Of a stretch of 64,000 nt of DNA, positions 1 through 64,000 are shown piece after piece. Made by a program: the position numbers and the translations under genes. Under the pieces are notes generated by a model. The model was given only the letters and a program-made list of their open reading frames with translations. It did no database searches and was not told where the DNA came from. This DNA is from Bacteroidales bacterium. Lineage in GTDB: Bacteria; Bacteroidota; Bacteroidia; Bacteroidales; F082. The stretch is from positions 1-64,000 of the forward strand of contig JAFXMK010000014.1 in the NCBI GenBank assembly GCA_017530365.1, given 5' to 3'. How positions within the stretch are numbered: position 1 is the first letter of the stretch; each line of letters starts with the position of its first letter.

Positions 1-337
1 GTGCCAGGGTGATGATGTCGCCGACGATAGGTACCCAGGCGAGAAGGGCGAGCCAGATGCCGTAGCGATCCACTTTTTCTTTTTGTTGTTCCAGTTTTTC
101 AGGCTTGACTTTGAACCATTTCTCGATCCATTCCCATTTGCCGATGCGTCCAATCCAGTAGGTGGAGACGCTTCCGAGCCAGTTGCCCAGTGTCCCTACG
201 ATGAGGCAGGCAACAGGATTCTTTGTTGCTACCAGCACCGCGATATACAGCGCACTCGAGCTGATCGGCACGATGGTCGCCGCTAGAAAGGTGCCTATGA
301 ACAGGCCCAACAGACCGAGACTTTCCAACCAAGACAT
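1..337 (-). CDS. YqaA/DedA-like (SNARE-associated) membrane protein, 3' part cut by window edge
   Basis: About 112 codons are visible from the ATG at 337, and the frame is still open at base 1, so the C-terminus lies outside the window. The protein starts MSWLESLGLLGLFIGTFLAA. It continues with the small-residue-rich hydrophobic pattern of the YqaA branch of the DedA/VTT family, including a segment reading GTLGNWLGSVSTYWIGR and, near the cut, a WVPIVGDIITLA segment. Members are inner-membrane proteins with re-entrant loops, linked to lipid scrambling or flippase-like roles; the exact substrate here is unknown. A -7 promoter element lies about 20 bases upstream. The gene is divergent from the large helicase at 424. 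The family call is good; the function is inferred only from the family. Confidence 0.8.
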   Translation of the reverse strand, partial: MSWLESLGLLGLFIGTFLAATIVPISSSALYIAVLVATKNPVACLIVGTLGNWLGSVSTYWIGRIGKWEWIEKWFKVKPEKLEQQKEKVDRYGIWLALLAWVPIVGDIITLA

Positions 338-356
338 GAGGTGGGGTTTTAGGGTG

Positions 357-364
357 CAAAAATA
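357..364 (-). promoter_or_regulatory. -7 promoter element for the YqaA-like gene
   Basis: Read on the minus strand this is TATTTTTG, a full match to the Bacteroidetes -7 consensus TAnnTTTG, about 20 bases upstream of the ATG. No clear TTG -33 element was found at 19-21 bases. Confidence 0.45.
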
Positions 365-423
365 GCGTATTATTTGTCGTTTTCGAAAAATAACGTATTA
401 TTGCAAGCAATAATCGAGAACAA

Positions 424-3400
424 ATGATTGTTTTTATTGACACTGAGGTTGGTGTTCAAACCAAGAAAGTGGAAGATTATGGCGCTATTAGGGATGATGG
501 TGCCATGTTGCACACACACTCAAAATCCGAATTCGATACCTTTGTGTCAAAATGTGATACGGTTTGCGGCCATAACATCATTAATCACGATTTACAGTAC
601 ATCACGCTGAAAGGGAATCAGACTATTGTGGATACGCTGTTCCTTTCGCCTCTTTTGTTTCCCAAGCGTCCCTATCACAATTTGGTGAAGGATGATAAAC
701 TGCAAGTTGATGAGTTGAATAACCCATTAAACGACGCCATAAAAGCACGCGACTTGTTCAATGATGAGGTGGCGGCATGGAGACGACTTTCACCGGATAG
801 ACAAGAAATATACTATCAGCTTCTGAACGACACCAATGAGTTTAAGGGATTCTTCAAATATATAAATTACAAATCTACAAATCAACAATCTTTATTGGGT
901 AGGTTTTTGAGAACCCAACCCGATTGGACTTCTCTGATCCTAAAAGAATACCAAGGCAAAATTTGCAGCCATGCTGATTTTACCGTATTGGCACGACAAT
1001 ACCCCATAGAGACGGCCTATTGTCTGGCAGTGATTGGAGCCGACGATGTTTTTTCCATCACCCCCGCTTGGGTAACTAGAAATTTTCCGAAAGTGGCCAA
1101 TGTGATGAACTGGCTCTGCAACACCTCTTGTGGTAATTGTGATTATTGTCGCCAAAAGCTGGATGCACATTACGGTCTTAAAGAATTCTTCGGTTACGAC
1201 GAGTTTCGCGCTTTTGATGGGATTGCCATGCAACAACAGGCGGTGGAATCAGCCATTCGAGGAGAATCTCTGTTGACGATATTCCCGACAGGAGGCGGCA
1301 AATCGCTTACTTTTCAATTGCCTGCGTTGATGGCAGGTCGCAATACCCATGGTCTTACAGTAGTCATCTCCCCGTTGCAATCGCTGATGAAAGACCAGGT
1401 GGACAACTTGGCCGCTCGAGGCATTAGTGATGCGGTGACCATCAATGGCTTGCTGGATCCCATCGAACGTGCGGTGGCTATTAGTCAAGTGGCTGACGGA
1501 ACCGCCAATCTGCTTTACATCGCCCCCGAGATGCTTCGTTCCAAGACGATTGAACGTCTGCTGCTGGGTCGAAATGTAGTTCGTTTCGTAATCGATGAAG
1601 CCCATTGTTTCTCGGCATGGGGACACGATTTCCGTACCGACTATCTGTTTATCGGCGACTTTATCCGTCAGTTGCAAGAGAAGAAGCGTCAAAGCCAACC
1701 GATTGCTGTTTCATGCTTCACGGCTACAGCCAAACAGAAAGTCGTTAGTGATATTTGCGACTATTTTAGAGCAAAGCTGAAATTGGAGTTAAAGGTGTTC
1801 GCCGCCAATGCCGAACGTAAAAATTTGCGTTATTCTGTATTACACGCGGATACGCCTGACGAGAAATACAACCTGTTGAGGTCTCTTATCATCGGCCACA
1901 ATAGTCCTACAATCGTATATGTGTCCCGCACAAGACAGACACAAGAATTGGCAGAACATCTAGTCAACGATGGTGTCCGAGCACTTCCGTTCAATGGCAG
2001 GATGGAAGCCGCTGAAAAAGTAAAAAACCAAAATGCCTTTATGGCTGGTGAGGCACAGGTCATCGTGGCTACTTCCGCCTTCGGAATGGGGGTGGACAAG
2101 AAGGATGTGGGGCTAGTGGTCCATTATGATATCAGTGATTCTCTCGAGAACTATGTACAGGAGGCCGGACGCGCTGGTCGTGACCCTCAAATGCAAGCTG
2201 ATTGCTATGTGCTCTATTCCGATAACGATCTTGACAAACATTTCATCCTCCTCAACCAAACCAAACTTAGCATTAGTGAGATCCAGCAGGTTTGGAAAGC
2301 CATCAAAGACCTTACCGCCAAACGGGACCAGGTGAGCTGTTCGCCATTGGATATTGCCCGTCAGGCAGGCTGGAGCGAAGAGGTTCACGATGTAGAGACA
2401 CGTATCCGTGCCGCCATTGCCGCTTTGGAGGAGGCGGGATTCATCCAACGAAGAAGCAACTCCCCACATGTATTCGCTACTGGCATTGCTGTAAAAAACA
2501 TGGACGAAGCCCGTCATCGGCTGATGCAATCTCAGTTGTTTGACGATCATTCTCGCGAAGAGGCGGCTCGCATCATCAAGTCGCTCATCAGTGCTCGTGC
2601 CACAGCAGAAGGTCGAGGGGCCGAGGCAGAAAGTCGTGTCGATTATCTGGCCGACATCCTCGGCATGAGCAAGGCCACCGTCATTCGAAACATCAACTTG
2701 ATGCGGCAAGACGGTCTTTTGGCAGATAGCCGCGATATGCAGGCCTGGATTTCAAAGAGCACCTCCTTACGCAACCTCGATGCCGTTTTGCGGTTGGAGC
2801 AGTTCATGATCCAACGTTTTTCGGAAGAATCGCACCGTTTCAACTACAAGGAATTAAACGAGGAAGCCCTTAAAGCAGGATTGACCTACTCCAATGTGAA
2901 GCGATTGAGGATGCTTCTGCATTTTCTCTCATTGAAAGGATATATACACAAGCAAGAGCATGGTTCCACTGAAAGTGTCAGTGTCCGTCTGCAAGCTTCC
3001 GCTGAGGTGACAAAAGCCCGTCTCGAACGCCGGATGGGCATCTGTCGGTTTGTGGTGGAAACATTAAACGCCCGTCGCGATCCCGAAAAGGAACCTTCGT
3101 TGGTCAACTTCTCTTTGGTTGAGTTACTGAAACAGTACCAGTTAGCTAGCCAGCAGTCCATGTTTGCCGACAATGAAAAACCAACGATTGCCGACATAGA
3201 AGAAGCCCTGTTGTATCTTTCCAAAACGGAATTGATGAAAATTGAGGGCGGTTTTCTTGTCATCTACAACACCATGCAAATCGGTCGCCTGGTGGACCGT
3301 CGCACACGCTACGGGAAGGAGCAGTACCGATTGTTGGATGAGTTTTACAAACAGCGTATCCGTCAGATTCATATCGTCGGCGAATACGCCAACCTCATGG

Positions 3401-5121
3401 TACGCGACTATGATGCGGCGTTGCGTTTTGTGAGTGAATACTTCACGATGGATTTCCGAAAATTCGTCAACAAATATTTCAAGGAAGAGCGTCGAGTTCA
3501 GATTGACCAGAATATCACCCCCGCCAAATACAAGAAACTGTTCGGGTCGCTTTCTGATCGACAGCGTGAGATCATCAACGACCAGCAGTCCAAATACATT
3601 GTAGTCGCAGCGGGTCCTGGTAGTGGCAAGACTCGGGTGCTGGTTCACAAGTTGGCTTCATTGTTGTTGTTGGAGGATGTGAAACACGAGCAACTGCTGA
3701 TGCTCACATTCTCGAGGGTGGCGGCCACAGAATTCAAGAAACGTCTTATCGAATTGGTGGGTGGAGCAGCGCATTTTGTGGATATCAAGACCTTCCATTC
3801 CTACAGCTTCGATTTGATTGGAAAACAGGGTAATCTGGAGGAAGCGGGCGATGTAGTACGGCATGCGGCAGAGATGATTGAGAGGGGAGAGGTGGAGGTA
3901 TCAAAAATCGCCAAGAGTGTCTTGGTCATCGATGAAGCCCAAGACATGGGTGCCGATGATTTCCGTTTGGTTCAAGCCTTGATGCGTCACAACGAAGAGA
4001 TGCGTGTTATTGCAGTGGGCGATGATGACCAGAACATTTATGCTTTCCGGGGTTCCGATTCCAGTTATATGCAGTCGCTTGTTCGGAATGAGGGAGCTAA
4101 GCTCTTTGAGATGACGGAGAATTATCGTTCCATGCGCGCCATCGTCGATTGTGCCAATCGTTTTGTGCAGCGCATTCCGAATCGGATGAAACATAACCTG
4201 ATCGTGGCCGTCTCTCAAGAACAAGGCCACGTTGAAGCACCTGCCGTTTTTCGATTCACCCCTCTTGCTTTTCAAGTTGAAGGTACCACGGCAGTCCTCA
4301 CCCGTACCAACGAAGAAACCCTTCAGGTAGCGTATGAATTGGAGCAGCTTGGGATACACACAACGGTTGCCCAGTCTATGGGTGGTTTCCGTTTCTGTAA
4401 TCTTGCGGAAGTAAGATATTTCCTGAAACAGTTGGCCTCTTCTGATGATGTCTCCATCTCAAGAGACCAATGGCAAGAAGCAAAAAAACGCACCATTGAA
4501 ACGTATGCTACCAGTAAATGCTTGGAGGTTATGCGTCATTTCTTCGCGGACTTTGAGGATACGCACAAGGTTTATTATCGTAGTGATTTACAAGAGTTTA
4601 TCTTTGAGTCTAACCCGGAAGACTTCATTACAGCAGACAAAAAATCGGTTTTTATCAGCACCATTCATAAAGCAAAAGGTCGTGAATTTGACAACGTCTA
4701 TTTGATGTCAGCAGTACCAGATAGTTCAAAGGTCGAAGACGTGCGCTCCTATTATGTGGGTCTTACACGAGCCAAGCGCAACCTCTATCTTTTACAAAAC
4801 CAGTGTAGTCAAAGTACATGGGTCTCAGTGTCTTTATCGATGCATGATGTGTGGCTTGACTTTTGTAAATCTCGAAAAACCACCATTCTTCAACTTCGCA
4901 GTGGCAATCAGCTGACTTATCGGGATGGCTATCTTTTTAATGAGCAAGGTCTCAGTGTAGCAGCTTTGTCCTCTACAGGTAAGGGAAAATTGAAGGCTTG
5001 GCAGGACAAAGGCTATGAGGTTGTGGGTGCGGAGGTGAGTTACACGGTTGCCTGGCGACCGAATCATGCTGACACCGATTATGCAGTGTGTTTGGCGAAT
5101 GTCGTTTTGGAAAGACAATAA
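424..5121 (+). CDS. Exonuclease-like / RecQ / UvrD triple-fusion DNA helicase
   Basis: A 1565-residue protein with two complete SF1/SF2 helicase engines. Residues 1-115 resemble a DEDD 3'-5' exonuclease: FIDTE (D6, E8), GHNIINHD (N51-D56) and D70. The last motif reads NDAIKARD (103-110), with Asn where DEDDh enzymes have His. A Cys cluster CNTSCGNCDYC lies near residue 233. RecQ motifs follow: GGGKS (~291), DEAH (~389) and QEAGRAGRD. A winged-helix-rich middle leads to a UvrD/Rep-type helicase: AAGPGSGKT (~1061), DEAQD (~1169), GDDDQNIYAFRGS (~1199) and HKAKGREFDNVYL (~1415). It probably unwinds and processes DNA in repair, recombination or anti-phage defence. The stop lies 8 bases before the DUF5131 gene, suggesting co-transcription. 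Domain calls are firm; the biological role is unproven. Confidence 0.9.
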   Translation: MIVFIDTEVGVQTKKVEDYGAIRDDGAMLHTHSKSEFDTFVSKCDTVCGHNIINHDLQYITLKGNQTIVDTLFLSPLLFPKRPYHNLVKDDKLQVDELNNPLNDAIKARDLFNDEVAAWRRLSPDRQEIYYQLLNDTNEFKGFFKYINYKSTNQQSLLGRFLRTQPDWTSLILKEYQGKICSHADFTVLARQYPIETAYCLAVIGADDVFSITPAWVTRNFPKVANVMNWLCNTSCGNCDYCRQKLDAHYGLKEFFGYDEFRAFDGIAMQQQAVESAIRGESLLTIFPTGGGKSLTFQLPALMAGRNTHGLTVVISPLQSLMKDQVDNLAARGISDAVTINGLLDPIERAVAISQVADGTANLLYIAPEMLRSKTIERLLLGRNVVRFVIDEAHCFSAWGHDFRTDYLFIGDFIRQLQEKKRQSQPIAVSCFTATAKQKVVSDICDYFRAKLKLELKVFAANAERKNLRYSVLHADTPDEKYNLLRSLIIGHNSPTIVYVSRTRQTQELAEHLVNDGVRALPFNGRMEAAEKVKNQNAFMAGEAQVIVATSAFGMGVDKKDVGLVVHYDISDSLENYVQEAGRAGRDPQMQADCYVLYSDNDLDKHFILLNQTKLSISEIQQVWKAIKDLTAKRDQVSCSPLDIARQAGWSEEVHDVETRIRAAIAALEEAGFIQRRSNSPHVFATGIAVKNMDEARHRLMQSQLFDDHSREEAARIIKSLISARATAEGRGAEAESRVDYLADILGMSKATVIRNINLMRQDGLLADSRDMQAWISKSTSLRNLDAVLRLEQFMIQRFSEESHRFNYKELNEEALKAGLTYSNVKRLRMLLHFLSLKGYIHKQEHGSTESVSVRLQASAEVTKARLERRMGICRFVVETLNARRDPEKEPSLVNFSLVELLKQYQLASQQSMFADNEKPTIADIEEALLYLSKTELMKIEGGFLVIYNTMQIGRLVDRRTRYGKEQYRLLDEFYKQRIRQIHIVGEYANLMVRDYDAALRFVSEYFTMDFRKFVNKYFKEERRVQIDQNITPAKYKKLFGSLSDRQREIINDQQSKYIVVAAGPGSGKTRVLVHKLASLLLLEDVKHEQLLMLTFSRVAATEFKKRLIELVGGAAHFVDIKTFHSYSFDLIGKQGNLEEAGDVVRHAAEMIERGEVEVSKIAKSVLVIDEAQDMGADDFRLVQALMRHNEEMRVIAVGDDDQNIYAFRGSDSSYMQSLVRNEGAKLFEMTENYRSMRAIVDCANRFVQRIPNRMKHNLIVAVSQEQGHVEAPAVFRFTPLAFQVEGTTAVLTRTNEETLQVAYELEQLGIHTTVAQSMGGFRFCNLAEVRYFLKQLASSDDVSISRDQWQEAKKRTIETYATSKCLEVMRHFFADFEDTHKVYYRSDLQEFIFESNPEDFITADKKSVFISTIHKAKGREFDNVYLMSAVPDSSKVEDVRSYYVGLTRAKRNLYLLQNQCSQSTWVSVSLSMHDVWLDFCKSRKTTILQLRSGNQLTYRDGYLFNEQGLSVAALSSTGKGKLKAWQDKGYEVVGAEVSYTVAWRPNHADTDYAVCLANVVLERQ

Positions 5122-5129
5122 AGAACATC

Positions 5130-5933
5130 ATGTCCGAACATTGGGAGATTTACGCCGACTGGAATCCGTGGCACGGATGCACCAAGATCAGTCCTGGGTG
5201 CAAGTACTGCTATGTCTATCGTCAGGATGCGATGTATGGCAGTGAGATTTCCAGCAGTGAATGTCGCAAGACAGGTAATTACAATCTCCCCATTAAGCGG
5301 AAGCGCGACAAGTCGTGGAAGATTGAGAGCGGGAAGGTCGTTTTTACCTGCTTCACCTCGGATTTTCTGTTGAAAGACGCCGATGAATGGCGTCCCGACT
5401 GTTGGCAGATGATGCGTCGCCGAAGCGATTTGTGGTTCTTTTTCTTCACCAAGCGCATCGACCGTTTTATGGAGTGTGTGCCCGACGACTGGGGTGACGG
5501 CTATGACAATGTCATCGTGGGCTGTACCGTTGAGAACCAAGAGATGGCTGATTACCGTTTGCCCATCTTCCTGTCGTTGCCTATCAAGCGCAAGAGCATT
5601 ATTGCCTCGCCCTTGCTCACGGCCATGGACCTCACGCCCTATCTGAACGAAACCATCGACGAAGTGTCGGTGGGCGGCGAGTCAGGCGTGGATGCCCGTC
5701 CTTGCGATTACGATTGGGTCCTTGCTCTTAGGGAGCAATGTATCGCCAAGGACGTTGCTTTCCGTTTCCACCAGACCGGAGCCCATTTCATCAAGGACGG
5801 CAAGATGTACCGTGTGCCCCGTTGCTACCAGCTCAGCCAGGCCCACAAAGCCAACATCGATTACAAAATCGGCAAGTACCTCGTTCCCGAAACGGTGAAG
5901 TTCCAGTGGAAGGAGGAGGATTATCATGATTAA
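5130..5933 (+). CDS. DUF5131 (phage Gp37/Gp68-like) three-cysteine protein
   Basis: The ATG at 5130 gives 267 residues and is preferred over an upstream in-frame start at 5088, which lies inside the helicase gene. The N-terminus WNPWHGCTKISPGCKYCYV carries the family's C-x5-C-x2-C cluster. Later segments SDFLLKDADEWRPDCWQMM, FFTKRIDRF, NVIVGCTVENQE and VGGESG are also characteristic. The cysteine cluster suggests an iron-sulfur, radical-SAM-like centre, but no reaction is established that I know of. The gene follows the exonuclease-RecQ-UvrD gene by 8 bases. The family is known from phages and from gene neighbourhoods with TcmP partners; no TcmP gene is seen here. Confidence 0.85.
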   Translation: MSEHWEIYADWNPWHGCTKISPGCKYCYVYRQDAMYGSEISSSECRKTGNYNLPIKRKRDKSWKIESGKVVFTCFTSDFLLKDADEWRPDCWQMMRRRSDLWFFFFTKRIDRFMECVPDDWGDGYDNVIVGCTVENQEMADYRLPIFLSLPIKRKSIIASPLLTAMDLTPYLNETIDEVSVGGESGVDARPCDYDWVLALREQCIAKDVAFRFHQTGAHFIKDGKMYRVPRCYQLSQAHKANIDYKIGKYLVPETVKFQWKEEDYHD

Positions 5934-5942
5934 AACAAAGGA

Positions 5943-6434
5943 ATGAATATGCGTAAACTTAGAGAAATAGCTGGTTATGTCCTTGGGGGATTGATGTTTG
6001 TGTTGCTGATCCCGACGGTGATGTGGTTGGTTTCGGGCCGTCCCGGATTTTTGGCGGCTCCGATCTGGAGGATGGTGGTTGCCCTTATTTTGTCGTTGGT
6101 TGGACTGTCGCTGAGCGTCTGGTCCATCGTCTATATGCGTCGCAAAGGCGATGGTAATCCCATGGACGCCTTTGGCCACGAGGTCGCTCCCCGCACGAAG
6201 CACCTGATGACCGAAGGTCCCTACCGTCTGAGTCGCAACCCCATGCTCTCTGGAAGTTTCATCTACTATGCCGGAGTATGTATCTGGCTTTGGACCTGGC
6301 AGGCACTGTTAGTCTTCGTGGCGTTCATTGCCATCATGATGCTGCAAGTCTTTTCTGAAGAGAAGCGCCTCCGCAAGGATTTCGGCGAGGAATATGAAGC
6401 TTATTGCCGGCGGACGGGGAGGTTTTGGCCTTAA
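5943..6434 (+). CDS. Isoprenylcysteine carboxyl methyltransferase-like membrane protein
   Basis: A 163-residue integral membrane protein with about four hydrophobic segments (residues ~8-28, 42-63, 100-117 and 118-136). It carries the ICMT/PEMT-type C-terminal signature: GPYRLSRNPMLSG, then EEKRLRKDFGEEYEAYCRRTGRF. This motif binds S-adenosylmethionine in the isoprenylcysteine and phospholipid methyltransferase superfamily. Bacterial substrates are generally unknown. The gene follows DUF5131 by 9 bases, and an AAAGGA run sits directly upstream of the ATG; a second ATG two codons in is an alternative start. Co-transcription with the helicase and DUF5131 is possible, but a functional link is not obvious. 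Confidence 0.82.
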   Translation: MNMRKLREIAGYVLGGLMFVLLIPTVMWLVSGRPGFLAAPIWRMVVALILSLVGLSLSVWSIVYMRRKGDGNPMDAFGHEVAPRTKHLMTEGPYRLSRNPMLSGSFIYYAGVCIWLWTWQALLVFVAFIAIMMLQVFSEEKRLRKDFGEEYEAYCRRTGRFWP

Positions 6435-6484
6435 CGCAGACGGAGTCTGAACGCAATTAAAGACGATAATTGAATACGGCAATT

Positions 6485-7363
6485 CTATAGGTTATCCTCC
6501 ACGATATATTCCTCATTGATATACATACAGCAACCTGGATTTTGTTCGTATTTATCAATTGGCTTCTTCACCAATTGAAAAGGGAAAGCGTTTGGTTCGC
6601 CATATCTGTACTTCCAAGAGTCAAAATACTCCACCACACTCTCCTCTCCTTTGTACTTCACTCTACAGCGCTTGTGAAACTTGGGGTCGAAATACTTCGC
6701 CAGATCGTCCCAATCCAAAAGAGCATCAATATCTGAAAGGAGACCCACCGAGTACCGGTTTTTTCCCTCTTCTTCATGCTCCACCACCTTATAACTTATA
6801 TTCCCCAAATCACCTTCCATCACTTCAATCCATTTATACATCGCCAATTGTTCGTCAGTACGAATGTCATTTTCTAACATGAAACGCATCAGCAAGTCAA
6901 TGGGATTCAACCAACGTTCTGCCTCAATACGGAGGTGAAAATTGAACGAGATGCTCAAGTGCCATGATATTTCACGCCTAATGTCGAATGCACAGAACTT
7001 CCTTCTTTCGGGCGAAAGCACCTCGCGTCCGTACCTGACGATGTCGTGGCAATGCGAACCCGCATACGATTTACGCCCTAGGGCATAGTGAATTGAATAC
7101 CACATCATGTCTCTTTCCATCCAGCGGTTGCTCAAGTTGACCACATCCTTGATTTTCTTACGCTTCAAATAGTTTGCAATCTCAGCCGCCAATTCATGGA
7201 AAGCAGGTGTATCGTACTCAATGTCGCGATATACTTTGAACTGCTCCAGTATCTTGCGGCCACTCTTGCTGTTTTTGTCAGTTAATCCGATAGCGTATCT
7301 GTAGCCCATCCATATCAGCGATTCTTGGTAGAAATTGTCAGTCTTTTTGATTTTGTTTGTCAT
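6485..7363 (-). CDS. Unrecognised protein, 292 residues
   Basis: I do not recognise this protein. The ATG at 7363 (MTNKIKKTDNFYQES) is preferred; an in-frame start 24 codons upstream gives a Lys-rich, unconvincing N-terminus. The protein is soluble, with many Trp, Tyr and charged residues (RWMERDMMWYSIHYALGRKS). It has no signal peptide, no membrane segment and no obvious catalytic motif. A His/Cys-containing stretch (GSHCHDIVRYGREVLS) lies near the middle. It is the only minus-strand gene in this accessory block, is divergent from the next two small genes, and its 3' end converges on the methyltransferase gene. Its AT-richer composition suggests accessory cargo. Confidence 0.6.
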   Translation of the reverse strand: MTNKIKKTDNFYQESLIWMGYRYAIGLTDKNSKSGRKILEQFKVYRDIEYDTPAFHELAAEIANYLKRKKIKDVVNLSNRWMERDMMWYSIHYALGRKSYAGSHCHDIVRYGREVLSPERRKFCAFDIRREISWHLSISFNFHLRIEAERWLNPIDLLMRFMLENDIRTDEQLAMYKWIEVMEGDLGNISYKVVEHEEEGKNRYSVGLLSDIDALLDWDDLAKYFDPKFHKRCRVKYKGEESVVEYFDSWKYRYGEPNAFPFQLVKKPIDKYEQNPGCCMYINEEYIVEDNL

Positions 7364-7520
7364 GGCTTTTCTGTTTTTTTGGTGTTTTTTACCTGTAAGT
7401 ACCTTTTTTTCTGAAATGTTACATGTTTTCCCCATTTTTTTGAGGGTAAAATACTAGAACAAATGAAACATTCGGCCCTCTTTTGCTACTTATTGGCGAA
7501 GTTGTAAAACACAAGTAGTT

Positions 7521-7847
7521 ATGACACCAACTCGTGAACAATTCAAAGAATTCATTGCCGCCGTGAAGAAGGCGCAGCAAAAAGAAGACAACTTAAACAA
7601 AGCATTGGAACTGATTTGGGATGATGACCAGGGTCAACATACCCCATTTTACATTTCACCATTTTGGGATGCTATTTATAAAGCCTTCAACTTCATGTTT
7701 GGACTTGAAGATGATGAATATGTTGGGAATGAACTATCTTGGTGGTTGGAGGAAGCACCCCAAAATGAGGCAAAGTACTGGATTGATAAGAGAGAATATA
7801 ACGTCAGCGATATTGACGCGTTCTATGATTTTCTGGTTGAGTTTTAA
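7521..7847 (+). CDS. Small acidic protein, 108 residues, unknown
   Basis: I do not recognise this protein. It is strongly acidic and aromatic, with an N-terminal helix (TREQFKEFIAAVKKAQQKED). A WWLEEAPQNEAKYWIDKREY stretch and a DIDAFYDFLVEF tail follow. There is no signal peptide. Size, acidity and aromatic content resemble immunity proteins of toxin systems, but no cognate toxin is visible, so this is only a resemblance. It is followed 15 bases later by an 82-residue gene, and the pair is probably co-transcribed. Confidence 0.55.
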   Translation: MTPTREQFKEFIAAVKKAQQKEDNLNKALELIWDDDQGQHTPFYISPFWDAIYKAFNFMFGLEDDEYVGNELSWWLEEAPQNEAKYWIDKREYNVSDIDAFYDFLVEF

Positions 7848-7862
7848 AGGGAAATAGATGAT

Positions 7863-8111
7863 ATGAAAAAGAACAATATAACTGTAGTTGATAATATTAC
7901 AACTTCAGCACCAAAATTCAAAATAGGTGATACCATATACTGGTATTGCGATAAGGAACAAAGAACACATCATGCTCGGGTGAAATATGTTAATTATGTT
8001 CATATTGGCGATTTTTACAACGATATCAATTATGAGGTCGAATCAATATGTTGTAGTGAAATGAAAACTTTTTTTATTGACGAAAATGATGCCATGACGA
8101 CAGATAATTAA
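7863..8111 (+). CDS. Small protein, 82 residues, unknown
   Basis: I do not recognise this protein. After a short polar N-terminus, the segment FKIGDTIYWYCDKEQRTHHA and the following strands (VKYVNYVHIGDF, YEVESICC) look like a small all-beta, SH3-like or KOW-like barrel. It ends in an acidic tail (DENDAMTTDN). There is no signal peptide. It lies 15 bases after the acidic 108-residue gene and 54 bases before the DUF2075 gene, which has its own -7 element. Coding status rests on the clean ORF and tight spacing. Confidence 0.5.
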   Translation: MKKNNITVVDNITTSAPKFKIGDTIYWYCDKEQRTHHARVKYVNYVHIGDFYNDINYEVESICCSEMKTFFIDENDAMTTDN

Positions 8112-8130
8112 ATAACAATGGATTTTTATG

Positions 8131-8138
8131 TATTTTTG
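8131..8138 (+). promoter_or_regulatory. -7 promoter element for the DUF2075-Nudix-HNH operon
   Basis: TATTTTTG is a full match to TAnnTTTG, ending 27 bases before the ATG at 8166. No canonical TTG lies 19-21 bases upstream. It suggests that the three-gene operon is transcribed independently of the two small genes before it. Confidence 0.5.
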
Positions 8139-8165
8139 TGAAGCAATACTCCTACATTATGAATA

Positions 8166-10268
8166 ATGATGATTAACCGTTATTTCTATAAGGCTTCAAT
8201 AACAGATTTTACCAGTGATTCTTTGGACGTCATTTTCGGCAAGATAGCCCGAAATGACGAAGGGGATAGTGTGGCCGAACAAAAGTATGCCTGGTCTGAA
8301 GAGATTGAGATTATGCAGCAGGTGTTGTTACCATGGAAGGATGAAAACGGAGAAATCATATTTGAGTATTCTATTCCTAGGCTTGGCAAACGCATCGATG
8401 TGGTCGTGTTGTTGAGAAGCATCGTGTTTGCCGTTGAGTTCAAGGCAGGCGAGGACGCCTATCTACAGTCGGCCGTCGAGCAAGTGATGGATTATGCGCT
8501 TGACTTAAAGAATTTCCATCTGGCCAGTCATCATCGCACGATAGTACCGATTCTGGTGGCTACAGAGGCAAAAAAGAGCAGTCATGAATTGAGATTCTCG
8601 GTCTATGATGACCATATTTATAATCCACTTCTGACCAATACTGACAATCTGGGTAGACTGATTGGTGAGGTGTTGGAGCGTGAGCAGGTACAGCCTTCTA
8701 CTGCGGATGAATTTGCGGATTGGGCAATTAGCAGATACTCGCCAACGCCCACTATCATCGAAGCTGCAAGTGCATTGTATCAGAGTCATTCGGTGGAGGA
8801 TATCACTCGTCATGAGGCTGCTGGTGCGGCATTGGAAGAGACGACACAGTTTGTGCTAGATGTCATTACTCACAGTAAAGAACATGGCGAGAAGAGTATT
8901 TGTTTTGTGACAGGCGTGCCGGGTGCTGGCAAAACGCTTGTGGGACTGAATGTGGCTATTCAGCAGTCGATTAAAGCAGAAAATGACCCGACAGGCGAGC
9001 GCAATCTGGCGGTATATTTGTCAGGGAATGGCCCTTTGGTGAAGGTGTTGAAGGCTGCATTGGCCAAGGATAAACAAAAACGTGAGTATGAAAAAGGCAA
9101 CAAATGTAACATTACTGACGCTAAGCGCGAAGTGTCGCAGTTTATCCAGATCATTCACCGTTATCGTGGTAACATGTTGGCAAAAATCAAACTACCTATC
9201 ACAGACGGAAAGTTAGAGATTGACGAGTCAAAATCAGTTGCCCATCACACAGCTGGACACGGCGAGGTAGAACATGTGGCCATCTTCGATGAAGCACAGC
9301 GCTCCTGGGATTTAGATCATTTGGCGGGTTGGTTGGCACGGGGTGGTAGTCGTGGTGGAATGAAGAAAATGCCAGCTTTCCCTATGTCGGAAGCCGAATT
9401 TCTTATATGGTCGCTCAACCTCCGTAAAGACTGGGCTGTTATCGTGTGTTTGGTAGGTGGTGGACAGGAAATCAATACAGGCGAGGCGGGTATTGGGGAA
9501 TGGATTCGAGCCGTTAATGAAACATTCCCCGATTGGAAAGTGTATTTATCAAAACACCTTACTGATAAGGAATATGCAGAAGGTAATATAGCAGAATTAG
9601 TTAGTCATAATCCCAATGCACAGCAAGTTGACCAATTGCATCTAGCTGTATCGATGCGTTCTTTCCGTGCCGAGAGTTTATCAAAGTTTGTTCATTGTGT
9701 GCTAGATAGAGATGTGATACAAGCTCAGATACTTTATCAATCGTTCAGAGACAAATACCCCGTTGTTTTGACACGTGATTTGGAACAAGCCAAAGCTTGG
9801 CTGGAAAAAAAGGCTCGTGGCTCGGAGCGATATGGATTGGTTGTATCGTCACAGGCGTATCGTCTGAAACCCCTGGCTATCGATGTTCGTTTACAGCCCG
9901 ATATAGAGAGTTGGTTCTTAGCCGATAAGAAGGATGTGCGTTCATCATTATTCTTGGAAGATGCAGCCACAGAGTTCGATATCCAAGGATTGGAACTTGA
10001 TTGGACTTGCCTTGTGTGGGATGGTGACTTCCGATATACTCCGAATGGTTGGGATCACAACGCATTTAGAGGAAGCAAATGGCAGAAAATCCGCCAAAAA
10101 GAAGCACAATCATACCAACTTAATGCCTATCGTGTTTTATTGACTCGCGCTCGGCAAGGAATGATTATCTGTGTTCCTGAAGGAAAACTTGAAGACCACA
10201 CGCGACAACCGGAGTTTTATGATGGAACATTTGAATACCTAAAGTCAATTGGATTAGAAGTTATATGA
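8166..10268 (+). CDS. PD-(D/E)xK nuclease-like domain fused to a DUF2075 ATPase/helicase
   Basis: A 700-residue protein. The N-terminal ~200 residues show a PD-(D/E)xK nuclease pattern: RIDVV (D78), VEFKAGE (E91, K93), then Q106 and Y110 in SAVEQVMDY. The DUF2075 ATPase core follows, with Walker A GVPGAGKT near residue 252 and IFDEAQRSW near 373. C-terminal helicase-like motifs include FDIQGLELDW and YRVLLTRARQGM. DUF2075 proteins are P-loop enzymes often found beside or fused to nucleases, including in defence loci. The stop overlaps the Nudix start by 4 bases (ATGA), so translation is coupled. A second ATG directly follows the first. The nuclease assignment is by motif inspection; the role is inferred. 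Confidence 0.85.
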   Translation: MMINRYFYKASITDFTSDSLDVIFGKIARNDEGDSVAEQKYAWSEEIEIMQQVLLPWKDENGEIIFEYSIPRLGKRIDVVVLLRSIVFAVEFKAGEDAYLQSAVEQVMDYALDLKNFHLASHHRTIVPILVATEAKKSSHELRFSVYDDHIYNPLLTNTDNLGRLIGEVLEREQVQPSTADEFADWAISRYSPTPTIIEAASALYQSHSVEDITRHEAAGAALEETTQFVLDVITHSKEHGEKSICFVTGVPGAGKTLVGLNVAIQQSIKAENDPTGERNLAVYLSGNGPLVKVLKAALAKDKQKREYEKGNKCNITDAKREVSQFIQIIHRYRGNMLAKIKLPITDGKLEIDESKSVAHHTAGHGEVEHVAIFDEAQRSWDLDHLAGWLARGGSRGGMKKMPAFPMSEAEFLIWSLNLRKDWAVIVCLVGGGQEINTGEAGIGEWIRAVNETFPDWKVYLSKHLTDKEYAEGNIAELVSHNPNAQQVDQLHLAVSMRSFRAESLSKFVHCVLDRDVIQAQILYQSFRDKYPVVLTRDLEQAKAWLEKKARGSERYGLVVSSQAYRLKPLAIDVRLQPDIESWFLADKKDVRSSLFLEDAATEFDIQGLELDWTCLVWDGDFRYTPNGWDHNAFRGSKWQKIRQKEAQSYQLNAYRVLLTRARQGMIICVPEGKLEDHTRQPEFYDGTFEYLKSIGLEVI

Positions 10269-10651
10269 ACCATATCGTAGTCTCTGCTGCCATCATCCGC
10301 AAGGAAAACCGCATCTTCGCAACCCAACGAGGCTACGGCGAATGGAAGGACTGGTGGGAGTTTCCTGGAGGGAAAATGGAAGAGGGTGAAACACCAGAGG
10401 AAGCGCTAAAGAGAGAAATTCTCGAGGAGCTGTCAACGGATATCAGTGTGGATGAGTTCCTTTGCACTGTGGAGTATGACTATCCAAAGTTCCACCTTAC
10501 CATGCACTGCTACTTGTGTTCGTTGCTAACAGAAGCACTTCATCTGAATGAGCACGAGGCAGCAAAATGGCTCTCGGAAAACGAGTTGGATAGCGTGAAG
10601 TGGCTTCCAGCGGATTTGGAGGTGATAGATAGAATTAGATGTCTGATGTAA
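10265..10651 (+). CDS. MutT-like Nudix hydrolase (nucleoside triphosphate pyrophosphohydrolase)
   Basis: 128 residues with a nearly complete Nudix box: G36-x5-E42-x7-R50-E51-x2-E54-E55; the final Gly is replaced by Ser57. The N-terminus (HIVVSAAIIRKENRIFATQR) and WWEFPGGK are typical of the 8-oxo-dGTP/CTP pyrophosphohydrolase group. The predicted reaction is hydrolysis of a nucleoside triphosphate, normal or damaged, to monophosphate and pyrophosphate. The start overlaps the DUF2075 stop by 4 bases and the HNH gene begins 14 bases later. It may therefore act on nucleotides within the same system rather than in general housekeeping; this is inference from the operon. Confidence 0.88.
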   Translation: MNHIVVSAAIIRKENRIFATQRGYGEWKDWWEFPGGKMEEGETPEEALKREILEELSTDISVDEFLCTVEYDYPKFHLTMHCYLCSLLTEALHLNEHEAAKWLSENELDSVKWLPADLEVIDRIRCLM

Positions 10652-10665
10652 GATAAAACAATACT

Positions 10666-11445
10666 ATGACAAACAACTGGACAGAAGAACAGATAACGGT
10701 AGTGCTGTATGAATATTGCCGGCGACCATTTGGTCAGTTTTCAGGAAAGAAGCCGTTTATTATGGAACTTGGAAAACTGCTCCATCGTACTCCTGGAGCT
10801 ATTGTCCGTAAGGTTGGTAATCTTGCCCACTTCGATCCCCAGATGAAAGCAAGAGGAGTAGGTGGTTTGGAGCATACAGGGAAGCTCGATGCAGTAGTGT
10901 GGAACCGCTATTTTGGCCATTGGGATCAACTTGCGTTTGATGCCGAGAAATTGATAGCAGCTTTCAAAGAAAAAGAATTAGAAACATCTTTGGAGGAATC
11001 GCTATCGATTGACCTCTCAACATTACCACAGGGAAAAGAACGCAAGCAAGAGATTAAACGTCGGATAAACCAAGATTTTTTTCGCAGAACTGTTCTTTCT
11101 TCGTACAACTTTAAATGCTGTATCACGGGAATTAACAATCCTGCACTCATACAGGCCAGTCATATCGTGGGCTGGAGTGAGGATGAAGAGAATCGTACTA
11201 ACCCACAGAACGGTCTGTGTCTAAATGTCCTGTTTCACAAGGCTTATGACGAGAATCTACTTGGTATATCACCTGATTATGAGGTTTTTATATCAGATCG
11301 ATTCTTGGGAGAAAGGCTAAAAGAAGTTGATCCCGGAACAGTGAATTATATCAGAAGTTTCGATAGACAAAAACTAATCCTTCCAAGGCGATTCAGTCCA
11401 GATAGAGATATGCTTGCTTTGCATTTTGAGAAGTATAAGCACTAA
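10666..11445 (+). CDS. HNH endonuclease (HNH_2 type) with N-terminal helical domain
   Basis: 259 residues. The C-terminal half has the HNH_2 layout: FKCCITGINNPALIQASHIV, then NPQNGLCLNVLFHKAYDENL. The conserved ASHI histidine, the N of NGLCL and the downstream H of FHKAYD correspond to the metal-binding beta-beta-alpha nuclease core. The N-terminal ~90 residues (WTEEQITVVLYEYCRRPFGQ onward) form a helical, DNA-binding-like region common in this group of restriction-type HNH proteins. It is the third gene of the DUF2075-Nudix operon. The predicted activity is DNA cleavage; target and modification dependence are unknown. Confidence 0.88.
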   Translation: MTNNWTEEQITVVLYEYCRRPFGQFSGKKPFIMELGKLLHRTPGAIVRKVGNLAHFDPQMKARGVGGLEHTGKLDAVVWNRYFGHWDQLAFDAEKLIAAFKEKELETSLEESLSIDLSTLPQGKERKQEIKRRINQDFFRRTVLSSYNFKCCITGINNPALIQASHIVGWSEDEENRTNPQNGLCLNVLFHKAYDENLLGISPDYEVFISDRFLGERLKEVDPGTVNYIRSFDRQKLILPRRFSPDRDMLALHFEKYKH

Positions 11446-11476
11446 TTGTCAATGGATTAGGAAGTTATTGATTGAA

Positions 11477-11484
11477 TAATTTTG
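11477..11484 (+). promoter_or_regulatory. Possible -7 promoter element
   Basis: TAATTTTG matches TAnnTTTG and lies 28 bases before the ATG at 11513. No well-spaced -33 element is present. Confidence 0.3.
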
Positions 11485-11512
11485 CTGTCCAGTTGTAACA
11501 TTTTCCTGTTTC

Positions 11513-11818
11513 ATGGTACTATATGATGGAAAGCAATTAAACAATAGCATCATGAATAAGTCGGCTTATGCAAATTTATGGAGTTTTTTTAACGAGTATC
11601 TACCAGGTTATTACTCGAGAAATGACGTACTAAAAAGCGACATCCTTTTTCGTTTCCTTGAAGGTGATGAAATAAGCGAAAGCAACATGGAATGGATTAA
11701 AGAAGAATATGGTGACGATGTGCTGCGTATTAGACAGGAATGCCAACGCTTGGACACGTTGTTTTTTACCGAATCATTACAAGCGTTTTATGACCAGCTA
11801 ATCCGTAATAGACCATGA
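11513..11818 (+). CDS. Small acidic protein, about 101 residues, unknown
   Basis: I do not recognise this protein. An internal ATG 13 codons in (11552, MNKSAYANLWSFF) is a plausible alternative start. The sequence is acidic and helical, with aromatic residues (FNEYLPGYYSRNDVLKSD, EEYGDDVLRIRQECQRLDT) and a C-terminal FYDQLIRNRP. There is no signal peptide or membrane segment. It follows the HNH gene by 67 bases and precedes pfkB, which has its own promoter, so it marks the right edge of the accessory block. It could be an antitoxin, immunity or regulatory subunit of the upstream operon, but nothing in the sequence proves that. Confidence 0.5.
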   Translation: MVLYDGKQLNNSIMNKSAYANLWSFFNEYLPGYYSRNDVLKSDILFRFLEGDEISESNMEWIKEEYGDDVLRIRQECQRLDTLFFTESLQAFYDQLIRNRP

Positions 11819-11830
11819 AAACAACATCCT

Positions 11831-11859
11831 TTGCGTTTTACCTTTTTTACCTATCTTTG
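11831..11859 (+). promoter_or_regulatory. Promoter of pfkB (-33 TTTG, -7 TATCTTTG)
   Basis: TTG at 11831-11833 (TTTG including base 11830) is followed after 18 bases by TATCTTTG at 11852-11859, close to the Bacteroidetes consensus. The ATG at 11865 starts 5 bases after the -7 box, so the transcript would have almost no leader. Confidence 0.6.
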
Positions 11860-11864
11860 CAATC

Positions 11865-12773
11865 ATGACTAACCCTCGCGTCCTCGGTATCGGAGAAACC
11901 GTCCTCGACATCCTGTTCAAGGATGACCAACCCCTAAAAGCGGTCCCGGGCGGCTCGACGTTCAATAGCATCGTCTCACTAGGAAGGGCAGGGGTAAACT
12001 GTGCCATGGTGACGGAAGTGGGGGGCGACCACGTAGGCGATCTGGTATGTAACTACCTGAAAGAGAATGGCGTTTCTTCGGAATATGTCTGCCGTTGCGA
12101 AAAGGCCAAATCACCCATTTCGCTGGCGTTCCTCGATGAGCATAACGATGCGCAATACGTGTTCTATAAAGATCCATCGCCCGCTGCACTCAGCGGAAAA
12201 CTGCCGGAGTTTAACAGCGACGACGTGGTGCTCTTCGGGTCGTTCTTCGCCATCAATCCGGCCATACGTCAAAAAGTGGTCGGTTTGCTGCGTAAGGCGC
12301 ACGAAGCGGGGGCTTGGCTTTATTATGATGTCAACTTCCGCAAAAACTATATCGCCGATATCCCTGTCCTGAAGCCAAATGTCGAAGAGAACATGAGTTT
12401 GGCCAACGTGGTGCGTGGGTCGATGGAGGATTTCAACTATCTGTACGGCCTGAATGACGGTGATGCCATCTACGCACAAATTAGTCGCTTTTGTACCACA
12501 TTGATACTGACGGATGGCGCACACCCCATTCGGGTCTATACACCCGACGGCTGCGAGACATATCCCGTGCAGCCCATCGAGACCGTCAGCACCGTCGGCG
12601 CCGGCGACAACTTCAATGCGGGTTATATCTACGCCAAAATCATTGCCTCAACCTCTCATCTCTCACCTCTCAATTCTCAACTAATAGCGATGGCCCAACG
12701 TTGGAGCCAAGACGTCTGCCGCCAGTTAGGTAATAACATCAGCGACGAATTGGTCGCATCTATTCATAAATGA
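11865..12773 (+). CDS. PfkB-family carbohydrate kinase (fructokinase-like)
   Basis: 302 residues. The N-terminus VLGIGETVLDILFKDD and the substrate-loop motif PGGSTFNSIVSLGRAGV are PfkB signature 1. The C-terminal VSTVGAGDNFNAGYIY is signature 2, with the GAGD anion hole and catalytic Asp. DVNFRKNY in the middle is typical of fructokinase or ribokinase-like members. It should phosphorylate a sugar or sugar-like alcohol with ATP in the cytoplasm; the exact sugar cannot be read from the sequence. An oddity is a heptamer-repeat segment (12651-12683) translated in frame as TSHLSPLNSQL, after the catalytic motif and before the last helices. The Nudix gene follows 7 bases later, probably in the same transcript. 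Confidence 0.88.
   Translation: MTNPRVLGIGETVLDILFKDDQPLKAVPGGSTFNSIVSLGRAGVNCAMVTEVGGDHVGDLVCNYLKENGVSSEYVCRCEKAKSPISLAFLDEHNDAQYVFYKDPSPAALSGKLPEFNSDDVVLFGSFFAINPAIRQKVVGLLRKAHEAGAWLYYDVNFRKNYIADIPVLKPNVEENMSLANVVRGSMEDFNYLYGLNDGDAIYAQISRFCTTLILTDGAHPIRVYTPDGCETYPVQPIETVSTVGAGDNFNAGYIYAKIIASTSHLSPLNSQLIAMAQRWSQDVCRQLGNNISDELVASIHK
12651..12683 (+). repeat. Heptamer tandem repeat inside pfkB
   Basis: Four in-register 7-base units from 12655: CTCATCT, CTCACCT, CTCAATT, CTCAACT. They belong to the window-wide family of short tandem heptamers and are translated in frame as part of the kinase. Confidence 0.75.
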
Positions 12774-12780
12774 TAACGAT

Positions 12781-13275
12781 ATGATCCAAAAACATTGCTC
12801 CGAATGCGGCAGCCCGCTCATCGAGAAACCCCTGGAAGGAGAGGGCATCGTGCCTTACTGCCCCCAATGCGAGGAGTTCCGCTTCCCCATGTATAATGTG
12901 GCGGTGAGCATGATCGTCATCAACGAACAGACCGGCGAGATCCTCTTGATCAAACAGTATGGACGACCGTTCTTCATCCTCGTGGCGGGCTACGTGAACC
13001 GTGGCGAAGCACTGGAACATGCCGTGGGTCGCGAAATCAAAGAAGAGACAGGGATGACGGTGAGCCATATCAAGTTCAACCGCACCAGCTTCTTCGAACC
13101 GTCGAACACGCTGATGTGTAACTTCACGGCCTTCGTGAAAGACGCCAGCGAACTTTCACCCAACGGGGAGATCGACTCCTACCAATGGTTCACGCCGGAA
13201 GCGGCACAACAAAACATCCGCCCCAACAGCCTCGCCGAACGGTTCTTGAATGCCTATCTCGAAGAAAAACTATAA
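12781..13275 (+). CDS. Nudix hydrolase with N-terminal zinc ribbon (NADH pyrophosphatase-like)
   Basis: 164 residues. A zinc ribbon is formed by C6-x2-C9 and C27-x2-C30. The Nudix box is intact: G70-x5-E76-x7-R84-E85-x2-E88-E89-x-G91. Zinc ribbon plus Nudix is the layout of the NudC-like group, which hydrolyses NAD(H)-type dinucleotides or NAD caps on RNA. This protein is shorter than full NudC, so substrate is uncertain. It lies 7 bases downstream of pfkB. Its stop overlaps the stop of the convergent esterase gene by 6 bases. Confidence 0.85.
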   Translation: MIQKHCSECGSPLIEKPLEGEGIVPYCPQCEEFRFPMYNVAVSMIVINEQTGEILLIKQYGRPFFILVAGYVNRGEALEHAVGREIKEETGMTVSHIKFNRTSFFEPSNTLMCNFTAFVKDASELSPNGEIDSYQWFTPEAAQQNIRPNSLAERFLNAYLEEKL

Positions 13276-14127
13276 CGCAAACACCTTTTTGAAAAACGCC
13301 ACCGTCTCCCCGATGACTTGCTTGCGTCTGCGGGTGATGGTGTGGTTCTCACCCTCGACCACCTTGAGGGTGGCGTGGGAACCGTAGGTCTTGAGGTATT
13401 GCTCACTGCACCACATCGGAACGATGCCGTCACGGTCGCCGTGAAGGAGAAGCACTGGACCCTTATAGGCGGCCGAGGTGCCAAAGATGTCGAGCTGCTG
13501 CGTGGTGACAAGGTATTCCCTGCCCAGCTTATAGAGCCCCCAACAGCGGATGTACTCCGGCGGGTCCTTAGGGTCGAAGGTGGCATTGAAGAACTTGCCT
13601 CCCTGACAGGCTTCCTTGATGACGGAGCCGGGGGCAATCAACACCACGCCAGCGGGTACCGTACTTTCGCTGGCCAGCCTTCCAGCGGTCATCGAGGCGA
13701 TGACACCGCCTTGCGAGTGACCCAACAAACCCACTTCGCTCACATACGGCAGGCTCCGCACATAGTCCCAGACGGCTGATGCATCGGCGATCTCCTTCTC
13801 GATGGTCATGTACTGCTTGTGACCATCGCTCTTGCCGTGACCGTTGAAATCGAAACGGATGGAAGCGATGCCAGCTTCGGCAAGTCCTTTCGCCAATTGC
13901 GGCATGGGACCATAGTCCTTGCTGGAAAAGATGCCATGCATCAAAATCACCATCGGACAATGATCCTTGGTAATGTCGAATCCTTCGGGTAAGGTGATCT
14001 TATAGGCAATCTTGCCTTCAGGTCCACGAATGATCGCTTTTTGAGATTGGCAACCCGTCAGAAACACGAGCCCGATGATTGTTATTATTAAAGAATGAAC
14101 AAACTGTTTCATGTATTTTTTCATCAT
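13270..14127 (-). CDS. Alpha/beta hydrolase lipoprotein (esterase-like)
   Basis: 285 residues from the ATG at 14127; a TTG three codons upstream is less likely. The lipoprotein signal ends FLTGC, with Cys26 as the lipidated residue. The alpha/beta hydrolase core shows VILMHGIF (oxyanion region), LLGHSQGG (nucleophile Ser), LLLHGDRDGIVP (acid Asp) and GENHTI (catalytic His). The closest resemblance is to cinnamoyl/feruloyl esterase-type bacterial hydrolases. It probably cleaves esters at the cell envelope. The gene starts 5 bases after the TSCPD stop and is probably co-transcribed with it. Confidence 0.88.
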   Translation of the reverse strand: MMKKYMKQFVHSLIITIIGLVFLTGCQSQKAIIRGPEGKIAYKITLPEGFDITKDHCPMVILMHGIFSSKDYGPMPQLAKGLAEAGIASIRFDFNGHGKSDGHKQYMTIEKEIADASAVWDYVRSLPYVSEVGLLGHSQGGVIASMTAGRLASESTVPAGVVLIAPGSVIKEACQGGKFFNATFDPKDPPEYIRCWGLYKLGREYLVTTQQLDIFGTSAAYKGPVLLLHGDRDGIVPMWCSEQYLKTYGSHATLKVVEGENHTITRRRKQVIGETVAFFKKVFAL

Positions 14128-14132
14128 GCCGC

Positions 14133-14387
14133 TCAACCCTCCTCCGCCATTGCGTGCCGGATGCCTTTCGCCAACTGGTCAGGGCAAGAGGTGGCCTTGA
14201 ATCCGCAATGGATGCCCTCCAGCCGTTGAACGACCTCCTCGGCTTTCATGCCTTCAACAAGGCGGCCAACCCCTTGGGTGTTGCCGTCGCAGCCTCCATA
14301 AAACTGGACATTGTGAATGACTCCATCAGTGATTTCGAACTCAATTGCTTGACTACAAGTGCCTTGAGGATAGTAGGTGTGTTTCAT
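14133..14387 (-). CDS. TSCPD domain protein (TIGR03905 type)
   Basis: 84 residues. Typical family features are TYYPQGTCSQAIEFEI at the N-terminus, VQFYGGCDGNTQGV in the middle and the name-giving ATSCPDQLAKG near residue 67. The TSCPD domain also occurs at the C-terminus of some ribonucleotide reductases; the stand-alone form has no established reaction and is conserved in anaerobes. It is the first gene of a two-gene minus-strand unit with the esterase, and a -7 element lies 22 bases upstream. Confidence 0.9.
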   Translation of the reverse strand: MKHTYYPQGTCSQAIEFEITDGVIHNVQFYGGCDGNTQGVGRLVEGMKAEEVVQRLEGIHCGFKATSCPDQLAKGIRHAMAEEG

Positions 14388-14408
14388 AACAAGCTATAAT
14401 ATAGGTTG

Positions 14409-14416
14409 CAAAGATA
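14409..14416 (-). promoter_or_regulatory. -7 promoter element for the TSCPD gene
   Basis: On the minus strand this reads TATCTTTG, a full match to TAnnTTTG, 21 bases upstream of the ATG. It lies back to back with a weaker plus-strand box (TATTTTCG, about 14430) facing vsr. Confidence 0.45.
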
Positions 14417-14441
14417 ACTGAAAAAACCGTATTTTCGCACC

Positions 14442-14492
14442 ATGATGAAATCAAACGTGTTGTTTCAATCGCTAACCTGGGTTTTGCCATGA
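14442..14492 (+). other. Possible 16-codon leader ORF coupled to vsr
   Basis: An ATG-ATG start at 14442/14445 opens a frame MMKSNVLFQSLTWVLP whose TGA overlaps the vsr ATG (ATGA, 14489-14492). The overlap geometry suits translational coupling, and a TATTTTCG box lies just upstream. No conservation evidence is available, so this is a weak call. Confidence 0.25.
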
Positions 14493-15043
14493 CCGATCGC
14501 CTCACTCCCGAACAGCGTCACCTCGTGATGTCGCACATCCACGGCAAAGGGACCAAGCCCGAGCTGAAGGTGAGGCAATGGCTGTGGCATCATGGCTACC
14601 GCTATCGTCTCAACGTGAAGTCGGTGCCGGGTAAACCGGATATTGTGATGCGGAAATACCATACGGCGATCTTCGTGAACGGGTGCTTCTGGCATGGACA
14701 CCAAGTGGAGTTGGGAGTTAGGAGTGAGGAGGGAGGAGTAACCAATTCAACGTGTTGTAAGATTCCAGAGACCAATCAGACGTTCTGGGTGAACAAAATC
14801 AAAAGGAACCAAGAACGGGACCAAAAGAACTATCAAGTGCTTCATGATAACGGATGGCAGGTGATTGTCATCTGGGAATGCGAGCTCAAGCCGAAACGTA
14901 TCGAGGAGACCATGACGCAAGTGGAACTCCAACTTAATGACTACTTTCTTAAGCTTCATAGCCATAAGCACATTCCTTTCACCTACCATCAAGAAACCGA
15001 AGTGCCCCTGGCGGCAGAAGAAATCAATTATAACAGAAATTAA
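14489..15043 (+). CDS. vsr: Very short patch repair (Vsr) DNA mismatch endonuclease
   Basis: 184 residues, longer than the usual ~130-150. The Vsr fold is clear: TPEQRHLVMSHIHGKGTKPE, VRQWLWHHGYRYRL, VPGKPDIVMRKYHTAIFVNG and CFWHGH. These contain the catalytic Asp of GKPD and the FVNGCFWHGH metal/zinc region. The C-terminal WVNKIKRNQERDQKNYQVLH and VIVIWECELK are standard. It nicks T:G mismatches left by deamination of methylcytosine. Between CFWHGH and the next conserved Cys-containing segment, a heptamer repeat (14708-14742) adds residues VELGVRSEEGGV. No cytosine methyltransferase partner is in the window. Confidence 0.93.
   Translation: MTDRLTPEQRHLVMSHIHGKGTKPELKVRQWLWHHGYRYRLNVKSVPGKPDIVMRKYHTAIFVNGCFWHGHQVELGVRSEEGGVTNSTCCKIPETNQTFWVNKIKRNQERDQKNYQVLHDNGWQVIVIWECELKPKRIEETMTQVELQLNDYFLKLHSHKHIPFTYHQETEVPLAAEEINYNRN
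14708..14742 (+). repeat. Heptamer tandem repeat inside vsr
   Basis: Five in-register 7-base units: GAGTTGG, GAGTTAG, GAGTGAG, GAGGGAG, GAGTAAC. The 35 bases are read through in the vsr frame. They are the same family as the repeats in polA and at several 3' gene ends. Confidence 0.8.
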
Positions 15044-15052
15044 AACTGACCA

Positions 15053-15682
15053 ATGAAACACGTATTACAAACATTAGGGATCACTACCTTGCTGCTGGTA
15101 TTTCTTTCCAGCTGCGGCAACCAGCCAAGTCAAAACAACTACCAACAAGAAAAACAGGAAACGACCATGAATACCGAATTGAAACCTTTCGATGTGCAAA
15201 AGGACTTCGCCGACAATGGCTTCACCTTTTTTACCAAAAACTTGATTCTTTGCTCGGGCGATACCACCGAAAGCAACGCCATGACCATCGGCTGGGGTGG
15301 CATCGGCAACTACCTTGGACACGACCGTCCCGCCGTGACGGTGTATGTGGCCCCAGCCCGCTACACCTACGAATTCATGGAACGCCATCCGCGATTCACC
15401 ATCATGGAGTTCGACAACGACGAGGTCTGGCAATATATGGGCCGATACAGCGGTCGTGATGGCGATAAAGCCGCCGCTCTAGGACTGCATGTGGCCTATA
15501 CGGAACACGGCACACCGTATTACGAGGAGGCCAAAACGGTAATCGAATGCGAGATCATGACGGCTTGGCATCAGACGGAGAACGACTTCCGAAACAACAC
15601 ACCAAAAAAATGGTACGACGGCTTCGAAGCAGGTATCCATACCGTCTATATCGGAGAGGTGATTGGCGCTTGGAAACGATAA
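15053..15682 (+). CDS. Flavin reductase-like (FMN-binding split barrel) lipoprotein
   Basis: 209 residues. The N-terminus is a lipoprotein signal ending FLSSC (Cys21), followed by a Gln/Asn-rich linker. The rest resembles the flavin reductase/DIM6-NTAB split-barrel family: LILCSGDTTESNAMTIGWGG, RPAVTVYVAPARYTYEFME, FTIMEF and a C-terminal VYIGEVIGAWKR. A lipid anchor is unusual for this family. An ATG at 15167 (residue 39, MNTELKPFDV) would give a cytoplasmic version without the signal, so the start decides location. It probably binds FMN. It follows vsr by 9 bases and precedes ogt by 9 bases. Confidence 0.78.
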   Translation: MKHVLQTLGITTLLLVFLSSCGNQPSQNNYQQEKQETTMNTELKPFDVQKDFADNGFTFFTKNLILCSGDTTESNAMTIGWGGIGNYLGHDRPAVTVYVAPARYTYEFMERHPRFTIMEFDNDEVWQYMGRYSGRDGDKAAALGLHVAYTEHGTPYYEEAKTVIECEIMTAWHQTENDFRNNTPKKWYDGFEAGIHTVYIGEVIGAWKR

Positions 15683-15691
15683 TGGCTGACG

Positions 15692-16135
15692 ATGAAAGCG
15701 CTCTATCATTCTCCTGTTGGAACCATCATCTTGGTTAGCGACGGCACGTCGTTGACTGCGCTGGACTTTGGGCAATCTCAGGATGTGAAAGACCAGCAAG
15801 ACCTCCCCATCTTTGCTGAAACCCGTCGCTGGCTCGACCTTTATTTCAGTGGCAAAAAGCCCGATTTCACGCCTCCATTGAAACCGCAAGGCACCCCTTT
15901 CCAACAAAAGGTGTGGCATGAGCTGCTAAACATCCCTTACGGCGCAACGGTGAGCTATGGCGAAATCGCCCGACGCATCGGCTGCCGCTCGGCACAAGCC
16001 ATCGGACAAGCCGTGCATCGCAACCCCATCTCCATCATCATACCTTGCCACCGCGTCATCGGTGCCGACGGCTCTCTCACAGGCTATGCCTCGGGCCTCG
16101 ACATCAAACAACGACTATTGCAAATCGAGCAATAA
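15692..16135 (+). CDS. ogt: Methylated-DNA-protein-cysteine methyltransferase
   Basis: 147 residues. The C-terminal DNA-binding and active-site domain is complete: FQQKVWHELLNIPYGATVSY, GEIARRIG, AIGQAVHRNP, then IIIPCHRVIGADGSLTGYASG with acceptor Cys119. It removes O6-alkyl groups from guanine in a suicide reaction. The short N-terminal domain is typical of Ogt rather than Ada fusions. The gene lies 9 bases after the flavin-reductase-like gene and close to vsr, so several DNA-lesion repair functions sit together. Confidence 0.93.
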   Translation: MKALYHSPVGTIILVSDGTSLTALDFGQSQDVKDQQDLPIFAETRRWLDLYFSGKKPDFTPPLKPQGTPFQQKVWHELLNIPYGATVSYGEIARRIGCRSAQAIGQAVHRNPISIIIPCHRVIGADGSLTGYASGLDIKQRLLQIEQ

Positions 16136-16148
16136 ATAAAAATCTTTG

Positions 16149-16156
16149 TATATTTG
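16149..16156 (+). promoter_or_regulatory. -7 promoter element for the OmpA-like gene
   Basis: TATATTTG is a full match to TAnnTTTG, 29 bases before the ATG at 16186. A -33 element at the expected spacing is not evident. Confidence 0.5.
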
Positions 16157-16185
16157 TGCCCATCAATCAACATAAACAATTCAAA

Positions 16186-17289
16186 ATGAAAAAGATTATT
16201 ACCGCAATAGCGATGCTTTTGTTTGCCGGCATGGCAGCAATGGCTCAAGAAACCAACTACGCCAAGAGCGACTTCGTCCCTGGCGACGAGATTATTTTCG
16301 ACGACAACTTTGAGGGGGAGAAACTTGGCGAGTTCCCGCTGAGGTGGGATTTGCTGGATGGATATGCAGAGACGGCACAGCAGCAGGGACGCAATGTGAT
16401 TGCCTTCACCGACAACGGCCTGGGACAAGTGATGCCGCTGATGAAACAGAAATGGGATTGGCTGCCGGAGGTGTTCACAGTTGAGTTTGACCTCTACGTG
16501 GCTCCGATGAATACGGGAGACGAGGAGGATTCGTGGCTCGATATGAGCATTTATTTCGGCGACCGAGGCAACGACAGCTACTATAACTCGTCGAGTTATG
16601 TAAAGTTCTGGTACAGGGAAGACGGGTCGTGCAGCCTGACGTGGAGCCTGCTGAAACCGGATGGAGATAACCAGTCGAGTGGAGAGAAGATGCTGGGGCT
16701 GAACTCGGGCAACAGCGACTACCTGGAAAAGGACAACCCAGTGGTTGCTGGAGAGTGGAACCACTTCGCTTTCTCGTTCAACCAACGGGCATTCAAGGGC
16801 TATGTGAACGGCGTACGTATGATCAACGTGCCGGCTATGAAGGCTCCTGGCTACCTCTTCTTTGCCAGTGGAGCGCTCTATCGCTACACAGGGTTGAGCA
16901 ATGTGCGCATCGCGCAAGGTGCCGTGCCGCTCTACGACCGCCTCACCACTGACGGCAAAATCGTCTCCTACGCCATCACCTTCGAGACCGGAAAGGCCGA
17001 CCTGAAGCCTGAATCCGTCATCGAAATCAACCGAGTGGCCAAACTAATGCAGGAACACCCCGAGCTTGCATTTGAGGTGCAGGGCCATTGCGACAATACT
17101 GGCACCGATGCCGTGAACGACCCGCTGAGCCAACAACGAGCTGAGACTATCGTGAATGCCCTTGTGAAGCAAGGTATCGCACAATCACGTCTCACGCCTG
17201 TAGGCAAGGGTTCACATTCTCCCATTGCTCTTAACGACACAGCAGAAGGCCGTGCCAAAAACCGCCGAGTGGAGTTCGTGAAGAAATAG
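16186..17289 (+). CDS. OmpA-family outer membrane/periplasmic protein with LamG-like domain
   Basis: 367 residues from the ATG at 16186, chosen because it begins a clean signal peptide (MKKIITAIAMLLFAGMAAMA) and follows a -7 box; the frame is open further upstream inside ogt. Residues ~25-255 form a concanavalin/LamG-like beta-sandwich (DDNFEGEKLGEFPLRWDLLD, FSFNQRAFKGYVNGVR). Residues ~265-367 are an OmpA peptidoglycan-binding domain: ITFETGKADLKPES, FEVQGHCDNTGTD, LSQQRAETIVNAL, GRAKNRRVEF. It should be exported and anchor to peptidoglycan. The ligand of the N-terminal domain is unknown. Confidence 0.88.
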   Translation: MKKIITAIAMLLFAGMAAMAQETNYAKSDFVPGDEIIFDDNFEGEKLGEFPLRWDLLDGYAETAQQQGRNVIAFTDNGLGQVMPLMKQKWDWLPEVFTVEFDLYVAPMNTGDEEDSWLDMSIYFGDRGNDSYYNSSSYVKFWYREDGSCSLTWSLLKPDGDNQSSGEKMLGLNSGNSDYLEKDNPVVAGEWNHFAFSFNQRAFKGYVNGVRMINVPAMKAPGYLFFASGALYRYTGLSNVRIAQGAVPLYDRLTTDGKIVSYAITFETGKADLKPESVIEINRVAKLMQEHPELAFEVQGHCDNTGTDAVNDPLSQQRAETIVNALVKQGIAQSRLTPVGKGSHSPIALNDTAEGRAKNRRVEFVKK

Positions 17290-17303
17290 AAGGACCGCTA
17301 AAG

Positions 17304-19562
17304 TTACTTCATCTTGAACTCCAGCACGCCGCCTGCCATGATCTGCTGGTGGCTGAGCTTGTAATCCTTTATCGTTTTCCCATTCAGCTTCACACTCTTG
17401 ACGTGAATGCGTTCAGGCGTCTTGTTGGGTGCACTGATGACGAAGTCCTTGCCGTTCTCAAGGTGTAACGTGGCTTTGGTAAACAGCGGCGTTCCAATGA
17501 CATATTCAGCGCTTCCGGCATGGAAAGGATAGAAGCCGAGACTGGAGAAGATGTACCAAGCCGACATCTGTCCGCAGTCGTCGTTGCCGGCATAGCCGCA
17601 AGGCGTGGCACGATAGAACTCGCTGCGCACCTGCTCCACCAACTCCTGGGTGCGTTCGGGCTTGCCTGCGAAGTTATAGAGATACACGGTGTGATGGCTG
17701 GGCTCGTTGCCGTGGGCATACTGCCCGATGAAGCCGCTAGCGTTGCCGTTGACCTCACCCGAAGTGGCGTTGAGGCTGAAGTTTTCGTCGAGTTTTTTCA
17801 AAAAGCCTTTCTTGCCACCGAAAAGGTCGATGAGGCCTTGCGGATCCTGTGGCACGAACCACATATATTGCCAGGCGTTGCCTTCCACGAAACAAGGCTG
17901 CTCGTACGAAAGCGGGTCGAAACCATCGAGCCAGTTTCCGTTCTCGTCCTTCGGACGGAAGAAGCCCGTTTTTGGGTCGAAGAGGTTCTTGTAGTACATG
18001 CTGCGGCGGTAGAAACGCTCATAGTCTTCGGTCTTGCCCAATTTCTTTGCTACCAACGCCACACAGGCATCGTCAAAAGCCTGCTCCATGGTGATGCTCA
18101 CGCTCTCGTCTTGCAAGGTCTGCGGCAGGTAACCGTATTGTTCCCAGATCTCGAAAGGCGAGTTGAAGTGGCTCCTGGTGCTGCTTTCGACCATGGCTTG
18201 ATAAGCCTCCTCGACATCGATACCGGGAAGCTCAGCGAGGATGGCATCAGCGAGCACGGGGATGGCGTGGTTGCCAATCATGCAGTAGTTGTCCTGTCCC
18301 CAAAGATCCCAGATGGGCAGGTAGCCATAGGTTTTGTGGTGAAGCACCATATCCCTCACAAACTGTGCGGCGATGTCGGGTGCGATAAGGGTGTAGAGGG
18401 GATGGGCGGCGCGGAAGGTGTCCCACAAGCTGAAGGTGCTGTGATAGGTCTGTCCATCAGGCATCTGCTTGATCTCGAAGTTGGTGTCCATGTAACGGCC
18501 ATCCACATCGCTCATCGTGTTAGGCTGCATCAACACGTGGTACAAGCCCGTGTAGAAGATGGTCTTTTGCTCGTCGGTGCCTTCGATGTCGATACGGCTG
18601 AGTTCTTTCTGCCAAGCATCGTGGGCGGCTTGCACGTATTCATCGAAGTCCCAGCTGCTGGCTTCGGCCGCCATGTTCTTCCTGGCACCTTCGATGTCCA
18701 CGGGTGAAATGGCCACTTTCACCATCAGTTCCTGTCCCCCGGATTGGTCGAAACGAAGTGCGGCACGAAGTGTCCGGCCGTTCACCACATCGCTATTTTT
18801 GCCGATGTTGAGGTCGCCATTCATGAGCAGGTGTTCCTTGATTGGCTTGGAGAATTCGGCCCTGAAATACACTTTGCGTAGTTTGGCCCATCCAGTGATG
18901 ACGCGATAACCTTCGATGGTGTGGTCATCGACGATGCGGATCTGGGCTTGTATCACGTCGTAGCTACGGCGCTTCGAGTAATAGGCCTCGCCACGGAAGG
19001 TGCCACGGTCGAGGTCCAGTACCACGAATTGGGGATTGCCTTTTTGGAAGGTGTAGCGATGGATGCCTGTCCTGACGGTAGCGGATAGCTCCACATTCAC
19101 CTTGCTTTCCTGCAGCGACACTTGGTAGTATCCCGGGCGGGCCGATTCGGCATCGTGGCTGTAATGTTGGCCAAAGTCGGCGACTTTCAACCGCTCTGGT
19201 GTGGGCCTGCGGGTTAAAGGCATCAGGCTCACGTCGATGAGGTCGGTGCAGCCCGTGCCGCTGAGGTGGGTGTGGGTGAAGCCGTAGATCACGTCTTTGT
19301 TGTAATCGTAACCCGAGCAAGGGTCCCAAGTCACCATTTGTTCCGTTTCGGGACTCAGCTGCACCATGCCTTGCGGCATCGTAGCCCCAGGGAAGGTGCT
19401 GCCGCTCAAGGCTCCCGTCTCGTCGGTCTGGGTGCCGATGAAGGGGTTTACAAATTGAGTGTAGTCAGGAAGGTTTTGGGCGCTTAAAAATAAAGGAAAT
19501 AGCAACAATATGACAGTCAGAAAGTATCGGCTGTCATTGCGAGGGATAGAGGAGCAATCCAT
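17304..19562 (-). CDS. GH92 family alpha-mannosidase
   Basis: 752 residues. Characteristic GH92 segments include VNPFIGTQTDETGA, FSHTHLSGTGC-like GFTHTHLSGTGCTD, YHVLMQPN, FSLWDTFRAAHPLYTL, HGNEPSHHTVYLY and GNDDCGQMSAWYIFSSLGFY. GH92 enzymes are calcium-dependent exo-alpha-mannosidases acting on mannans or host N-glycans. The N-terminus is a signal peptide (FLTVILLLFPLFLSAQ) whose first ~11 codons come from a dispersed palindromic repeat at 19532-19559. The gene starts 5 bases after the stop of the T9SS protein upstream, so both are probably in one operon with EFR1. Confidence 0.93.
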   Translation of the reverse strand: MDCSSIPRNDSRYFLTVILLLFPLFLSAQNLPDYTQFVNPFIGTQTDETGALSGSTFPGATMPQGMVQLSPETEQMVTWDPCSGYDYNKDVIYGFTHTHLSGTGCTDLIDVSLMPLTRRPTPERLKVADFGQHYSHDAESARPGYYQVSLQESKVNVELSATVRTGIHRYTFQKGNPQFVVLDLDRGTFRGEAYYSKRRSYDVIQAQIRIVDDHTIEGYRVITGWAKLRKVYFRAEFSKPIKEHLLMNGDLNIGKNSDVVNGRTLRAALRFDQSGGQELMVKVAISPVDIEGARKNMAAEASSWDFDEYVQAAHDAWQKELSRIDIEGTDEQKTIFYTGLYHVLMQPNTMSDVDGRYMDTNFEIKQMPDGQTYHSTFSLWDTFRAAHPLYTLIAPDIAAQFVRDMVLHHKTYGYLPIWDLWGQDNYCMIGNHAIPVLADAILAELPGIDVEEAYQAMVESSTRSHFNSPFEIWEQYGYLPQTLQDESVSITMEQAFDDACVALVAKKLGKTEDYERFYRRSMYYKNLFDPKTGFFRPKDENGNWLDGFDPLSYEQPCFVEGNAWQYMWFVPQDPQGLIDLFGGKKGFLKKLDENFSLNATSGEVNGNASGFIGQYAHGNEPSHHTVYLYNFAGKPERTQELVEQVRSEFYRATPCGYAGNDDCGQMSAWYIFSSLGFYPFHAGSAEYVIGTPLFTKATLHLENGKDFVISAPNKTPERIHVKSVKLNGKTIKDYKLSHQQIMAGGVLEFKMK
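19532..19559. repeat. Dispersed GTCATTGCGAG...GAGCAAT element at GH92 start
   Basis: An imperfect palindrome, GTCATTGCGAGG at one end and GGAGCAATCC at the other. A second copy of the same type lies at 56582-56604 inside polA. This copy overlaps the first codons of the GH92 gene. Confidence 0.65.
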
Positions 19563-19567
19563 TATGT

Positions 19568-21004
19568 TTATTCTTTGATGATTTTCATGGTTCGGATCCC
19601 TTGCTCATTCGAAATCCTGACGATATAAACACCTGAAGCCAAGCAGTTTATGTCGAAATCTGGGCGGCCTGCTTGGAACTTGCCGGAAGCAACGATTCTT
19701 CCAAACATGTCGTAAACCACAGCATTCCCATCTGTAATCTCAGTAATCTCTACTACGCCCACATTGGTGCCATTACCCACGCGTACGTCATCGACATAAA
19801 TGCCATTGGCATTATGTGAGATGCCATTGAAGCCAATCTGGTATTCCGCTGAAGCATCGGGCAATGCTAATGTCACTGTCTCCCAATTATCGGTGGCACC
19901 TTCGTAATTCGCCAAGATATGCCATGAGTCATCGGGAGAAGTACGATAGGTGACCATCAATTGATCTACGCGACCTTGTTCCAAGGGCTGTTTGTGTTTG
20001 AACTCCAATGTCGGATTGGTGACGGCGGTGATATCCATCGGTGTTGAATAGAGAAGCGCTTCTTGGTTGAGCCAGATGAAAAATGCTGTGTTGTTGAGAA
20101 TGGTATATCCTGGATCAATCACCCAGCCACCGTCACCTGAGGAAATATCATTCTGCCAATAGATGAAATCGCTGGAAGCCTCAAAATCGTCGAAAAAAGG
20201 CTCGTTGTCCGTCACCACAATCATCTTGTTAGTGGTCTTAAAGGTAATCGGAGTGGCCCAATTCGACTCAAAATCTTCGCCACAAATGGCTTTTACGCGG
20301 AAGGTGTAATCTGTAAGTGGCAACAGTTCTTCTATCAGATAAGGTTGCGTTTCCACGGGTATCTCATTGCCATTCAACTCAACCACCCAGCTTTCTTCAC
20401 CTCCTGTCGTGGACCATCCAAGAAGCGCCGAATTTGCAGTGATTTCGGTGGCATTAAGATTTGTCGGGCGAATACAGCCGCCTTCTCCGGTGATCTCAAC
20501 ATTATCGATTAAAATGATATAACCTCCATGGCAACGTGCCAAAAACGAGACCTGGTATGTGGCTGAAAGGTCGGGTAAATCAAAAGAAGCCTCATAGAAG
20601 TTGTTCACATCGCTGAAACTATAGGTATCGAAAACATGCCATGAGTCCGATTCTGATGTACGATAACCAACTTCGAGTTCGTCAACGCTGTACAACCCTA
20701 TCATGGCATACGAGAAGCTGAAAGTGGCGCTGTTGACTTCTGATAGGTCGAATGTCGGAGAGATCAGACGTGCCTCATCACCTGCAGTGCCGTTTTGAAA
20801 GGTAGGACCTGAAGAAACACTGCCGACAAGGACACTCCAATTTCCATCGCCGGTAGCCTCAGTGGTCCAACATTCCATTTGGCCCGATTCGAAGTCTTCT
20901 ATATAAGATTGACCTTGGGTAATTGGGATAACGCATTGTGCGAGTACATTAGTTGAGAAAAATGCCAGTATAATGGCAAGAAGTTTAAAGAGGCTGTTTT
21001 TCAT
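19568..21004 (-). CDS. T9SS-exported protein with two adhesin-like jelly-roll domains and a FN3 domain
   Basis: 478 residues. Signal peptide: MKNSLFKLLAIILAFFSTNV plus LAQ. Residues ~30-170 and ~265-405 are choice-of-anchor-J/cleaved-adhesin type beta-sandwiches (YIEDFESGQMECW, FFDDFEASSDFIYW). They are separated by a fibronectin type III domain (CIRPTNLNATEITANSALLG, LTDYTFRVKAICG). The end (VVYDMFGRIVASGKFQAG, ASGVYIVRISNEQGIRT, MKIIKE) is a T9SS type A sorting domain, so the protein is secreted to the surface or medium. It lies just upstream of GH92 in the same direction, suggesting a shared surface function. Confidence 0.87.
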   Translation of the reverse strand: MKNSLFKLLAIILAFFSTNVLAQCVIPITQGQSYIEDFESGQMECWTTEATGDGNWSVLVGSVSSGPTFQNGTAGDEARLISPTFDLSEVNSATFSFSYAMIGLYSVDELEVGYRTSESDSWHVFDTYSFSDVNNFYEASFDLPDLSATYQVSFLARCHGGYIILIDNVEITGEGGCIRPTNLNATEITANSALLGWSTTGGEESWVVELNGNEIPVETQPYLIEELLPLTDYTFRVKAICGEDFESNWATPITFKTTNKMIVVTDNEPFFDDFEASSDFIYWQNDISSGDGGWVIDPGYTILNNTAFFIWLNQEALLYSTPMDITAVTNPTLEFKHKQPLEQGRVDQLMVTYRTSPDDSWHILANYEGATDNWETVTLALPDASAEYQIGFNGISHNANGIYVDDVRVGNGTNVGVVEITEITDGNAVVYDMFGRIVASGKFQAGRPDFDINCLASGVYIVRISNEQGIRTMKIIKE

Positions 21005-21040
21005 AGTGTTTAAATTTAAATTGTTTATAATTATTATCTT

Positions 21041-21796
21041 TCAACTAAAGCAATACTGTCCCTTCCCCTCGGTGGCCTTGCTGTATTGTATGGCGTTCAC
21101 GGGGCAATGGTGGTAGCATCCCATGCACATCGTGCAGTGACCGTTCCATTTCGGATGGCCATCCTCGAGGGTGATGTTTTGCAAAGGACAGACTTCTGCG
21201 CATTTGCCGCAGCTGATACATTTTTCGGTAAAGCGATATTTGCTGTCGTCAAGGGCGAATTTGTTGAAACCATTGTTGATCAGATGGCTTTTCAGCCAAG
21301 CGAAACTGCCCACGATCATTTCCGAAAACATCTCTTTGTTGATCAAACGAGGGATGTTTCTCATGACCGAGGCTTTTGCCGCTTCGATCTTTTCCTTGGC
21401 CCGTTCTTCCGTGTCGAGCTTGAAGCCAGGCATTCCAATGTAGGTCTCTGGCATCTGTACGCTGAAACAGGCCGAAAGTTCCCATCCCTTTTCCTTCAAG
21501 GCTTTGCGGAAGATCTTCTCGGTTTGGCCGCACTGGTCGCCACAGGTGCAGGCGAAATAGATATAGCCGGGCTTTTCGGCAAGTTGTAGCTGTTTCACGA
21601 AGTCGAGCACCAAACGTGGTGGTGCCCAGGAATATATGGGAAACACAAAGCCCAGCTTTTCGCCTTCCGATAAGGTGTAATCATAACGGCTTTCCCTTGC
21701 CATCTCTGGGATGAAATACAAGGTGTCGTTGAGCCATTGAGCCAAGGTTTGTGCAATATAGCGGCTGTTGCCGCAACCGGAGAAATAGAAAATCAT
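21041..21796 (-). CDS. EFR1 family ferredoxin-flavodoxin protein
   Basis: 251 residues. The N-terminal ~150 residues are flavodoxin-like (MIFYFSGCGNSRYIAQTLAQ, LGFVFPIYSWAPPR, YFACTCGDQCG). The C-terminus has two 4Fe-4S clusters: CISCGKCAEVCP (193-204) and CTMCMGCYHHCP (221-232). This is the EFR1 layout, a predicted electron-transfer protein; its partners are unknown. It is the first gene of a minus-strand run with the T9SS protein (36-base gap) and GH92. The upstream region is shared with the divergent giant adhesin. Confidence 0.9.
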   Translation of the reverse strand: MIFYFSGCGNSRYIAQTLAQWLNDTLYFIPEMARESRYDYTLSEGEKLGFVFPIYSWAPPRLVLDFVKQLQLAEKPGYIYFACTCGDQCGQTEKIFRKALKEKGWELSACFSVQMPETYIGMPGFKLDTEERAKEKIEAAKASVMRNIPRLINKEMFSEMIVGSFAWLKSHLINNGFNKFALDDSKYRFTEKCISCGKCAEVCPLQNITLEDGHPKWNGHCTMCMGCYHHCPVNAIQYSKATEGKGQYCFS

Positions 21797-21819
21797 GGTT
21801 ATTTTTTATGATGACAACA

Positions 21820-21827
21820 CAAAAATA
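21820..21827 (-). promoter_or_regulatory. -7 promoter element for EFR1
   Basis: On the minus strand this is TATTTTTG, 23 bases upstream of the ATG. No clear -33 element was found. Confidence 0.45.
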
Positions 21828-21861
21828 CACCTTTTTTGTTTTCATGAATTCTAATTTTTTT

Positions 21862-21869
21862 TAGTTTTG
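21862..21869 (+). promoter_or_regulatory. -7 promoter element for the giant adhesin operon
   Basis: TAGTTTTG matches TAnnTTTG. A TTG at 21836-21838 gives a 23-base spacer, slightly long. The predicted leader to the ATG at 21909 is about 33 bases. Confidence 0.5.
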
Positions 21870-21908
21870 CAAAATGAGATAATATTTAACAATTAAAAAT
21901 AGTACAAT

Positions 21909-24900
21909 ATGAGAAATTTTACACTTTTAACCTTATTGCTTTTCTTTGCCCTAGGGGCAACAAAAGCCAATCCGGACAATCCTCCGAAAGCTAACACAGA
22001 GCCAGAATTCGAAGTCAAGGCCTATTACTATCCCGACAGTCGCTATGAGCATAGCGCCAAAGTCCAGGTGTTATGGGGATCTACTTTTTATGACTTTGAG
22101 TCTCAAGGCCAAGATCCTTTTAGTGGGTGGATCAATGACTCTATCTATCCTTGGACGGTGACACAACCACAAATCCCTGGGTATCATGGGAATTTATGCC
22201 TGATGAGTGGTAATAGTGGTGTAAATAACTCCACCTCATCCATCGAAATCCCCGTTTATTTCGTCCAAGATGGCAGCATTAGCTTTCTCGGTGGTTGCTA
22301 TGGAGAAGGAGACTTTTGGGATGTCTGTGAGTTTTACATTGATGACACTTTAAAGTTCAGCAATGGCGCTCTCCAAACTTGGGAAACTTATAGCTTTGAT
22401 GTGAGCGCAGGTATGCACGTGTTCAAATGGTCATATACCAAAGACGGTAGTATGGAAGGTATGGGCGATGCTTTCTTTGTAGATGATGTTGTTTTTAGCG
22501 GCACATCTCGTTTAGGAGATCCAGGTTCCGTCTATAACGTTTATCGCCGATCCTTTGATGCAACAGGCGCCTATACCGATCAAACCAAGATTGCTGACAA
22601 CGTAACGGGCAACCAATATATGGTTGTTAACTGGGCGGAACTCGCACAGGGTGAATATCAATTTGGTATAGAAAATCCCACTATGGAAACTGCTGGGATC
22701 TTCTGGTCTAACACTTTAAACAAATCAACCGTTGATTATTTTGAGGTGACAGCTACGGTCGATCCAGCAATCGGTGGCACTGTCACCGGTGGAGGTTCCT
22801 TCGCATACGGGGAAATCTGTACGTTGAAAGCCGAAAGTAATAATTGGTACACATTTTCCTACTGGACGAAGAACGATACAGTGATTGATGGTTTGTATTC
22901 ACCCACTTACTCCTTCTCTGTCACAGAGAATGTTACTATTCAGGCTCATTTCGATCCTGCGTTTATATATTATGAAGTATATGCTGTTCCTGAAGAAGGC
23001 GGCGAGGCTATAATGGTACGTGATACTATTCAGTGGGAGGCTCTCAGTCTTGGCGATACGGTAACCCTTAAAGCCACGCCAAACGATGGATTTAGTTTTG
23101 CCAATTGGACTGCAGAAGGAGCAATCGGGCAAAAGAGCGGTCAGAGCCGAGGTACTCAGTTTTTATCTGACAGTGCTACCTGCAGCGTTATCCTCTCTGA
23201 AGATCTTTTAAATAATATTTTTGAACCCTATTATATTTTAGACGGCGATACCATAGAAGGAATAAGCGAAGGCGCCTATATTAGTTTTTTAGCTAACTTT
23301 GAAGAAGGTATAGGAGACTGCAAACGTCCCAAGGATTTTGCCAACATAGACTTGGGTCCCGACTTTGCCACCTTCAGTTGGACAGAGAAAGGCATTGCCG
23401 AGTCATGGTACATTTGCTACCACCCGGTGACGCCTGCTTACACCGAGGACATCATGGTTGAGGTCAACGAGAATCCATGCACGATTACCGGTCTCCAGCC
23501 CGAAACCCAATATCAAGTATTTGTGGTTCCTTCCTGTGGTGTTGAGGCTGGTGTTCCAAACAGTATCGTGAGCAGTAGTAGTATCATGTTTACTACCCTA
23601 GGTCCTTGCCCGACACCTTTACACGTGGAAGTGGACAGCGTCACAGGCTGCACTGCTTCAGTGAAATGGATGGACTACAGCGATAGCTATGCTGTGGAAA
23701 CGTGTCAACCCGACATTGTCATTGACGAGAACTTTGACAACGGCATTCCTTCCGACTGGGACAACGATTCCAATTATCCATGGACAGTGGTAAATGGCCG
23801 TATGCAGAGTGGCAATGCTGGCGTGGCGAGCTCAACCTCTACCATCTCAATCACAGCTACCTTTAACTCTAATGGCTATGTGGATTTTGATGCTGAATGC
23901 ATGGGAGAAGGTGAATTTTCTATGGGTTATGCGTTTGATTATGGTGGGTTCTTCATCGATAGCGACACATTGTTCATGGCAGGTACAGATATCTCAGGTG
24001 TAAATCATTACCATTATGAGGTCACGGCAGGAACGCACACCTTCACTTGGTCCTACACCAAAGACGGTTCAGCGGATAATGAAGGCGACTATTTCGCTGT
24101 AGATAATATCTTGATGGTTGGAGCATTCTCTTGGGATCGGCCCTTCACTGTTGAAGAATCCCAATGCACCATCACAGGCCTGAACCCTCTTACCAAATAT
24201 GCTGTTCATGTCCAGGGTATCTGCGAAGACGAAGAGACCGAATGGAGCAATCCTGTATTCTTCACCACGAACGATGTTTGCTTCATCACGGCTAGTGTCA
24301 ATCCCACTGGGGCAGGTACAGTTACAGGCGCGGGAGAATATCATTTAGGTGATAGTTGCACGCTGGTGGCTACAGCCAATACCGGCTACCTTTTTGCCAA
24401 CTGGACAAAGGGCGGCAGGATATACTCCAATGAAGAAACCTTCTCGTTCGCCGTGTCTGAAGATGCTGAATTTGTTGCCAATTTCGAACGGATCGAATAC
24501 TACCTAAGCTTATCACCGGCTCCTCAAGATGGCGGCTCTACGGAGTTCCTAAATGACAGCACCCAGGTCTTCCATTACGGCGATGAAGTCAGCATCAAAG
24601 CCACACCTAACCAGGGATACAATTTTGCTAACTGGACCGTATGGGGAGGTAATGATGAGATTGTATTAACCACCAATCCCATCTATAATTTCACTATTGG
24701 TGGCAATAACCCTGTTACCACGCTGTATCCAGAAGGTGGTCAGATCGCTTTGATTGCCAACTTTGAGATGCGGAACTTAGATATCACCGTTACAACGAAT
24801 CCTGTTGCTGGCGGCACCGTCCAGGTGAGTGATACAATCTTCACTGGTGGCACCTTTGCCTACGGCGAAACACTTACTATGAACGCTATTGAAAATACTG

Positions 24901-27900
24901 GTTATACCTTCCAGAACTGGACCAAGAACGACTCAGTGGTTTCCACTTCAAGAACGCTTAACATCACGGTAACAGAATCTGCCTCATACGTCGCTAACTT
25001 CACGCTGAATAGCTACGCCATTGACGCCACGGTGAACCCGGCAGTCGGTGGCACGGTCACAGGCACTGGCACCTACACTCATGGACAGACCTGTACTTTG
25101 ACAGCTACCGCCAATACAGGCTACCACTTCTTGAACTGGACGCTGAACAACCAAGAGGTTTCAGATTCTGAGAATATAACAATCGAAGTAACTGAGGCTG
25201 CGAACTACGTGGCGAACTTCGAGATCAACAGTTACGCTATCTCAGCCACAGCCAACCCGACCATTGGCGGTGCCATTCATGTAGCCGATACGATCTTCAC
25301 AGGCGGCACCTTCGAGCATAACACTCAAATTACTATGGTAGCCGAAGCCGTTACTGGCTACACCTTCCAGAACTGGACCAAAAACGGCACCGAGGTGAGC
25401 ACCAGTGCAAGCTATAGCATCACCGTCACCGAAGCGGCCAGCTATGTGGCAAACTTCGAGCTTAACAGTTATGATGTCACGGCGATGGTGTCGGTGAATC
25501 CGACCAACGGTGGTACGGTGAACGGCACGGGCACCTACAATTATGGACAGACCTGTAACTTGACGGCCATACCTGCCACAGGCCACCACTTTGTGAACTG
25601 GACCAAAAACGGCACCGAGGTCTCGACTGATCCCAACTACAGCTTCGTAGTGACTGGGGAAGATACCTATGTGGCAAACTTCGAAATCAACAGCTATGAC
25701 GTCACGGCGATGGTGTCGGTGAACCCGACCAACGGTGGTACGGTGAACGGCATGGGTACCTTCACTTATGGACAGACCTGCGACTTGACGGCTGTTCCCG
25801 CCGAAGGCTTCCACTTTGTGAAGTGGACGAAGAACGGCACCCAGGTCTCGACCAACCCTGTTTATTCCTTCACGGTTACGGAGGAAGCAAACTATGTGGC
25901 TTACTTCGAGATTAATAGTTACGCGATCACGGCAACAGCCAATCCTACTGAAGGCGGTACGATCACTGGTGCTGGAACCTTCAACCACTTCGCCAACTGC
26001 ACGCTGACGGCCACCGCTGCTACGGGCTATACCTTCCTCAGATGGACGAAGAACGGCACTCAGGTGTCCACCAATCCGACCTATACCTTCCAAGTGACAG
26101 AGGCAACAAGCTATGTCGCCCACTTCCAGCTGAACAGCTACGAGATTACAGCCACCGCCAATCCTACTGATGGTGGTATGATCACTGGCGCTGGTACCTA
26201 CAACCACTTCGAGAACTGCACGCTGACGGCAACTCCCGCCACAGGCTATCACTTCGTCAAGTGGACGAAGAACGGCACTCAGGTCTCGACCAATACCAGC
26301 TATACCTTCGAGGTAACAGGCGCTGCCAGCTATGTGGCCCACTTCGAACTGAACAGCTACGCCATCACAGCCACAGCCAATCCTTCTGATGGCGGTACGA
26401 TCACTGGCGCTGGCACTTACAACCACTTCGCCAACTGCACGCTTACGGCAACTCCTGCCACAGGCTACCACTTCGTGAAATGGACGAAGAACGGCACTCA
26501 GGTCTCGACCAATACCAGCTATACCTTCGAGGTAACAGGCGCTGCCAGCTACGTGGCCCACTTCGAACTGAACAGCTACGCTATCATTGCCACTGCGAAC
26601 CCAACAGCAGGCGGCACGATTACCGGTGCTGGAACCTACAACCACTTCGCCAACTGCACGCTGACGGCTACTCCGGCTACAGGTTACCACTTCGTCAAGT
26701 GGACGAAGAACGGCACCCAGGTCTCGGCCAATGCCAGCTATACCTTCGAGGTAACAGGCGCTGCCAGCTATGTGGCCCACTTCGAACTGAACAGCTACGC
26801 CATCACAGCCACAGCCAACCCAACAGCAGGCGGCACGATCACTGGCGCTGGCACTTACAACCACTTCGCCAATTGCACGCTGACAGCCACCGCTGCTACA
26901 GGCTATCATTTCGTCAACTGGACCGAAGGCACCACAATCGTTTCAACGAACGCTAGCTATAACTTCCAAGTGACTGGAGCCAGAACGTTGGTGGCCAACT
27001 TCGAAATCAATGGTTACACGATCACGGCTATGGCTAACCCGACAGCGGGCGGCACGGTGACAGGAGCGGGCAGCTACAACCACTTCGAGACTTGCACATT
27101 GACAGCTACTCCTAATGCGGGCTACTACTTTGTGAGATGGACCAAGGGCTCTGAGATCGTCTCCACGGAAGCAGAGTATAGCTTTGAGGTGACTGAAACA
27201 GCCACCTATAAGGCTCATTTTGCGAAGATCGCCTACGCCATCACTGCCGAAGCTAATCCTGAGGAAGGCGGTACCATCACTGGTACAGGTGAGTCCTTCT
27301 ACTATAACACGACATGTCAGCTGAAAGCAACAGCCAATACAGGTTATCATTTCGTGAACTGGACTAAAGATGGCGTCGAGGTGTCAACCAACCGCATCTA
27401 TAACTTCACGGTGACAGAGTCAGCTCACTATGTAGCCAACTTCGAACTCGATACCTTCATAATCACAGCAAGCGTCGATCCTGAAGAAGGTGGTTCCGTT
27501 ACTGGTGCTGGAACTTACAGCTATGGTGAAACTGTTACTTTGACAGCTGAGGCCAAACCCGATTACCAGTTTGTAAATTGGACCGAGGGCGATGCAGTGG
27601 TCTCCGAGGAAGCTACACTCACATTTGAAGTTGACAGCGACAGACAATTGGTGGCTCACTTCATCAGCACCTGGGGTATCATTGACCATGACGCCTTGAA
27701 GGTATCGATCTACCCGAATCCTGCTTCTTACAAACTGACCATTGAAGCTTCTGAACCGGTCAACACACTTGAGATATACAACATCAATGGAGCTTTGGTG
27801 AGCAAACAGAAGAATTGTTCCGACAAGATAGAGATCTATCTTGAGAGCTATGCCGCTGGAACATACATGATCCGTTTAACCACTGCCAGCGGTGTTGAAA

Positions 27901-27923
27901 TGAGAAAATTTGTAAAGGAATAA
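21909..27923 (+). CDS. Giant T9SS-exported repeat adhesin (17 Listeria-Bacteroides-type repeats)
   Basis: 2004 residues. A signal peptide (about residues 1-20, ending ATKA) is followed by a choice-of-anchor-J-like domain with SYTKDGSMEGMGDAFFVDD. Two InlB/Listeria-Bacteroides-type repeats come next, then two FN3-like segments flanking a second anchor-J domain (IVIDENFDNGIPSDW...YFAVDNILMVG). Fifteen further repeats of 72-92 residues follow (most 73-75), each with an NPxxGGTxTGxGxY start, a GYxFxxWTKNG core and a YVAxFE end. The last ~85 residues (VSIYPNPASYKLTIEASEP, EMRKFVKE) are a T9SS type A sorting domain. It is predicted to be a long surface-attached fibre. It is first in an operon with an outer-membrane barrel (13-base gap) and a TANFOR-like protein. 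Confidence 0.92.
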   Translation: MRNFTLLTLLLFFALGATKANPDNPPKANTEPEFEVKAYYYPDSRYEHSAKVQVLWGSTFYDFESQGQDPFSGWINDSIYPWTVTQPQIPGYHGNLCLMSGNSGVNNSTSSIEIPVYFVQDGSISFLGGCYGEGDFWDVCEFYIDDTLKFSNGALQTWETYSFDVSAGMHVFKWSYTKDGSMEGMGDAFFVDDVVFSGTSRLGDPGSVYNVYRRSFDATGAYTDQTKIADNVTGNQYMVVNWAELAQGEYQFGIENPTMETAGIFWSNTLNKSTVDYFEVTATVDPAIGGTVTGGGSFAYGEICTLKAESNNWYTFSYWTKNDTVIDGLYSPTYSFSVTENVTIQAHFDPAFIYYEVYAVPEEGGEAIMVRDTIQWEALSLGDTVTLKATPNDGFSFANWTAEGAIGQKSGQSRGTQFLSDSATCSVILSEDLLNNIFEPYYILDGDTIEGISEGAYISFLANFEEGIGDCKRPKDFANIDLGPDFATFSWTEKGIAESWYICYHPVTPAYTEDIMVEVNENPCTITGLQPETQYQVFVVPSCGVEAGVPNSIVSSSSIMFTTLGPCPTPLHVEVDSVTGCTASVKWMDYSDSYAVETCQPDIVIDENFDNGIPSDWDNDSNYPWTVVNGRMQSGNAGVASSTSTISITATFNSNGYVDFDAECMGEGEFSMGYAFDYGGFFIDSDTLFMAGTDISGVNHYHYEVTAGTHTFTWSYTKDGSADNEGDYFAVDNILMVGAFSWDRPFTVEESQCTITGLNPLTKYAVHVQGICEDEETEWSNPVFFTTNDVCFITASVNPTGAGTVTGAGEYHLGDSCTLVATANTGYLFANWTKGGRIYSNEETFSFAVSEDAEFVANFERIEYYLSLSPAPQDGGSTEFLNDSTQVFHYGDEVSIKATPNQGYNFANWTVWGGNDEIVLTTNPIYNFTIGGNNPVTTLYPEGGQIALIANFEMRNLDITVTTNPVAGGTVQVSDTIFTGGTFAYGETLTMNAIENTGYTFQNWTKNDSVVSTSRTLNITVTESASYVANFTLNSYAIDATVNPAVGGTVTGTGTYTHGQTCTLTATANTGYHFLNWTLNNQEVSDSENITIEVTEAANYVANFEINSYAISATANPTIGGAIHVADTIFTGGTFEHNTQITMVAEAVTGYTFQNWTKNGTEVSTSASYSITVTEAASYVANFELNSYDVTAMVSVNPTNGGTVNGTGTYNYGQTCNLTAIPATGHHFVNWTKNGTEVSTDPNYSFVVTGEDTYVANFEINSYDVTAMVSVNPTNGGTVNGMGTFTYGQTCDLTAVPAEGFHFVKWTKNGTQVSTNPVYSFTVTEEANYVAYFEINSYAITATANPTEGGTITGAGTFNHFANCTLTATAATGYTFLRWTKNGTQVSTNPTYTFQVTEATSYVAHFQLNSYEITATANPTDGGMITGAGTYNHFENCTLTATPATGYHFVKWTKNGTQVSTNTSYTFEVTGAASYVAHFELNSYAITATANPSDGGTITGAGTYNHFANCTLTATPATGYHFVKWTKNGTQVSTNTSYTFEVTGAASYVAHFELNSYAIIATANPTAGGTITGAGTYNHFANCTLTATPATGYHFVKWTKNGTQVSANASYTFEVTGAASYVAHFELNSYAITATANPTAGGTITGAGTYNHFANCTLTATAATGYHFVNWTEGTTIVSTNASYNFQVTGARTLVANFEINGYTITAMANPTAGGTVTGAGSYNHFETCTLTATPNAGYYFVRWTKGSEIVSTEAEYSFEVTETATYKAHFAKIAYAITAEANPEEGGTITGTGESFYYNTTCQLKATANTGYHFVNWTKDGVEVSTNRIYNFTVTESAHYVANFELDTFIITASVDPEEGGSVTGAGTYSYGETVTLTAEAKPDYQFVNWTEGDAVVSEEATLTFEVDSDRQLVAHFISTWGIIDHDALKVSIYPNPASYKLTIEASEPVNTLEIYNINGALVSKQKNCSDKIEIYLESYAAGTYMIRLTTASGVEMRKFVKE
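24276..27665 (+). repeat. Tandem array of ~219-base units in the adhesin gene
   Basis: Fifteen tandem coding units. From 25911 to 27224 the unit length is exactly 219 bases (starts 25911, 26130, 26349, 26568, 26787, 27006). Units from 26130 to 27005 are the most alike, with long identical stretches between neighbours; units at the edges are more diverged. Confidence 0.88.
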
Positions 27924-27936
27924 AAAACTATTTGCC

Positions 27937-29895
27937 ATGAAACGCTATATATTGTATTTCCTTTGTTTTTCGTTGTTTGGCCTTTCATTAACTTCAAGGG
28001 CACAGGAAGGAGAACGTCAAACCTTAATTGACCCGTTGACCGTTTCAGGTACGGTTGGAACTATGATCACCTCATCGTGGAATAATGCCGACTTGCATTA
28101 CACCTCCCCGTTTTCGGCCATTGCCTACGCTAACGCGACATTTAACGTCTATGGTATCAGCGTTCCCATGAGTGTCAATCTCATCAATGTGAGTGCTGAG
28201 CAGTTTACCCTTTCCCGGCCTAGCTTCACGATCAACTTTAGACCCACCTGGAGAAGATTCACCTTCTATTTGGGTACGGCTGCCATGAATTTTTCCAATT
28301 ACACGTATAACGGAATTTCTTTCGATGGTGTAGGTATGGAATATCGTGGCAAGAAGTTCCGGTTTGGAGGTTTCTACGGCAATTTCAACCATGCCACCAC
28401 CTTCCGCACTCAACTTGATGACCGAGATGCCATCCAATTCCTTTCCGATTCGTTGTTGGGCATGAACAATGTGGCTTATACGACCTTCCCGCAGTTCAAA
28501 CGTAATGCATACGCTGCCCATATTGCCGTTGGTAGTCTGCGTAACTATGTGGATCTCAGTGTTCTCCATGCCGCCGACGACTTAAACAGTTTGCCATCCC
28601 AGTGGTATATGTACAATGTTTTTTCTTCCGAAATCATCGATACTACACTCATTGTGCGTGACTCTACGATTAAAGGAAAAGAAAACTTGGCCTTGGGTTT
28701 GAGAGGACATTTCTCCTTTGGCAAATGGGCGATGTTTGAAGCCAACTTGGGAGCCAGCTTCTATACGCCTGACATTACCAGGGAGGAAATCGTGTTGGAA
28801 GGCGGCGATGATGTCGAGGCAGCCAATAAAATCATGGGCGGTTTCAGGAAGGCTGGCCTTTTCAACGTCCGTTACGGCAGTGAAGTTCGCTTCGCTGGTG
28901 ACGCCTTGCTGAATTTGAATTTCCAACCTGTTACTGCAATCTTGACATACCGTTTTGTGCAACCCAACTACACCTCTTTGGGTGCCAATGGATTTAACCA
29001 AAACGCCCAGACCTTCGGTGCTAATGTTTCCACTTCATTGTTAAACAACACCGCTTTTCTGAGATTGAATGGCTATCTGCAACGCGACAATTTGGACAAG
29101 AAACAGAAATATACCAATCAGGTGGGTTCCTATTCCGTCACTTGGAACAACTTCTTTGGCGATAATGTAGCCTTGGCCGTCATGTACAACGGCGTGACGC
29201 AGAAACAGAAGGACGGCGTGTTGGAAGTCCCCGAAGAAGTCCGTATGAACCAGATTACCCATAGCTTGGACATATCGCCCAGTTACTTCTTGTCTCTTGA
29301 CAACGAACATACATTTAGCTTGGATTTCAATTTGTTGCAAAATAAGAACCGTAACAAGCAGTTGGCTTGGGAAGGTTTCAATGTCACTACCACAAGTTTC
29401 GGTCTTGGTTATGAAGTTTATCTTACTGGACAGCGCCTCTCGGTCGATGCCAATTACGACTACTCACTGTCACGCTCCCCTGGCAATGATTACAACTCCC
29501 ACTGCCTTTCGGGCGGTACTACCTATACCATTCTTCAAAAAGAGAATCTGACGCTTTCTGGCAACGCCAGGCTGACGATGGCCTTCAATATTGAGAAAAT
29601 GGAAACAGATGAGATTCCGGATGAGGAGAAGCTGGTTTTGAACCGTCTCGCCCACCGCATGGGTACCGAAGTCGGCCCCGAGATAACCAACGATTTCTCC
29701 ATTGCCACCCGTCTGGGCGCCACGTTGAACTACAAGAATCGCCATCATGCGTCTCTCTTCTTCTCTGTCAGTAATTATAGCGACAACATCATCATTGGTC
29801 AGCATGTGGCTGTCAATACCGACGTGCGTATGCAGCTCGAATATAGCTATAGCTTTGCTTCCCGCTTGGTTAAGTCAAAAAAAGGTATAAAATAA
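27937..29895 (+). CDS. Outer-membrane beta-barrel protein, unassigned
   Basis: 652 residues with a signal peptide (MKRYILYFLCFSLFGLSLTS plus RAQ). The rest has alternating amphipathic strands with aromatic girdles (FTFYLGTAAMNFSNYTYNGI, FRFGGFYGNFNHATTF, LSVDANYDYSLSRSPG). It finishes with barrel-like strands (MQLEYSYSFASRLV) before a short basic tail. It has no plug or carboxypeptidase-like domain, so it is not a classical SusC-type receptor. It sits 13 bases after the giant adhesin and 23 before the TANFOR-like gene. It may be a surface anchor or assembly partner for them; that role is inference. Confidence 0.72.
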   Translation: MKRYILYFLCFSLFGLSLTSRAQEGERQTLIDPLTVSGTVGTMITSSWNNADLHYTSPFSAIAYANATFNVYGISVPMSVNLINVSAEQFTLSRPSFTINFRPTWRRFTFYLGTAAMNFSNYTYNGISFDGVGMEYRGKKFRFGGFYGNFNHATTFRTQLDDRDAIQFLSDSLLGMNNVAYTTFPQFKRNAYAAHIAVGSLRNYVDLSVLHAADDLNSLPSQWYMYNVFSSEIIDTTLIVRDSTIKGKENLALGLRGHFSFGKWAMFEANLGASFYTPDITREEIVLEGGDDVEAANKIMGGFRKAGLFNVRYGSEVRFAGDALLNLNFQPVTAILTYRFVQPNYTSLGANGFNQNAQTFGANVSTSLLNNTAFLRLNGYLQRDNLDKKQKYTNQVGSYSVTWNNFFGDNVALAVMYNGVTQKQKDGVLEVPEEVRMNQITHSLDISPSYFLSLDNEHTFSLDFNLLQNKNRNKQLAWEGFNVTTTSFGLGYEVYLTGQRLSVDANYDYSLSRSPGNDYNSHCLSGGTTYTILQKENLTLSGNARLTMAFNIEKMETDEIPDEEKLVLNRLAHRMGTEVGPEITNDFSIATRLGATLNYKNRHHASLFFSVSNYSDNIIIGQHVAVNTDVRMQLEYSYSFASRLVKSKKGIK

Positions 29896-29918
29896 AAGAA
29901 TCATAAAAACAAATTGAT

Positions 29919-31979
29919 ATGAAACGCTTATTTCGATTTTTAGTTTTGGCTGCTACTCTTGTTATTGGATTAACAACGGTATCGGCACAGCAGGTACAGG
30001 TGCTGTTGAACCCCAAGGTTCCTTCCTTGCCATCGACAGTGACCAGTTATTTGGATGATCCGTTCCATTACTTCAACGTACAGTTTATCGTGACCGGTGC
30101 TCCAAGTGAGGGTATCGACGTCTTCTTCAACATGGAATTTTCTGTCAATACCGCTCCGTTCTATGTCCGTACCCTGCCAGGTACGAAGCCTATGCTACCT
30201 ATCCATCTTCGTGAGGGAGTCAATAGAATGACGACCGATATCTTACACACTCAAGTTGTTAACCGTTCGGAAACCAATTTCGATTATAGCAATCCGCTCA
30301 ACGCCTTACAGTTACCCGAAGGCACCTATGAGCTTTGCTTGGATTTTTATAATTGGGAAACAGATGCTCTGATTGAACGCATCGGACCTTGTCCTTCTTT
30401 CGACATCTGCTATTCAGGCTCTGCACCCGAACTGGTGACCCCTCTGGCGGGTGCCCAGATTGCCATGAATGGCATCCAGGTGGTGACCCCGGTTCGAAAA
30501 GTGACTTTCTTCTGGAATAATGTCATATCCAACTGTGCCACCAACAACACCCGTTTCAAATATCAGCTGAAGATGGTGAAGGTGCTGAATGGCCAGAACT
30601 ATCAGGATGCCATCAGGCTTAACCCTACCGTCTTCTTCACAGAGGTGCCTAACAAGAATTTTGCTGTGTTGGACACCTTGCTTGACGTCAAGATTCAATT
30701 GGAACGCGGTGCGCTCTATGTGGCTCAGGTGCACGCTGAACAACTCAATAATTTGGACCAATCCTTCAACATCGCCAACGAAGGCAATAGCCAGCCAATG
30801 CCTTTCTACTGGGGCTATAATCAAGATGTTGTCAATCCTAATTTGACGTCATTCGAATTCGATAACCCCACAGGAAACACTAATAATATGGGTGGAAAGA
30901 AAACAACCGCCAAGAACAGATTGTCAAGACAATATGGTTTTGTTGTTGATGACGAAAGTGAGGAAGGAGAGATAAGTGAAGGAGTGGAAGGCCTGACCGT
31001 GTGGGAAGGCGGTGTCGAAGAGGTGTCGGGATTGGAGACCATTGTCGAAGAGATGCAAACGCAACAATTCGTTGGTTTTTCCTCCAAACGCCATTATGTG
31101 GTAAGCGACGGCTACTACACGATCCCGATGACGGACAATATAGACGTCCTTTTCACACCTCTTAAACATAAGTCGCTGAAAAATATTTCATACGCCATTG
31201 AGGTGTACGATTATATGGATGGTGGCGTTGACAGTATCACCGCATACGAGCCGCTTTGCAGTGCATTGATTGAAAAAGTTCCCGATAGATACAACCTGAA
31301 GGACAACAATGAATTGATAAGCCATACCCTCGATAGTTGTGGTACCTTGCTGGAAGAAGGCAACCTTTACTATCTGCAACTGACTTCCTTCTTCACGGCC
31401 AGTTATTGGGATTACATGATTGCCGACACTAGCTTCTATGTCAACGAGATGTTGGCAGAGCATATCCATGACACCATCTCGCGTGAATTCGTTGAGGAAG
31501 AGTTAATGTATCCCAATGGTGTCTTCTTCCAATGGGGCGATGACCCGAATGTACCAGGCATCACAACACCTCAATGGAAAGCTCCCGTGAATCGCACTGG
31601 CGACGACATCTATGATCCACAGAATTATGAGCTTCCCAAATCAGTGCCTGAAGTGAAGTTGGCCAAATCGTTCCCAGTCTCCTGGACTTCCGTTAAAAAC
31701 GTAGCTAAAGGTGACGAAGAGGAATTTGAGGTGAATGTTATAGAACTTGAACCAGGCCAGACCTTGGAAGAGGCTTTTTGGACAAACGAGGTGTTGGTCT
31801 CTCGTACCGTGACCAAAGCCCATGAGATCTCTGCCAATGATGTTGATTTCTTTAAGGTATTCTCGCCAGGAAAGACTTACGTCATGACATTGAGCACCAC
31901 CGTGAATAGTGAGGAAAACTACTACCACTTTGAAAACGGTAATGAAGCGCTGCCAATCGTCTTCAAGATCGTTAAGTAA
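29919..31979 (+). CDS. TANFOR-like secreted protein, 686 residues
   Basis: Signal peptide: MKRLFRFLVLAATLVIGLTT plus VSA. Residues ~25-170 match what I recall of the TANFOR-type domain: VQVLLNPKVPSLPSTVTSYL, VFFNMEFSVN, LQLPEGTYELCLDFYNWETD and a Cys pair in CPSFDIC. FN3-like segments follow (PLAGAQIAMNGIQ, KVTFFWNNVIS, RFKYQLKMVKV). A Glu-rich low-complexity region lies near residues 340-380, and more beta-rich modules come after it. There is no clear T9SS sorting domain at the C-terminus (YHFENGNEALPIVFKIVK). It is the third gene of the adhesin operon and is probably exported. The domain call is tentative. Confidence 0.65.
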   Translation: MKRLFRFLVLAATLVIGLTTVSAQQVQVLLNPKVPSLPSTVTSYLDDPFHYFNVQFIVTGAPSEGIDVFFNMEFSVNTAPFYVRTLPGTKPMLPIHLREGVNRMTTDILHTQVVNRSETNFDYSNPLNALQLPEGTYELCLDFYNWETDALIERIGPCPSFDICYSGSAPELVTPLAGAQIAMNGIQVVTPVRKVTFFWNNVISNCATNNTRFKYQLKMVKVLNGQNYQDAIRLNPTVFFTEVPNKNFAVLDTLLDVKIQLERGALYVAQVHAEQLNNLDQSFNIANEGNSQPMPFYWGYNQDVVNPNLTSFEFDNPTGNTNNMGGKKTTAKNRLSRQYGFVVDDESEEGEISEGVEGLTVWEGGVEEVSGLETIVEEMQTQQFVGFSSKRHYVVSDGYYTIPMTDNIDVLFTPLKHKSLKNISYAIEVYDYMDGGVDSITAYEPLCSALIEKVPDRYNLKDNNELISHTLDSCGTLLEEGNLYYLQLTSFFTASYWDYMIADTSFYVNEMLAEHIHDTISREFVEEELMYPNGVFFQWGDDPNVPGITTPQWKAPVNRTGDDIYDPQNYELPKSVPEVKLAKSFPVSWTSVKNVAKGDEEEFEVNVIELEPGQTLEEAFWTNEVLVSRTVTKAHEISANDVDFFKVFSPGKTYVMTLSTTVNSEENYYHFENGNEALPIVFKIVK

Positions 31980-31986
31980 ACGAAGC

Positions 31987-33447
31987 TTATTTCCAGAAGT
32001 TTCTTGAGAATATAGAAATCAATGTAAACAGCTCGACACGGCCGAGCAACATAAACACCACAAGGATCCATTTGACGATCTGAGGCAAGAAAGCGTAGGT
32101 TCCGTAGGGGCCTACGCTTCCTATTCCTGTACCTAGGTTGCTCAAGGTGGCGATCGTGGCTCCCACCGAAGTGTTGAAATCGACGCCCAACGTGAGTAGG
32201 GCGATAATGCCGATCACAAAAATGAAGAAATAAACGAAAACAAAGGTCATTGTCTTGAAAATGACATTTTTCGACAATGCCTTCTTGTTGATCTTCACTG
32301 GGATGACGGCATTGGGATGCAGGATGCGTTTCAGCTCCAGGCCGGCATTCTTGGTGAAGATCAGATGACGGATGATCTTGATGCCTCCCGAAGTGGAGCC
32401 TGAACAGGCGCCGATAAACATGAGGTACAGCAACAGCACCCATAGACCCACTGGCCATGCCGTGTAGTCGCAAACGAAAAACCCTGTCGTGGTCAAGACC
32501 GACACCACGCTGAAGAAGGAGGTGCGGACGGCATAGCCGACATTGGCTTTCATGAGGAAAACCAAAGCGATTGCCAAAGCGACTCCCACCGTGCAGATCA
32601 TGATCACAAAATGCTTGAACTCCTCATTCTTGAACAGCGCCAAGGGGTTGCGCACCAGGGTGATCAGCAATAAGGTGAAGTTGCACCCCGACAAGGCCAT
32701 GAAGAAAGTCACCACGACTTGAGAGTAGTGGGAATAGTTGGAGATGCTTCCAGTGCGTGTGGAGAAACCACCAGAGGAGATGGTGGTCATGGAATGACAG
32801 ACGGCATCGAACAGGTCCATGTCGCCCCAATTCAGCAAGAGGGTCTCCAACACGGTGAAGAAGAGGTACAAGCCCCACAGCCTCTTGGCGGTGTGCATGG
32901 TGCGTGGATGCAATTTGTCATAGTTGATGCCGTTCATCTCGGTCATAAACAGCTGCATGCCACCGACACTCAGGAAGGGGATGATGGCAACGGCAAAGAC
33001 GATGATGGCCAGACCGCCGATCCATTGTGTCATGCTGCGCCATAACAGGATGTCTTTCGGTACCGTCTCGATTTGGGTAAGGATGGTGGCACCAGTGGTC
33101 GTGAACCCCGACAGGGCCTCAAAGAAGGCGTCTGTGAAGTTAGGCACGCTCTTGCTGAGCAGGAAAGGCAGTCCGCCGAACAACGACATCATCAGCCAAG
33201 AGAGGCAGATGGTTACGACACCTTCGCGGTGGTTGATGGGCTGGCCTTTTACCTTTCGGGTGGCGATGCACAGGATAAAACCTGTCAGGACGGTGATGAG
33301 CGCGGAAAAAGGCATGCTAAAAGCATTGATGCCGTGATGGAAATAGGTCACTGGCAGAAGGCTCAGCATGAAAAAGCCCTCTATGAGCAACAGGAAGCCC
33401 TGTATGCGGAGCAAAACAGAGAGACTTATCTTACCGGTCGCACTCAT
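31987..33447 (-). CDS. trkH: Trk potassium uptake channel subunit TrkH
   Basis: 486 residues, a polytopic membrane protein. TrkH/KtrB hallmarks include FEALSGFTTTGATIL and TTISSGGFSTRTGS (P-loops with conserved Gly), SVVSVLTTTGFFVCDY, IGACSGSTSGGIKIIRH and LSNLGTGIGSVGPYG. It forms the K+ pore and needs the cytosolic nucleotide-binding TrkA. The trkA gene lies directly upstream (12-base gap), so the two are co-transcribed. The C-terminus converges on the TANFOR-like gene with 7 bases between. Confidence 0.95.
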   Translation of the reverse strand: MSATGKISLSVLLRIQGFLLLIEGFFMLSLLPVTYFHHGINAFSMPFSALITVLTGFILCIATRKVKGQPINHREGVVTICLSWLMMSLFGGLPFLLSKSVPNFTDAFFEALSGFTTTGATILTQIETVPKDILLWRSMTQWIGGLAIIVFAVAIIPFLSVGGMQLFMTEMNGINYDKLHPRTMHTAKRLWGLYLFFTVLETLLLNWGDMDLFDAVCHSMTTISSGGFSTRTGSISNYSHYSQVVVTFFMALSGCNFTLLLITLVRNPLALFKNEEFKHFVIMICTVGVALAIALVFLMKANVGYAVRTSFFSVVSVLTTTGFFVCDYTAWPVGLWVLLLYLMFIGACSGSTSGGIKIIRHLIFTKNAGLELKRILHPNAVIPVKINKKALSKNVIFKTMTFVFVYFFIFVIGIIALLTLGVDFNTSVGATIATLSNLGTGIGSVGPYGTYAFLPQIVKWILVVFMLLGRVELFTLISIFSRNFWK

Positions 33448-33459
33448 CGAAGAAAGGGT

Positions 33460-34800
33460 TTAATGAAACAGCCGTTCTACGGCGGGGATGGCGTTGGGCA
33501 GGGCCAACACCACTACACGGTCGTCTGTTTGTATCTCGAATTCTTCCGTGGCAATATAACTTTCCCCGTCGCGAACGATACCGCAAATAATGGCATCGGA
33601 AGGCATCGGCAACTTGCCGATCATCTTGCGTGTCACCGCCGAGCCTTGCCGTACCTCGAACTCCACGATGTCGGCATCGATGCCGCTGAGGCACTTCATG
33701 GAGGAGACCTTGGCGCCCAAGGTGTAGCGCACCATGTAAGAGGCGGCAATGAGTTTCTTGTTGATGATGCTGTCGATGCCGATGTTCTGTGAGATGTCGA
33801 TGTAGTCGATGTTCTCCACCAATGCGATGGTCTTCTTCACACCGAAGGATTTGGCCTGGAGACAGGTCAGGATGTTGGTCTCGGTATTATCGGTGACCGC
33901 GATGAAAGCGTCCATTCCGGCAATGCCTTCTTCCTCTAACATGTCGAGGTTACGGGCATCGGCATTGACCACCAAGGCATTGGAGAGGTAATTAGTGAGG
34001 TCGGTGCAGCGTTCCTTGCTCTTCTCGAGAATCTTGATGTTGAGCTCGTTCTCAAGACGTTTGGCGGTGATCCTGCCTACACGGCCGCCACCGACGATCA
34101 TCACGTTATGGATATTGATCTGCTTCTTGCCGCTGAGGCGGATGATGTCCTTGATGGCGTGCGGTTTGGTGACCACATACACCATGTCGGCCAGCTGGAA
34201 CACCGTGTCGTCTTGTGGGATGAAGGTGTTCTGCCTGCGGTGGATGGCGGCGATACGGAAGTCGATATGCTGGTATTGCTCGGTGACTTCTTGGACGCTC
34301 TTTCCGATGATCTCGGCTTCCGATTCGAGCTTCACCATGAACAGCTGCAGCTTGCCGCCCGAGAAGTCGTAGGTCTCCAACGAGGCGTTCTTCTTGAGCA
34401 GGGAGATGATCTCCTGCGCTGCGATATCCTCCGGCGAAAGCAGCCCGTCGATGCCCAGGTCTTGGTACATGCGCCACACCTCGGGACTCAGGTTCTCCAT
34501 GGTGTTGACGCGGGTGATGACCTTCTTGGCACCGAGTTTCTTGGCGATGATGCCAGTAAGCAAGTTGATGTGCTCGTCGTGGAGCACGGCGATGACGAGA
34601 TCGGCTTTGCCTACGTTGGCCCTTCGCAGCACTGAAGTGGAGGTGGAGTCGCCCATGATAGTCATCACGTCGGAGTGCGACTCCACTATCTTCAACAGCT
34701 CTTCATGAGGGTCAACGATGGTGATGTTGTGGTTGTCGCGCACCAAGGCTTCCGCCAAGTGCAGCCCAACTTCTCCGTCTCCAGCAATGACAATATCCAT
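33460..34800 (-). CDS. trkA: Trk potassium transporter regulatory subunit TrkA
   Basis: 446 residues with two RCK modules. The first Rossmann motif is VIAGDGEVGLHLAEAL (residues ~3-18) with an acidic end VDPHEE. The second is IVGGGRVGRITAKRL near residue 230. Each is followed by a TrkA-C domain (residues ~145-220 and ~360-446). NAD(H)/ATP binding gates TrkH. The start directly abuts an octamer repeat (34804-34843) that separates it from the DUF937 gene; all three genes run the same way. Confidence 0.95.
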   Translation of the reverse strand: MDIVIAGDGEVGLHLAEALVRDNHNITIVDPHEELLKIVESHSDVMTIMGDSTSTSVLRRANVGKADLVIAVLHDEHINLLTGIIAKKLGAKKVITRVNTMENLSPEVWRMYQDLGIDGLLSPEDIAAQEIISLLKKNASLETYDFSGGKLQLFMVKLESEAEIIGKSVQEVTEQYQHIDFRIAAIHRRQNTFIPQDDTVFQLADMVYVVTKPHAIKDIIRLSGKKQINIHNVMIVGGGRVGRITAKRLENELNIKILEKSKERCTDLTNYLSNALVVNADARNLDMLEEEGIAGMDAFIAVTDNTETNILTCLQAKSFGVKKTIALVENIDYIDISQNIGIDSIINKKLIAASYMVRYTLGAKVSSMKCLSGIDADIVEFEVRQGSAVTRKMIGKLPMPSDAIICGIVRDGESYIATEEFEIQTDDRVVVLALPNAIPAVERLFH

Positions 34801-34803
34801 TTA

Positions 34804-34843
34804 GTTGATCAGTTGTTCAGTTAATCAGTTGTTCAGTTATTTC
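34804..34843. repeat. Octamer tandem repeat between DUF937 and trkA
   Basis: Units GTTGATCA, GTTGTTCA, GTTAATCA, GTTGTTCA and GTTATTTC in strict 8-base register. The minus-strand stop codon of the DUF937 gene (34837-34839) lies inside the repeat. The same octamer family occurs again at 35401-35424. Confidence 0.8.
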
Positions 34844-35385
34844 ATGAAGCCTTCGATGATGTCGGGGATGCCGTTTTTGTTCTTGTCGCCCAACAGGCCG
34901 CCACCAGCGTTGCCGCCCAGGCTGCCGCCGATGCTGCCACCACCGAGGAGGCCGCCGAGTAAGCCGCCCAAGCCGCCAACACCAGTGTTGGTGCTCTTCT
35001 GACCTTTACCGATAAGACCAAGGAGCATAGGAAGGATGGCGGAAAGGATGCCGCCTGCCTGGTTGGTGCTTACATCGTTCTTTTGAGCCAAGGCCGTGAT
35101 GAAGTTATTGGAGTTGCTGCCCAGGATGTGGCCCAGGATCTTGCTGCCGTCGGTCAGGCTGGCGCTGCTCAGGTTGATGCCGTCGCCGAGGTGGCTTGCC
35201 AAAGCACCAGCCAATGACGAAGCGCCGCTTTCGGTTGCGGTGTTCTTCTGCATGGCCCCGATGAGGGTCGGCAAAGCACTCGTGATCACGGAATTTACCT
35301 GGTTGCTGTTCATGTTGAATTGTCTGCCCATGTCGCTGACAGCGCTACCGGCTGTCAAGGCACCTAAAATGCTATTGAGATCCAT
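34837..35385 (-). CDS. DUF937 family Gly-rich protein
   Basis: 182 residues. The N-terminal ~120 residues are the DUF937 helical domain (LNSILGALTAGSAVSDMGRQ, NQVNSVITSALPTLIGAMQK, TNQAGGILSAILPMLLGLIG). A highly Gly-rich tail follows (GGLGGLLGGLLGGGSIGGSL), ending with DKNKNGIPDIIEGFMK, an EF-hand-like, calcium-binding-type loop. The function is unknown. There is no signal peptide. The gene is bracketed on both sides by the same octamer tandem repeat. It is upstream of trkA in the same direction, but a potassium-related role is not supported by sequence. Confidence 0.88.
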   Translation of the reverse strand: MDLNSILGALTAGSAVSDMGRQFNMNSNQVNSVITSALPTLIGAMQKNTATESGASSLAGALASHLGDGINLSSASLTDGSKILGHILGSNSNNFITALAQKNDVSTNQAGGILSAILPMLLGLIGKGQKSTNTGVGGLGGLLGGLLGGGSIGGSLGGNAGGGLLGDKNKNGIPDIIEGFMK

Positions 35386-35400
35386 AGTGTGAGTTTTTAA

Positions 35401-35424
35401 GTTGTTCAGTTAATCAGTTGTAAA
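35401..35424. repeat. Octamer tandem repeat upstream of DUF937
   Basis: Three 8-base units, GTTGTTCA, GTTAATCA and GTTGTAAA, same family and orientation as 34804-34843. They lie between the DUF937 ATG and its -7 box, so would be in the mRNA leader. Confidence 0.7.
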
Positions 35425-35428
35425 GATG

Positions 35429-35436
35429 CAAAGATA
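35429..35436 (-). promoter_or_regulatory. -7 promoter element for DUF937
   Basis: Minus-strand TATCTTTG, a full match to the consensus. The predicted leader is about 40 bases and contains the octamer repeat. Confidence 0.45.
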
Positions 35437-35476
35437 ACCTTTAATTGAAAAAAGACCTAAAAAACTGATATTTTTT

Positions 35477-35484
35477 TATCTTTG
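35477..35484 (+). promoter_or_regulatory. -7 promoter element for metG
   Basis: TATCTTTG is a full match to TAnnTTTG. It supports the ATG at 35509 over an in-frame TTG at 35482, which would overlap the box. Confidence 0.5.
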
Positions 35485-35508
35485 CACGTTTTTCAAAATA
35501 ACATCACT

Positions 35509-37569
35509 ATGGAATCAACGAACAAACACTTCAAGCGTTACACGGTAACCACGGCCTTGCCATACGCCAACGGCCCTGTCCACATCGGTCATCTTGCCGG
35601 CGTCTATATCCCCGCCGACACCTACGTCCGTTATCTGCGAATGCGTGGCGAGGAAGTGCTGTTTGTCGGTGGTTCCGACGAGCACGGCGTGCCGATCACC
35701 ATCAAGGCCGAAAAGGAAGGCTGCACGCCACAGGATATCGTGGACCGTTACCACGCCATCATCAAGAAGTCGTTCGAGGATCTCGGCATCAGCTATGATA
35801 TCTATTCCCGTACCTCTTCGAAGATGCACCGTGCCACGGCCCAGGAGTTCTTCAAGAAGCTTTACGACGAAGGGAAGTTCATCGAGAAGGAGACGGAGCA
35901 ATACTTCGACCCGGAACGCCAGAAGTTCCTTTCCGACCGTTATATTGTGGGTACCTGCCCGAAATGCGGTGCCGAAGGTGCCTACGGCGACCAATGTGAA
36001 AAATGCGGCAGCTCGTTGAGCCCCGATGAGCTCATCAACCCGCACTCACAACTCAGCGGCGCGGCCCTGGTGAAGAAGCCGACCAACCACTGGTACCTGC
36101 CGCTCGACCAATACGAGCCTTGGCTCCGCGAGTGGATCCTCGAAGGCCATAAGGAATGGAAAGTCAATGTCTATGGCCAGGTGAAGAGCTGGCTCGACGG
36201 TGGCTTGCAACCCCGTGCCGTCACCCGCGACCTTGACTGGGGCGTGCCCGTCCCGCTGGAAGGTGCCGACGGTAAGGTGCTGTATGTGTGGTTCGATGCT
36301 CCCATCGGCTATATCTCCAACACCAAGGAAATCTGCGAACAGCGCGGCGAGGACTGGGAGAAGTGGTGGAAAGACCCCGAGACCAAGCTGGTGCACTTCA
36401 TCGGCAAGGACAACATCGTGTTCCACTGCATCATCTTCCCTTGCATGCTGAAGGCCTACGGCGACTACATCGTCCCGGAGAACGTGCCCGCCAACGAGTT
36501 CCTCAACCTCGAGAACGACAAGATCTCGACCTCACGCAACTGGGCCATCTGGCTGCACGAGTACCTCCAGGAGTTCCCGGGCAAACAGGACGTGCTGCGC
36601 TATGTGCTCACCGCCAACGCACCCGAGACCAAGGACAACAACTTCACCTGGAAGGACTACCAGGACCGCAACAACAACGAATTGCTGGCCATTTTCGGCA
36701 ACTTCGTCAACCGTACGCTAGTACTGACACACAAATACTACGAAGGTGCCGTGCCTGCCTTGGGCAATCTTAACGATACCGACAAGGCCGCCATCGACGA
36801 GATGAACGCCTATCCCGAGAAGATCGGTCGCCTCATTGAGAACTACAAGTTCCGTGAAGGCCTCGCTGAGCTGATGAACCTCGCCCGCCTGGGCAACAAA
36901 TACCTCACCGATAACGAGCCTTGGAAGCAGATCAAGACCGACCCTGATCGGGTGAAGACCGTGATGGCGGTAAGCTTGCAGATCGTGGCCCATCTGGCCA
37001 TCCTGAGCGAGCCTTTCCTGCCTTTCAGCGCGAAGAAGCTCCAGCAGATGATCGGCCTTGAGGTGAAAGGTTGGAACGACGCCGCTGAGACGGTGTTGCT
37101 CAACGAAGGCCATGTCATCGGACAGCCGGAGCTGCTCTTCGAGAAGGTCGAGGACAGCGTGGTGGAGGCGCAGCTGAAGCGTCTCGACGAGATCAAGAAG
37201 GCCAACCAACTGAACGCCTGGAAGCCTGCCGAGGTGAAGCCTGTGGTCAGCTTCGACGACTACATGAAGGTAGATGTCCGTGTGGGCACCATCCTCGAGT
37301 GCCAGAAGGTGCCTAAGGCCGACAAGCTGTTGCAGTTCCTCATCGACGATGGCATGAACAAGCGCACCATCGTGAGTGGCATCGCCAAGTACTACACCGA
37401 GCCGGAGAAGCTGGTGGGCAAGCAGATCTGCTTCATCGCCAACTTCGAGCCGCGCAAGCTCAAGGGCGTGGTCAGCGAGGGCATGATCCTCTCCGCCGAG
37501 GACAAGGACGGCCGTCTCGTGCTACTTACCCCGAGTGATTTGGTGGCACCAGGTTGTTCCGTGGGGTAA
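35509..37569 (+). CDS. metG: Methionyl-tRNA synthetase
   Basis: 686 residues. The class I signature is [16 protein letters not shown] (HIGH) and the second motif is the variant KISTS in [14 protein letters not shown] zinc knuckle ([18 protein letters not shown]) lies near residues 145-162. The C-terminal ~110 residues ([20 protein letters not shown], then GIAKYY and [17 protein letters not shown]) form the EMAPII-like tRNA-binding and dimerisation domain. It charges tRNA-Met in the cytoplasm. Length and domains match full-length bacterial MetG. The 3' end converges on yraN. Confidence 0.97.
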
Positions 37570-37586
37570 TCCCATTTTGACTATCG

Positions 37587-37949
37587 TTAGGTAACGATAA
37601 AAGCGTCCTCGATGTGTTCGATATGTTCTCCCGTGTCGGTGATCACGATGGAGATGATATCGAACCGGACCTCCACATCCAGGTTTTTATACCGCACATA
37701 GGCGTCGGCCGCCCAGATAAGCATCTGTTGTTTCATGGCGCCCACGGCGATATCAGGTTCGCCGTAGGTGTTGGATTTGCGGGTCTTCACCTCGACGGCC
37801 ACGAGGGTGTCGCCGTCCAGCGCGATGATGTCGATTTCCTTATGTCCTGACCGCCAGTTGCGTTCGAAGATTTGGTAGCCTTTATTGATTAAATAGTTGA
37901 CGGCGAGGTCCTCACCGAGTTTTCCGAAGTCTAGATTATTATTCATCAT
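37587..37949 (-). CDS. YraN/UPF0102 family nuclease-fold protein
   Basis: 120 residues. The family motifs are LGEDLAVNYLINKGYQIFER at the N-terminus and the PD-(D/E)xK-like core HKEIDIIALDGDTLVAVEVK, then YGEPDIAVGAMKQQ. The fold is that of a Holliday-junction-resolvase-like nuclease, but the activity is not established. The gene is single, with its own promoter (TTG-N21-TATATTTG). It converges on metG with 17 bases between; an 8-base inverted repeat with a 2-base centre (37582-37599) covers its last codons. Confidence 0.93.
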   Translation of the reverse strand: MMNNNLDFGKLGEDLAVNYLINKGYQIFERNWRSGHKEIDIIALDGDTLVAVEVKTRKSNTYGEPDIAVGAMKQQMLIWAADAYVRYKNLDVEVRFDIISIVITDTGEHIEHIEDAFIVT

Positions 37950-37963
37950 TTATGTTTTTTCGA

Positions 37964-37995
37964 CAAATATACAAATAAAAAAGTCGGCACTGCAA
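37964..37995 (-). promoter_or_regulatory. Promoter of the yraN-type gene
   Basis: On the minus strand, TTG (37993-37995) is followed by 21 bases and TATATTTG (37964-37971). Both elements and spacing fit the Bacteroidetes consensus. The -33 element lies in the loop of the upstream gene's terminator. Confidence 0.55.
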
Positions 37996-38012
37996 CTGCA
38001 ATGCCGACTTTT
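37979..38012 (-). terminator. Rho-independent terminator of the large T9SS gene
   Basis: An 11-base perfect stem (AAAAGTCGGCA and TGCCGACTTTT) with a 12-base loop. On the minus strand it is followed by a T-rich tract, as expected for intrinsic termination downstream of the gene at 38045-40966. Confidence 0.8.
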
Positions 38013-38047
38013 CTTCTGACTTCCGTCTTCCGACTTCTGTCTTCTTA
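38013..38047. repeat. Heptamer tandem repeat at the 3' end of the T9SS gene
   Basis: Five 7-base units: CTTCTGA, CTTCCGT, CTTCCGA, CTTCTGT, CTTCTTA. The minus-strand TAA stop of the adjacent gene (38045-38047) is formed by the last unit. It lies directly beside the terminator stem. Confidence 0.78.
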
Positions 38048-40966
38048 CTTCACCACAACCTTCTGGGTCTTGATGTTGTTGCCGTTGATGAGGCGGAGCA
38101 TATAGACTCCGGTGGCGGCGTTGACCTTGGTGGTGGCGTTGCCGTTGACGGTCTCGGTGCTGAGCACGCGGCCGGTCATATCGACAACTTGCAGGGTGGC
38201 TTCACCTTCGTTGTTGATGGTCCAATCGTTGCCGTTGAAGAAGGCGAAGTTATTGGCGTTCTGCTCGTTGATGCTGCTGTTGGCGCTGAACACGAGGCGG
38301 AAGCGGCTGGCGTAGTCGGTGACCTTAGCCTCGAAGCTGTAGCTCGGGTTGGCGATCAGGTCGATGTCGGCGCCAGTCATGTTGTCGATGAGGTGGAGGT
38401 ACTCCATCTCAACGTTTTCGGTGTTGACGCTGAAGGTGTAGGTGCCGTTGTTTTCAGCCTTGAAGCTGACAGGCATCTCACCGATTTCTTCAGCGTTGAC
38501 GATGGCGTAGTCCTTGTTGCTTTGTTCGAAATAGACCTTGGTGTGGTTCGGGTTGAGTTGGAACTTAGGCAGCTGACGGCCTTCGCCGAAGCGGACGATG
38601 GCGCGGTCAACGAGCTTGCTGCTGTTGGTGATGTTCAGGGCGAGGTTGGCGCTCTTGCCAGTAGCTGTTTTGCTGAAAGTCACGGTTTCGTTTTCACCTT
38701 CGGCCACCACAAAGATACCAGTCATAGCAGCAACTTCGGTGCCAGCTTGTTGAGCAGTAACATCAATACCGGAACCATCATTGTTCATGGTGTAGAAATC
38801 CTTGTCAGTGTAGGCTTTCTCGCCCCAGGGGTTACCCACGAGGTTCCAGCCTTTGAAATCAACGGCGTTGTCATCATAAACCAGTTCGATTTTGCCATCG
38901 CCATCATAAGCAGTTCCAGTGAGTGTGAATTCACCGCCAGTCTTGTGGGCGTAGAGGTAGCCCTTGCCAGGTTCGAGGTTAGTGAAAGCGCCAGCTTTGT
39001 AGTTGCGCCATTCATCATCTTGAGCTTGGTCGAAGGAGTAGAGGTCGAAGTCGCCGGTGGTCATTTCATGGTTGGTGAGATCCACGGTGACAGGCGAAGC
39101 GATGAGGTAGTAGCCACCTTCGTTAGAGTCATCTCCATAGCCTTCGATGGTGAGGGTGTATTGCTGCGGAGCAATATTCTCTTCATAATACACTGTGACA
39201 GACGTAAAGCCGCAGGTACCACCTATCGTAGCAACCATGGCAGTGGCGCCATCGGTAGGAGTGACGGTGACAGTTGTACCATCTGCAGAAGCAGTAGCAT
39301 TGGTCCAAGTGCTGTTCACTAATGTATTGGCATAGTTTGTTGATGTCGCAGTGAACACAACACTTGTTATGGCAAAACCAGGAGCAGGAGAGATGGTTAA
39401 AGTGTTTCCACTATAGAAACGAGAGCTAGTTCTATTGTTAGAATCACCACCAAGATAATTGCTTGCTGATGTGCCGCCAGACTTAGAAGAGTTAGTCATA
39501 GTAGCATATTCGCTAGACCAAGTAACAATATCTGTATCAGTAATTTCATCATACGAAGCAATGCTCAAATTCCAAGTGACATTTGGAGCTTCATAAGCAG
39601 CTTGGTTGACAGTGACGATGGCATAAACTTCTTCCGAATTATCATCATAGGTATAAACCTTCATATAAGCAGTGCGGGCTTCGCCGTCGTTGGTATCGAT
39701 GATGTAAGAGAGGATGTAAGCATCGTTTTCTTCATTAATTTCAGCATAAATCCAATCCGGATCGTCGCCTTCAAGTTCGTTGCCATCGGCATCGCAGAAA
39801 TAGTAATCGAAGCTGTCGAAGTTTTCGATATTTTCATAGGTCAGAGCCAAGTTGCCTTCTGCACCAGCGAAGGGAGCATTGATTGTTGAGGGGGTGACAG
39901 TGACGGTAGGAGTTGTAATGACAGGATGGGTCAAAGATACCAATTCGCAACCTTGACCGAATTCGTAAGTTGAACCATATTTGATAAGGTTACCATAAAC
40001 CACAACGACATCACCAACGGCAACCGTTGATGCGTCTACGCCAGTGCTGCTCACGCAACGGTAGGCTTGCAGGAAATCGGTGTCGCCAGAATTGTCAACG
40101 AAGTTGAAGGTGATATTGTTATAATCGTTGCTCCATGCTGTAGGGATAGCGGAAACGATACCCGTGGCATAAACGCCTTGTGTGCCAGCGTTGGCATCAA
40201 TGGCGGTGCGGGCATCAGCCACAGTGTAAGGATCTTCCAATGTGCCAGCATGTTCCAAAGTGATGAAAGCGTATTCGGCAGTGGCAACAGCGCTATTGTC
40301 GTAACCTTCGGCAGAGGCCATGGCCTTAATGGTCGTGTTAGTGCTGACATTGATAGCTCCAGAATAAACTGTGCTGTTTGTGGTAGGATCGTTACCATTG
40401 GTGGTGTAATAAATCGTGGCACCTTCGGTGGCGCAGTTGATGCTCACGTTTTGAGCTTCGGTGTAAGTGCCAGCAGCTGGGCTGAAGGTGGGAGTAGCGC
40501 AGGTGGTAGCACTTGATTTAATGTAAGTTATCGAGATACCACTGCTTCTGGTTTGAGAACTCGGTTTAAAAGTAAACTCAGTAACATTTGCAGATTCGGC
40601 GTATGTCCAGGTCACAATCTTGCCACTAACCGTAGGAGTGACACTAGGCGTAACAGTTGCATTTTGAGCATATGTGACATAATTGCCCGTGGAAGAAGCT
40701 TCATAAGCAACACTCAAAATCTTAGCACCATTCAAAACATTAATCGTAACCGTAGTGTTGGCGTAAATACGAATAGGATTCGAATAAGTGTTGGTAGAAG
40801 AAACCATAATGGTAACATTCTGGTCGTTTGCAACAGCAGTAGCCGTACCAGGAAGTGCTGTAGTTCCAGGCCATGTTACACTTGCTTGTCCCCTCATCCC
40901 CATCGGGATAGCGAGGATTGCGAGCAGCGCGAGGGCTGCAGTAAGGATTGTAAATCTCCTTTTCAT
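38045..40966 (-). CDS. T9SS-exported multidomain protein with chitobiase-type and OB-like domains
   Basis: 973 residues. The N-terminus MKRRFTILTAALALLAILAI is a signal peptide. ATPTFSPAAGTYTEAQNVSI and EGATIYYTTNGNDPT form a chitobiase/beta-hexosaminidase C-terminal-type domain. A DUF6359-like OB region follows (GTLEDPYTVADARTAIDANA, then GVYATGIVSAIPTAW). Several beta-sandwich regions come next, one with GNTLTISPAPGFAITSVVFT. The end (LQVVDMTGRVLSTETVNGNA, VYMLRLINGNNIKTQKVVVK) is a T9SS type A sorting domain. The protein is predicted to be secreted to the surface; no catalytic domain is evident. It is monocistronic, with its own promoter and terminator. Confidence 0.85.
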   Translation of the reverse strand: MKRRFTILTAALALLAILAIPMGMRGQASVTWPGTTALPGTATAVANDQNVTIMVSSTNTYSNPIRIYANTTVTINVLNGAKILSVAYEASSTGNYVTYAQNATVTPSVTPTVSGKIVTWTYAESANVTEFTFKPSSQTRSSGISITYIKSSATTCATPTFSPAAGTYTEAQNVSINCATEGATIYYTTNGNDPTTNSTVYSGAINVSTNTTIKAMASAEGYDNSAVATAEYAFITLEHAGTLEDPYTVADARTAIDANAGTQGVYATGIVSAIPTAWSNDYNNITFNFVDNSGDTDFLQAYRCVSSTGVDASTVAVGDVVVVYGNLIKYGSTYEFGQGCELVSLTHPVITTPTVTVTPSTINAPFAGAEGNLALTYENIENFDSFDYYFCDADGNELEGDDPDWIYAEINEENDAYILSYIIDTNDGEARTAYMKVYTYDDNSEEVYAIVTVNQAAYEAPNVTWNLSIASYDEITDTDIVTWSSEYATMTNSSKSGGTSASNYLGGDSNNRTSSRFYSGNTLTISPAPGFAITSVVFTATSTNYANTLVNSTWTNATASADGTTVTVTPTDGATAMVATIGGTCGFTSVTVYYEENIAPQQYTLTIEGYGDDSNEGGYYLIASPVTVDLTNHEMTTGDFDLYSFDQAQDDEWRNYKAGAFTNLEPGKGYLYAHKTGGEFTLTGTAYDGDGKIELVYDDNAVDFKGWNLVGNPWGEKAYTDKDFYTMNNDGSGIDVTAQQAGTEVAAMTGIFVVAEGENETVTFSKTATGKSANLALNITNSSKLVDRAIVRFGEGRQLPKFQLNPNHTKVYFEQSNKDYAIVNAEEIGEMPVSFKAENNGTYTFSVNTENVEMEYLHLIDNMTGADIDLIANPSYSFEAKVTDYASRFRLVFSANSSINEQNANNFAFFNGNDWTINNEGEATLQVVDMTGRVLSTETVNGNATTKVNAATGVYMLRLINGNNIKTQKVVVK

Positions 40967-41060
40967 TTCTTTTTACTTTGTTTTTTAATGATTAATATTT
41001 TGTTATTTACTTATTTTTCAGCTTATTAGATAAATCCGTGGGATTCTCCCAAAGCGGCTG

Positions 41061-41093
41061 CAAAAATAGGAAAAAAATCGTATTGTCCGACAA
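41061..41093 (-). promoter_or_regulatory. Promoter of the large T9SS gene
   Basis: Minus strand: TTG (41091-41093), 22-base spacer, TATTTTTG (41061-41068). The predicted leader is about 90 bases, AT-rich, with no obvious structure. Confidence 0.5.
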
Positions 41094-41148
41094 GCGATGA
41101 ATATTTATTTTTAAAGACCTCAAAATGATCTACTTTCGGGAAAAAGCG

Positions 41149-41156
41149 TACCTTTG
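41149..41156 (+). promoter_or_regulatory. -7 promoter element for mnmA
   Basis: TACCTTTG is a full match to TAnnTTTG and ends 5 bases before the ATG at 41162, implying a leaderless or nearly leaderless mRNA. No clear -33 element. Confidence 0.5.
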
Positions 41157-41161
41157 CAACC

Positions 41162-42232
41162 ATGAACATCGCCGCACTAGTTTCGGGTGGAGTCGATAGC
41201 TCCGTGGTGGTGCCCCTGCTCAAAGAACAGGGCATCACACCCCATATCTTTTATATTAAAATAGGTATGGAAGGAAAGGAAGACCTGTCGTCGTGCCCAT
41301 CGGAAGAAGACATCGAAATTACCACTTATATCGCCAAGAAATACGGCTGCCCCTTCGACATCGTCGATCTGCAACACGAATACTTCGAGACGGTCGGGCG
41401 CTACACCATGGAGATGGTGCGCAAAGGCCTCACGCCTAACCCCGACGTGATGTGCAACCGTTGGATCAAGCTGGGCGCCTTCGAAGAGAAAGAAGGCCAT
41501 CACTTCGACAAGATCGCCACGGGACACTACGCGCGCTCATGGGAAGACGAGAACGGCATCTTCTGGCTCGGCACCGCTGCCGATACCTTCAAGGATCAGA
41601 CCTACTTCCTCGGGCGTATCACCTACGCCCAGCTGAGTAAGGTGATCTTCCCCATCGGCGACCTGCCCAAGCCTAAGGTGCGTGAATTGGCCGCCCAATA
41701 CAAGCTGCCATCGGCCGAACGCCACGACAGCCAAGGCATCTGCTTCCTGGGTAAAATCAACTATAACGACTATATCCGCGAATATGTCGGCGAGATGCCA
41801 GGCGACATCGTGGAGCTGGAGACGGGCAAGAAGCTGGGGCGCCACAAGGGCTTCTGGTTCCATACCATCGGACAACGCAAAGGCCTCGGCCTCGGCGGGG
41901 GTCCTTGGTTCGTGGTCAAGAAGGACATCCCGAACAACATCGTCTATGTGTCGCAAGGCTACGACCCCGTGGCGCAATACACCGACATCATCCCATTAGG
42001 CGACCTCCAGATGATGAATCCCGCCCTGCACCTCACCGAAGGCATGCGAGTGCGCTATAAGATACGCCACCAACCGGAATTCACCTTGGGTACCATCCAT
42101 ATTACCGAACAAGGCGCCGACATCGTCTCGGATGTGGCCATCTCAGGCATCGCCCCAGGACAGTTCGGGGTGCTCTATCACGAGACGGAACCATTCGTAA
42201 TCGGCAGCGGGGTGATAGTAGAGAGGAGTTAG
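41162..42232 (+). CDS. mnmA: tRNA-specific 2-thiouridylase MnmA
   Basis: 356 residues. The PP-loop motif SGGVDSSVV is at residues ~8-16. The first catalytic Cys is in NPDVMCNRWIKLG and the second in HDSQGICFLGKI. GQRKGLGLGGGPWFVVKKD is typical of the central domain. The enzyme activates U34 of Lys, Glu and Gln tRNAs by adenylation and adds sulfur. Its TAG stop is inside a short GAGTTAGGAG repeat and overlaps the stop of the convergent rluA-type gene by 4 bases. Confidence 0.95.
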   Translation: MNIAALVSGGVDSSVVVPLLKEQGITPHIFYIKIGMEGKEDLSSCPSEEDIEITTYIAKKYGCPFDIVDLQHEYFETVGRYTMEMVRKGLTPNPDVMCNRWIKLGAFEEKEGHHFDKIATGHYARSWEDENGIFWLGTAADTFKDQTYFLGRITYAQLSKVIFPIGDLPKPKVRELAAQYKLPSAERHDSQGICFLGKINYNDYIREYVGEMPGDIVELETGKKLGRHKGFWFHTIGQRKGLGLGGGPWFVVKKDIPNNIVYVSQGYDPVAQYTDIIPLGDLQMMNPALHLTEGMRVRYKIRHQPEFTLGTIHITEQGADIVSDVAISGIAPGQFGVLYHETEPFVIGSGVIVERS

Positions 42233-42909
42233 GAGCTAAACGAAGGCCACGGTTGGGTCTTGGGTAGAGGTGCGGTGATGTCAATCTGGGTCTTTTGGAC
42301 GGGATGTTCGAATGAGATGCGATAGGCGTGGAGGCAGATGGAAGCATCGGGATTGCTCCGCGGATAGCCGTACTTCAGATCGCCCTTGATGGGACAGCCG
42401 ATATGCGCCAGCTGGCAGCGGATCTGATGATGACGGCCCGTGAAAAGCTCCACCTCCAACAGGTAATAGTTGTCGGACTTGCCCACCAGACGGTAGCTCA
42501 GACGGGCTAATTTGGCCTCCTTGGTGCCTTCGGGGACGACGTACGACTTGTTCTGCTTTTCGTTCTTCACGAGGTAATTCTCCAACACGTCGGCGTCCTT
42601 CGTGGGACGGTTCTTCACGATGGCCAGATACACCTTGTGGAAGTCGCGGTCCTTCACCTTGACGGTCATCCGCGAGAGGGCCTTGCTGGTCTTGGCAAAC
42701 ACCACGGCGCCACTCACAGGACGGTCGATGCGATGCACCAGCCCAGCGAAGACGTTGCCCGGTTTGTCGTATTTCTCCTTGATGTAATCCTTCACATCGT
42801 CGAGCAAACACACGTCGCCCGTCTTGTCGCCTTGCACAATCTCCGAAGGGAGCTTGTTGACGACAATCAAATGGTTATCTTCGTATAATATTCTATCGTT
42901 GATTTTCAC
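42229..42909 (-). CDS. RluA-family pseudouridine synthase
   Basis: 226 residues starting with GTG at 42909; no ATG fits, since conserved sequence begins at once (ILYEDNHLIVVNKLPSEIVQ). The active-site motif is LVHRIDRPVSGAVVFAKT, with catalytic Asp in HRIDR. TGRHHQIRCQLAHIGCPIKG is also diagnostic. It isomerises a uridine in rRNA or tRNA; the exact site is unknown. Just upstream, heptamer repeat units give AGGAG about 8 bases before the GTG, a Shine-Dalgarno-like match unusual for this phylum. Its stop lies in another short repeat shared with mnmA. Confidence 0.93.
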   Translation of the reverse strand: MKINDRILYEDNHLIVVNKLPSEIVQGDKTGDVCLLDDVKDYIKEKYDKPGNVFAGLVHRIDRPVSGAVVFAKTSKALSRMTVKVKDRDFHKVYLAIVKNRPTKDADVLENYLVKNEKQNKSYVVPEGTKEAKLARLSYRLVGKSDNYYLLEVELFTGRHHQIRCQLAHIGCPIKGDLKYGYPRSNPDASICLHAYRISFEHPVQKTQIDITAPLPKTQPWPSFSS

Positions 42910-42910
42910 T

Positions 42911-42932
42911 TCTTACTCCTCACTCCTCACTA
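42911..42932. repeat. Heptamer repeat between GH97 and rluA-type genes
   Basis: About three 7-base units on the minus strand (AGTGAGG, AGTGAGG, AGTAAGA). They contain the GH97 stop codon at one end and an AGGAG ribosome-binding-like sequence before the GTG at the other. Confidence 0.65.
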
Positions 42933-44921
42933 GAGTACTATTACCGCTCCTCCGCCCTTGGCCAGATGGAACTTAATGGTGTTGCCCCAGACCTGGAGCT
43001 GTTCGGTTACGTAATCCTTGCCCACGCGGTTGGCGTTGGGGCCGTCGCGGAAGATCTTGCCCGACTTGGCGCCGCTTTTCAATGCGGTGATGTCTAACTC
43101 TATGTCACGTTCCTCCCAGTTGGTGATGGCGCCGATGTACCACTTGTAGCCTTTCTTACGGGCGACAACCAGGTATTCGCCCACCTTGCCGTCGAGTACG
43201 ATGGTCTCATCCCAGGTGGTGGGCACGCTGGCGATGAACTTGGTGCATTCGTCCTCCTGAAGGTAGTTGCTTGGACTGTCGCAGAGCATGTTGAAAGGCG
43301 ACTCGAAGATGACGTATTCGGCCAACTGGCGGCAGCGTGTGCCTTGGCTCATGGGTTCGGTATAGACGGCGGCGAAGCAGTTCTTGCAGGCGTTCTTCAT
43401 GGCGCCTTGGGTGTAGTCCAACGGACCGGCCACCATGCGGATGAAGGGGATGGTGACTTCGTTCAAGACCAAGTCGCTGTTGTTGTCCCACTTGGCCTGT
43501 TCCAAGCCGTACACGCCTTCGAAATTGAGCACGTTGGGGTAGGTGCGGCTCAGTCCGGTAGGCTTGTAAGCTCCGTGGAAGTCGATAAACAAGTGGTATT
43601 TGGCGGCCATGGCTGCCATGCGGTAGTAGAAATCGACCACCTTTTGGTCGTCGCGGTCCATGAAATCGACCTTGAAACCTTTGATACCCAAGTCGGAATA
43701 GTACTGGCATACAAGTTCCATGTCCTTGTCGATGGCGGCATAGCCAGCCCACAGCACCAGTCCCACGTTACGTTCCTTGGCGTATTGCACCAGCGCCTTT
43801 AGGTTGATTTCCGGCACCACTTGGAAGAGGTCGGCTTTCTTGTTGACGGCCCAGCCTTCGTCCAAGATGACGTATTCGATGCCGTATTTGCTGGCGAAGT
43901 CGATGTAATACTTATAGGTGTCGTTGTTGATGCCGGTCTTGAAGTCAACGCCATAGACGTTCCAGGCGTTCCACCAGTCCCAAGCTACCTTACCGGGCTT
44001 GATCCAGCTGAGGTCATCGACACGGCAGGGGGAAGCGAGTTTATACACCAAGTCGCTGTCGGCCAAATCCTTGTCGTTTTCCGAGATCAACAGGCATCGC
44101 CAAGGGTAAAACCGCTTCCGGTCCACCTGTGCGACGTAGTTCTCCCGTTCCTTTACCAGATACTGCAAGTTGTTGTGTCCGCCTTGTTCCTCGGTCTTCG
44201 GGTAGCCCGCATGGACGGCGGTGAAGCCTGTCTTGCCTTTCTCGTTACGGAGATAAAGCCCCGGGAAATCCTCGAGGTCAGCTTCGGTGATGACGACTTT
44301 CTTGCCGTCCTTCAGCTCGACCAACAAAGGCAGAAAGGCCAGTTTCTCGGGATCCATCTGGCTCAGGTTGACAGGGGTATAGGTGTTCTCGAAGGAGTTG
44401 TAGAACTGTTGGTTGATGATGTCGCCTTCTTGTCCCGCGCGTCGGAGCACGTATGGAATCAGGGCTTGGTAATCGGCGTCGAAGTTGAAGTCGGCGATCT
44501 CCGAAACCACATTGAAGGGCTTGGCGATTCCAGTCTGGAAACGATAGGCGACGCCTTCGTCGTAGGCACGGAAGATCACCTTGTATAGTCCTTTGAAGGT
44601 GAGTGCTAGCTCATTATAATGGTCTTCGATCTCGTTTCTCTTGTAGAAATTGGCCTCAATGATCTCGTCCACCGAGGTTCTCTTGTCCGATAATGCCTTG
44701 GCGGGAGCGCCTAGCACATAGCCGTTGTCGAGCTCCATGCCGATGGGTGAGTCGGCGAGCACCACGGTGTTTTCGTGCATCACGGAATAGCTGAGTTGGT
44801 CGCCCGTGTTGATGGTCACGGTGATCTTTTCGTTGGGCGACTGCAAGGTATATTGTTTCTGGGCGACAAGATTTATGCTAATCAGCAAGAGAAAAGCAAG
44901 AAATAAGACTTTGTTTTTCAT
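42930..44921 (-). CDS. GH97 family glycoside hydrolase (alpha-glucosidase/alpha-galactosidase type)
   Basis: 663 residues with a signal peptide (MKNKVLFLAFLLLISINLVA). N-terminal beta-sandwich: YTLQSPNEKITVTINTGDQL. Catalytic (beta/alpha)8 barrel: WDWWNAWNVYGVDFKTGINN, YVILDEGWAV, LGIKGFKVDFMDRDDQ, HLFIDFHGAYKPTGLSRTYP and NFEGVYGLEQ. The Asp of KVDF corresponds to the nucleophile of retaining GH97 enzymes such as alpha-galactosidases, so retaining chemistry is likelier than the SusB-type inverting mechanism; this is inferred from the motif. It acts in the periplasm or at the envelope. There are no SusCD partners nearby. Its promoter overlaps that of divergent tatA. Confidence 0.93.
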   Translation of the reverse strand: MKNKVLFLAFLLLISINLVAQKQYTLQSPNEKITVTINTGDQLSYSVMHENTVVLADSPIGMELDNGYVLGAPAKALSDKRTSVDEIIEANFYKRNEIEDHYNELALTFKGLYKVIFRAYDEGVAYRFQTGIAKPFNVVSEIADFNFDADYQALIPYVLRRAGQEGDIINQQFYNSFENTYTPVNLSQMDPEKLAFLPLLVELKDGKKVVITEADLEDFPGLYLRNEKGKTGFTAVHAGYPKTEEQGGHNNLQYLVKERENYVAQVDRKRFYPWRCLLISENDKDLADSDLVYKLASPCRVDDLSWIKPGKVAWDWWNAWNVYGVDFKTGINNDTYKYYIDFASKYGIEYVILDEGWAVNKKADLFQVVPEINLKALVQYAKERNVGLVLWAGYAAIDKDMELVCQYYSDLGIKGFKVDFMDRDDQKVVDFYYRMAAMAAKYHLFIDFHGAYKPTGLSRTYPNVLNFEGVYGLEQAKWDNNSDLVLNEVTIPFIRMVAGPLDYTQGAMKNACKNCFAAVYTEPMSQGTRCRQLAEYVIFESPFNMLCDSPSNYLQEDECTKFIASVPTTWDETIVLDGKVGEYLVVARKKGYKWYIGAITNWEERDIELDITALKSGAKSGKIFRDGPNANRVGKDYVTEQLQVWGNTIKFHLAKGGGAVIVL

Positions 44922-44929
44922 ATATTTAT

Positions 44930-44937
44930 TATTTTTG
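44930..44937 (+). promoter_or_regulatory. -7 promoter element for tatA
   Basis: TATTTTTG, 23 bases before the ATG at 44961. A TTG at 44911-44913 gives only a 16-base spacer. Confidence 0.45.
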
Positions 44938-44940
44938 CAT

Positions 44941-44948
44941 CAAAATTA
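44941..44948 (-). promoter_or_regulatory. -7 promoter element for GH97
   Basis: Minus-strand TAATTTTG, 19 bases before the GH97 ATG and only 3 bases from the opposing tatA box, so the two promoters overlap. Confidence 0.4.
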
Positions 44949-44960
44949 GCATTTTTAGAC

Positions 44961-45140
44961 ATGACAATCTTATTCATCGGCTACCAAGAAATCCTTCTCA
45001 TCGCATTGATCGTACTGCTGATATTCGGTGGCAGGAAAATCCCAGAGCTCATGCGCGGTCTCGGCAAGGGGGTCAAGAACTTCAAGGACGGCATGAATGG
45101 CAAGGACGAGGAAGTGAAAGAAGAAAAGAAAGACGAGTAA
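44961..45140 (+). CDS. tatA: Twin-arginine translocase subunit TatA/E
   Basis: 59 residues. The short N-terminal transmembrane helix is IGYQEILLIALIVLLIF (residues 6-22). The hinge and amphipathic helix follow: GGRKIPELMRGLGKGVKNFK, with the conserved Phe-Gly after the membrane segment. The tail is acidic and lysine-rich (EEVKEEKKDE). TatA oligomers help folded proteins with twin-arginine signals cross the inner membrane together with TatC. No tatC is in this window. The gene is single, divergent from GH97 and convergent with pheS, with a heptamer repeat between the stops. Confidence 0.93.
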   Translation: MTILFIGYQEILLIALIVLLIFGGRKIPELMRGLGKGVKNFKDGMNGKDEEVKEEKKDE

Positions 45141-45147
45141 AGAGGGT

Positions 45148-45175
45148 TCCTCCTCACTCCTAACTCAACTCAAAC
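45148..45175. repeat. Heptamer repeat between tatA and pheS
   Basis: Degenerate 7-base units (CCTCCTC, ACTCCTA, ACTCAAC, TCAAACT). The minus-strand TAG stop of pheS (45160-45162) and its last four codons are within the repeat. Confidence 0.55.
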
Positions 45176-46191
45176 TGTTCCAGGAACTTGAGGTCGTTTT
45201 CAAAGAACAATCGCAGGTCGTTGATGCCGTATTTCAGCATGGCGATACGTTCGACGCCCATGCCGAAGGCGAAACCAGTGTATTTTTCAGGGTCGATGCC
45301 GCTGGCGATGAGGATGTTCGGGTCGCACATGCCGCAGCCGAGGATCTCCACCCAACCGGTATGTTTACAGATGTTGCAGCCTTTGCCACCGCAGATGTTG
45401 CACGAGATGTCCATCTCCGCTGAGGTCTCCGTGAAGGGGAAGTAGGAGGGGCGGAAGCGTACTTTGGTGCCTTCGCCGAAGAACTCCTGCACGAAGTGGT
45501 AGAGGGTCTGTTTCAGGTCGGCGAACGAGACGTTCTCGTCGATGTAGAGACCTTCGATCTGGTGGAAGATGCAGTGGGCGCGGGCCGAGATGGCTTCGTT
45601 ACGGAACACGCGGCCCGGGGCGATGACGCGGATGGGCGGCTGTTGTTTTTCCATGGCGCGCACCTGGACGCTGGAGGTGTGGGTGCGAAGCAGGATGTCG
45701 GTAGGCTTGTTCTCGTTGGGGTCCTTCTGGATGAAGAAGGTGTCTTGCATGTCGCGTGCCGGGTGGTCGAGGGCGAAGTTCAGCGCAGTGAACACGTGGT
45801 AGTCGTCTTCGACTTCTGGTCCTTCGACGATGGTGAAGCCCAGGTGTGAGAAGATCTCGTTGATGTCGCGACGTACGATCGACAGAGGGTGCCTGGAGCC
45901 TTTCATGTCGTTGGCGGGCATGGTCATGTCGAAGCCGGCGTCGGAGCTGTTCTGGGTCTCAAAGCGTTGTAGCTGTTCTTCGACTTTCTCGGTCACGGTG
46001 TTTTTCAGCTCATTGAGCTTCATGCCCATCTCCTTGCGGAGCTCTGGGGCCACGGTCTTGAAGTCGGCGAACAAGGCGGGGATGACACCTTTCTTGCTCA
46101 AATAGGTGATACGGAAGTTTTCCAGTGCCTCTTTGTTCTCGGCTTGGAAGTTCTTAACTTCGTTGAGTATTTGTTCGATTTTCTCTTTCAT
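45160..46191 (-). CDS. pheS: Phenylalanyl-tRNA synthetase alpha subunit
   Basis: 343 residues. An N-terminal coiled-coil (residues ~1-85) is followed by the class II catalytic core: MKGSRHPLSIVRRDINEIFS, VEGPEVEDDYHVFTALNFAL, HPARDMQDTFF, THTSSVQVRAM, FRNEAISARAHCIFHQIEGL, PSYFPFTETSAEMDI and GFAFGMGVERIAML (motif 3). Two CxxC-like pairs (CNICGGKGCNICKHTGW) near residue 270 form a zinc knuckle seen in some PheS proteins. The beta subunit gene pheT is not in the window. It is last in a run with the cyclophilin (11-base gap). Confidence 0.95.
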   Translation of the reverse strand: MKEKIEQILNEVKNFQAENKEALENFRITYLSKKGVIPALFADFKTVAPELRKEMGMKLNELKNTVTEKVEEQLQRFETQNSSDAGFDMTMPANDMKGSRHPLSIVRRDINEIFSHLGFTIVEGPEVEDDYHVFTALNFALDHPARDMQDTFFIQKDPNENKPTDILLRTHTSSVQVRAMEKQQPPIRVIAPGRVFRNEAISARAHCIFHQIEGLYIDENVSFADLKQTLYHFVQEFFGEGTKVRFRPSYFPFTETSAEMDISCNICGGKGCNICKHTGWVEILGCGMCDPNILIASGIDPEKYTGFAFGMGVERIAMLKYGINDLRLFFENDLKFLEQFELS

Positions 46192-46202
46192 GGGGTTGAG
46201 GG

Positions 46203-46853
46203 TTAGTGACAGCAGCTTTTATCGTCACTTTTTTCAATAGTAATCTTGTTGATTGTCACGGGTTCCACGGGTACATCCATATAGCCGGTCTTCACGCCAG
46301 CGATCTTATCGACCACATCGAGGCCTTGGATGACTTCGCCGAAGACGGTATAGTCGCCGTCGAGGTGCGGGGTGCCGCCAACGGTCTTGTAGGCTTGGCG
46401 CTGTGTGGCGCTGAAGATCTTACCTAGGCGTTCTTCGTAGATCTCAAGTTTCTTGTCGTCGAAGACTTGGCCTTGGACGATGTAGAACTGAGAGCCGCTA
46501 GAGGCCTTCTTGGGGTTCACCTGGTCGCCTTGACGGGCAGCGCAGAGGGCGCCTTTCTTGTGGAAGTGGTTGTCGCGGAACTCGGCAGGGACGGTGTAGC
46601 CGGGATCCATGCGACCGTCGGCGTTCTGACCGCCTTGGATCATGAAGTTCTTGATGATGCGGTGGAAGGGCGAGCCGTTATACCAGCCTTCGTTCACCAA
46701 CTTGATGAAATTGTCGCGGTGCAGCGGCGTGTCGTTGTACAACTTGGCTTTGATAGTGCCTTGAGAGGTCTCGATGACCACGATGGTTTCTTTCTGTTGC
46801 GCCTGGCAGCACAGTCCGGCGAAAATGAGTGTCATAAGGATAAGCTTTTTCAT
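46203..46853 (-). CDS. Cyclophilin-type peptidyl-prolyl cis-trans isomerase
   Basis: 216 residues. The N-terminus MKKLILMTLIFAGLCC looks like a lipoprotein or Sec signal (Cys15/16). The cyclophilin core is complete: VIETSQGTIKAKLYNDTPLH, FHRIIKNFMIQGGQ (catalytic Arg in FHR), GSQFYIVQGQ, HLDGDYTVFGEVIQGLDVVD. It should catalyse proline isomerisation in envelope proteins. A variable insert between FYIVQG and the HLDGDYTVFG segment (DDKKLEIYEERLGKIFSATQ) is common in Bacteroidetes members. It lies between DUF4270 and pheS with 11-base gaps on each side, so is probably in the same transcript. Confidence 0.93.
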   Translation of the reverse strand: MKKLILMTLIFAGLCCQAQQKETIVVIETSQGTIKAKLYNDTPLHRDNFIKLVNEGWYNGSPFHRIIKNFMIQGGQNADGRMDPGYTVPAEFRDNHFHKKGALCAARQGDQVNPKKASSGSQFYIVQGQVFDDKKLEIYEERLGKIFSATQRQAYKTVGGTPHLDGDYTVFGEVIQGLDVVDKIAGVKTGYMDVPVEPVTINKITIEKSDDKSCCH

Positions 46854-46864
46854 ATTTTTTATGG

Positions 46865-48238
46865 TTATTCTCTTAGGATGGAGTATTTGATTTCACATTT
46901 CATCTTGTTTTCCTGGTCGGCTTCGGGACCAGCGATGATCCATCGGTTGGCGTTGAAAGAAGCACCAGTGATGCTGAGGTACAGCCCTTGGCTGTAGTCG
47001 GGGTTCTGGATGACTTTCTGCAGGTACTCTGAGATGCGGAAGGTGACGCTTTTCTTGGCGTGCGAATAGCTGCCGCCATAATAGCTGGAACCTTCAAGAT
47101 AGTCGGGAAGGACGATGGTGTTGCCGTCGGTTTTGAGGTTGAGCAGCGCCAACGAAGTAGGTGGGGTCAGGAAGGTTGAGTCTTCCAGTATGGCAGAGGC
47201 GGGAAGGATGAGTTTGGCTTCGTTGATGATCAAGTGGGTGCCTTCTTCCACAAGTCCGTTTGCCCATTCGGCGAAACCAGGGAAGGTAATGAAGGACCTG
47301 ACGCCACCCATGGATTGGAGGAATAACTGTTGCAGGCCCATAAGGGTATCACCATTGATCACCTGTTGGACGAAATCTGTCGATCCCAGGCTATAGTCAT
47401 GCTGATATTGGTTGAAATAGATGTCGTCAGAGGTGATATAAAAGTCGTAGCGCATTTGTGTCTCGGCCCCTGGGGTCTCACGATAGTAGATCTTCAGCTG
47501 TGTCACCGTGTTGCTTGTGGGGTTGAGGTAGCAGATGGCGCCGTTCTCGTTGACGCTCTCGCAGCAGATCTTCAAGCCGTAGAAGAAGCGTTTGAAGGCA
47601 TCTGGGGTTTTGTAAACCATGCTGTCGGCCGACGCAAGTTGTTCGCCCAAGCTGTTCAGCAAGGGGATCCTGATGGTGGGCTGGTTGATGGTGTCGTTAC
47701 CCGATACCGAAAGGGGTGTCCTAGGGTGTGGATAGAACTGGTATCCGTTGGCTAGGTCGATGCCCTTGTCAGCCACTTCACTGAATTGATAATACAGGCT
47801 ATTGGAGTTCAACGAATCGGCGAGTTCATAGACATGGACTGTCTGTAGGGTGGTGGTATCGCCGTAATAGCCAGTAAGGGAGAGTTGCAGCACGACGGAG
47901 TCGATGACAGGATCGGAACCAAAATGCTGGTTGGTAGAGGAGAGGTGAAGCTGTGTGAAAATATTGGCATTGGTAAGGCCCATCACGGGATCCATCATGG
48001 AGCCGAGCAGCACCGTGGTCATACCTTTGGTTGCCATGGTGTCGATGGTTTGGGAATGGCAGGTCATCACGACGGAGTCGGTGAAAAACACGCCGATGTT
48101 GTCGCCTTCGGGCAGCAGTCCATTGCCGATTTTCTCCGTGGTCTTGCTGCAGGAAATACTAAAGATAGCTAAAGCGCCAATAAATAGCGCTTTAATGAAT
48201 TTTGGACGAAAAGATTGTGTTTTCAATTTGCTAATCAC
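46865..48238 (-). CDS. DUF4270 family lipoprotein
   Basis: 457 residues. The lipoprotein signal ends IFSISC (Cys30). The DUF4270 pattern includes KIGNGLLPEGDNIGVFFTDS at the start and LLGSMMDPVMGLTNANIFTQ, PVIDSVVLQLSLTGYYGD, VHVYELADSLN, LKIYYRE and ISEYLQKVIQNPDYSQGLYL. Members are Bacteroidetes envelope lipoproteins of unknown function. The gene overlaps the glycogen-synthase-like gene by 4 bases (48235-48238), so translation is coupled. This neighbour pair is recurrent in the phylum as far as I recall. Confidence 0.9.
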   Translation of the reverse strand: MISKLKTQSFRPKFIKALFIGALAIFSISCSKTTEKIGNGLLPEGDNIGVFFTDSVVMTCHSQTIDTMATKGMTTVLLGSMMDPVMGLTNANIFTQLHLSSTNQHFGSDPVIDSVVLQLSLTGYYGDTTTLQTVHVYELADSLNSNSLYYQFSEVADKGIDLANGYQFYPHPRTPLSVSGNDTINQPTIRIPLLNSLGEQLASADSMVYKTPDAFKRFFYGLKICCESVNENGAICYLNPTSNTVTQLKIYYRETPGAETQMRYDFYITSDDIYFNQYQHDYSLGSTDFVQQVINGDTLMGLQQLFLQSMGGVRSFITFPGFAEWANGLVEEGTHLIINEAKLILPASAILEDSTFLTPPTSLALLNLKTDGNTIVLPDYLEGSSYYGGSYSHAKKSVTFRISEYLQKVIQNPDYSQGLYLSITGASFNANRWIIAGPEADQENKMKCEIKYSILRE

Positions 48239-49053
48239 TTGCTGTTTAAAATCTGGTCATAGAAAGCGTTGTAGGCTTCCGCGTAGTTTTCTTCGCCTTG
48301 GTATTCCAAGATGGGCTTGTCGCAGCTCTTCAGGTATTCGGCCACCGTTGGGTTGATTTTCTTGCTTCCCAGGATGATGCCGTCGGAATAGTCGATGGCG
48401 GATTTGGTGATATTAACGTAAGAAGCTTCCTTGAAGTATTTGAGGTCTTTGGCATTGATCCCTGGGAGCTTCACTTTTTTCTCAAAGCCTGCCTTCAGCT
48501 GGCCTTTGAAGGTGTCATCGTAGATGGAATAGACGATCTTCGACTCGTTGAACAGAGGGTTGTCTTTGAACGCCTTCTTGATGAAAATCGGCATCAAGGC
48601 GGTCAACCAGCCTGTGCAGTGGATGATGTCGGGCGACCAGTTGAGCTTGCGGACCGTCTCGATCACGCCGCGGTTGAAGAAGACGATTCGGTCGTCGTTC
48701 TCCTCGCAGAACTTGCCGTCAGTGTCATAAATGGTATATTTTTTCTTGGTGAAGAAATCGTCGTTGTCAATGAAATAGATCTGCATCCTGGCTTTCTGGA
48801 TCGAGGCGACTTTGATGATCAAGGGATGGTCAGTATCGTTGATAATCAAGTTCATGCCCGACAACCTGATCACTTCGTGGAGCTGGTTGCGGCGCTCATT
48901 GATGTTGCCGTATCTTGGCATGAAAATCCTGATTTCCTTTCCTAGTTCCTGAGTTGCTTGGGGCAGGTTTCTCCCGATCAGACTCATGGGCGTTTCTGGC
49001 AAATAGGGGGTGATTTCCTGATGTACAAAGAGTACCCGATGCTTGTTCGTCAT
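48235..49053 (-). CDS. Glycogen/starch synthase-like protein, N-terminal GT5 domain only
   Basis: 272 residues, about half the ~480 of a full glycogen synthase. The sequence matches the GT5 N-terminal Rossmann domain: RVLFVHQEITPYLPETPMSL, FMPRYGNINERRNQLHEVIR, NDDRIVFFNRGVIETVRKLN, DIIHCTGWLTALMPIF and YSDGIILGSK. The C-terminal GT1-like half that binds ADP-glucose is missing. The N-terminal loop lacks the usual K-x-G-G-L motif (here SLIGRNLPQATQEL). Catalysis alone is doubtful; it may pair with another subunit. It is the first gene of a run with DUF4270, cyclophilin and pheS. Confidence 0.85.
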   Translation of the reverse strand: MTNKHRVLFVHQEITPYLPETPMSLIGRNLPQATQELGKEIRIFMPRYGNINERRNQLHEVIRLSGMNLIINDTDHPLIIKVASIQKARMQIYFIDNDDFFTKKKYTIYDTDGKFCEENDDRIVFFNRGVIETVRKLNWSPDIIHCTGWLTALMPIFIKKAFKDNPLFNESKIVYSIYDDTFKGQLKAGFEKKVKLPGINAKDLKYFKEASYVNITKSAIDYSDGIILGSKKINPTVAEYLKSCDKPILEYQGEENYAEAYNAFYDQILNSK

Positions 49054-49076
49054 AGCGTGCAGTTAGAGATTAAATG

Positions 49077-49084
49077 CAAAGTTA
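49077..49084 (-). promoter_or_regulatory. -7 promoter element for the glycogen-synthase-like operon
   Basis: Minus-strand TAACTTTG, 23 bases before the ATG. No clear -33 element. Confidence 0.4.
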
Positions 49085-49125
49085 CAAAAAATAATCGAAA
49101 TACGAAAAAAATATTTTATAAACAT

Positions 49126-49133
49126 TATCTTTG
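49126..49133 (+). promoter_or_regulatory. -7 promoter element for meaB
   Basis: TATCTTTG, 22 bases before the ATG at 49156. It lies inside the upstream in-frame extension, which supports the shorter meaB start. Confidence 0.5.
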
Positions 49134-49155
49134 CCTTTTGAAAAAAGTACGTTGT

Positions 49156-50271
49156 ATGGAAATTGAACACTTTGAGAATCAGGAACATGAATGGGATTCC
49201 AACTTAAAAGTTGCCGAAGGAGTGGATCAACCGGTGCAGGTGAACCCACAGGCTTTGGAGCGTTTGCGTCGCAACCAACAGCAGCTGATGCCGCTCGATT
49301 GGTATGTTGATGGCATCCTGAAAGGCGACCGTGTGGCGTTGAGTAAAGCCATTACCTTGGTGGAAAGCGCCCTGCCGAAACACCAGGAGCTAGCCCAGCA
49401 GATCATCGCAGCTTGCCTTCCGCATTCGGGAAAGGCTTTGAGGTTGGGCATCACAGGCGTTCCGGGTGCTGGAAAGAGTACCTTCATCGAGGCGCTGGGC
49501 ATGTACCTCTGCCGCAATGCCCACAAGCTGGCCGTGCTGGCCATCGACCCTTCCAGTCAACGTTCCAAAGGTTCTATCTTAGGTGACAAGACCCGCATGG
49601 AAGAGCTTTCCGTCCATCCCAATGCCTTCATCCGGCCCTCAGCATCCGCCGGCACGTTAGGTGGCGTGGCTCGCAAGACCCGTGAAACGGTGATCCTCTG
49701 CGAAGCCGCAGGCTACGACACCATTTTCATCGAGACTGTCGGCGTCGGACAATCCGAAACGGCCGTGCATTCCATGGTCGATTTCTTCCTTTTGATTCTC
49801 ATCAGCGGTGCCGGAGACGAGCTTCAGGGCATCAAACGCGGCATCATGGAGATGGCCGATGGCATTGCGGTAAACAAAGCCGATGGCGACAACGTGCTTC
49901 GTGCCGAACGTGCCGCCGCCGAATGCCGTACCGCGCTGCATCTATTCCCCATGCCAGAGTCAGGTCAAGAGACCAAGGTGCTCACATGCTCCTCATTGAC
50001 GGGGTATAACGTCGAAGCCGTCTGGCAAATGGTGTATGACCACGTGCAGGCCATCCGTGAGAACGGCTTCCTCCAACAAAAACGCTCCCAACAGGATGTC
50101 CAGATGATGATCGACACCGTGGAGTCTGCCCTGAAATCGGATTTCTATCAGAATCCGTTGGTCACCGACCTCCTTCCCTTGATCGAAAACGACGTCCGCA
50201 ACCAACGCATGAGTGCCTATATAGGCGCCCAAAAGCTTTTGGATGCATATTTCAACATGCTGAAGCGATAA
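49156..50271 (+). CDS. meaB: Methylmalonyl-CoA mutase-associated GTPase MeaB
   Basis: 371 residues from the ATG at 49156; the frame is open further upstream but that part overlaps the divergent gene and its promoters. G1/Walker A is GVPGAGKST near residue 101. LAIDPSSQRSKGSILGDKTR and FIETVGVGQSE (G3 region) are typical of MeaB/ArgK, as is NKADGDN (G4). It is a chaperone that protects and reloads B12-dependent methylmalonyl-CoA mutase. The mutase genes are not in the window. It is monocistronic. Confidence 0.95.
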   Translation: MEIEHFENQEHEWDSNLKVAEGVDQPVQVNPQALERLRRNQQQLMPLDWYVDGILKGDRVALSKAITLVESALPKHQELAQQIIAACLPHSGKALRLGITGVPGAGKSTFIEALGMYLCRNAHKLAVLAIDPSSQRSKGSILGDKTRMEELSVHPNAFIRPSASAGTLGGVARKTRETVILCEAAGYDTIFIETVGVGQSETAVHSMVDFFLLILISGAGDELQGIKRGIMEMADGIAVNKADGDNVLRAERAAAECRTALHLFPMPESGQETKVLTCSSLTGYNVEAVWQMVYDHVQAIRENGFLQQKRSQQDVQMMIDTVESALKSDFYQNPLVTDLLPLIENDVRNQRMSAYIGAQKLLDAYFNMLKR

Positions 50272-50274
50272 TGC

Positions 50275-50305
50275 TTGGCAATTGCCAAATAATTTCTTAT
50301 TTTTG
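50275..50305 (+). promoter_or_regulatory. Promoter of the glutamine synthetase gene
   Basis: TTG at 50275-50277, 20-base spacer, TATTTTTG at 50298-50305, a canonical Bacteroidetes promoter. The predicted leader to the ATG at 50359 is about 47 bases and AT-rich. Confidence 0.6.
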
Positions 50306-50358
50306 CCTCCCCAATAAAATCTCTAAATTTTAAATTCATCATTCTAAATTATATCGTA

Positions 50359-51870
50359 ATGGATCAACGCATTGCAATGAACCCCAACCTGCTGGTTCAG
50401 TATCTTCAGAAACCGGCAGCCGAATTTACCCGCGCCGACATCATCCGCTATTGTGAAGAAAATGAAATCGAATTCGTCAACTTCCACTATTGCGGCTGGG
50501 ACGGTAAACTCAAAACCTTGAACTTCGTCATCCACAGCGCCGAGCACCTGGAGAACATCCTCTCCGCCGGTGAGCGTGTCGATGGCTCCAGCCTCTTCCC
50601 CTTCATCGAAGCTGGTAAGAGTGACCTCTATGTGGTGCCGAAATACCGCACCGCCTTCCGCAACCCCTTCTCAGAAGTGCCTACCCTCGACATCCTCTGC
50701 TCGTTCTACAACCGCGACGGTGAGCCTTTCGAGAGTTCACCGGAATATATCCTCCGCAAGGCCCATCAGGTCTTCAAGAAGACAACGGGTCTCGAGATGC
50801 AGACCATGGGCGAGCTGGAATATTACATCATCGCCGATGACGAGGAAATCTACGAAGTGCCCGACCAGAGAGGCTATCACGAGAGCGCCCCGTTCAACAA
50901 GTTCACCGAGTACCGTGTGGAGGCCATGCGCCTCATCGCCCAGGCCGGTGGCCTGATCAAATACGGTCACTCCGAGGTGGGCAACTTCACCCATGAAGGC
51001 AAGGTCTATGAGCAGAACGAAATCGAATTCCTGCCGACCAACATCGAAGACGCCGCCGATCAACTCGTCGTGGCCAAGTGGATCATGCGCCAGCTGGCTT
51101 ACCAGTACGGCGTGGTGCTGACCTTCGCCCCGAAGATCACTGTGGGCAAGGCTGGTTCAGGCATGCACGTTCACTGCAAGTTCACGAAGGACGGCAAGAG
51201 TGTCATGGTGAACAAGGGCGAACTTAGCGACTATGGCAAGCGTGCCATCGCCGGTTACATGGATGCCGGTACCTCGCTGCCTGCCTTCGGCAACCCCAAC
51301 CCGCTGTCATTCCTCCGTCTGGTGCCGCATCAGGAAGCCCCGACTTCGCTGTGTTGGTCCTACAGCAACCGCAGCGCCTTGGTGCGTGTGCCGCTGGGCT
51401 GGATCAACAATGGCAAGGACATGGTGGCCAACTGCAACCCGCTTGAGAAAAAGTCGAACCGCGACTTCAGCGACAAGCAGACCTTCGAATGGCGTGCCTC
51501 CGACGGCTGCGCCGACATGTACCTGCTGATGGCTGCCCTCTGCGCCGCTGCCCGTCACGGCTTCGAGATGCCCAACGCCCTCGAAGTGGCAGAAAAGACC
51601 TACGTCGGTCTCGGCGTGAACATCCACGATGCCAAGAACAAGAAGGTGCAGGAGAGCCTTGAGCAACTTCCCGACAGCTGTGTGGCCGCCGCCAAGGAGC
51701 TTAAGAAGGACCGCAAGATCTACACCGACAAGGGCGTGTTCTCCGATGCCATCATCGACTACATGATCAAGTTCCTCAGCGATTTCAAGGATGCCAACCT
51801 CCGCAAGGAATTAGGCAACGACACTGAGAAGATCATGAAGCTCGTGAAGGAAAATATTCACGTAGGGTAA
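50359..51870 (+). CDS. glnA: Glutamine synthetase (type I-like)
   Basis: 503 residues. The beta-grasp N-terminus includes FVNFHYCGWDGKLKTLNFVI and RVDGSSLFPFIEAGKSDLYV. The catalytic part shows MGELEYYIIADDEE (metal ligands), the GS signature KITVGKAGSGMHVHCKFTKD, PAFGNPNPLSFLRLVPHQEA and FEWRASDGCADMYLLMAALC. It makes glutamine from glutamate, ammonia and ATP. The region after LVPHQEAP (TSLCWSYSNRSALVRVPLGW) differs from classical GlnA but fits Bacteroidetes homologues as I recall. The 3' end abuts a heptamer inverted repeat. Confidence 0.88.
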   Translation: MDQRIAMNPNLLVQYLQKPAAEFTRADIIRYCEENEIEFVNFHYCGWDGKLKTLNFVIHSAEHLENILSAGERVDGSSLFPFIEAGKSDLYVVPKYRTAFRNPFSEVPTLDILCSFYNRDGEPFESSPEYILRKAHQVFKKTTGLEMQTMGELEYYIIADDEEIYEVPDQRGYHESAPFNKFTEYRVEAMRLIAQAGGLIKYGHSEVGNFTHEGKVYEQNEIEFLPTNIEDAADQLVVAKWIMRQLAYQYGVVLTFAPKITVGKAGSGMHVHCKFTKDGKSVMVNKGELSDYGKRAIAGYMDAGTSLPAFGNPNPLSFLRLVPHQEAPTSLCWSYSNRSALVRVPLGWINNGKDMVANCNPLEKKSNRDFSDKQTFEWRASDGCADMYLLMAALCAAARHGFEMPNALEVAEKTYVGLGVNIHDAKNKKVQESLEQLPDSCVAAAKELKKDRKIYTDKGVFSDAIIDYMIKFLSDFKDANLRKELGNDTEKIMKLVKENIHVG

Positions 51871-51939
51871 AAGGTTAAAGGTAAAAGGTTAAAGGTGATA
51901 ATTGTACCTCTAACCTCTAACCTTTAACCTCTAACCTTA
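51868..51939. repeat. Inverted pair of heptamer repeats between glnA and the LytTR gene
   Basis: Left arm: AAGGTTA, AAGGTAA, AAGGTTA, AAGGTGA (51871-51898). Right arm: ACCTCTA, ACCTCTA, ACCTTTA, ACCTCTA (51906-51933). The arms are complementary and can form a long imperfect hairpin, a likely bidirectional terminator for the two convergent genes. The element touches both stop codons. Confidence 0.78.
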
Positions 51940-52743
51940 TAAAATTGCCGCAATCTGGTCGTAGTAGTTCTTGCTGACTGGGATGCGCGCAGCGTTTTGA
52001 ACGTCTAAAACAGCATAGATGAAGTCCTTCTCTTTTTGGAGGACTTCAACTCTGTTTTTATTGACGAAATAGGAGCGGTGGCAGCGGATCAGGCCGTTTT
52101 TAGCGCATGTATCCTCAATGCGTTTCATCGAGTTACGCAGGATGTAAGTACTGATCTTGCCTTCGTCCATATAATAGATGCGTAGATAGTTCTCGTCCGA
52201 CTGGATGTAGAGTACTGAAGCCTGTGCCACGATCAGCTTCATGTTGCCGCGCTCGTCGTAAAAACGGATCTTTTCGTTGAACGACTGATGGGCGGCGTCA
52301 TCCAAGGCTTCCTCCTTTTCAAGGATGGTGAAGTGCTGGTACAAAATGATATAAGGACTGATCATCGCCATGGCGAGATAGACGAAGGAATAGCCGAAAA
52401 ACATGAAATAGGCTTCGATTTTATGGGTGACCAGCCACAGGTACAAAGCGGAAAAGCCGGAAGCAAACACGATCTCGAAGAGGCAAAGGAAAAGGTAAAC
52501 CCGCTGTGTGATCTGGGTTTTTCTGCTGATGAACATCAAAGGAAGCCTTGAAGCCAACAAGATGCCGAGGATGATGCAGAACACCATCACGGCGTGGAAA
52601 GAATACCTTGAGAAGGTGATGTCGTAGTTCTTAAACGCAAAAGGGCAAAACAGCAAAAACAATCCCAGGGCAAACAATGGAATGCCAATCAGATGTCCCC
52701 AGAAGGCGTTTATGTTGAAGATGTTCTTAGGCGGTTGCTTCAT
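51937..52743 (-). CDS. Membrane-bound LytTR-family transcription regulator
   Basis: 268 residues. Four transmembrane segments (residues ~14-33, 47-65, 82-104 and 115-136; e.g. WGHLIGIPLFALGLFLLFCP) replace the usual receiver domain. After a linker, a LytTR DNA-binding domain fills residues ~165-268: VLYIQSDENYLRIYYMDEGK, RNSMKRIEDTCAKNGLIRCH, RSYFVNKNRVEVL and RIPVSKNYYDQI. It probably senses a membrane signal and binds DNA directly. Its ATG lies 17 bases inside the end of the IPExxxVDY gene, tying it to the fatty-acid/rnc operon. Confidence 0.9.
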   Translation of the reverse strand: MKQPPKNIFNINAFWGHLIGIPLFALGLFLLFCPFAFKNYDITFSRYSFHAVMVFCIILGILLASRLPLMFISRKTQITQRVYLFLCLFEIVFASGFSALYLWLVTHKIEAYFMFFGYSFVYLAMAMISPYIILYQHFTILEKEEALDDAAHQSFNEKIRFYDERGNMKLIVAQASVLYIQSDENYLRIYYMDEGKISTYILRNSMKRIEDTCAKNGLIRCHRSYFVNKNRVEVLQKEKDFIYAVLDVQNAARIPVSKNYYDQIAAIL

Positions 52744-53203
52744 AGTCTTTTTTCGGATTTAGGAGTTCTTCGAGACATTGACGTTCGTGCATCTCTATCT
52801 TCTCTAGCATAACATCGATGGTGGGCGTGTTGTCGAGGTTCATCACGTAGGCGTGGACGACGTCCTTGATGTCGCGGATGCCTTTGATGATCTGGCCCAG
52901 ACGTTCGTCGGTGATGTGGTTGCGGATGATGAAGAGGTAGTCGATACGTGGGTTGAGTTTGAGGCAGAGATGGTCTTTGTTCTTCAATGACACCAGGTTG
53001 TAGGCGTTGCGGTTTTCGCCGGCGTTATAATAGAAGAACGCATACGGCAACACGTTGTCCAATGAGATCTCTTTCAATCTTATAAAGTTGAATTTCAACG
53101 AATTGCCAATATAATAAGCCAATTTATAATCCGGAAGCACCGAATTAATACCGATGATGTGGATATCATCAAAAGGGGAAATGATCAGCTTATTCTTTTT
53201 CAT
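52727..53203 (-). CDS. IPExxxVDY family protein
   Basis: 158 residues. The overall pattern fits the Bacteroidetes-specific IPExxxVDY family, usually found next to rnc: FDDIHIIGINSVLPDYKLAY, FNFIRLKEISLD, FFYYNAGENRNAYNLVSLKN, PRIDYLFIIRN. The function is unknown. The ATG is inside the end of rnc (14-base overlap), and its own end overlaps the LytTR gene by 17 bases. This implies coupled translation across three genes. Confidence 0.85.
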   Translation of the reverse strand: MKKNKLIISPFDDIHIIGINSVLPDYKLAYYIGNSLKFNFIRLKEISLDNVLPYAFFYYNAGENRNAYNLVSLKNKDHLCLKLNPRIDYLFIIRNHITDERLGQIIKGIRDIKDVVHAYVMNLDNTPTIDVMLEKIEMHERQCLEELLNPKKDYEATA

Positions 53204-53951
53204 GGTCGCCTTTTGTCGGTGTCACTATGTTCTGTTCCAGCAGCATGTTCCAAGTCTTTTCCGAGGCGAGCTGTTCAGCGCCTTTGATGTTGAAGTCGGC
53301 ACCCTTTCCGTATTCTTCACCGTCAATGACCACGACCACGTGATAGAGCCGCTCGTGGTTTTCGTTTTTTTCGTTCACCATTTTGAAGTTGACGTGTTTC
53401 TTCTCTTTCTGAGACCATTCTAGCAGCTTGCTTTTGAAGTTGACGTCGGTCTGCTCCAGTTGATCCAGATCGATATGGATCTTGATGATGCGGTCGATGA
53501 GGATGTGTTTGGAAAACTCATAGCCTCTGTCGAGATACAGGGCGCCGACGAAGGCTTCGAAGGCGTTGCCGGTCATCGACTTGAAGTTGGAGTGGTTGTC
53601 GTGCGAGTAGTGGATCATCTTGTCGAACCCGAGTTTCTGCGACAGCTTGTTGAGCGAAGCCCTGCTGACGATGCGGGAACGCATCTCGGTGAGGAAGCCC
53701 TCTGCTTTGGTGGGAAACAGGCGGAAGAGATAATCGGCCACGACGGCGCTCAGGATGGCATCGCCGAGATATTCGAGTCGCTCGTTGTTGAGCTTGTAAC
53801 TGCCTATGCTGTTTTCAGAGGCGGATTTATGGGTGAATGCCAGCTGGTACAGGTTGATGTTTTTTGGGCGAAAGCCAAAGTCGTTCTTAATGAAGTCCGA
53901 CAGGGCTTTGTCTTTAGCGGTGCAATGTGCAAAAATATCCCTCAATGCCAT
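53190..53951 (-). CDS. rnc: Ribonuclease III
   Basis: 253 residues. The catalytic domain has the signature NNERLEYLGDAILSAVVADY, with the conserved acidic residues, and NAFEAFVGALYLDRGYEFSK. The C-terminal ~70 residues are a double-stranded RNA-binding domain (NFKSKLLEWSQKEKKHVNFK, then GKGADFNIKGAEQLASEKTW). It processes rRNA precursors and structured RNAs. It lies 11 bases after fabF in the acpP-fabF-rnc order standard in this phylum. Confidence 0.96.
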   Translation of the reverse strand: MALRDIFAHCTAKDKALSDFIKNDFGFRPKNINLYQLAFTHKSASENSIGSYKLNNERLEYLGDAILSAVVADYLFRLFPTKAEGFLTEMRSRIVSRASLNKLSQKLGFDKMIHYSHDNHSNFKSMTGNAFEAFVGALYLDRGYEFSKHILIDRIIKIHIDLDQLEQTDVNFKSKLLEWSQKEKKHVNFKMVNEKNENHERLYHVVVVIDGEEYGKGADFNIKGAEQLASEKTWNMLLEQNIVTPTKGDHEKE

Positions 53952-53962
53952 TGCGCGGAAGA

Positions 53963-55216
53963 TTAAAGCGTGTATTTCTTGAAGAGCAGCGAGGTGTTTT
54001 GTCCGCCGAACCCGAAGGCGTTGCTGAGGGCGTAGCGGATGTCGCGTTTGCGTGCTGTGTTGAAGGTGAAATCGAGTTTTGGGTCGATTTGCGGGTCGTC
54101 TTCAAAGTGGTTGATGGTGGGGGGGATGATGCCTTTATGCAGTGCCATAATGGTGGCGATGGCTTCCACGGCACCGGTGCCTCCGAGGAGGTGGCCGGTC
54201 ATGGATTTGGTGGAGTTGAGGCTGATGTTGTAGGCATGGTCGCCGAACACCTTCTTGACGGCGACGATCTCGGCGAGGTCGCCTTGCGGCGTCGAGGTGC
54301 CATGGGTGTTGATGTGTTCGATCTCCGTCCTGTCGATGCCAGCGTCTTTGATGGCACGCTTCATGCTGAGGCAGGCACCGTAGCCTTCCGGATGCGGGGC
54401 AGTGATGTGATAGGCGTCGCCCGACATGCCGACCCCCACTAGTTCGGCATAGATGTCGGCGCCTCTTTTCAGGGCGTGTTCCAGCTCTTCCAGGACCACA
54501 CAGCCTCCGCCTTCACCCATGACGAAACCGTCGCGGTTCTTGTCGAACGGACGTGATGCCGTCGCAGGGTCGTCGTTGCGGAGCGACAGCGCATGCATGG
54601 CGTTGAATCCGCCGATGCCCGCCTCGCAGATTCCTGCCTCGGCACCGCCAGCCAACACAGCAGTGGCTTTGCCAGTGCGGATCAGGTCGAATCCGGAGAC
54701 GATGGCGTGAGACGAGGAAGCACAAGCCGATACCGTGGCGAAGTTCGGCCCCCTAAAGCCGTATTTGATGGAGATCACCCCGGCAGGGATGTTCAAGATC
54801 ATCTTTGGGATGTAATACGGACTGAAACGCGGGACGCCGTCACCCTTGGCGTGCTCCATCACCTCGTTGTAAAAATGAGTGACACCACCGATGCCGGCAG
54901 TGAGCACCACACCCACCTCGTCGAAGTCGGTGTTGACAGGGGTGAGATGGGAGTTTTGTACGGCTTCCTCGGCAGCAACCAGCGCAAACTGCGCAAAAAG
55001 GTCGTACTTGCGTACGTCCTTCCTGTCGAAGTAGTTCAAGGGATCGTAATCCTTGACCTCAGCCGCGAAACGTGTCTTGTAATTGGTGGAATCGAAACGA
55101 GTAATCGCACCAACACCGTTTTTCCCGCTGATTAAACCTTGCCAAAAGTCCTTGACATTGTTCCCAACAGGGGTGATGGCACCGAGGCCAGTAACGACTA
55201 CTCGTTTCAACTCCAT
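53963..55216 (-). CDS. fabF: Beta-ketoacyl-ACP synthase II (FabF)
   Basis: 417 residues. The catalytic Cys lies in TVSACASSSHAIVSG. The two catalytic His are in NTHGTSTPQGD and SMTGHLLGGTGAVEA. The C-terminal NAFGFGGQNTSLLF loop is also typical. It condenses malonyl-ACP with acyl-ACP in fatty acid elongation. It follows acpP by 6 bases, so substrate carrier and enzyme are co-expressed. Confidence 0.97.
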   Translation of the reverse strand: MELKRVVVTGLGAITPVGNNVKDFWQGLISGKNGVGAITRFDSTNYKTRFAAEVKDYDPLNYFDRKDVRKYDLFAQFALVAAEEAVQNSHLTPVNTDFDEVGVVLTAGIGGVTHFYNEVMEHAKGDGVPRFSPYYIPKMILNIPAGVISIKYGFRGPNFATVSACASSSHAIVSGFDLIRTGKATAVLAGGAEAGICEAGIGGFNAMHALSLRNDDPATASRPFDKNRDGFVMGEGGGCVVLEELEHALKRGADIYAELVGVGMSGDAYHITAPHPEGYGACLSMKRAIKDAGIDRTEIEHINTHGTSTPQGDLAEIVAVKKVFGDHAYNISLNSTKSMTGHLLGGTGAVEAIATIMALHKGIIPPTINHFEDDPQIDPKLDFTFNTARKRDIRYALSNAFGFGGQNTSLLFKKYTL

Positions 55217-55222
55217 GATAAA

Positions 55223-55468
55223 TTATGCGTTTTTCTTTTGTTCTTCTTCAATCAGTCTGATGACATCACCCACGGTGACGATGTTCTCCTGTTGATCGTC
55301 CGGGATGGCAATGTTGAACTTCTTTTCGAAGTCGAGCATCAATTCGACAGTGTCCAAAGAATCAGCACCAAGATCGTTAGTGAAGCTGGCGTCCATAGTG
55401 ACTTCTGAAGGGTTGACGCCTAATTTCTCAGCGATGATAGGAATAATTTGTTCTGCAATTTCTGACAT
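55223..55468 (-). CDS. acpP: Acyl carrier protein
   Basis: 81 residues, acidic, with the phosphopantetheine site [14 protein letters not shown] (Ser37) and helix III EEKFNI-like [14 protein letters not shown]. The short lysine-rich end (EEEQKKNA) is normal. It carries growing acyl chains for FabF encoded next to it. It is the first gene of the acpP-fabF-rnc-IPExxxVDY-LytTR run, with a canonical promoter about 100 bases upstream. Confidence 0.96.
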
Positions 55469-55565
55469 AGTTTTCTAATTTTTTGTTTAACAAAGGCGCA
55501 TAAAATTCACTGGAAAAGTAAATTATTTTGCGTCAATAAAATTCTCTCGTTTTCAAAAATCGTTG

Positions 55566-55597
55566 CAAAGATAATCTAATTTTCCAATATCATCCAA
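55566..55597 (-). promoter_or_regulatory. Promoter of the acpP-fabF-rnc operon
   Basis: Minus strand: TTG (55595-55597), 21-base spacer, TATCTTTG (55566-55573). The leader is about 90 bases, AT-rich, and holds no ORF. The rest of the 172-base gap to polA shows nothing else clear. Confidence 0.6.
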
Positions 55598-55640
55598 ATT
55601 TTTCGGTTTTTTTCCTATTTTTACCTTCAAAATTGAATCT

Positions 55641-58193
55641 ATGGACCAACCCGTTAAAAAATTATTTCTTCTCGATGCTTATGCATTGATTTACAGGGCT
55701 TTCTTTGCTTTGAGTAAACGTCCGGCAGTCAACTCAAAAGGCATGAACACTTCGGCCGTCATGGGCTTTTTGAACACGTTGTACGATGTGCTCCGCAATG
55801 AGAAGCCTACCCATATCGGTGTTGCCTTCGACCTGTCGGCGCCTACTGTGCGAGCACAGGAATTCACCGAATACAAAGCCAACCGCGAGACCATGCCCGA
55901 CGACTTAAGGGCTTCCATTCCTTATATCATCCGTCTGATCCAAGGATTCAACATTCCGATTTACGCCGCCGAAGGCTATGAGGCCGATGACGTCATCGGA
56001 ACCCTGTCACATCAAGCCGAGCAGAAAGGCTTCATCACCTATATGATGACTCCCGACAAGGATTTTGGACAATTGGTCACGGACAAGGTCTTGATTTATA
56101 AGCCTGCCAAGTTCGGTATGCCCGCCCAAGTGTGCGGACCGAAAGAGATCTGCGAAAAGTATGGCATCAGCGACCCCAAGCAACTCATCGACATCCTTGG
56201 ACTCTGGGGCGATGCCTCCGACAACATCCCAGGCATTCCAGGCATTGGCGAGAAAAACGCTTCCATTCTTGTAGGCAAGTATGGCAGCGTGGAGAACCTG
56301 ATCGCCCATGTCGATGAACTTAAGGGAAAACAGGCCGAAAACGTCCGCAATTTTGCGGATCAGGGTCTGATGTCGAAACATCTGGCCACCATCATGCTTG
56401 ACGCGCCAGTGGAACTCAACGAAGAGGAACTGGCGATTCATCAGCCCGACGTGCCCGCCTTGATGGAGCTGTTCGACGAGCTGGAGTTCCGTACTTTTAA
56501 GCAGAGGTTTATCAGAGACTATGGGGGAGTTAGGAGTGAGGAGTTAGGAGTGAGGAGTAAGGAATCAGAGATGCGACAGCCGTCATTGCGAGGAGCGGAG
56601 CAATACTCCTCACTCCCCACTCCTAACTCCTCACTTATCCTCGTCCTCTCCCAAGACGAATTCCAATGGGAATCCCAACGTCCATCCATCGAGAACCCTG
56701 AAATCGACAAAGTTGGTTATAACCTAAAACCAGTCCTCACTAGCCTTCGCAAACATGGCATCGTTCCACAAGGCGCCTTGTTCGACGTAATGATCGCGCA
56801 TTACCTCATCGAGCCGGAACAGCGGCACACACTGGACTTCCTTGCCGACGTCTATCTCCACAAAGAGTACAACCCCATGGGCAACCTGTGGAATCCTAAC
56901 GAAGGTGATGAAATTGTTCAGGAGCTGTACCAGGTCTTTCTCCCGATGCTGAAAGAAAACGGCCTCGAAAAGCTGTTTTACGAGATTGAGATGCCATTGG
57001 TCACGGTGCTGAGCATCATGGAAGAAAATGGCGTGAAGATCGACAGCCAGAACCTTCATAACATCAGCGAGGAGTTCGGTCAGCACATCCGTGAGCTGGA
57101 GGAACGCATCTACGACATGGCAGGGGTGAAGTTCAACATTGCCTCCCCGAAACAGCTGGGTGAGGTGCTCTTTGAGAAGTTGCACCTCGACGCCAAAGCC
57201 AAAAAGACCAAGACGGGACAATATGCCACAGGTGAGGAGGTGCTTCAAAAGCTTGCTGGGAAGCATCCCATCATCAACGCCATCCTGGATTATCGTTCCT
57301 ATACCAAGCTGAAATCGACTTATCTCGATGCCCTGCCGGCTTTGATCAGTCCCAAGGACGGCCTTATCCATACTTCTTTTAATCAAGCGGTGACAGCTAC
57401 GGGACGTCTGAGTTCCAATAATCCCAACCTGCAGAATATCCCTGTGCGCACTGCAAACGGACGTGAGATCCGTCGTGCTTTTGTGCCTCGTAGTCCGGAA
57501 TACACCTTGATGGCCGCCGACTATTCGCAGATCGAACTGCGTATCATCGCCCATCTGAGCGGTGATCCGGCCATGATCGCCGACTTTAACCTTGGTCACG
57601 ATATCCATGCCGCCACCGCCGCCAAGGTGTTCCATGTGCCACTTGACCAAGTCACCAAAGAACAACGCAGCCGTGCCAAGGCGGTCAATTTCGGCATCAT
57701 ATATGGTATGTCGGCCTTTGGTTTGGCGGAACGCATGGAGATCTCACGCGGTGAAGCCGCCGACATCATCAAGAAGTACTTCGAAGAATATGCCGGCATC
57801 AAGGAATACATGAATCGCAGCATCGCGCTCGCAAAAGAGAGAGGCTACGCTGAGACCATCTTGGGGCGCCGCCGTTATCTCCGCGACATCAATGCCGCCA
57901 ACGGTACAGTGCGCAACTTCGCCGAACGCAATGCCATCAACGCGCCCATCCAAGGCTCCTCGGCGGATATGATCAAGATTGCCATGATCGGCATACAACA
58001 GGAACTGACACGACTCAAAATGCAATCCAAGATGATACTGCAAGTGCACGATGAATTGGTTTTCGATGCCCACCTCAATGAACTTGACACACTGAAAACG
58101 CTCGTCAACGACAAAATGGTGAACGCCTTGCCGCTCTCGGTTCCAGTCATCGTGGAGATCAATACCGGCGAAAACTGGCTGGAAGCGCATTAA
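55641..58193 (+). CDS. polA: DNA polymerase I, proofreading domain apparently degenerate
   Basis: 850 residues, shorter than the ~920-950 usual in relatives. Residues 1-~290 are the 5'-nuclease (FLLDAYALIYRAFFAL, YEADDVIGTLSHQAEQ, WGDASDNIPGIPGIGEKNA). Residues ~415-850 are the polymerase: MAADYSQIELRIIAHLSGD (motif A), RAKAVNFGIIYGMSAFG (motif B), QVHDELVFDAH (motif C). Between them, the 3'-5' exonuclease region is shortened: no DxE motif is seen, and KVGYNLKPV has Pro where the exonuclease Asp should be. Residues ~296-333 are encoded by a heptamer/palindrome repeat. It fills gaps and removes primers. Proofreading loss is inferred by inspection. Confidence 0.95.
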   Translation: MDQPVKKLFLLDAYALIYRAFFALSKRPAVNSKGMNTSAVMGFLNTLYDVLRNEKPTHIGVAFDLSAPTVRAQEFTEYKANRETMPDDLRASIPYIIRLIQGFNIPIYAAEGYEADDVIGTLSHQAEQKGFITYMMTPDKDFGQLVTDKVLIYKPAKFGMPAQVCGPKEICEKYGISDPKQLIDILGLWGDASDNIPGIPGIGEKNASILVGKYGSVENLIAHVDELKGKQAENVRNFADQGLMSKHLATIMLDAPVELNEEELAIHQPDVPALMELFDELEFRTFKQRFIRDYGGVRSEELGVRSKESEMRQPSLRGAEQYSSLPTPNSSLILVLSQDEFQWESQRPSIENPEIDKVGYNLKPVLTSLRKHGIVPQGALFDVMIAHYLIEPEQRHTLDFLADVYLHKEYNPMGNLWNPNEGDEIVQELYQVFLPMLKENGLEKLFYEIEMPLVTVLSIMEENGVKIDSQNLHNISEEFGQHIRELEERIYDMAGVKFNIASPKQLGEVLFEKLHLDAKAKKTKTGQYATGEEVLQKLAGKHPIINAILDYRSYTKLKSTYLDALPALISPKDGLIHTSFNQAVTATGRLSSNNPNLQNIPVRTANGREIRRAFVPRSPEYTLMAADYSQIELRIIAHLSGDPAMIADFNLGHDIHAATAAKVFHVPLDQVTKEQRSRAKAVNFGIIYGMSAFGLAERMEISRGEAADIIKKYFEEYAGIKEYMNRSIALAKERGYAETILGRRRYLRDINAANGTVRNFAERNAINAPIQGSSADMIKIAMIGIQQELTRLKMQSKMILQVHDELVFDAHLNELDTLKTLVNDKMVNALPLSVPVIVEINTGENWLEAH
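56527..56637. repeat. Composite inverted repeat element inside polA
   Basis: Left arm: GAGTTAG, GAGTGAG, GAGTTAG, GAGTGAG, GAGTAAG, GAATCAG (56527-56568). Centre: a GTCATTGCGAGG...GGAGCAAT palindrome (56582-56604). Right arm: CTCCTCA, CTCCCCA, CTCCTAA, CTCCTCA (56606-56633), complementary to the left arm. The whole is read through in frame. Confidence 0.82.
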
Positions 58194-58221
58194 AGTTGAC
58201 AGTTGACAATTGACAGTTGAA
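58194..58221 (+). repeat. Heptamer repeat between polA and dnaG
   Basis: Four 7-base units: AGTTGAC, AGTTGAC, AATTGAC, AGTTGAA, starting 1 base after the polA stop. They contain TTG triplets spaced 7 bases apart upstream of the dnaG -7 box. Confidence 0.8.
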
Positions 58222-58237
58222 AGTTTTCGTAATTTTG
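58210..58237 (+). promoter_or_regulatory. Promoter of dnaG using a heptamer unit as -33 element
   Basis: TAATTTTG (58230-58237) matches TAnnTTTG. The TTG at 58210-58212 in the third heptamer gives a 17-base spacer; the TTG in the first unit (58196-58198) would be far too distant. The ATG lies 18 bases after the -7 box. Confidence 0.45.
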
Positions 58238-58255
58238 CAACGCAAAAAATAAACA

Positions 58256-60214
58256 ATGCCGATACCAAGGGAAACAGTAGATCAAATCTTGCAGGCCGCC
58301 CGTATTGAGGAGGTTGTGGGTGAGTTTGTCTCGTTGAAGAAACGCGGGGCGAACTACATCGGACTGTGCCCTTTCCATAACGAGAAGACGGGCTCGTTCA
58401 ACGTGAACCCTGCCCGTAACATTTTCAAGTGCTTCGGCTGCGGCAAAGGTGGCGACTCGGCCAAGTTCCTCATGGAACACGAGCATATCACCTATCCTGA
58501 AGCGCTACGTTACCTCGCCAAGAAATACAACATCCAGATCGAAGAGAAGGAGTTGACGCCGGAAGAACGGATGGCCCAAACCGAGCGCGAGAAGATGTTC
58601 AACATCAACGCCTTCGCCGACAAGTTCTTCGTGGATACCTTGTGGAACACCGACGAAGGCAAGTCGGTAGGACTGGAGTATTTCCGTGAGCGCGGCTATC
58701 TCAACCCCATCATCGAGAAGTTCCATCTGGGTTACAGTCTCGAAAAATGGGAGGCCTTCACCGATTACGCCAAGCAGAACGGCTACGATCCTGAATTTCT
58801 TGAAAAGGTGGGCTTCTCCATCAAACGGCAGAACGGCGAGTATTACGACCGCTACCACGGCCGTGTGATGTTCCCCATCCATAACCTTACGGGTAAGGTC
58901 ATCGGCTTCGGCGGACGTATCCTGCAATCCGATCCGGAGAAGAAATTAGCCAAATACCAGAACTCGCCCGAGTCGGAGATCTACCAGAAGAAAGAGACGC
59001 TGTACGGCATCTATTTCGCCAAGAGCGCCATCGTCAACAAAGACGAATGCATCCTGGTGGAAGGCTATTTCGACGTTCTGCGGATGCACCAGCTGGGCAT
59101 CGAGAATGTCGTCGCCAGCTCCGGAACTTCGCTGACTACGGAACAGATTCGGCTCATCAAGCGCTATACTAAGAACATCACCATGCTGTATGACGGCGAC
59201 GCTGCCGGTATCCATGCTGCTTTGCGTGGCACTGACATGATCCTCGCCGAGGGCATGAACGTCCGTGTGGTGGTGCTGCCTCCTGAACACGATCCCGATT
59301 CCTTTGGGAAAGCTTATCCCATCGAGGAAGTGGAGCGTTATCTGAAAGCCAATGTAAAAGACTTCATCCGATTTAAGACGGAGCTGCTGCTTAAGGATGC
59401 TGCCAACGACCCCATCAAGAAAGGGCAGGTGGTGCGCAACGTGGTGGAGACCATCTCGGTGGTGCCCGACCCCATCTTCCGCATCGCCTACGTCAAGGAG
59501 ACCAGCCGTCTCATGGACATGCCGGAAGAGACACTGATGATGGAGCTCAATAAGCTGCTTCGTGCCAAGTTCAAGAAGTCGCTGGGCGTCGAAGGCGAGG
59601 TGATCCCCGACGAGCCTGTCACCACATCACCACAGGAAAAGCCGGAAGAAGAGCTGCTTCCCGTAGGGTACTATCAAGAACGTGAATTGGTGAAGCTGCT
59701 GCTGGTCTATGGCTCAGAGAAGATCGTTGACATCCGCAAGAACGAAGAAGGACAAGAAGTGGAGGAAGAGATGTCCGTGGCGCAGATGATCATCGACGAT
59801 TTGCTCAACGACGAGATCGTGTTCTTGGATCCCGTCAACCGTAAGGTCTTTGATATCTATGATCAGGCGCTGAATACGGATAAACTGCCTGACGATCAAT
59901 ATTTCATCTCAAATGAAGATGAGCAGGTCTCGCAGCTGGCCACGGATTTGTTGATCTCTCCCTATAAGCTTGACCAGTGGGAAAAACATGGCATTTTTGT
60001 GAAAAAGGAAGAAGACATGCTCAAGATGGCGGTGCAAAGCGCTATCTTACGTTATAAGGACCAGATCATCGATGCACGTCGCAAAGAAATACAAGATCAA
60101 TTGAAACTCGAACAAGATGTTGATAATCAAATAATTTTATTAAAACAGAAGAAACGTTGGGATGATCTCAGAGTTCAAATCAACAAATTGTTGGGAATCG
60201 TAATAGCAAAATAA
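58256..60214 (+). CDS. dnaG: DNA primase
   Basis: 652 residues. The CHC2 zinc finger is CPFHNEKTGSFNVNP then FKCFGCGKGGD (residues ~37-66). The Toprim catalytic core includes GYSLEKWEAF, VIGFGGRIL, CILVEGYFDVLRMHQLGIEN (acidic Glu) and MLYDGDAAGIHAALRG (DxD-type). The C-terminal ~200 residues are helical and would contact the replicative helicase. It makes RNA primers at the replication fork. It is between polA and map; map follows by 14 bases. Confidence 0.96.
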   Translation: MPIPRETVDQILQAARIEEVVGEFVSLKKRGANYIGLCPFHNEKTGSFNVNPARNIFKCFGCGKGGDSAKFLMEHEHITYPEALRYLAKKYNIQIEEKELTPEERMAQTEREKMFNINAFADKFFVDTLWNTDEGKSVGLEYFRERGYLNPIIEKFHLGYSLEKWEAFTDYAKQNGYDPEFLEKVGFSIKRQNGEYYDRYHGRVMFPIHNLTGKVIGFGGRILQSDPEKKLAKYQNSPESEIYQKKETLYGIYFAKSAIVNKDECILVEGYFDVLRMHQLGIENVVASSGTSLTTEQIRLIKRYTKNITMLYDGDAAGIHAALRGTDMILAEGMNVRVVVLPPEHDPDSFGKAYPIEEVERYLKANVKDFIRFKTELLLKDAANDPIKKGQVVRNVVETISVVPDPIFRIAYVKETSRLMDMPEETLMMELNKLLRAKFKKSLGVEGEVIPDEPVTTSPQEKPEEELLPVGYYQERELVKLLLVYGSEKIVDIRKNEEGQEVEEEMSVAQMIIDDLLNDEIVFLDPVNRKVFDIYDQALNTDKLPDDQYFISNEDEQVSQLATDLLISPYKLDQWEKHGIFVKKEEDMLKMAVQSAILRYKDQIIDARRKEIQDQLKLEQDVDNQIILLKQKKRWDDLRVQINKLLGIVIAK

Positions 60215-60228
60215 AAATCGAGATACAC

Positions 60229-61089
60229 ATGGGAATGTTTAACAATCGTAAAAGATGGCGTGTTCCGGCTGGACAAGAGCCGACTGCCTTGGACAAAAGA
60301 GTGATGGCTTTTGAGAGTCGCGGTGCTTTGGTGCCGAGACGTTCTTTGATTCGTACCCCAGAGGAGATTGAGGGTATCAAACGGAGTGGTGTCATTAACA
60401 CCGCGATTCTCGATCTGGTAGGCGAGAAGATACATGCGGGCATGAGCACCTTGGAGATCGATGAGCTGGTACACAGCTATACCATCGAACATGGCGCCAT
60501 TCCTGCCACTTTGGGCTATGAAGGCTATCCCAAGAGCGTTTGCACCTCCATCAACGAGGTGGTTTGCCACGGCATCCCCTCTGCTAAGGAGATCCTGAAG
60601 GAAGGCGACATCATCAATGTGGATTGCACCACCATTTTGGACGGCTTCTACGCGGATGCTTCACGCATGTATGTCATCGGCGAGACCACGCCACGCAAGC
60701 AGAAACTGGTGGATGTGGCCAAGGAATGCCTCGAGATCGGCATGGCTGCTGCCAAGCCCTTCGGCTTTGTGGGTGACATCGGCAATGCCATCGAGCAACA
60801 TGCTCACAAGAACGGCTTCAGCGTGGTGCGCGATCTCTGCGGACATGGCGTGGGCGTGAAGTTCCACGACGACCCCGAGGTGCTGCACTATGGCAGGAAA
60901 GGCACGGGAATGCTGCTGGTGCCCGGCATGGTGTTCACCATCGAGCCGATGATCAATATGGGCACCTGGAAGGTCTTCATCGACAGTGCCGATGGTTGGA
61001 CCGTCATCACCGAAGACGAATTGCCCTCTGCCCAATGGGAACACACCTTCCTAATGACCGAAACCGGGCTGGAGATACTGACTTATTAG
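60229..61089 (+). CDS. map: Methionine aminopeptidase, type I
   Basis: 286 residues. The metal-binding residues are visible: Asp in NVDCTTILDGFYADASRMYV (two Asp), His in CGHGVGVKFHDDPE, Glu in VFTIEPMINMG and Glu in WEHTFLMTE. A basic N-terminal extension of ~35 residues (FNNRKRWRVPAGQEPTALDK) precedes the core, longer than the minimal enzyme; its role is unknown. It removes initiator Met from nascent proteins. It is last of the polA-dnaG-map run. A heptamer repeat begins at the last base of its stop. Confidence 0.95.
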   Translation: MGMFNNRKRWRVPAGQEPTALDKRVMAFESRGALVPRRSLIRTPEEIEGIKRSGVINTAILDLVGEKIHAGMSTLEIDELVHSYTIEHGAIPATLGYEGYPKSVCTSINEVVCHGIPSAKEILKEGDIINVDCTTILDGFYADASRMYVIGETTPRKQKLVDVAKECLEIGMAAAKPFGFVGDIGNAIEQHAHKNGFSVVRDLCGHGVGVKFHDDPEVLHYGRKGTGMLLVPGMVFTIEPMINMGTWKVFIDSADGWTVITEDELPSAQWEHTFLMTETGLEILTY

Positions 61090-61133
61090 TTAGGAGTGAG
61101 GAGTAAATTCTCCCCTCTCCCTAGGGAGAGGGG
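61089..61133. repeat. Heptamer units followed by a perfect 22-base palindrome
   Basis: GTTAGGA, GTGAGGA, GTAAATT (61089-61109) are followed by a 22-base perfect palindrome (61112-61133; arm CCCCTCTCCCT) and a GGCCGGGGGTGAGG tail. It lies between two convergent genes and may end both transcripts. The palindrome resembles a GC-rich dispersed element I recall from many bacterial genomes. Confidence 0.65.
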
Positions 61134-61145
61134 CCGGGGGTGAGG

Positions 61146-62387
61146 TCAATTTTTGACGAATTTTTTGCTCATCCCGTCAACCTGGATGAAATAAATCCCG
61201 GCGGGCAATGCCGACACATCAATGGTTTGGGAAACCTGTCCCGTCATCAGGATTTGGCCCATCACATTTGAAATCCGATAGATGGATGGATGTGGGAAAT
61301 CAAAATGCAACACTCCCGTGGTGGGATTGGGATACACCTTCAGCCGATCTTGGTCGATCTCTTCCACGCCCCAATTGCCATAGACCCTCATCTTCATGGT
61401 GACGGGCAAGTGGTCCGAGGCATCGAACAAAGCTTCGAGAACATCGGCAGGGACGGAATTGTTGCCGTTTTGGTCGATGCTTTGGTTGAAATGCTTTCCG
61501 TCGTTGCCCACGGCATGGTAGGAACCGCCGACATATCTCAAGTTGTTGAAACCCATATAGATTTCGTCCGACATCAGAATCATGTCGAAACGGTCATCCA
61601 TGCCACCAGAAGAGAAACACTCGTTGGAGTATCTTCTGGTGGATTGGGTATGGAAAGGCGCAAACTGGCTATTGCCGTTCCATTCTCCTACGCCTCCCAC
61701 GTTGGAAAGGGGATCGACAAACAAAGCATCGGAATTTGAATAGGTACGTGTGAGACATTGGTATCCGGTCTCACTGGCACGATACATGTTGAAATCGCCC
61801 ATGATCAGTATGTTGTCATTGGCATAATGCTGATTGATGTAACCCATCACGGTTTGCATTAAAGTAAGTCGGTCGGTCTCGTAGTATGTGCCTGCCTTGG
61901 GGTGGGCTACGATGCAGACCAGTTTAGTGGTGTCGCCCGACTGAAGGCTTGTCGTCTTCAGATACAGCTCATATATGTCGGTGTCCCTAGGTCTGGTGCG
62001 GAGTGCCACATGGCTTTTTAGCACCAGCTTACGTGAATCGTAGAAGATATGGTTGATGATGCTGCTACTGGCATAGTTGATGATGTTGTCTGTCTTCCAG
62101 TAATCCACGCCATTGACATTCAGGTTGTGTCTCAAAAAATCGTCTTGAAGCTGCTGTGTTTTGCCAAACTCACATACGGTAAGGATGTCGGGCTTCACAT
62201 AGTCCATCAAGGTGCGGATGCATTCGTCCTTGCGCTGTGTGTTGTTGTTGGTTTCATAGCAGTCGGCGTAGCCACTGCTGTAGTTGCCGTATTGCAGCAG
62301 GTTATATTGCATCACGGTGAGGGTATCTTGGGCCTTGACGCCCAAAACCACCATCAAGGTGGCTAGAAAACAGAAAAAACGTCTCAT
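61146..62387 (-). CDS. T9SS-exported endonuclease/exonuclease/phosphatase family protein
   Basis: 413 residues from the ATG at 62387 (MRRFFCFLATLMVVLGVKAQ, signal peptide). A start 7 codons upstream would overlap the promoter. The DNase I-like fold shows LTVMQYNLLQYG, ILTVCEFGK (metal Glu), CIVAHPKAGT, NILIMGDFNMYRASE (catalytic NxD-type GDFN) and a late SDHLPVTMKMRV (catalytic DH). The last ~75 residues (LKVYPNPTTGVLHFDFPHPS, AGIYFIQVDGMSKKFV) are a T9SS sorting domain. It is probably an extracellular nuclease or phosphodiesterase. Confidence 0.9.
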   Translation of the reverse strand: MRRFFCFLATLMVVLGVKAQDTLTVMQYNLLQYGNYSSGYADCYETNNNTQRKDECIRTLMDYVKPDILTVCEFGKTQQLQDDFLRHNLNVNGVDYWKTDNIINYASSSIINHIFYDSRKLVLKSHVALRTRPRDTDIYELYLKTTSLQSGDTTKLVCIVAHPKAGTYYETDRLTLMQTVMGYINQHYANDNILIMGDFNMYRASETGYQCLTRTYSNSDALFVDPLSNVGGVGEWNGNSQFAPFHTQSTRRYSNECFSSGGMDDRFDMILMSDEIYMGFNNLRYVGGSYHAVGNDGKHFNQSIDQNGNNSVPADVLEALFDASDHLPVTMKMRVYGNWGVEEIDQDRLKVYPNPTTGVLHFDFPHPSIYRISNVMGQILMTGQVSQTIDVSALPAGIYFIQVDGMSKKFVKN

Positions 62388-62405
62388 CTTAATACTTTTT
62401 ATACG

Positions 62406-62435
62406 CAAAAATAGTTATTTTTGCCGTGTCATCAA
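62406..62435 (-). promoter_or_regulatory. Promoter of the T9SS endonuclease gene
   Basis: Minus strand: TTG (62433-62435), 19-base spacer, TATTTTTG (62406-62413), an ideal match. The leader is only about 10-15 bases. The -7 box is 2 bases from an opposing plus-strand box. Confidence 0.65.
62416..62423 (+). promoter_or_regulatory. -7 promoter element for the lipoprotein gene
   Basis: TATTTTTG, 25 bases before the ATG at 62449. Together with the minus-strand box it forms the palindrome CAAAAATA-GT-TATTTTTG. Confidence 0.5.
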
Positions 62436-62448
62436 AAAAAACACAACA

Positions 62449-63036
62449 ATGAAAAAACTTACTTTGATTGCAAGCTTATTCGCAGTTGTCTTCTGCCTAG
62501 TGTCCTGCAAACCCGATTCCAACGACAGTTATAAGAAATTTGTCGGCAAATGGGGCGTTGAACGTCTTGAATACTATACCGCCGACTATGCTGGTAATCC
62601 GATTCCCAATACAGTTGACATCCGTGAGTTCCCACTTGGGGATCCTCATGACGGTATCGACATGATCTTTTACGACAATGACAAGAGAACAGGTGAGATG
62701 CTTCGCCGTGACATTGACACGTTCTACGTTCAAATCAGTCTGGACCCCGAGGAGTATGATACCATCATCAACCCCGATTCCACGGTAAGGATCACTTTCA
62801 ATTACATGTATGATACCGACTTGTCAGCACTCTACGTCAACATGCACGATGACATGCATACCTTTATGATGAAGGTCAGCAATTTTACAGACAATTCGTT
62901 CATGTACGTCAACGAATATGACCTCCACCTCGTGGAAAAGGCTTACCTGAAACGTCTCGAGGGCAAAGACGCTCCGAAGTCATCCTCCAAGCCAACCTAT
63001 AGGCCTCGGAAGCCAGGCTCTTTCATGAGCAACTGA
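62449..63036 (+). CDS. Lipoprotein, 195 residues, unknown
   Basis: The ATG at 62449 gives a clean lipoprotein signal (MKKLTLIASLFAVVFCLVSC, Cys20); the frame upstream overlaps the divergent gene and promoter. The mature part begins KFVGKWGVERLEYYTADYAG, followed by beta-strand-rich sequence (DGIDMIFYDNDKR, IRITFNYMYDT-like VRITFNYMYDTDLSALYVNM). It ends in a basic Pro/Ser tail. The KFVGKWGVERLEYY opening resembles lipocalin-like envelope lipoproteins, but I cannot name a family. It converges on the adenine deaminase gene with 2 bases between. Confidence 0.7.
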   Translation: MKKLTLIASLFAVVFCLVSCKPDSNDSYKKFVGKWGVERLEYYTADYAGNPIPNTVDIREFPLGDPHDGIDMIFYDNDKRTGEMLRRDIDTFYVQISLDPEEYDTIINPDSTVRITFNYMYDTDLSALYVNMHDDMHTFMMKVSNFTDNSFMYVNEYDLHLVEKAYLKRLEGKDAPKSSSKPTYRPRKPGSFMSN

Positions 63037-63038
63037 CT

Positions 63039-64000
63039 TTATTCGGTCAATGATGTGAAGCCGAATCGGGTCACATCGAACAGGCCTTTGTCGCTCAGTT
63101 TCAATTCCGGAATCACTAGCAGCGCCATGAACGAAAGTGTCATGAAGGGGCTGTATAGTGTGCAGCCGAATTCATGTGCCAGCTGGTCAGCCCGCTCATA
63201 GTCTTCAGCCACGCGTCGTCCCTCTTCCAAGCTCATCAGTCCGGCGATAGGCAGCGGCAACAAGGCGAATTCGGTCTCGCTGCATGCTACCATGCCGCCT
63301 TTAGTATAGACCAACAAGTTGATAGCCCGTGCGATCTCTTCGTCGGAGCAGCCCACGGCCACGATGTTGTGGCTATCGTGTGCCACGGAAGTGGCGATGG
63401 CTCCGCGTTTCATCCCGATGTTATGGATGAAGCCGATGGTGGGTTTGGAAGGCGCATAACGGTTCATCACCACCATCTTTAGGATGTTGCGGGTGGTGTC
63501 GCTTACCATGTTGCCGTCCACCACTTTCGGGTTCGTGACGATGGTGTTAGTGATGAGGTTGCCATCCATGCAGGCAATAACCTTGATGCGTTTGCCTTCA
63601 TATTCAACACGCAGATCTTCCTTTGTGATGGTCTTTGCATGGAAGTTGTTGCATGCATCCTCTTTCCTGCGAGGGATGCAGGTAGTGCCGTTTTCTGCTA
63701 CCAGACGGCCCTTGATGTATGTTTGCAGTACATTGAGTTCATTGAAGCTGTCCACTACGATAAAGTCTGCATCGTTGCCTCGTTGGAGGAGCCCCACATC
63801 CAGATGGTAGTGTTTCACTGCGTTGAGCGAAGCTGCCCGTAGCACGTCCATGAGCTTGTAGCCTTTTTTAAGGGCGCGTTTCACCAAAAGGTTGACATGA
63901 CCTTTGATCAGGTCGTTGGGATGCATGTCGTCGGAACAAAACATGAGTTGATCGGGATACTGCGCCATGAGTGGGATCAGTGCATCAAAGTTTTTGGCAG
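63039..64000 (-). CDS. ade: Adenine deaminase, C-terminal part, cut by window edge
   Basis: About 320 codons are visible and the frame is open at base 64000, so the N-terminal part lies outside. Diagnostic segments are MFCSDDMHPNDLIKGHVNLL (catalytic Asp region), ADFIVVDSF, the C-terminal domain MNRYAPSKPTIGFIHNIGMK, RGAIATSVAHDSHNIVAVG, GMVACSETEFALLPLPIAGL and FMTLSFMALLVIPELKLSDK. It converts adenine to hypoxanthine and ammonia in purine salvage, using a binuclear metal centre. The visible part matches family length from the C-terminal half of the barrel onward. Confidence 0.94.
   Translation of the reverse strand, partial: AKNFDALIPLMAQYPDQLMFCSDDMHPNDLIKGHVNLLVKRALKKGYKLMDVLRAASLNAVKHYHLDVGLLQRGNDADFIVVDSFNELNVLQTYIKGRLVAENGTTCIPRRKEDACNNFHAKTITKEDLRVEYEGKRIKVIACMDGNLITNTIVTNPKVVDGNMVSDTTRNILKMVVMNRYAPSKPTIGFIHNIGMKRGAIATSVAHDSHNIVAVGCSDEEIARAINLLVYTKGGMVACSETEFALLPLPIAGLMSLEEGRRVAEDYERADQLAHEFGCTLYSPFMTLSFMALLVIPELKLSDKGLFDVTRFGFTSLTE

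Follow-up and report, generated by a model that had tools for sequence, protein, structure and literature searches.

Heptameric tandem arrays that keep their positions and change their units in a rumen Bacteroidales genus

Introduction

Heptanucleotide repeats have been described in cyanobacteria, Xanthomonas, Beggiatoaceae, and five Bacteroidetes. Hence, the remark in a preliminary description of the DNA studied here, that no described counterpart of such arrays is known in Bacteroidales, is too strong, and for Bacteroidetes it is wrong. Paludibacter propionicigenes is a member of the Bacteroidales. According to MacGregor 2015 (PMC4679880), TAACTGA heptamer repeats occur in five Bacteroidetes, including P. 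propionicigenes. In Xanthomonas, inverted pairs are always convergent, with 70 in Xcc and 75 in Xac (PMC4692102). The dominance of heptamers among long bacterial repeats has been an open question since at least 2007, as far as the work of that year is cited in PMC4679880 and PMC4692102.

Here, we describe arrays with a period of 7, and less often 8, bases in a stretch of 64,000 nucleotides from a rumen Bacteroidales genome (“the window”), and we compare them with arrays in related genomes. The same sites carry different units in related species, which makes the heptamer question testable: slippage alone predicts local drift, whereas copying in trans predicts rewriting into the genome’s own unit.

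Arrays in the window and across the genome

The genome-wide sample consisted of the window and 40 stretches of 20 kb (864 kb in all) from the 2.67 Mb assembly of the window’s genome, labeled G000; relatives are labeled G004, G008, G023, G034, and so on. Controls were three first-order Markov resamples of this sample, and genes were called with a simple custom script. All 12 places first listed in the window proved to be 7- or 8-base repeats, nine by TRF (score ≥30) and three in the raw sequence (42221, 45148, and 61089, with 2 to 2.5 units each). TRF also called two unlisted arrays, at 51906–51937 and 56605–56635, each of which is the opposed partner of a listed array (Table 1).

Table 1. Arrays of the window and the polA gene, with their context in G000 and in relatives
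Feature	Position	Strand	Evidence	Context
Heptamer array ACCTCTC (on +)	12651–12679	− (purine strand)	TRF, 3.1 copies of 7 or 2.1 of 14	In frame within PfkB-family kinase ORF 11865–12773 (+), open throughout (Pfam PfkB match)
Heptamer array GGAGTTA/GGAGTGA	14707–14739	+	TRF, 4.7 copies	In frame within vsr-like mismatch endonuclease ORF 14489–15043 (+) (Vsr by Pfam and NCBIfam); G034, identical 32 bases; G023, different repeat-like insert
Octamer array AGTTGATC/AGTTGTTC (on +)	34803–34839	−	TRF	Flanked by ORFs 33460–34800 (−) and 34837–35385 (−); G034, 7-base array instead
Octamer array	35392–35421	−	TRF, 3.8 copies	Upstream of ORF 34837–35385 (−)
Heptamer array CTTCTGA/CTTCCGA (on +)	38012–38051	−	TRF	At 3′ end of ORF 38045–40966 (−), overlapping its stop
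Two-unit GGAGTTA stretch	42223–42236	+	Raw sequence	Contains stop codon of tRNA-thiouridylase-like ORF 41162–42232 (+) (Pfam); G034, expanded into two opposed arrays around a REP-like palindrome
Heptamer array TCACTCC (on +)	42906–42931	−	TRF, 3.7 copies	Directly past stop of GH97 ORF 42930–44921 (−) (Pfam); G023, AACGGAG
Two-unit stretch	45149–45165	−	Raw sequence	Contains stop of PheS-like ORF 45160–46191 (−) (Pfam); G023 and G062, other units
Heptamer array GGTAAAA/GGTTAAA	51866–51896	+	TRF	Left arm of head-to-head pair; contains stop of ORF 50359–51870 (+); pair site in relatives: G008 and G020, AACGGAR arms; G023, GGAAAGT arms; G013, GC-rich hairpin with T run instead; G060, short gap
Opposed heptamer array ACCTCTA (on +)	51906–51937	−	TRF, 4.6 copies	Right arm of pair; at stop of ORF 51937–52743 (−)
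polA (DNA polymerase I, 850 aa)	55641–58193	+	Pfam and NCBIfam	
Heptamer array GGAGTTA/GGAGTGA	56526–56563	+	TRF, 5.4 copies	In frame in polA, left arm
Opposed heptamer array ACTCCTC (on +)	56605–56635	−	TRF, 4.4 copies	In frame in polA, right arm
Heptamer array AGTTGAC	58194–58225	+	TRF, 4.6 copies	Begins at first base past polA stop codon; G008 and G004, other units; G020, none; G034, a 543-base other insert
Short GGAGTGA stretch	61087–61106	+	Raw sequence	Contains stop of ORF 60229–61089 (+); G034, one more unit

At a score of at least 10, the sample holds 89 period-7 arrays against a mean of 1.0 in the controls, and 17 period-8 arrays against 1.3. No other period between 4 and 22 exceeds 20 arrays, and the larger of these counts fall on multiples of 3 (12, 15, 18, and 21) and on period 14. 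At a score of at least 14, there are 51 period-7 and six period-8 arrays, against none in the controls. Across the whole assembly, GGAGTTAGGAGT occurs 68 times and its reversed control once. The excess is thus genome-wide rather than limited to a few loci, and the density of about one array per 8 kb (106 arrays in 864 kb, at the thresholds used) is near the one per 5 kb estimated from the window. Most period-7 arrays (59 of 89) are at least half intergenic, in a sample with an intergenic share of 13.5%. The arrays are heptameric and, in smaller number, octameric simple-sequence arrays, and they belong to the general class of heptanucleotide SSRs.

Conserved positions and replaced units

What happens to an array as species diverge? 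Orthologous loci, found in the compared stretches for 48 of the 98 array sites sampled in G000, show array positions kept and units changed. G023, a species about 20% apart, has an array at 11 of 12 sites, against 2 of 27 length-matched gaps (Fisher 5e-7). G034 has an array at 12 sites and none at four, against five length-matched gaps with an array and 35 without (Fisher 1e-5). Gap length alone was rejected as the cause, since the signal is still strong after length matching. As in Xanthomonas, arrays keep the same gene context in relatives. The consensus unit is identical in 6 of 13 G034 pairs and in 1 of 11 G023 pairs; the period itself differs in 3 of the 11 G023 pairs, and 8-base units are replaced by 7-base units at the same site. 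Flanks align right up to the array while the array differs, and conserved hairpin sequences adjoin. Between close relatives, units are gained or lost in steps near 7 bases, some G000/G034 array pairs showing such steps and others no length change. Over longer times, the array stays in place but takes on a different unit, one in current use in that genome.

Each genome has its own dialect of units. Unit pairs at most one base apart make up 17.7% of pairs within genomes and 10.0% between genomes (maximum 13.5% in 500 label shuffles), although for G000 alone the within-genome value, 13.1%, is below the 16.0% for comparisons with its sister G034. With shuffled letters the value is still 4.4%; because purine-rich heptamers resemble one another in composition, a bias of the slippage step may account for part of the dialect signal. 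Whole-genome counts of the GGARAAC type (231 in G008, 184 in G023, 61 in G020, 3 in G000, 0 in G013; controls zero) and the GGAGTDA type (132 in G034, 65 in G000, 57 in G008, 40 in G013, 0 in G023) are reciprocal between genomes. One genome can hold at least 10 unit families, and the master units of G000 are few (GGAGTTA 33, GGAGTGA 27, GGAGTTG 6, GGAGTGG 4). Variants follow one another within arrays in near-random order; the lag-1 value is slightly above random (0.444 vs 0.398, sd 0.022), which is what plain slippage would give.

Orientation and placement

Neighboring arrays on opposed strands have a preferred order. Thirty-five of the 36 scored heptamer pairs are head to head, with the purine strands facing each other; the sole exception is in G011, and two octamer pairs of the opposite order stand outside the 36. 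Strand was left unscored for the 19 of 296 heptamer arrays with balanced purine content. Both arms have near-identical units in 27 of the 36 pairs, against 19% of random array pairs, and the arms of some pairs carry different units. Convergent gaps hold 20 of the 35 head-to-head pairs; the other 15 include eight inside genes, for example polA in G008 and G023 and genes for an S41 peptidase, an RNase H, and a Mur ligase.

Most arrays are single, and these tend to begin at a stop codon, oriented so that the purine strand is the mRNA; arrays inside genes show no strand bias. Arrays adjoin stops at 51 of 83 sites, whereas random placement gives 36.6 (at most 48 in 2000 trials). Between a stop and a start, many arrays end within 60 bases of the start, yet they are closer to the stop: the 81 single stop-to-start arrays lie a median of 2 bases inside the stop and 16 before the start. 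Three further readings were rejected. First, leading-strand replication polarity fails on a count of 107 to 100 for the G-rich strand of the replichore. Second, a safety net of stops in all frames is rejected because the leading G023 units, GGAAAAC and GGAGAAC, contain no stop. Third, a Shine-Dalgarno role of GGAG is rejected because of these G023 units and because no start lies downstream in convergent gaps. Arrays are found where the coding constraint stops, past stops and in short gaps, or where the protein tolerates extra residues.

DNA polymerase I and proofreading

The head-to-head pair within polA sits in the linker of the protein. Relatives have other inserts in the same linker, and the ORF is open in 24 of 24 genus loci checked. 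Conserved proteins, RNase H and DNA polymerase I among them, are lengthened by arrays in ways that differ between species. The DxE exonuclease motif and the exo II aspartate are absent from Pol I in all 11 inner-clade genomes read (G000, G034, G008, G020, G013, G023, G010, G060, G004, G061, and G062). Array density per 100 kb in this motif-less clade is 10 to 23 in five genomes, 5.8 for five others pooled, and 2.0 for the G013 sample; it is 2 to 4 in genus members with the motif and 0.7 in other Bacteroidota loci. By alignment, the motif is also absent from 5 of 80 named polA loci (L031, L036, L047, L072, and L073), and none of these five has a period-7 or period-8 array at score 12. Loss of Pol I proofreading as the cause remains a correlation only, because one loss in one clade is inseparable from descent.

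Possible mechanisms

Changing units at kept sites point to an active repeat-making process. We lean, tentatively, toward slippage combined with repeated re-synthesis that would copy units between loci, an active process running genome-wide in this rumen Bacteroidales genus and tolerated where coding allows. The 3′ end of the purine-rich strand would be extended by copying units from other arrays of the genome through microhomology-primed template switching, probably while a break at the array is being repaired. Both 3′ ends would be extended at one break, and head-to-head pairs would result. Selection would remove out-of-frame arrays from coding sequence, as well as arrays lying in promoter or start regions, and in untranslated mRNA it would prefer the purine strand; no regulatory function would be needed.

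Ordinary replication slippage with a built-in 7-base preference, together with selection on tolerated places, is somewhat less probable. The recurrent units would then reflect the sequence preference of the slipping polymerase, and the purine-sense bias would reflect selection on mRNA. Among long repeats, heptanucleotides are the most frequent in many bacteria, and it has been proposed that this is linked to the length of DNA that the polymerase holds (Mrazek 2007, as cited in PMC4679880 and PMC4692102). The steps in unit number between G000 and G034, the tolerated places in which arrays are located, and a clade whose Pol I has no DxE motif all fit, and stop adjacency could follow from free space. 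However, slippage alone sits poorly with species-specific dialects despite similar GC, with a head-to-head order that holds inside genes too, with the change from 8-base to 7-base units at one site, and with the even split between replichore strands.

It is unlikely, though conceivable, that the arrays are scars of templated break healing, in which both 3′ ends at a break are extended by a purine-rich heptamer copied in trans from other arrays or from an RNA, so that head-to-head pairs would form. Arrays would then break again at the same tolerated sites and be rewritten in the current dialect. If this is true, the same polarity in Xanthomonas would suggest one mechanism for heptamer repeats in several phyla.

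Readings based on terminators, reverse transcriptase templates, phase variation, or REP elements fit worse than slippage with re-synthesis. It is improbable that selection maintains the head-to-head pairs as RNA hairpins that terminate transcription, perhaps in both directions, with their units drifting in concert. The convergent location of 20 of 35 pairs, the common unit in the arms of 27 of 36, and the hairpin that stands in place of the arrays at the 51866 site in G013 would suit such a role, but eight of the 35 pairs are inside open genes, some arms differ in unit, and most arrays have no partner. Moreover, a conserved GC-hairpin with a T run (C9 137526, in G000 and G023) has an array beside it and is not replaced by one.

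A telomerase-like reverse transcriptase that adds heptamers to broken ends from a short RNA template is quite improbable. The fixed unit length, the few masters in near-random order, and the head-to-head order expected when two 3′ ends are extended would be in keeping with it, and DRT10 (PMC12632851) provides a bacterial precedent for templated synthesis of a 9-base repeat. G000 has two reverse transcriptase genes, and PADLOC assigns the one scanned to RT_UG26, with a match along its length. However, no template for the local dialect was found at the UG26 locus in the four genomes tested of 11, nor was an RNA template of ~1.5 units found near the gene at these four loci, and G023 has an ordinary array there. 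A UG26-like enzyme was not found in G013 (82% complete) despite its 40 GGAGTDA matches, and one is present in G024 and G029, which have few. With no dialect template at four loci and a presence that does not track array counts, the UG26 enzyme was rejected as template carrier; besides, at least 10 unit families per genome would need many templates.

More doubtful still is a function as regulator binding sites or phase-variation elements. For TAACTGA repeats close to start codons, MacGregor 2015 (PMC4679880) suggests a role in translational regulation, and many arrays here end within 60 bases of a start, but orthologous sites differ in unit and even in unit length, stops are adjoined more closely than starts (n = 81), and the window arrays adjoin housekeeping genes, not surface genes. 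Least probable of all is that the arrays belong to mobile palindromes of the REP/MITE type, mobilized by a Y1 transposase. The arms in polA, and those at 42221 in G034, do enclose a REP-like GTCATTGCGAGG palindrome, and 29 of the 40 genus genomes encode Y1 transposase domains (two in G000). However, with arrays masked there is no dispersed conserved palindrome at arrays (no 14-mer common to at least 6 of 320 gap and array regions of G000), GTCATTGCGAG occurs only 17 times in 864 kb on both strands, and most pairs have no REP between their arms.

Comparison with known systems

How do these arrays relate to described repeats? The preliminary description likened them to the heptameric STRRs of cyanobacteria, and for period and unit variety the likeness holds: both have period 7 with several unit families. 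On 300 kb of a Trichormus variabilis plasmid, the same detector finds 13 period-7 arrays, against 1 in one Markov resample, and 0 to 5 arrays for other periods from 5 to 12. The heptanucleotide long SSRs of Mrazek 2007 and the Calothrix STRRs share a dominant 7-base period and a scattered taxonomy with the arrays described here; as cited in PMC4679880 and PMC4692102, they carry no report of unit replacement at conserved sites. No report of such replacement at orthologous array sites was found in the literature, in which subscription journals were thinly covered. Pair order and positional conservation have a precedent in Xanthomonas; unit replacement at fixed sites was not found in print.

The TAACTGA repeats of Beggiatoaceae, cyanobacteria, and some Bacteroidetes, as described in PMC4679880, are likewise heptamers that overlap stop codons, have occasional copies in ORFs, and carry stops in all frames, as some units do here. 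They consist of one unit and lie mostly upstream of starts, whereas the arrays here adjoin stops more closely and the dominant G023 units, GGAAAAC and GGAGAAC, have no stop codon. The TAACTGA doublet TAACTGATAACTGA is not abundant in this genus, with one match in G000, four in G034 (overlapping or separate), and none in G023 or G018.

Borg tandem repeats (PMC9879509) also have A- or purine-rich units, fast turnover, locations in ORFs and at gene ends, and a conserved hotspot whose units differ. In Borgs, each region has essentially its own unit, whereas a genome of the present genus uses the same units at many loci. DRT10 may be analogous in its templated synthesis of tandem-repeat DNA in bacteria; its 9-base repeats (PMC12632851) are made as cDNA, with no chromosomal product shown, and here the four UG26 loci yielded no template.

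Pair order resembles that of the GGGNATC repeats of Xanthomonas and Nostoc (Rehm et al. 2015, PMC4692102), which also share the period of 7, the intergenic excess, and the placement near stops on the coding strand. Inverted pairs are always convergent in Xanthomonas, and 35 of 36 scored heptamer pairs have this order here. The GGGNATC repeats have one G-quadruplex-forming unit type per lineage, whereas here there are many units with at most GG or a short GGG; judged by sequence, the GGGNATC/GGGGAYT quadruplex unit (four tracts of three G) is absent from the top units of six genomes. Unlike the GGGNATC repeats, the arrays of this genus have different units at orthologous sites and a dialect for each genome.

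Array excess and density

The genome that holds the window (G000; 2.67 Mb in 50 contigs, 88% complete, with the window at C5:1-64000) is rich in tandem arrays of 7- and 8-base units. The preliminary description had listed such repeats at twelve places; TRF and direct reading recovered all of them and added two more. The family extends beyond the window, with a clear excess over Markov resamples in an 864 kb sample (the window plus 40 stretches of 20 kb): 89 period-7 arrays against 1.0, 59 of them at least half intergenic, and 17 period-8 arrays against 1.3, 16 of them intergenic. At a score of at least 12, 74 period-7 arrays occur in G000 and 5 in 80 polA neighbourhoods, mostly from other Bacteroidota and together 1.47 Mb. 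All named polA relatives whose proteins are 75-77% identical come from Bacteroidales assemblies, and several of these are of ruminant origin. Density per 100 kb, compared at score 10, is 10.3 in G000, 12.8 in its sister G034 and 14.4 in G023, another member of the genus; it is 23.4 in G008 and 12.5 in G020 (about 40 kb sampled each), 2.0 in G013 (100 kb sample), 2 to 4 in other members of the genus and 0.7 in loci from other Bacteroidota.

Conserved sites, changing units

A polA fragment matched 36 of forty genus genomes, including G034 (91%), G008 (83%), G020 (82%), G013 (80%) and G023 (79%). The comparison of orthologous loci proposed in the preliminary description reveals array positions that are kept and units that change. 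Of 98 array sites in G000, 48 have an ortholog among the fetched stretches. Testing covered 473 gaps, 75 with an array, and gave 271 gap-ortholog pairs over ten genomes, including 109 with G034 and 83 with G023. The G034 ortholog carries an array for 13/20 G000 gaps with an array and 7/89 without; for G023 the figures are 11/15 and 7/68. With gap length matched (15-400), they become 12/16 vs 5/40 and 11/12 vs 2/27, respectively. Consensus units agree less well. Among 13 pairs with G034, 6 are identical, 3 one base off and 4 further off; among 11 pairs with G023, 1 is identical, 2 are one base off, 5 are two to four off and 3 differ in length. Unit number also changes between the sister genomes. 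When orthologous sites are aligned, the flanks prove conserved even where the arrays beside them differ, and these flanks include hairpins with T runs. At the site at 51866, for example, G000 and G034 have opposed (head-to-head) arrays, purine strands facing, of the GGTTAAA/AGAGGTT type; such pairs are AACGGAR in G008 and G020, and GGAAAGT in G023; G013 has a GC-rich hairpin there and G060 a short gap.

Each genome has its own dialect of units: two units differ by no more than one base in 17.7% of pairs taken within genomes and in 10.0% of pairs between them, and the highest value in 500 shuffles is 13.5%. In G000 and G034 the most frequent units are GGAGTTA, GGTTAGA and GGAGTGA; in G023 they are GGAAAAC, GGAGAAC, AGAATTA and GGAATTA. 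Across whole genomes, counts of the patterns GGAGTDA and GGARAAC are reciprocal. Controls for GGARAAC gave zero matches in 10/10 genomes; those for GGAGTDA are not clean, because the reversed pattern (10 matches in G000, 29 in G034) is itself array-like.

Placement, strand and pair order

Where do the arrays lie relative to genes? First, 51 of 83 intergenic arrays lie at -25 to +5 relative to a stop codon, whereas random placement within the same gaps (2000 trials) averages 36.6 and never exceeds 48; 19 lie near starts, against 24.0. In gaps of at least 150 bases, the stop-codon excess is not clear (3/15; mean 1.1, maximum 6). Of 81 single arrays that begin at the stop and point to the start, 66 lie closer to the stop, and no stop- or start-side rule was found for arrays whose 5' end faces the start. 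Second, the purine-rich strand in G000 is the mRNA strand for 34/43 heptamer and 11/13 octamer arrays in tandem gaps, and is sense to the nearest gene for 12/17 heptamer arrays in convergent gaps. Within genes it is sense in 10 and antisense in 13 (22 and 22 when G034 and G023 are included), a split unequal to that of tandem gaps (Fisher 0.006). Arrays have no bias toward the G-rich strand of the replichore.

Third, neighbouring heptamer arrays at most 150 bases apart in ten genome samples run purine to pyrimidine in 35 pairs, in reverse in 1 (G011) and on the same strand in 3; strand was unscored for 19 of 296 arrays, whose purine content is balanced. Two octamer pairs of G000, outside the 36 scored pairs, have the reverse order. 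The 35 head-to-head pairs occupy convergent gaps (20), tandem gaps (7) and genes (8). Both arms have near-identical units in 27/36 pairs; for two arrays drawn at random from one genome, the figure is 19%. Whole pairs may flip or be copied, as suggested by a loop inverted between the sister genomes and resembled at a second G000 site.

Pairs within genes and other features. Positions are in the window unless a locus is named.
Feature	Genome	Position	Observation
Long tandem repeats	G000	25442-27112	219-225 base unit, within 2004-aa ORF 21909-27923
Pair loop, 9 bases	G000	51897-51905	Reverse complement in G034
Similar loop	G000	L125 447-454	Second site
Pol I	G000	55641-58193
REP-like GTCATTGCGAGG	G000	56564-56604	Between opposed arrays in polA; longer in G034, G008; different palindrome in the linker of other relatives
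Array site past polA	G000	58194	Heptamer array; in G034 (L173 / L144), 543-base insert directly past polA, rich in AATTCGC/GAATTA-like repeats
GC-rich palindrome CCCTCTCCC...GGGAGAGGG...GGGGTGAGG	G000	61107-61146	Adjoins array at 61087; kept in G034
Reverse transcriptase	G000	L259:1201-2511 (contig C3)	PADLOC RT_UG26 group
Pair in polA	G008, G023
Pair in RNase H gene	G034, G023 counterpart		Between N-terminal and RNase H domains
Pair in Mur ligase gene	G023		Within range of C-terminal domain
Pair in S41 peptidase gene	G000		Immediately past the domain
Pairs in two more proteins	G023		No domain, or secretion tail only

DNA polymerase I and a reverse transcriptase

The polA linker carries GGAGTNA arrays in G000 and G034, AACGGAG and GGAGTGA in G008, and GGAAAGT/GGAAAAC in G023. 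In G013, G020 and G061 it carries other palindromes, and in G004 and G060 REP-like sequence; the ORF is open in 24/24 genus loci checked. The DxE exonuclease motif and the exo II aspartate, both kept in other genus members, are missing from Pol I in the window and in ten close relatives; therefore, proofreading has probably been lost in these eleven. Loss of the motif may add slippage in the clade, a link that is correlative only and to which part of the evidence runs contrary.

Full-length-like matches to the RT_UG26 reverse transcriptase occur in 11/40 genus genomes. A GC-rich stretch upstream, alike by eye in four of the 11, is perhaps its noncoding RNA.

A possible mechanism

How might units be replaced while sites persist? 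Local slippage alone cannot spread one new heptamer across many sites of a genome and a different one across those sites in a relative, from which we infer that units travel between loci. Other arrays would be the simplest donors of copied units. The purine strand could grow at its 3' end on either side of a break, yielding a head-to-head pair; such growth would fit the head-to-head order, kept even within genes.

Comparison with known systems

Literature searches found no report of unit replacement at orthologous array sites. Comparison covered PMC4679880 (MacGregor 2015), PMC4692102 (Rehm et al. 2015), PMC12632851 (DRT10 reverse transcriptase) and PMC9879509 (Borg repeats). The TAACTGA type of PMC4679880 is not the repeat type here: TAACTGA doublets are rare in G000 and G034 and number 0 in G023 and G018. 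The arrays belong to the heptanucleotide repeat class. For the Xanthomonas repeats, PMC4692102 likewise describes convergent order in two genomes (70 and 75 pairs). Although the arrays here are without the Xanthomonas unit, they resemble those repeats in the order of their pairs, in adjoining stop codons and in keeping their positions between relatives.
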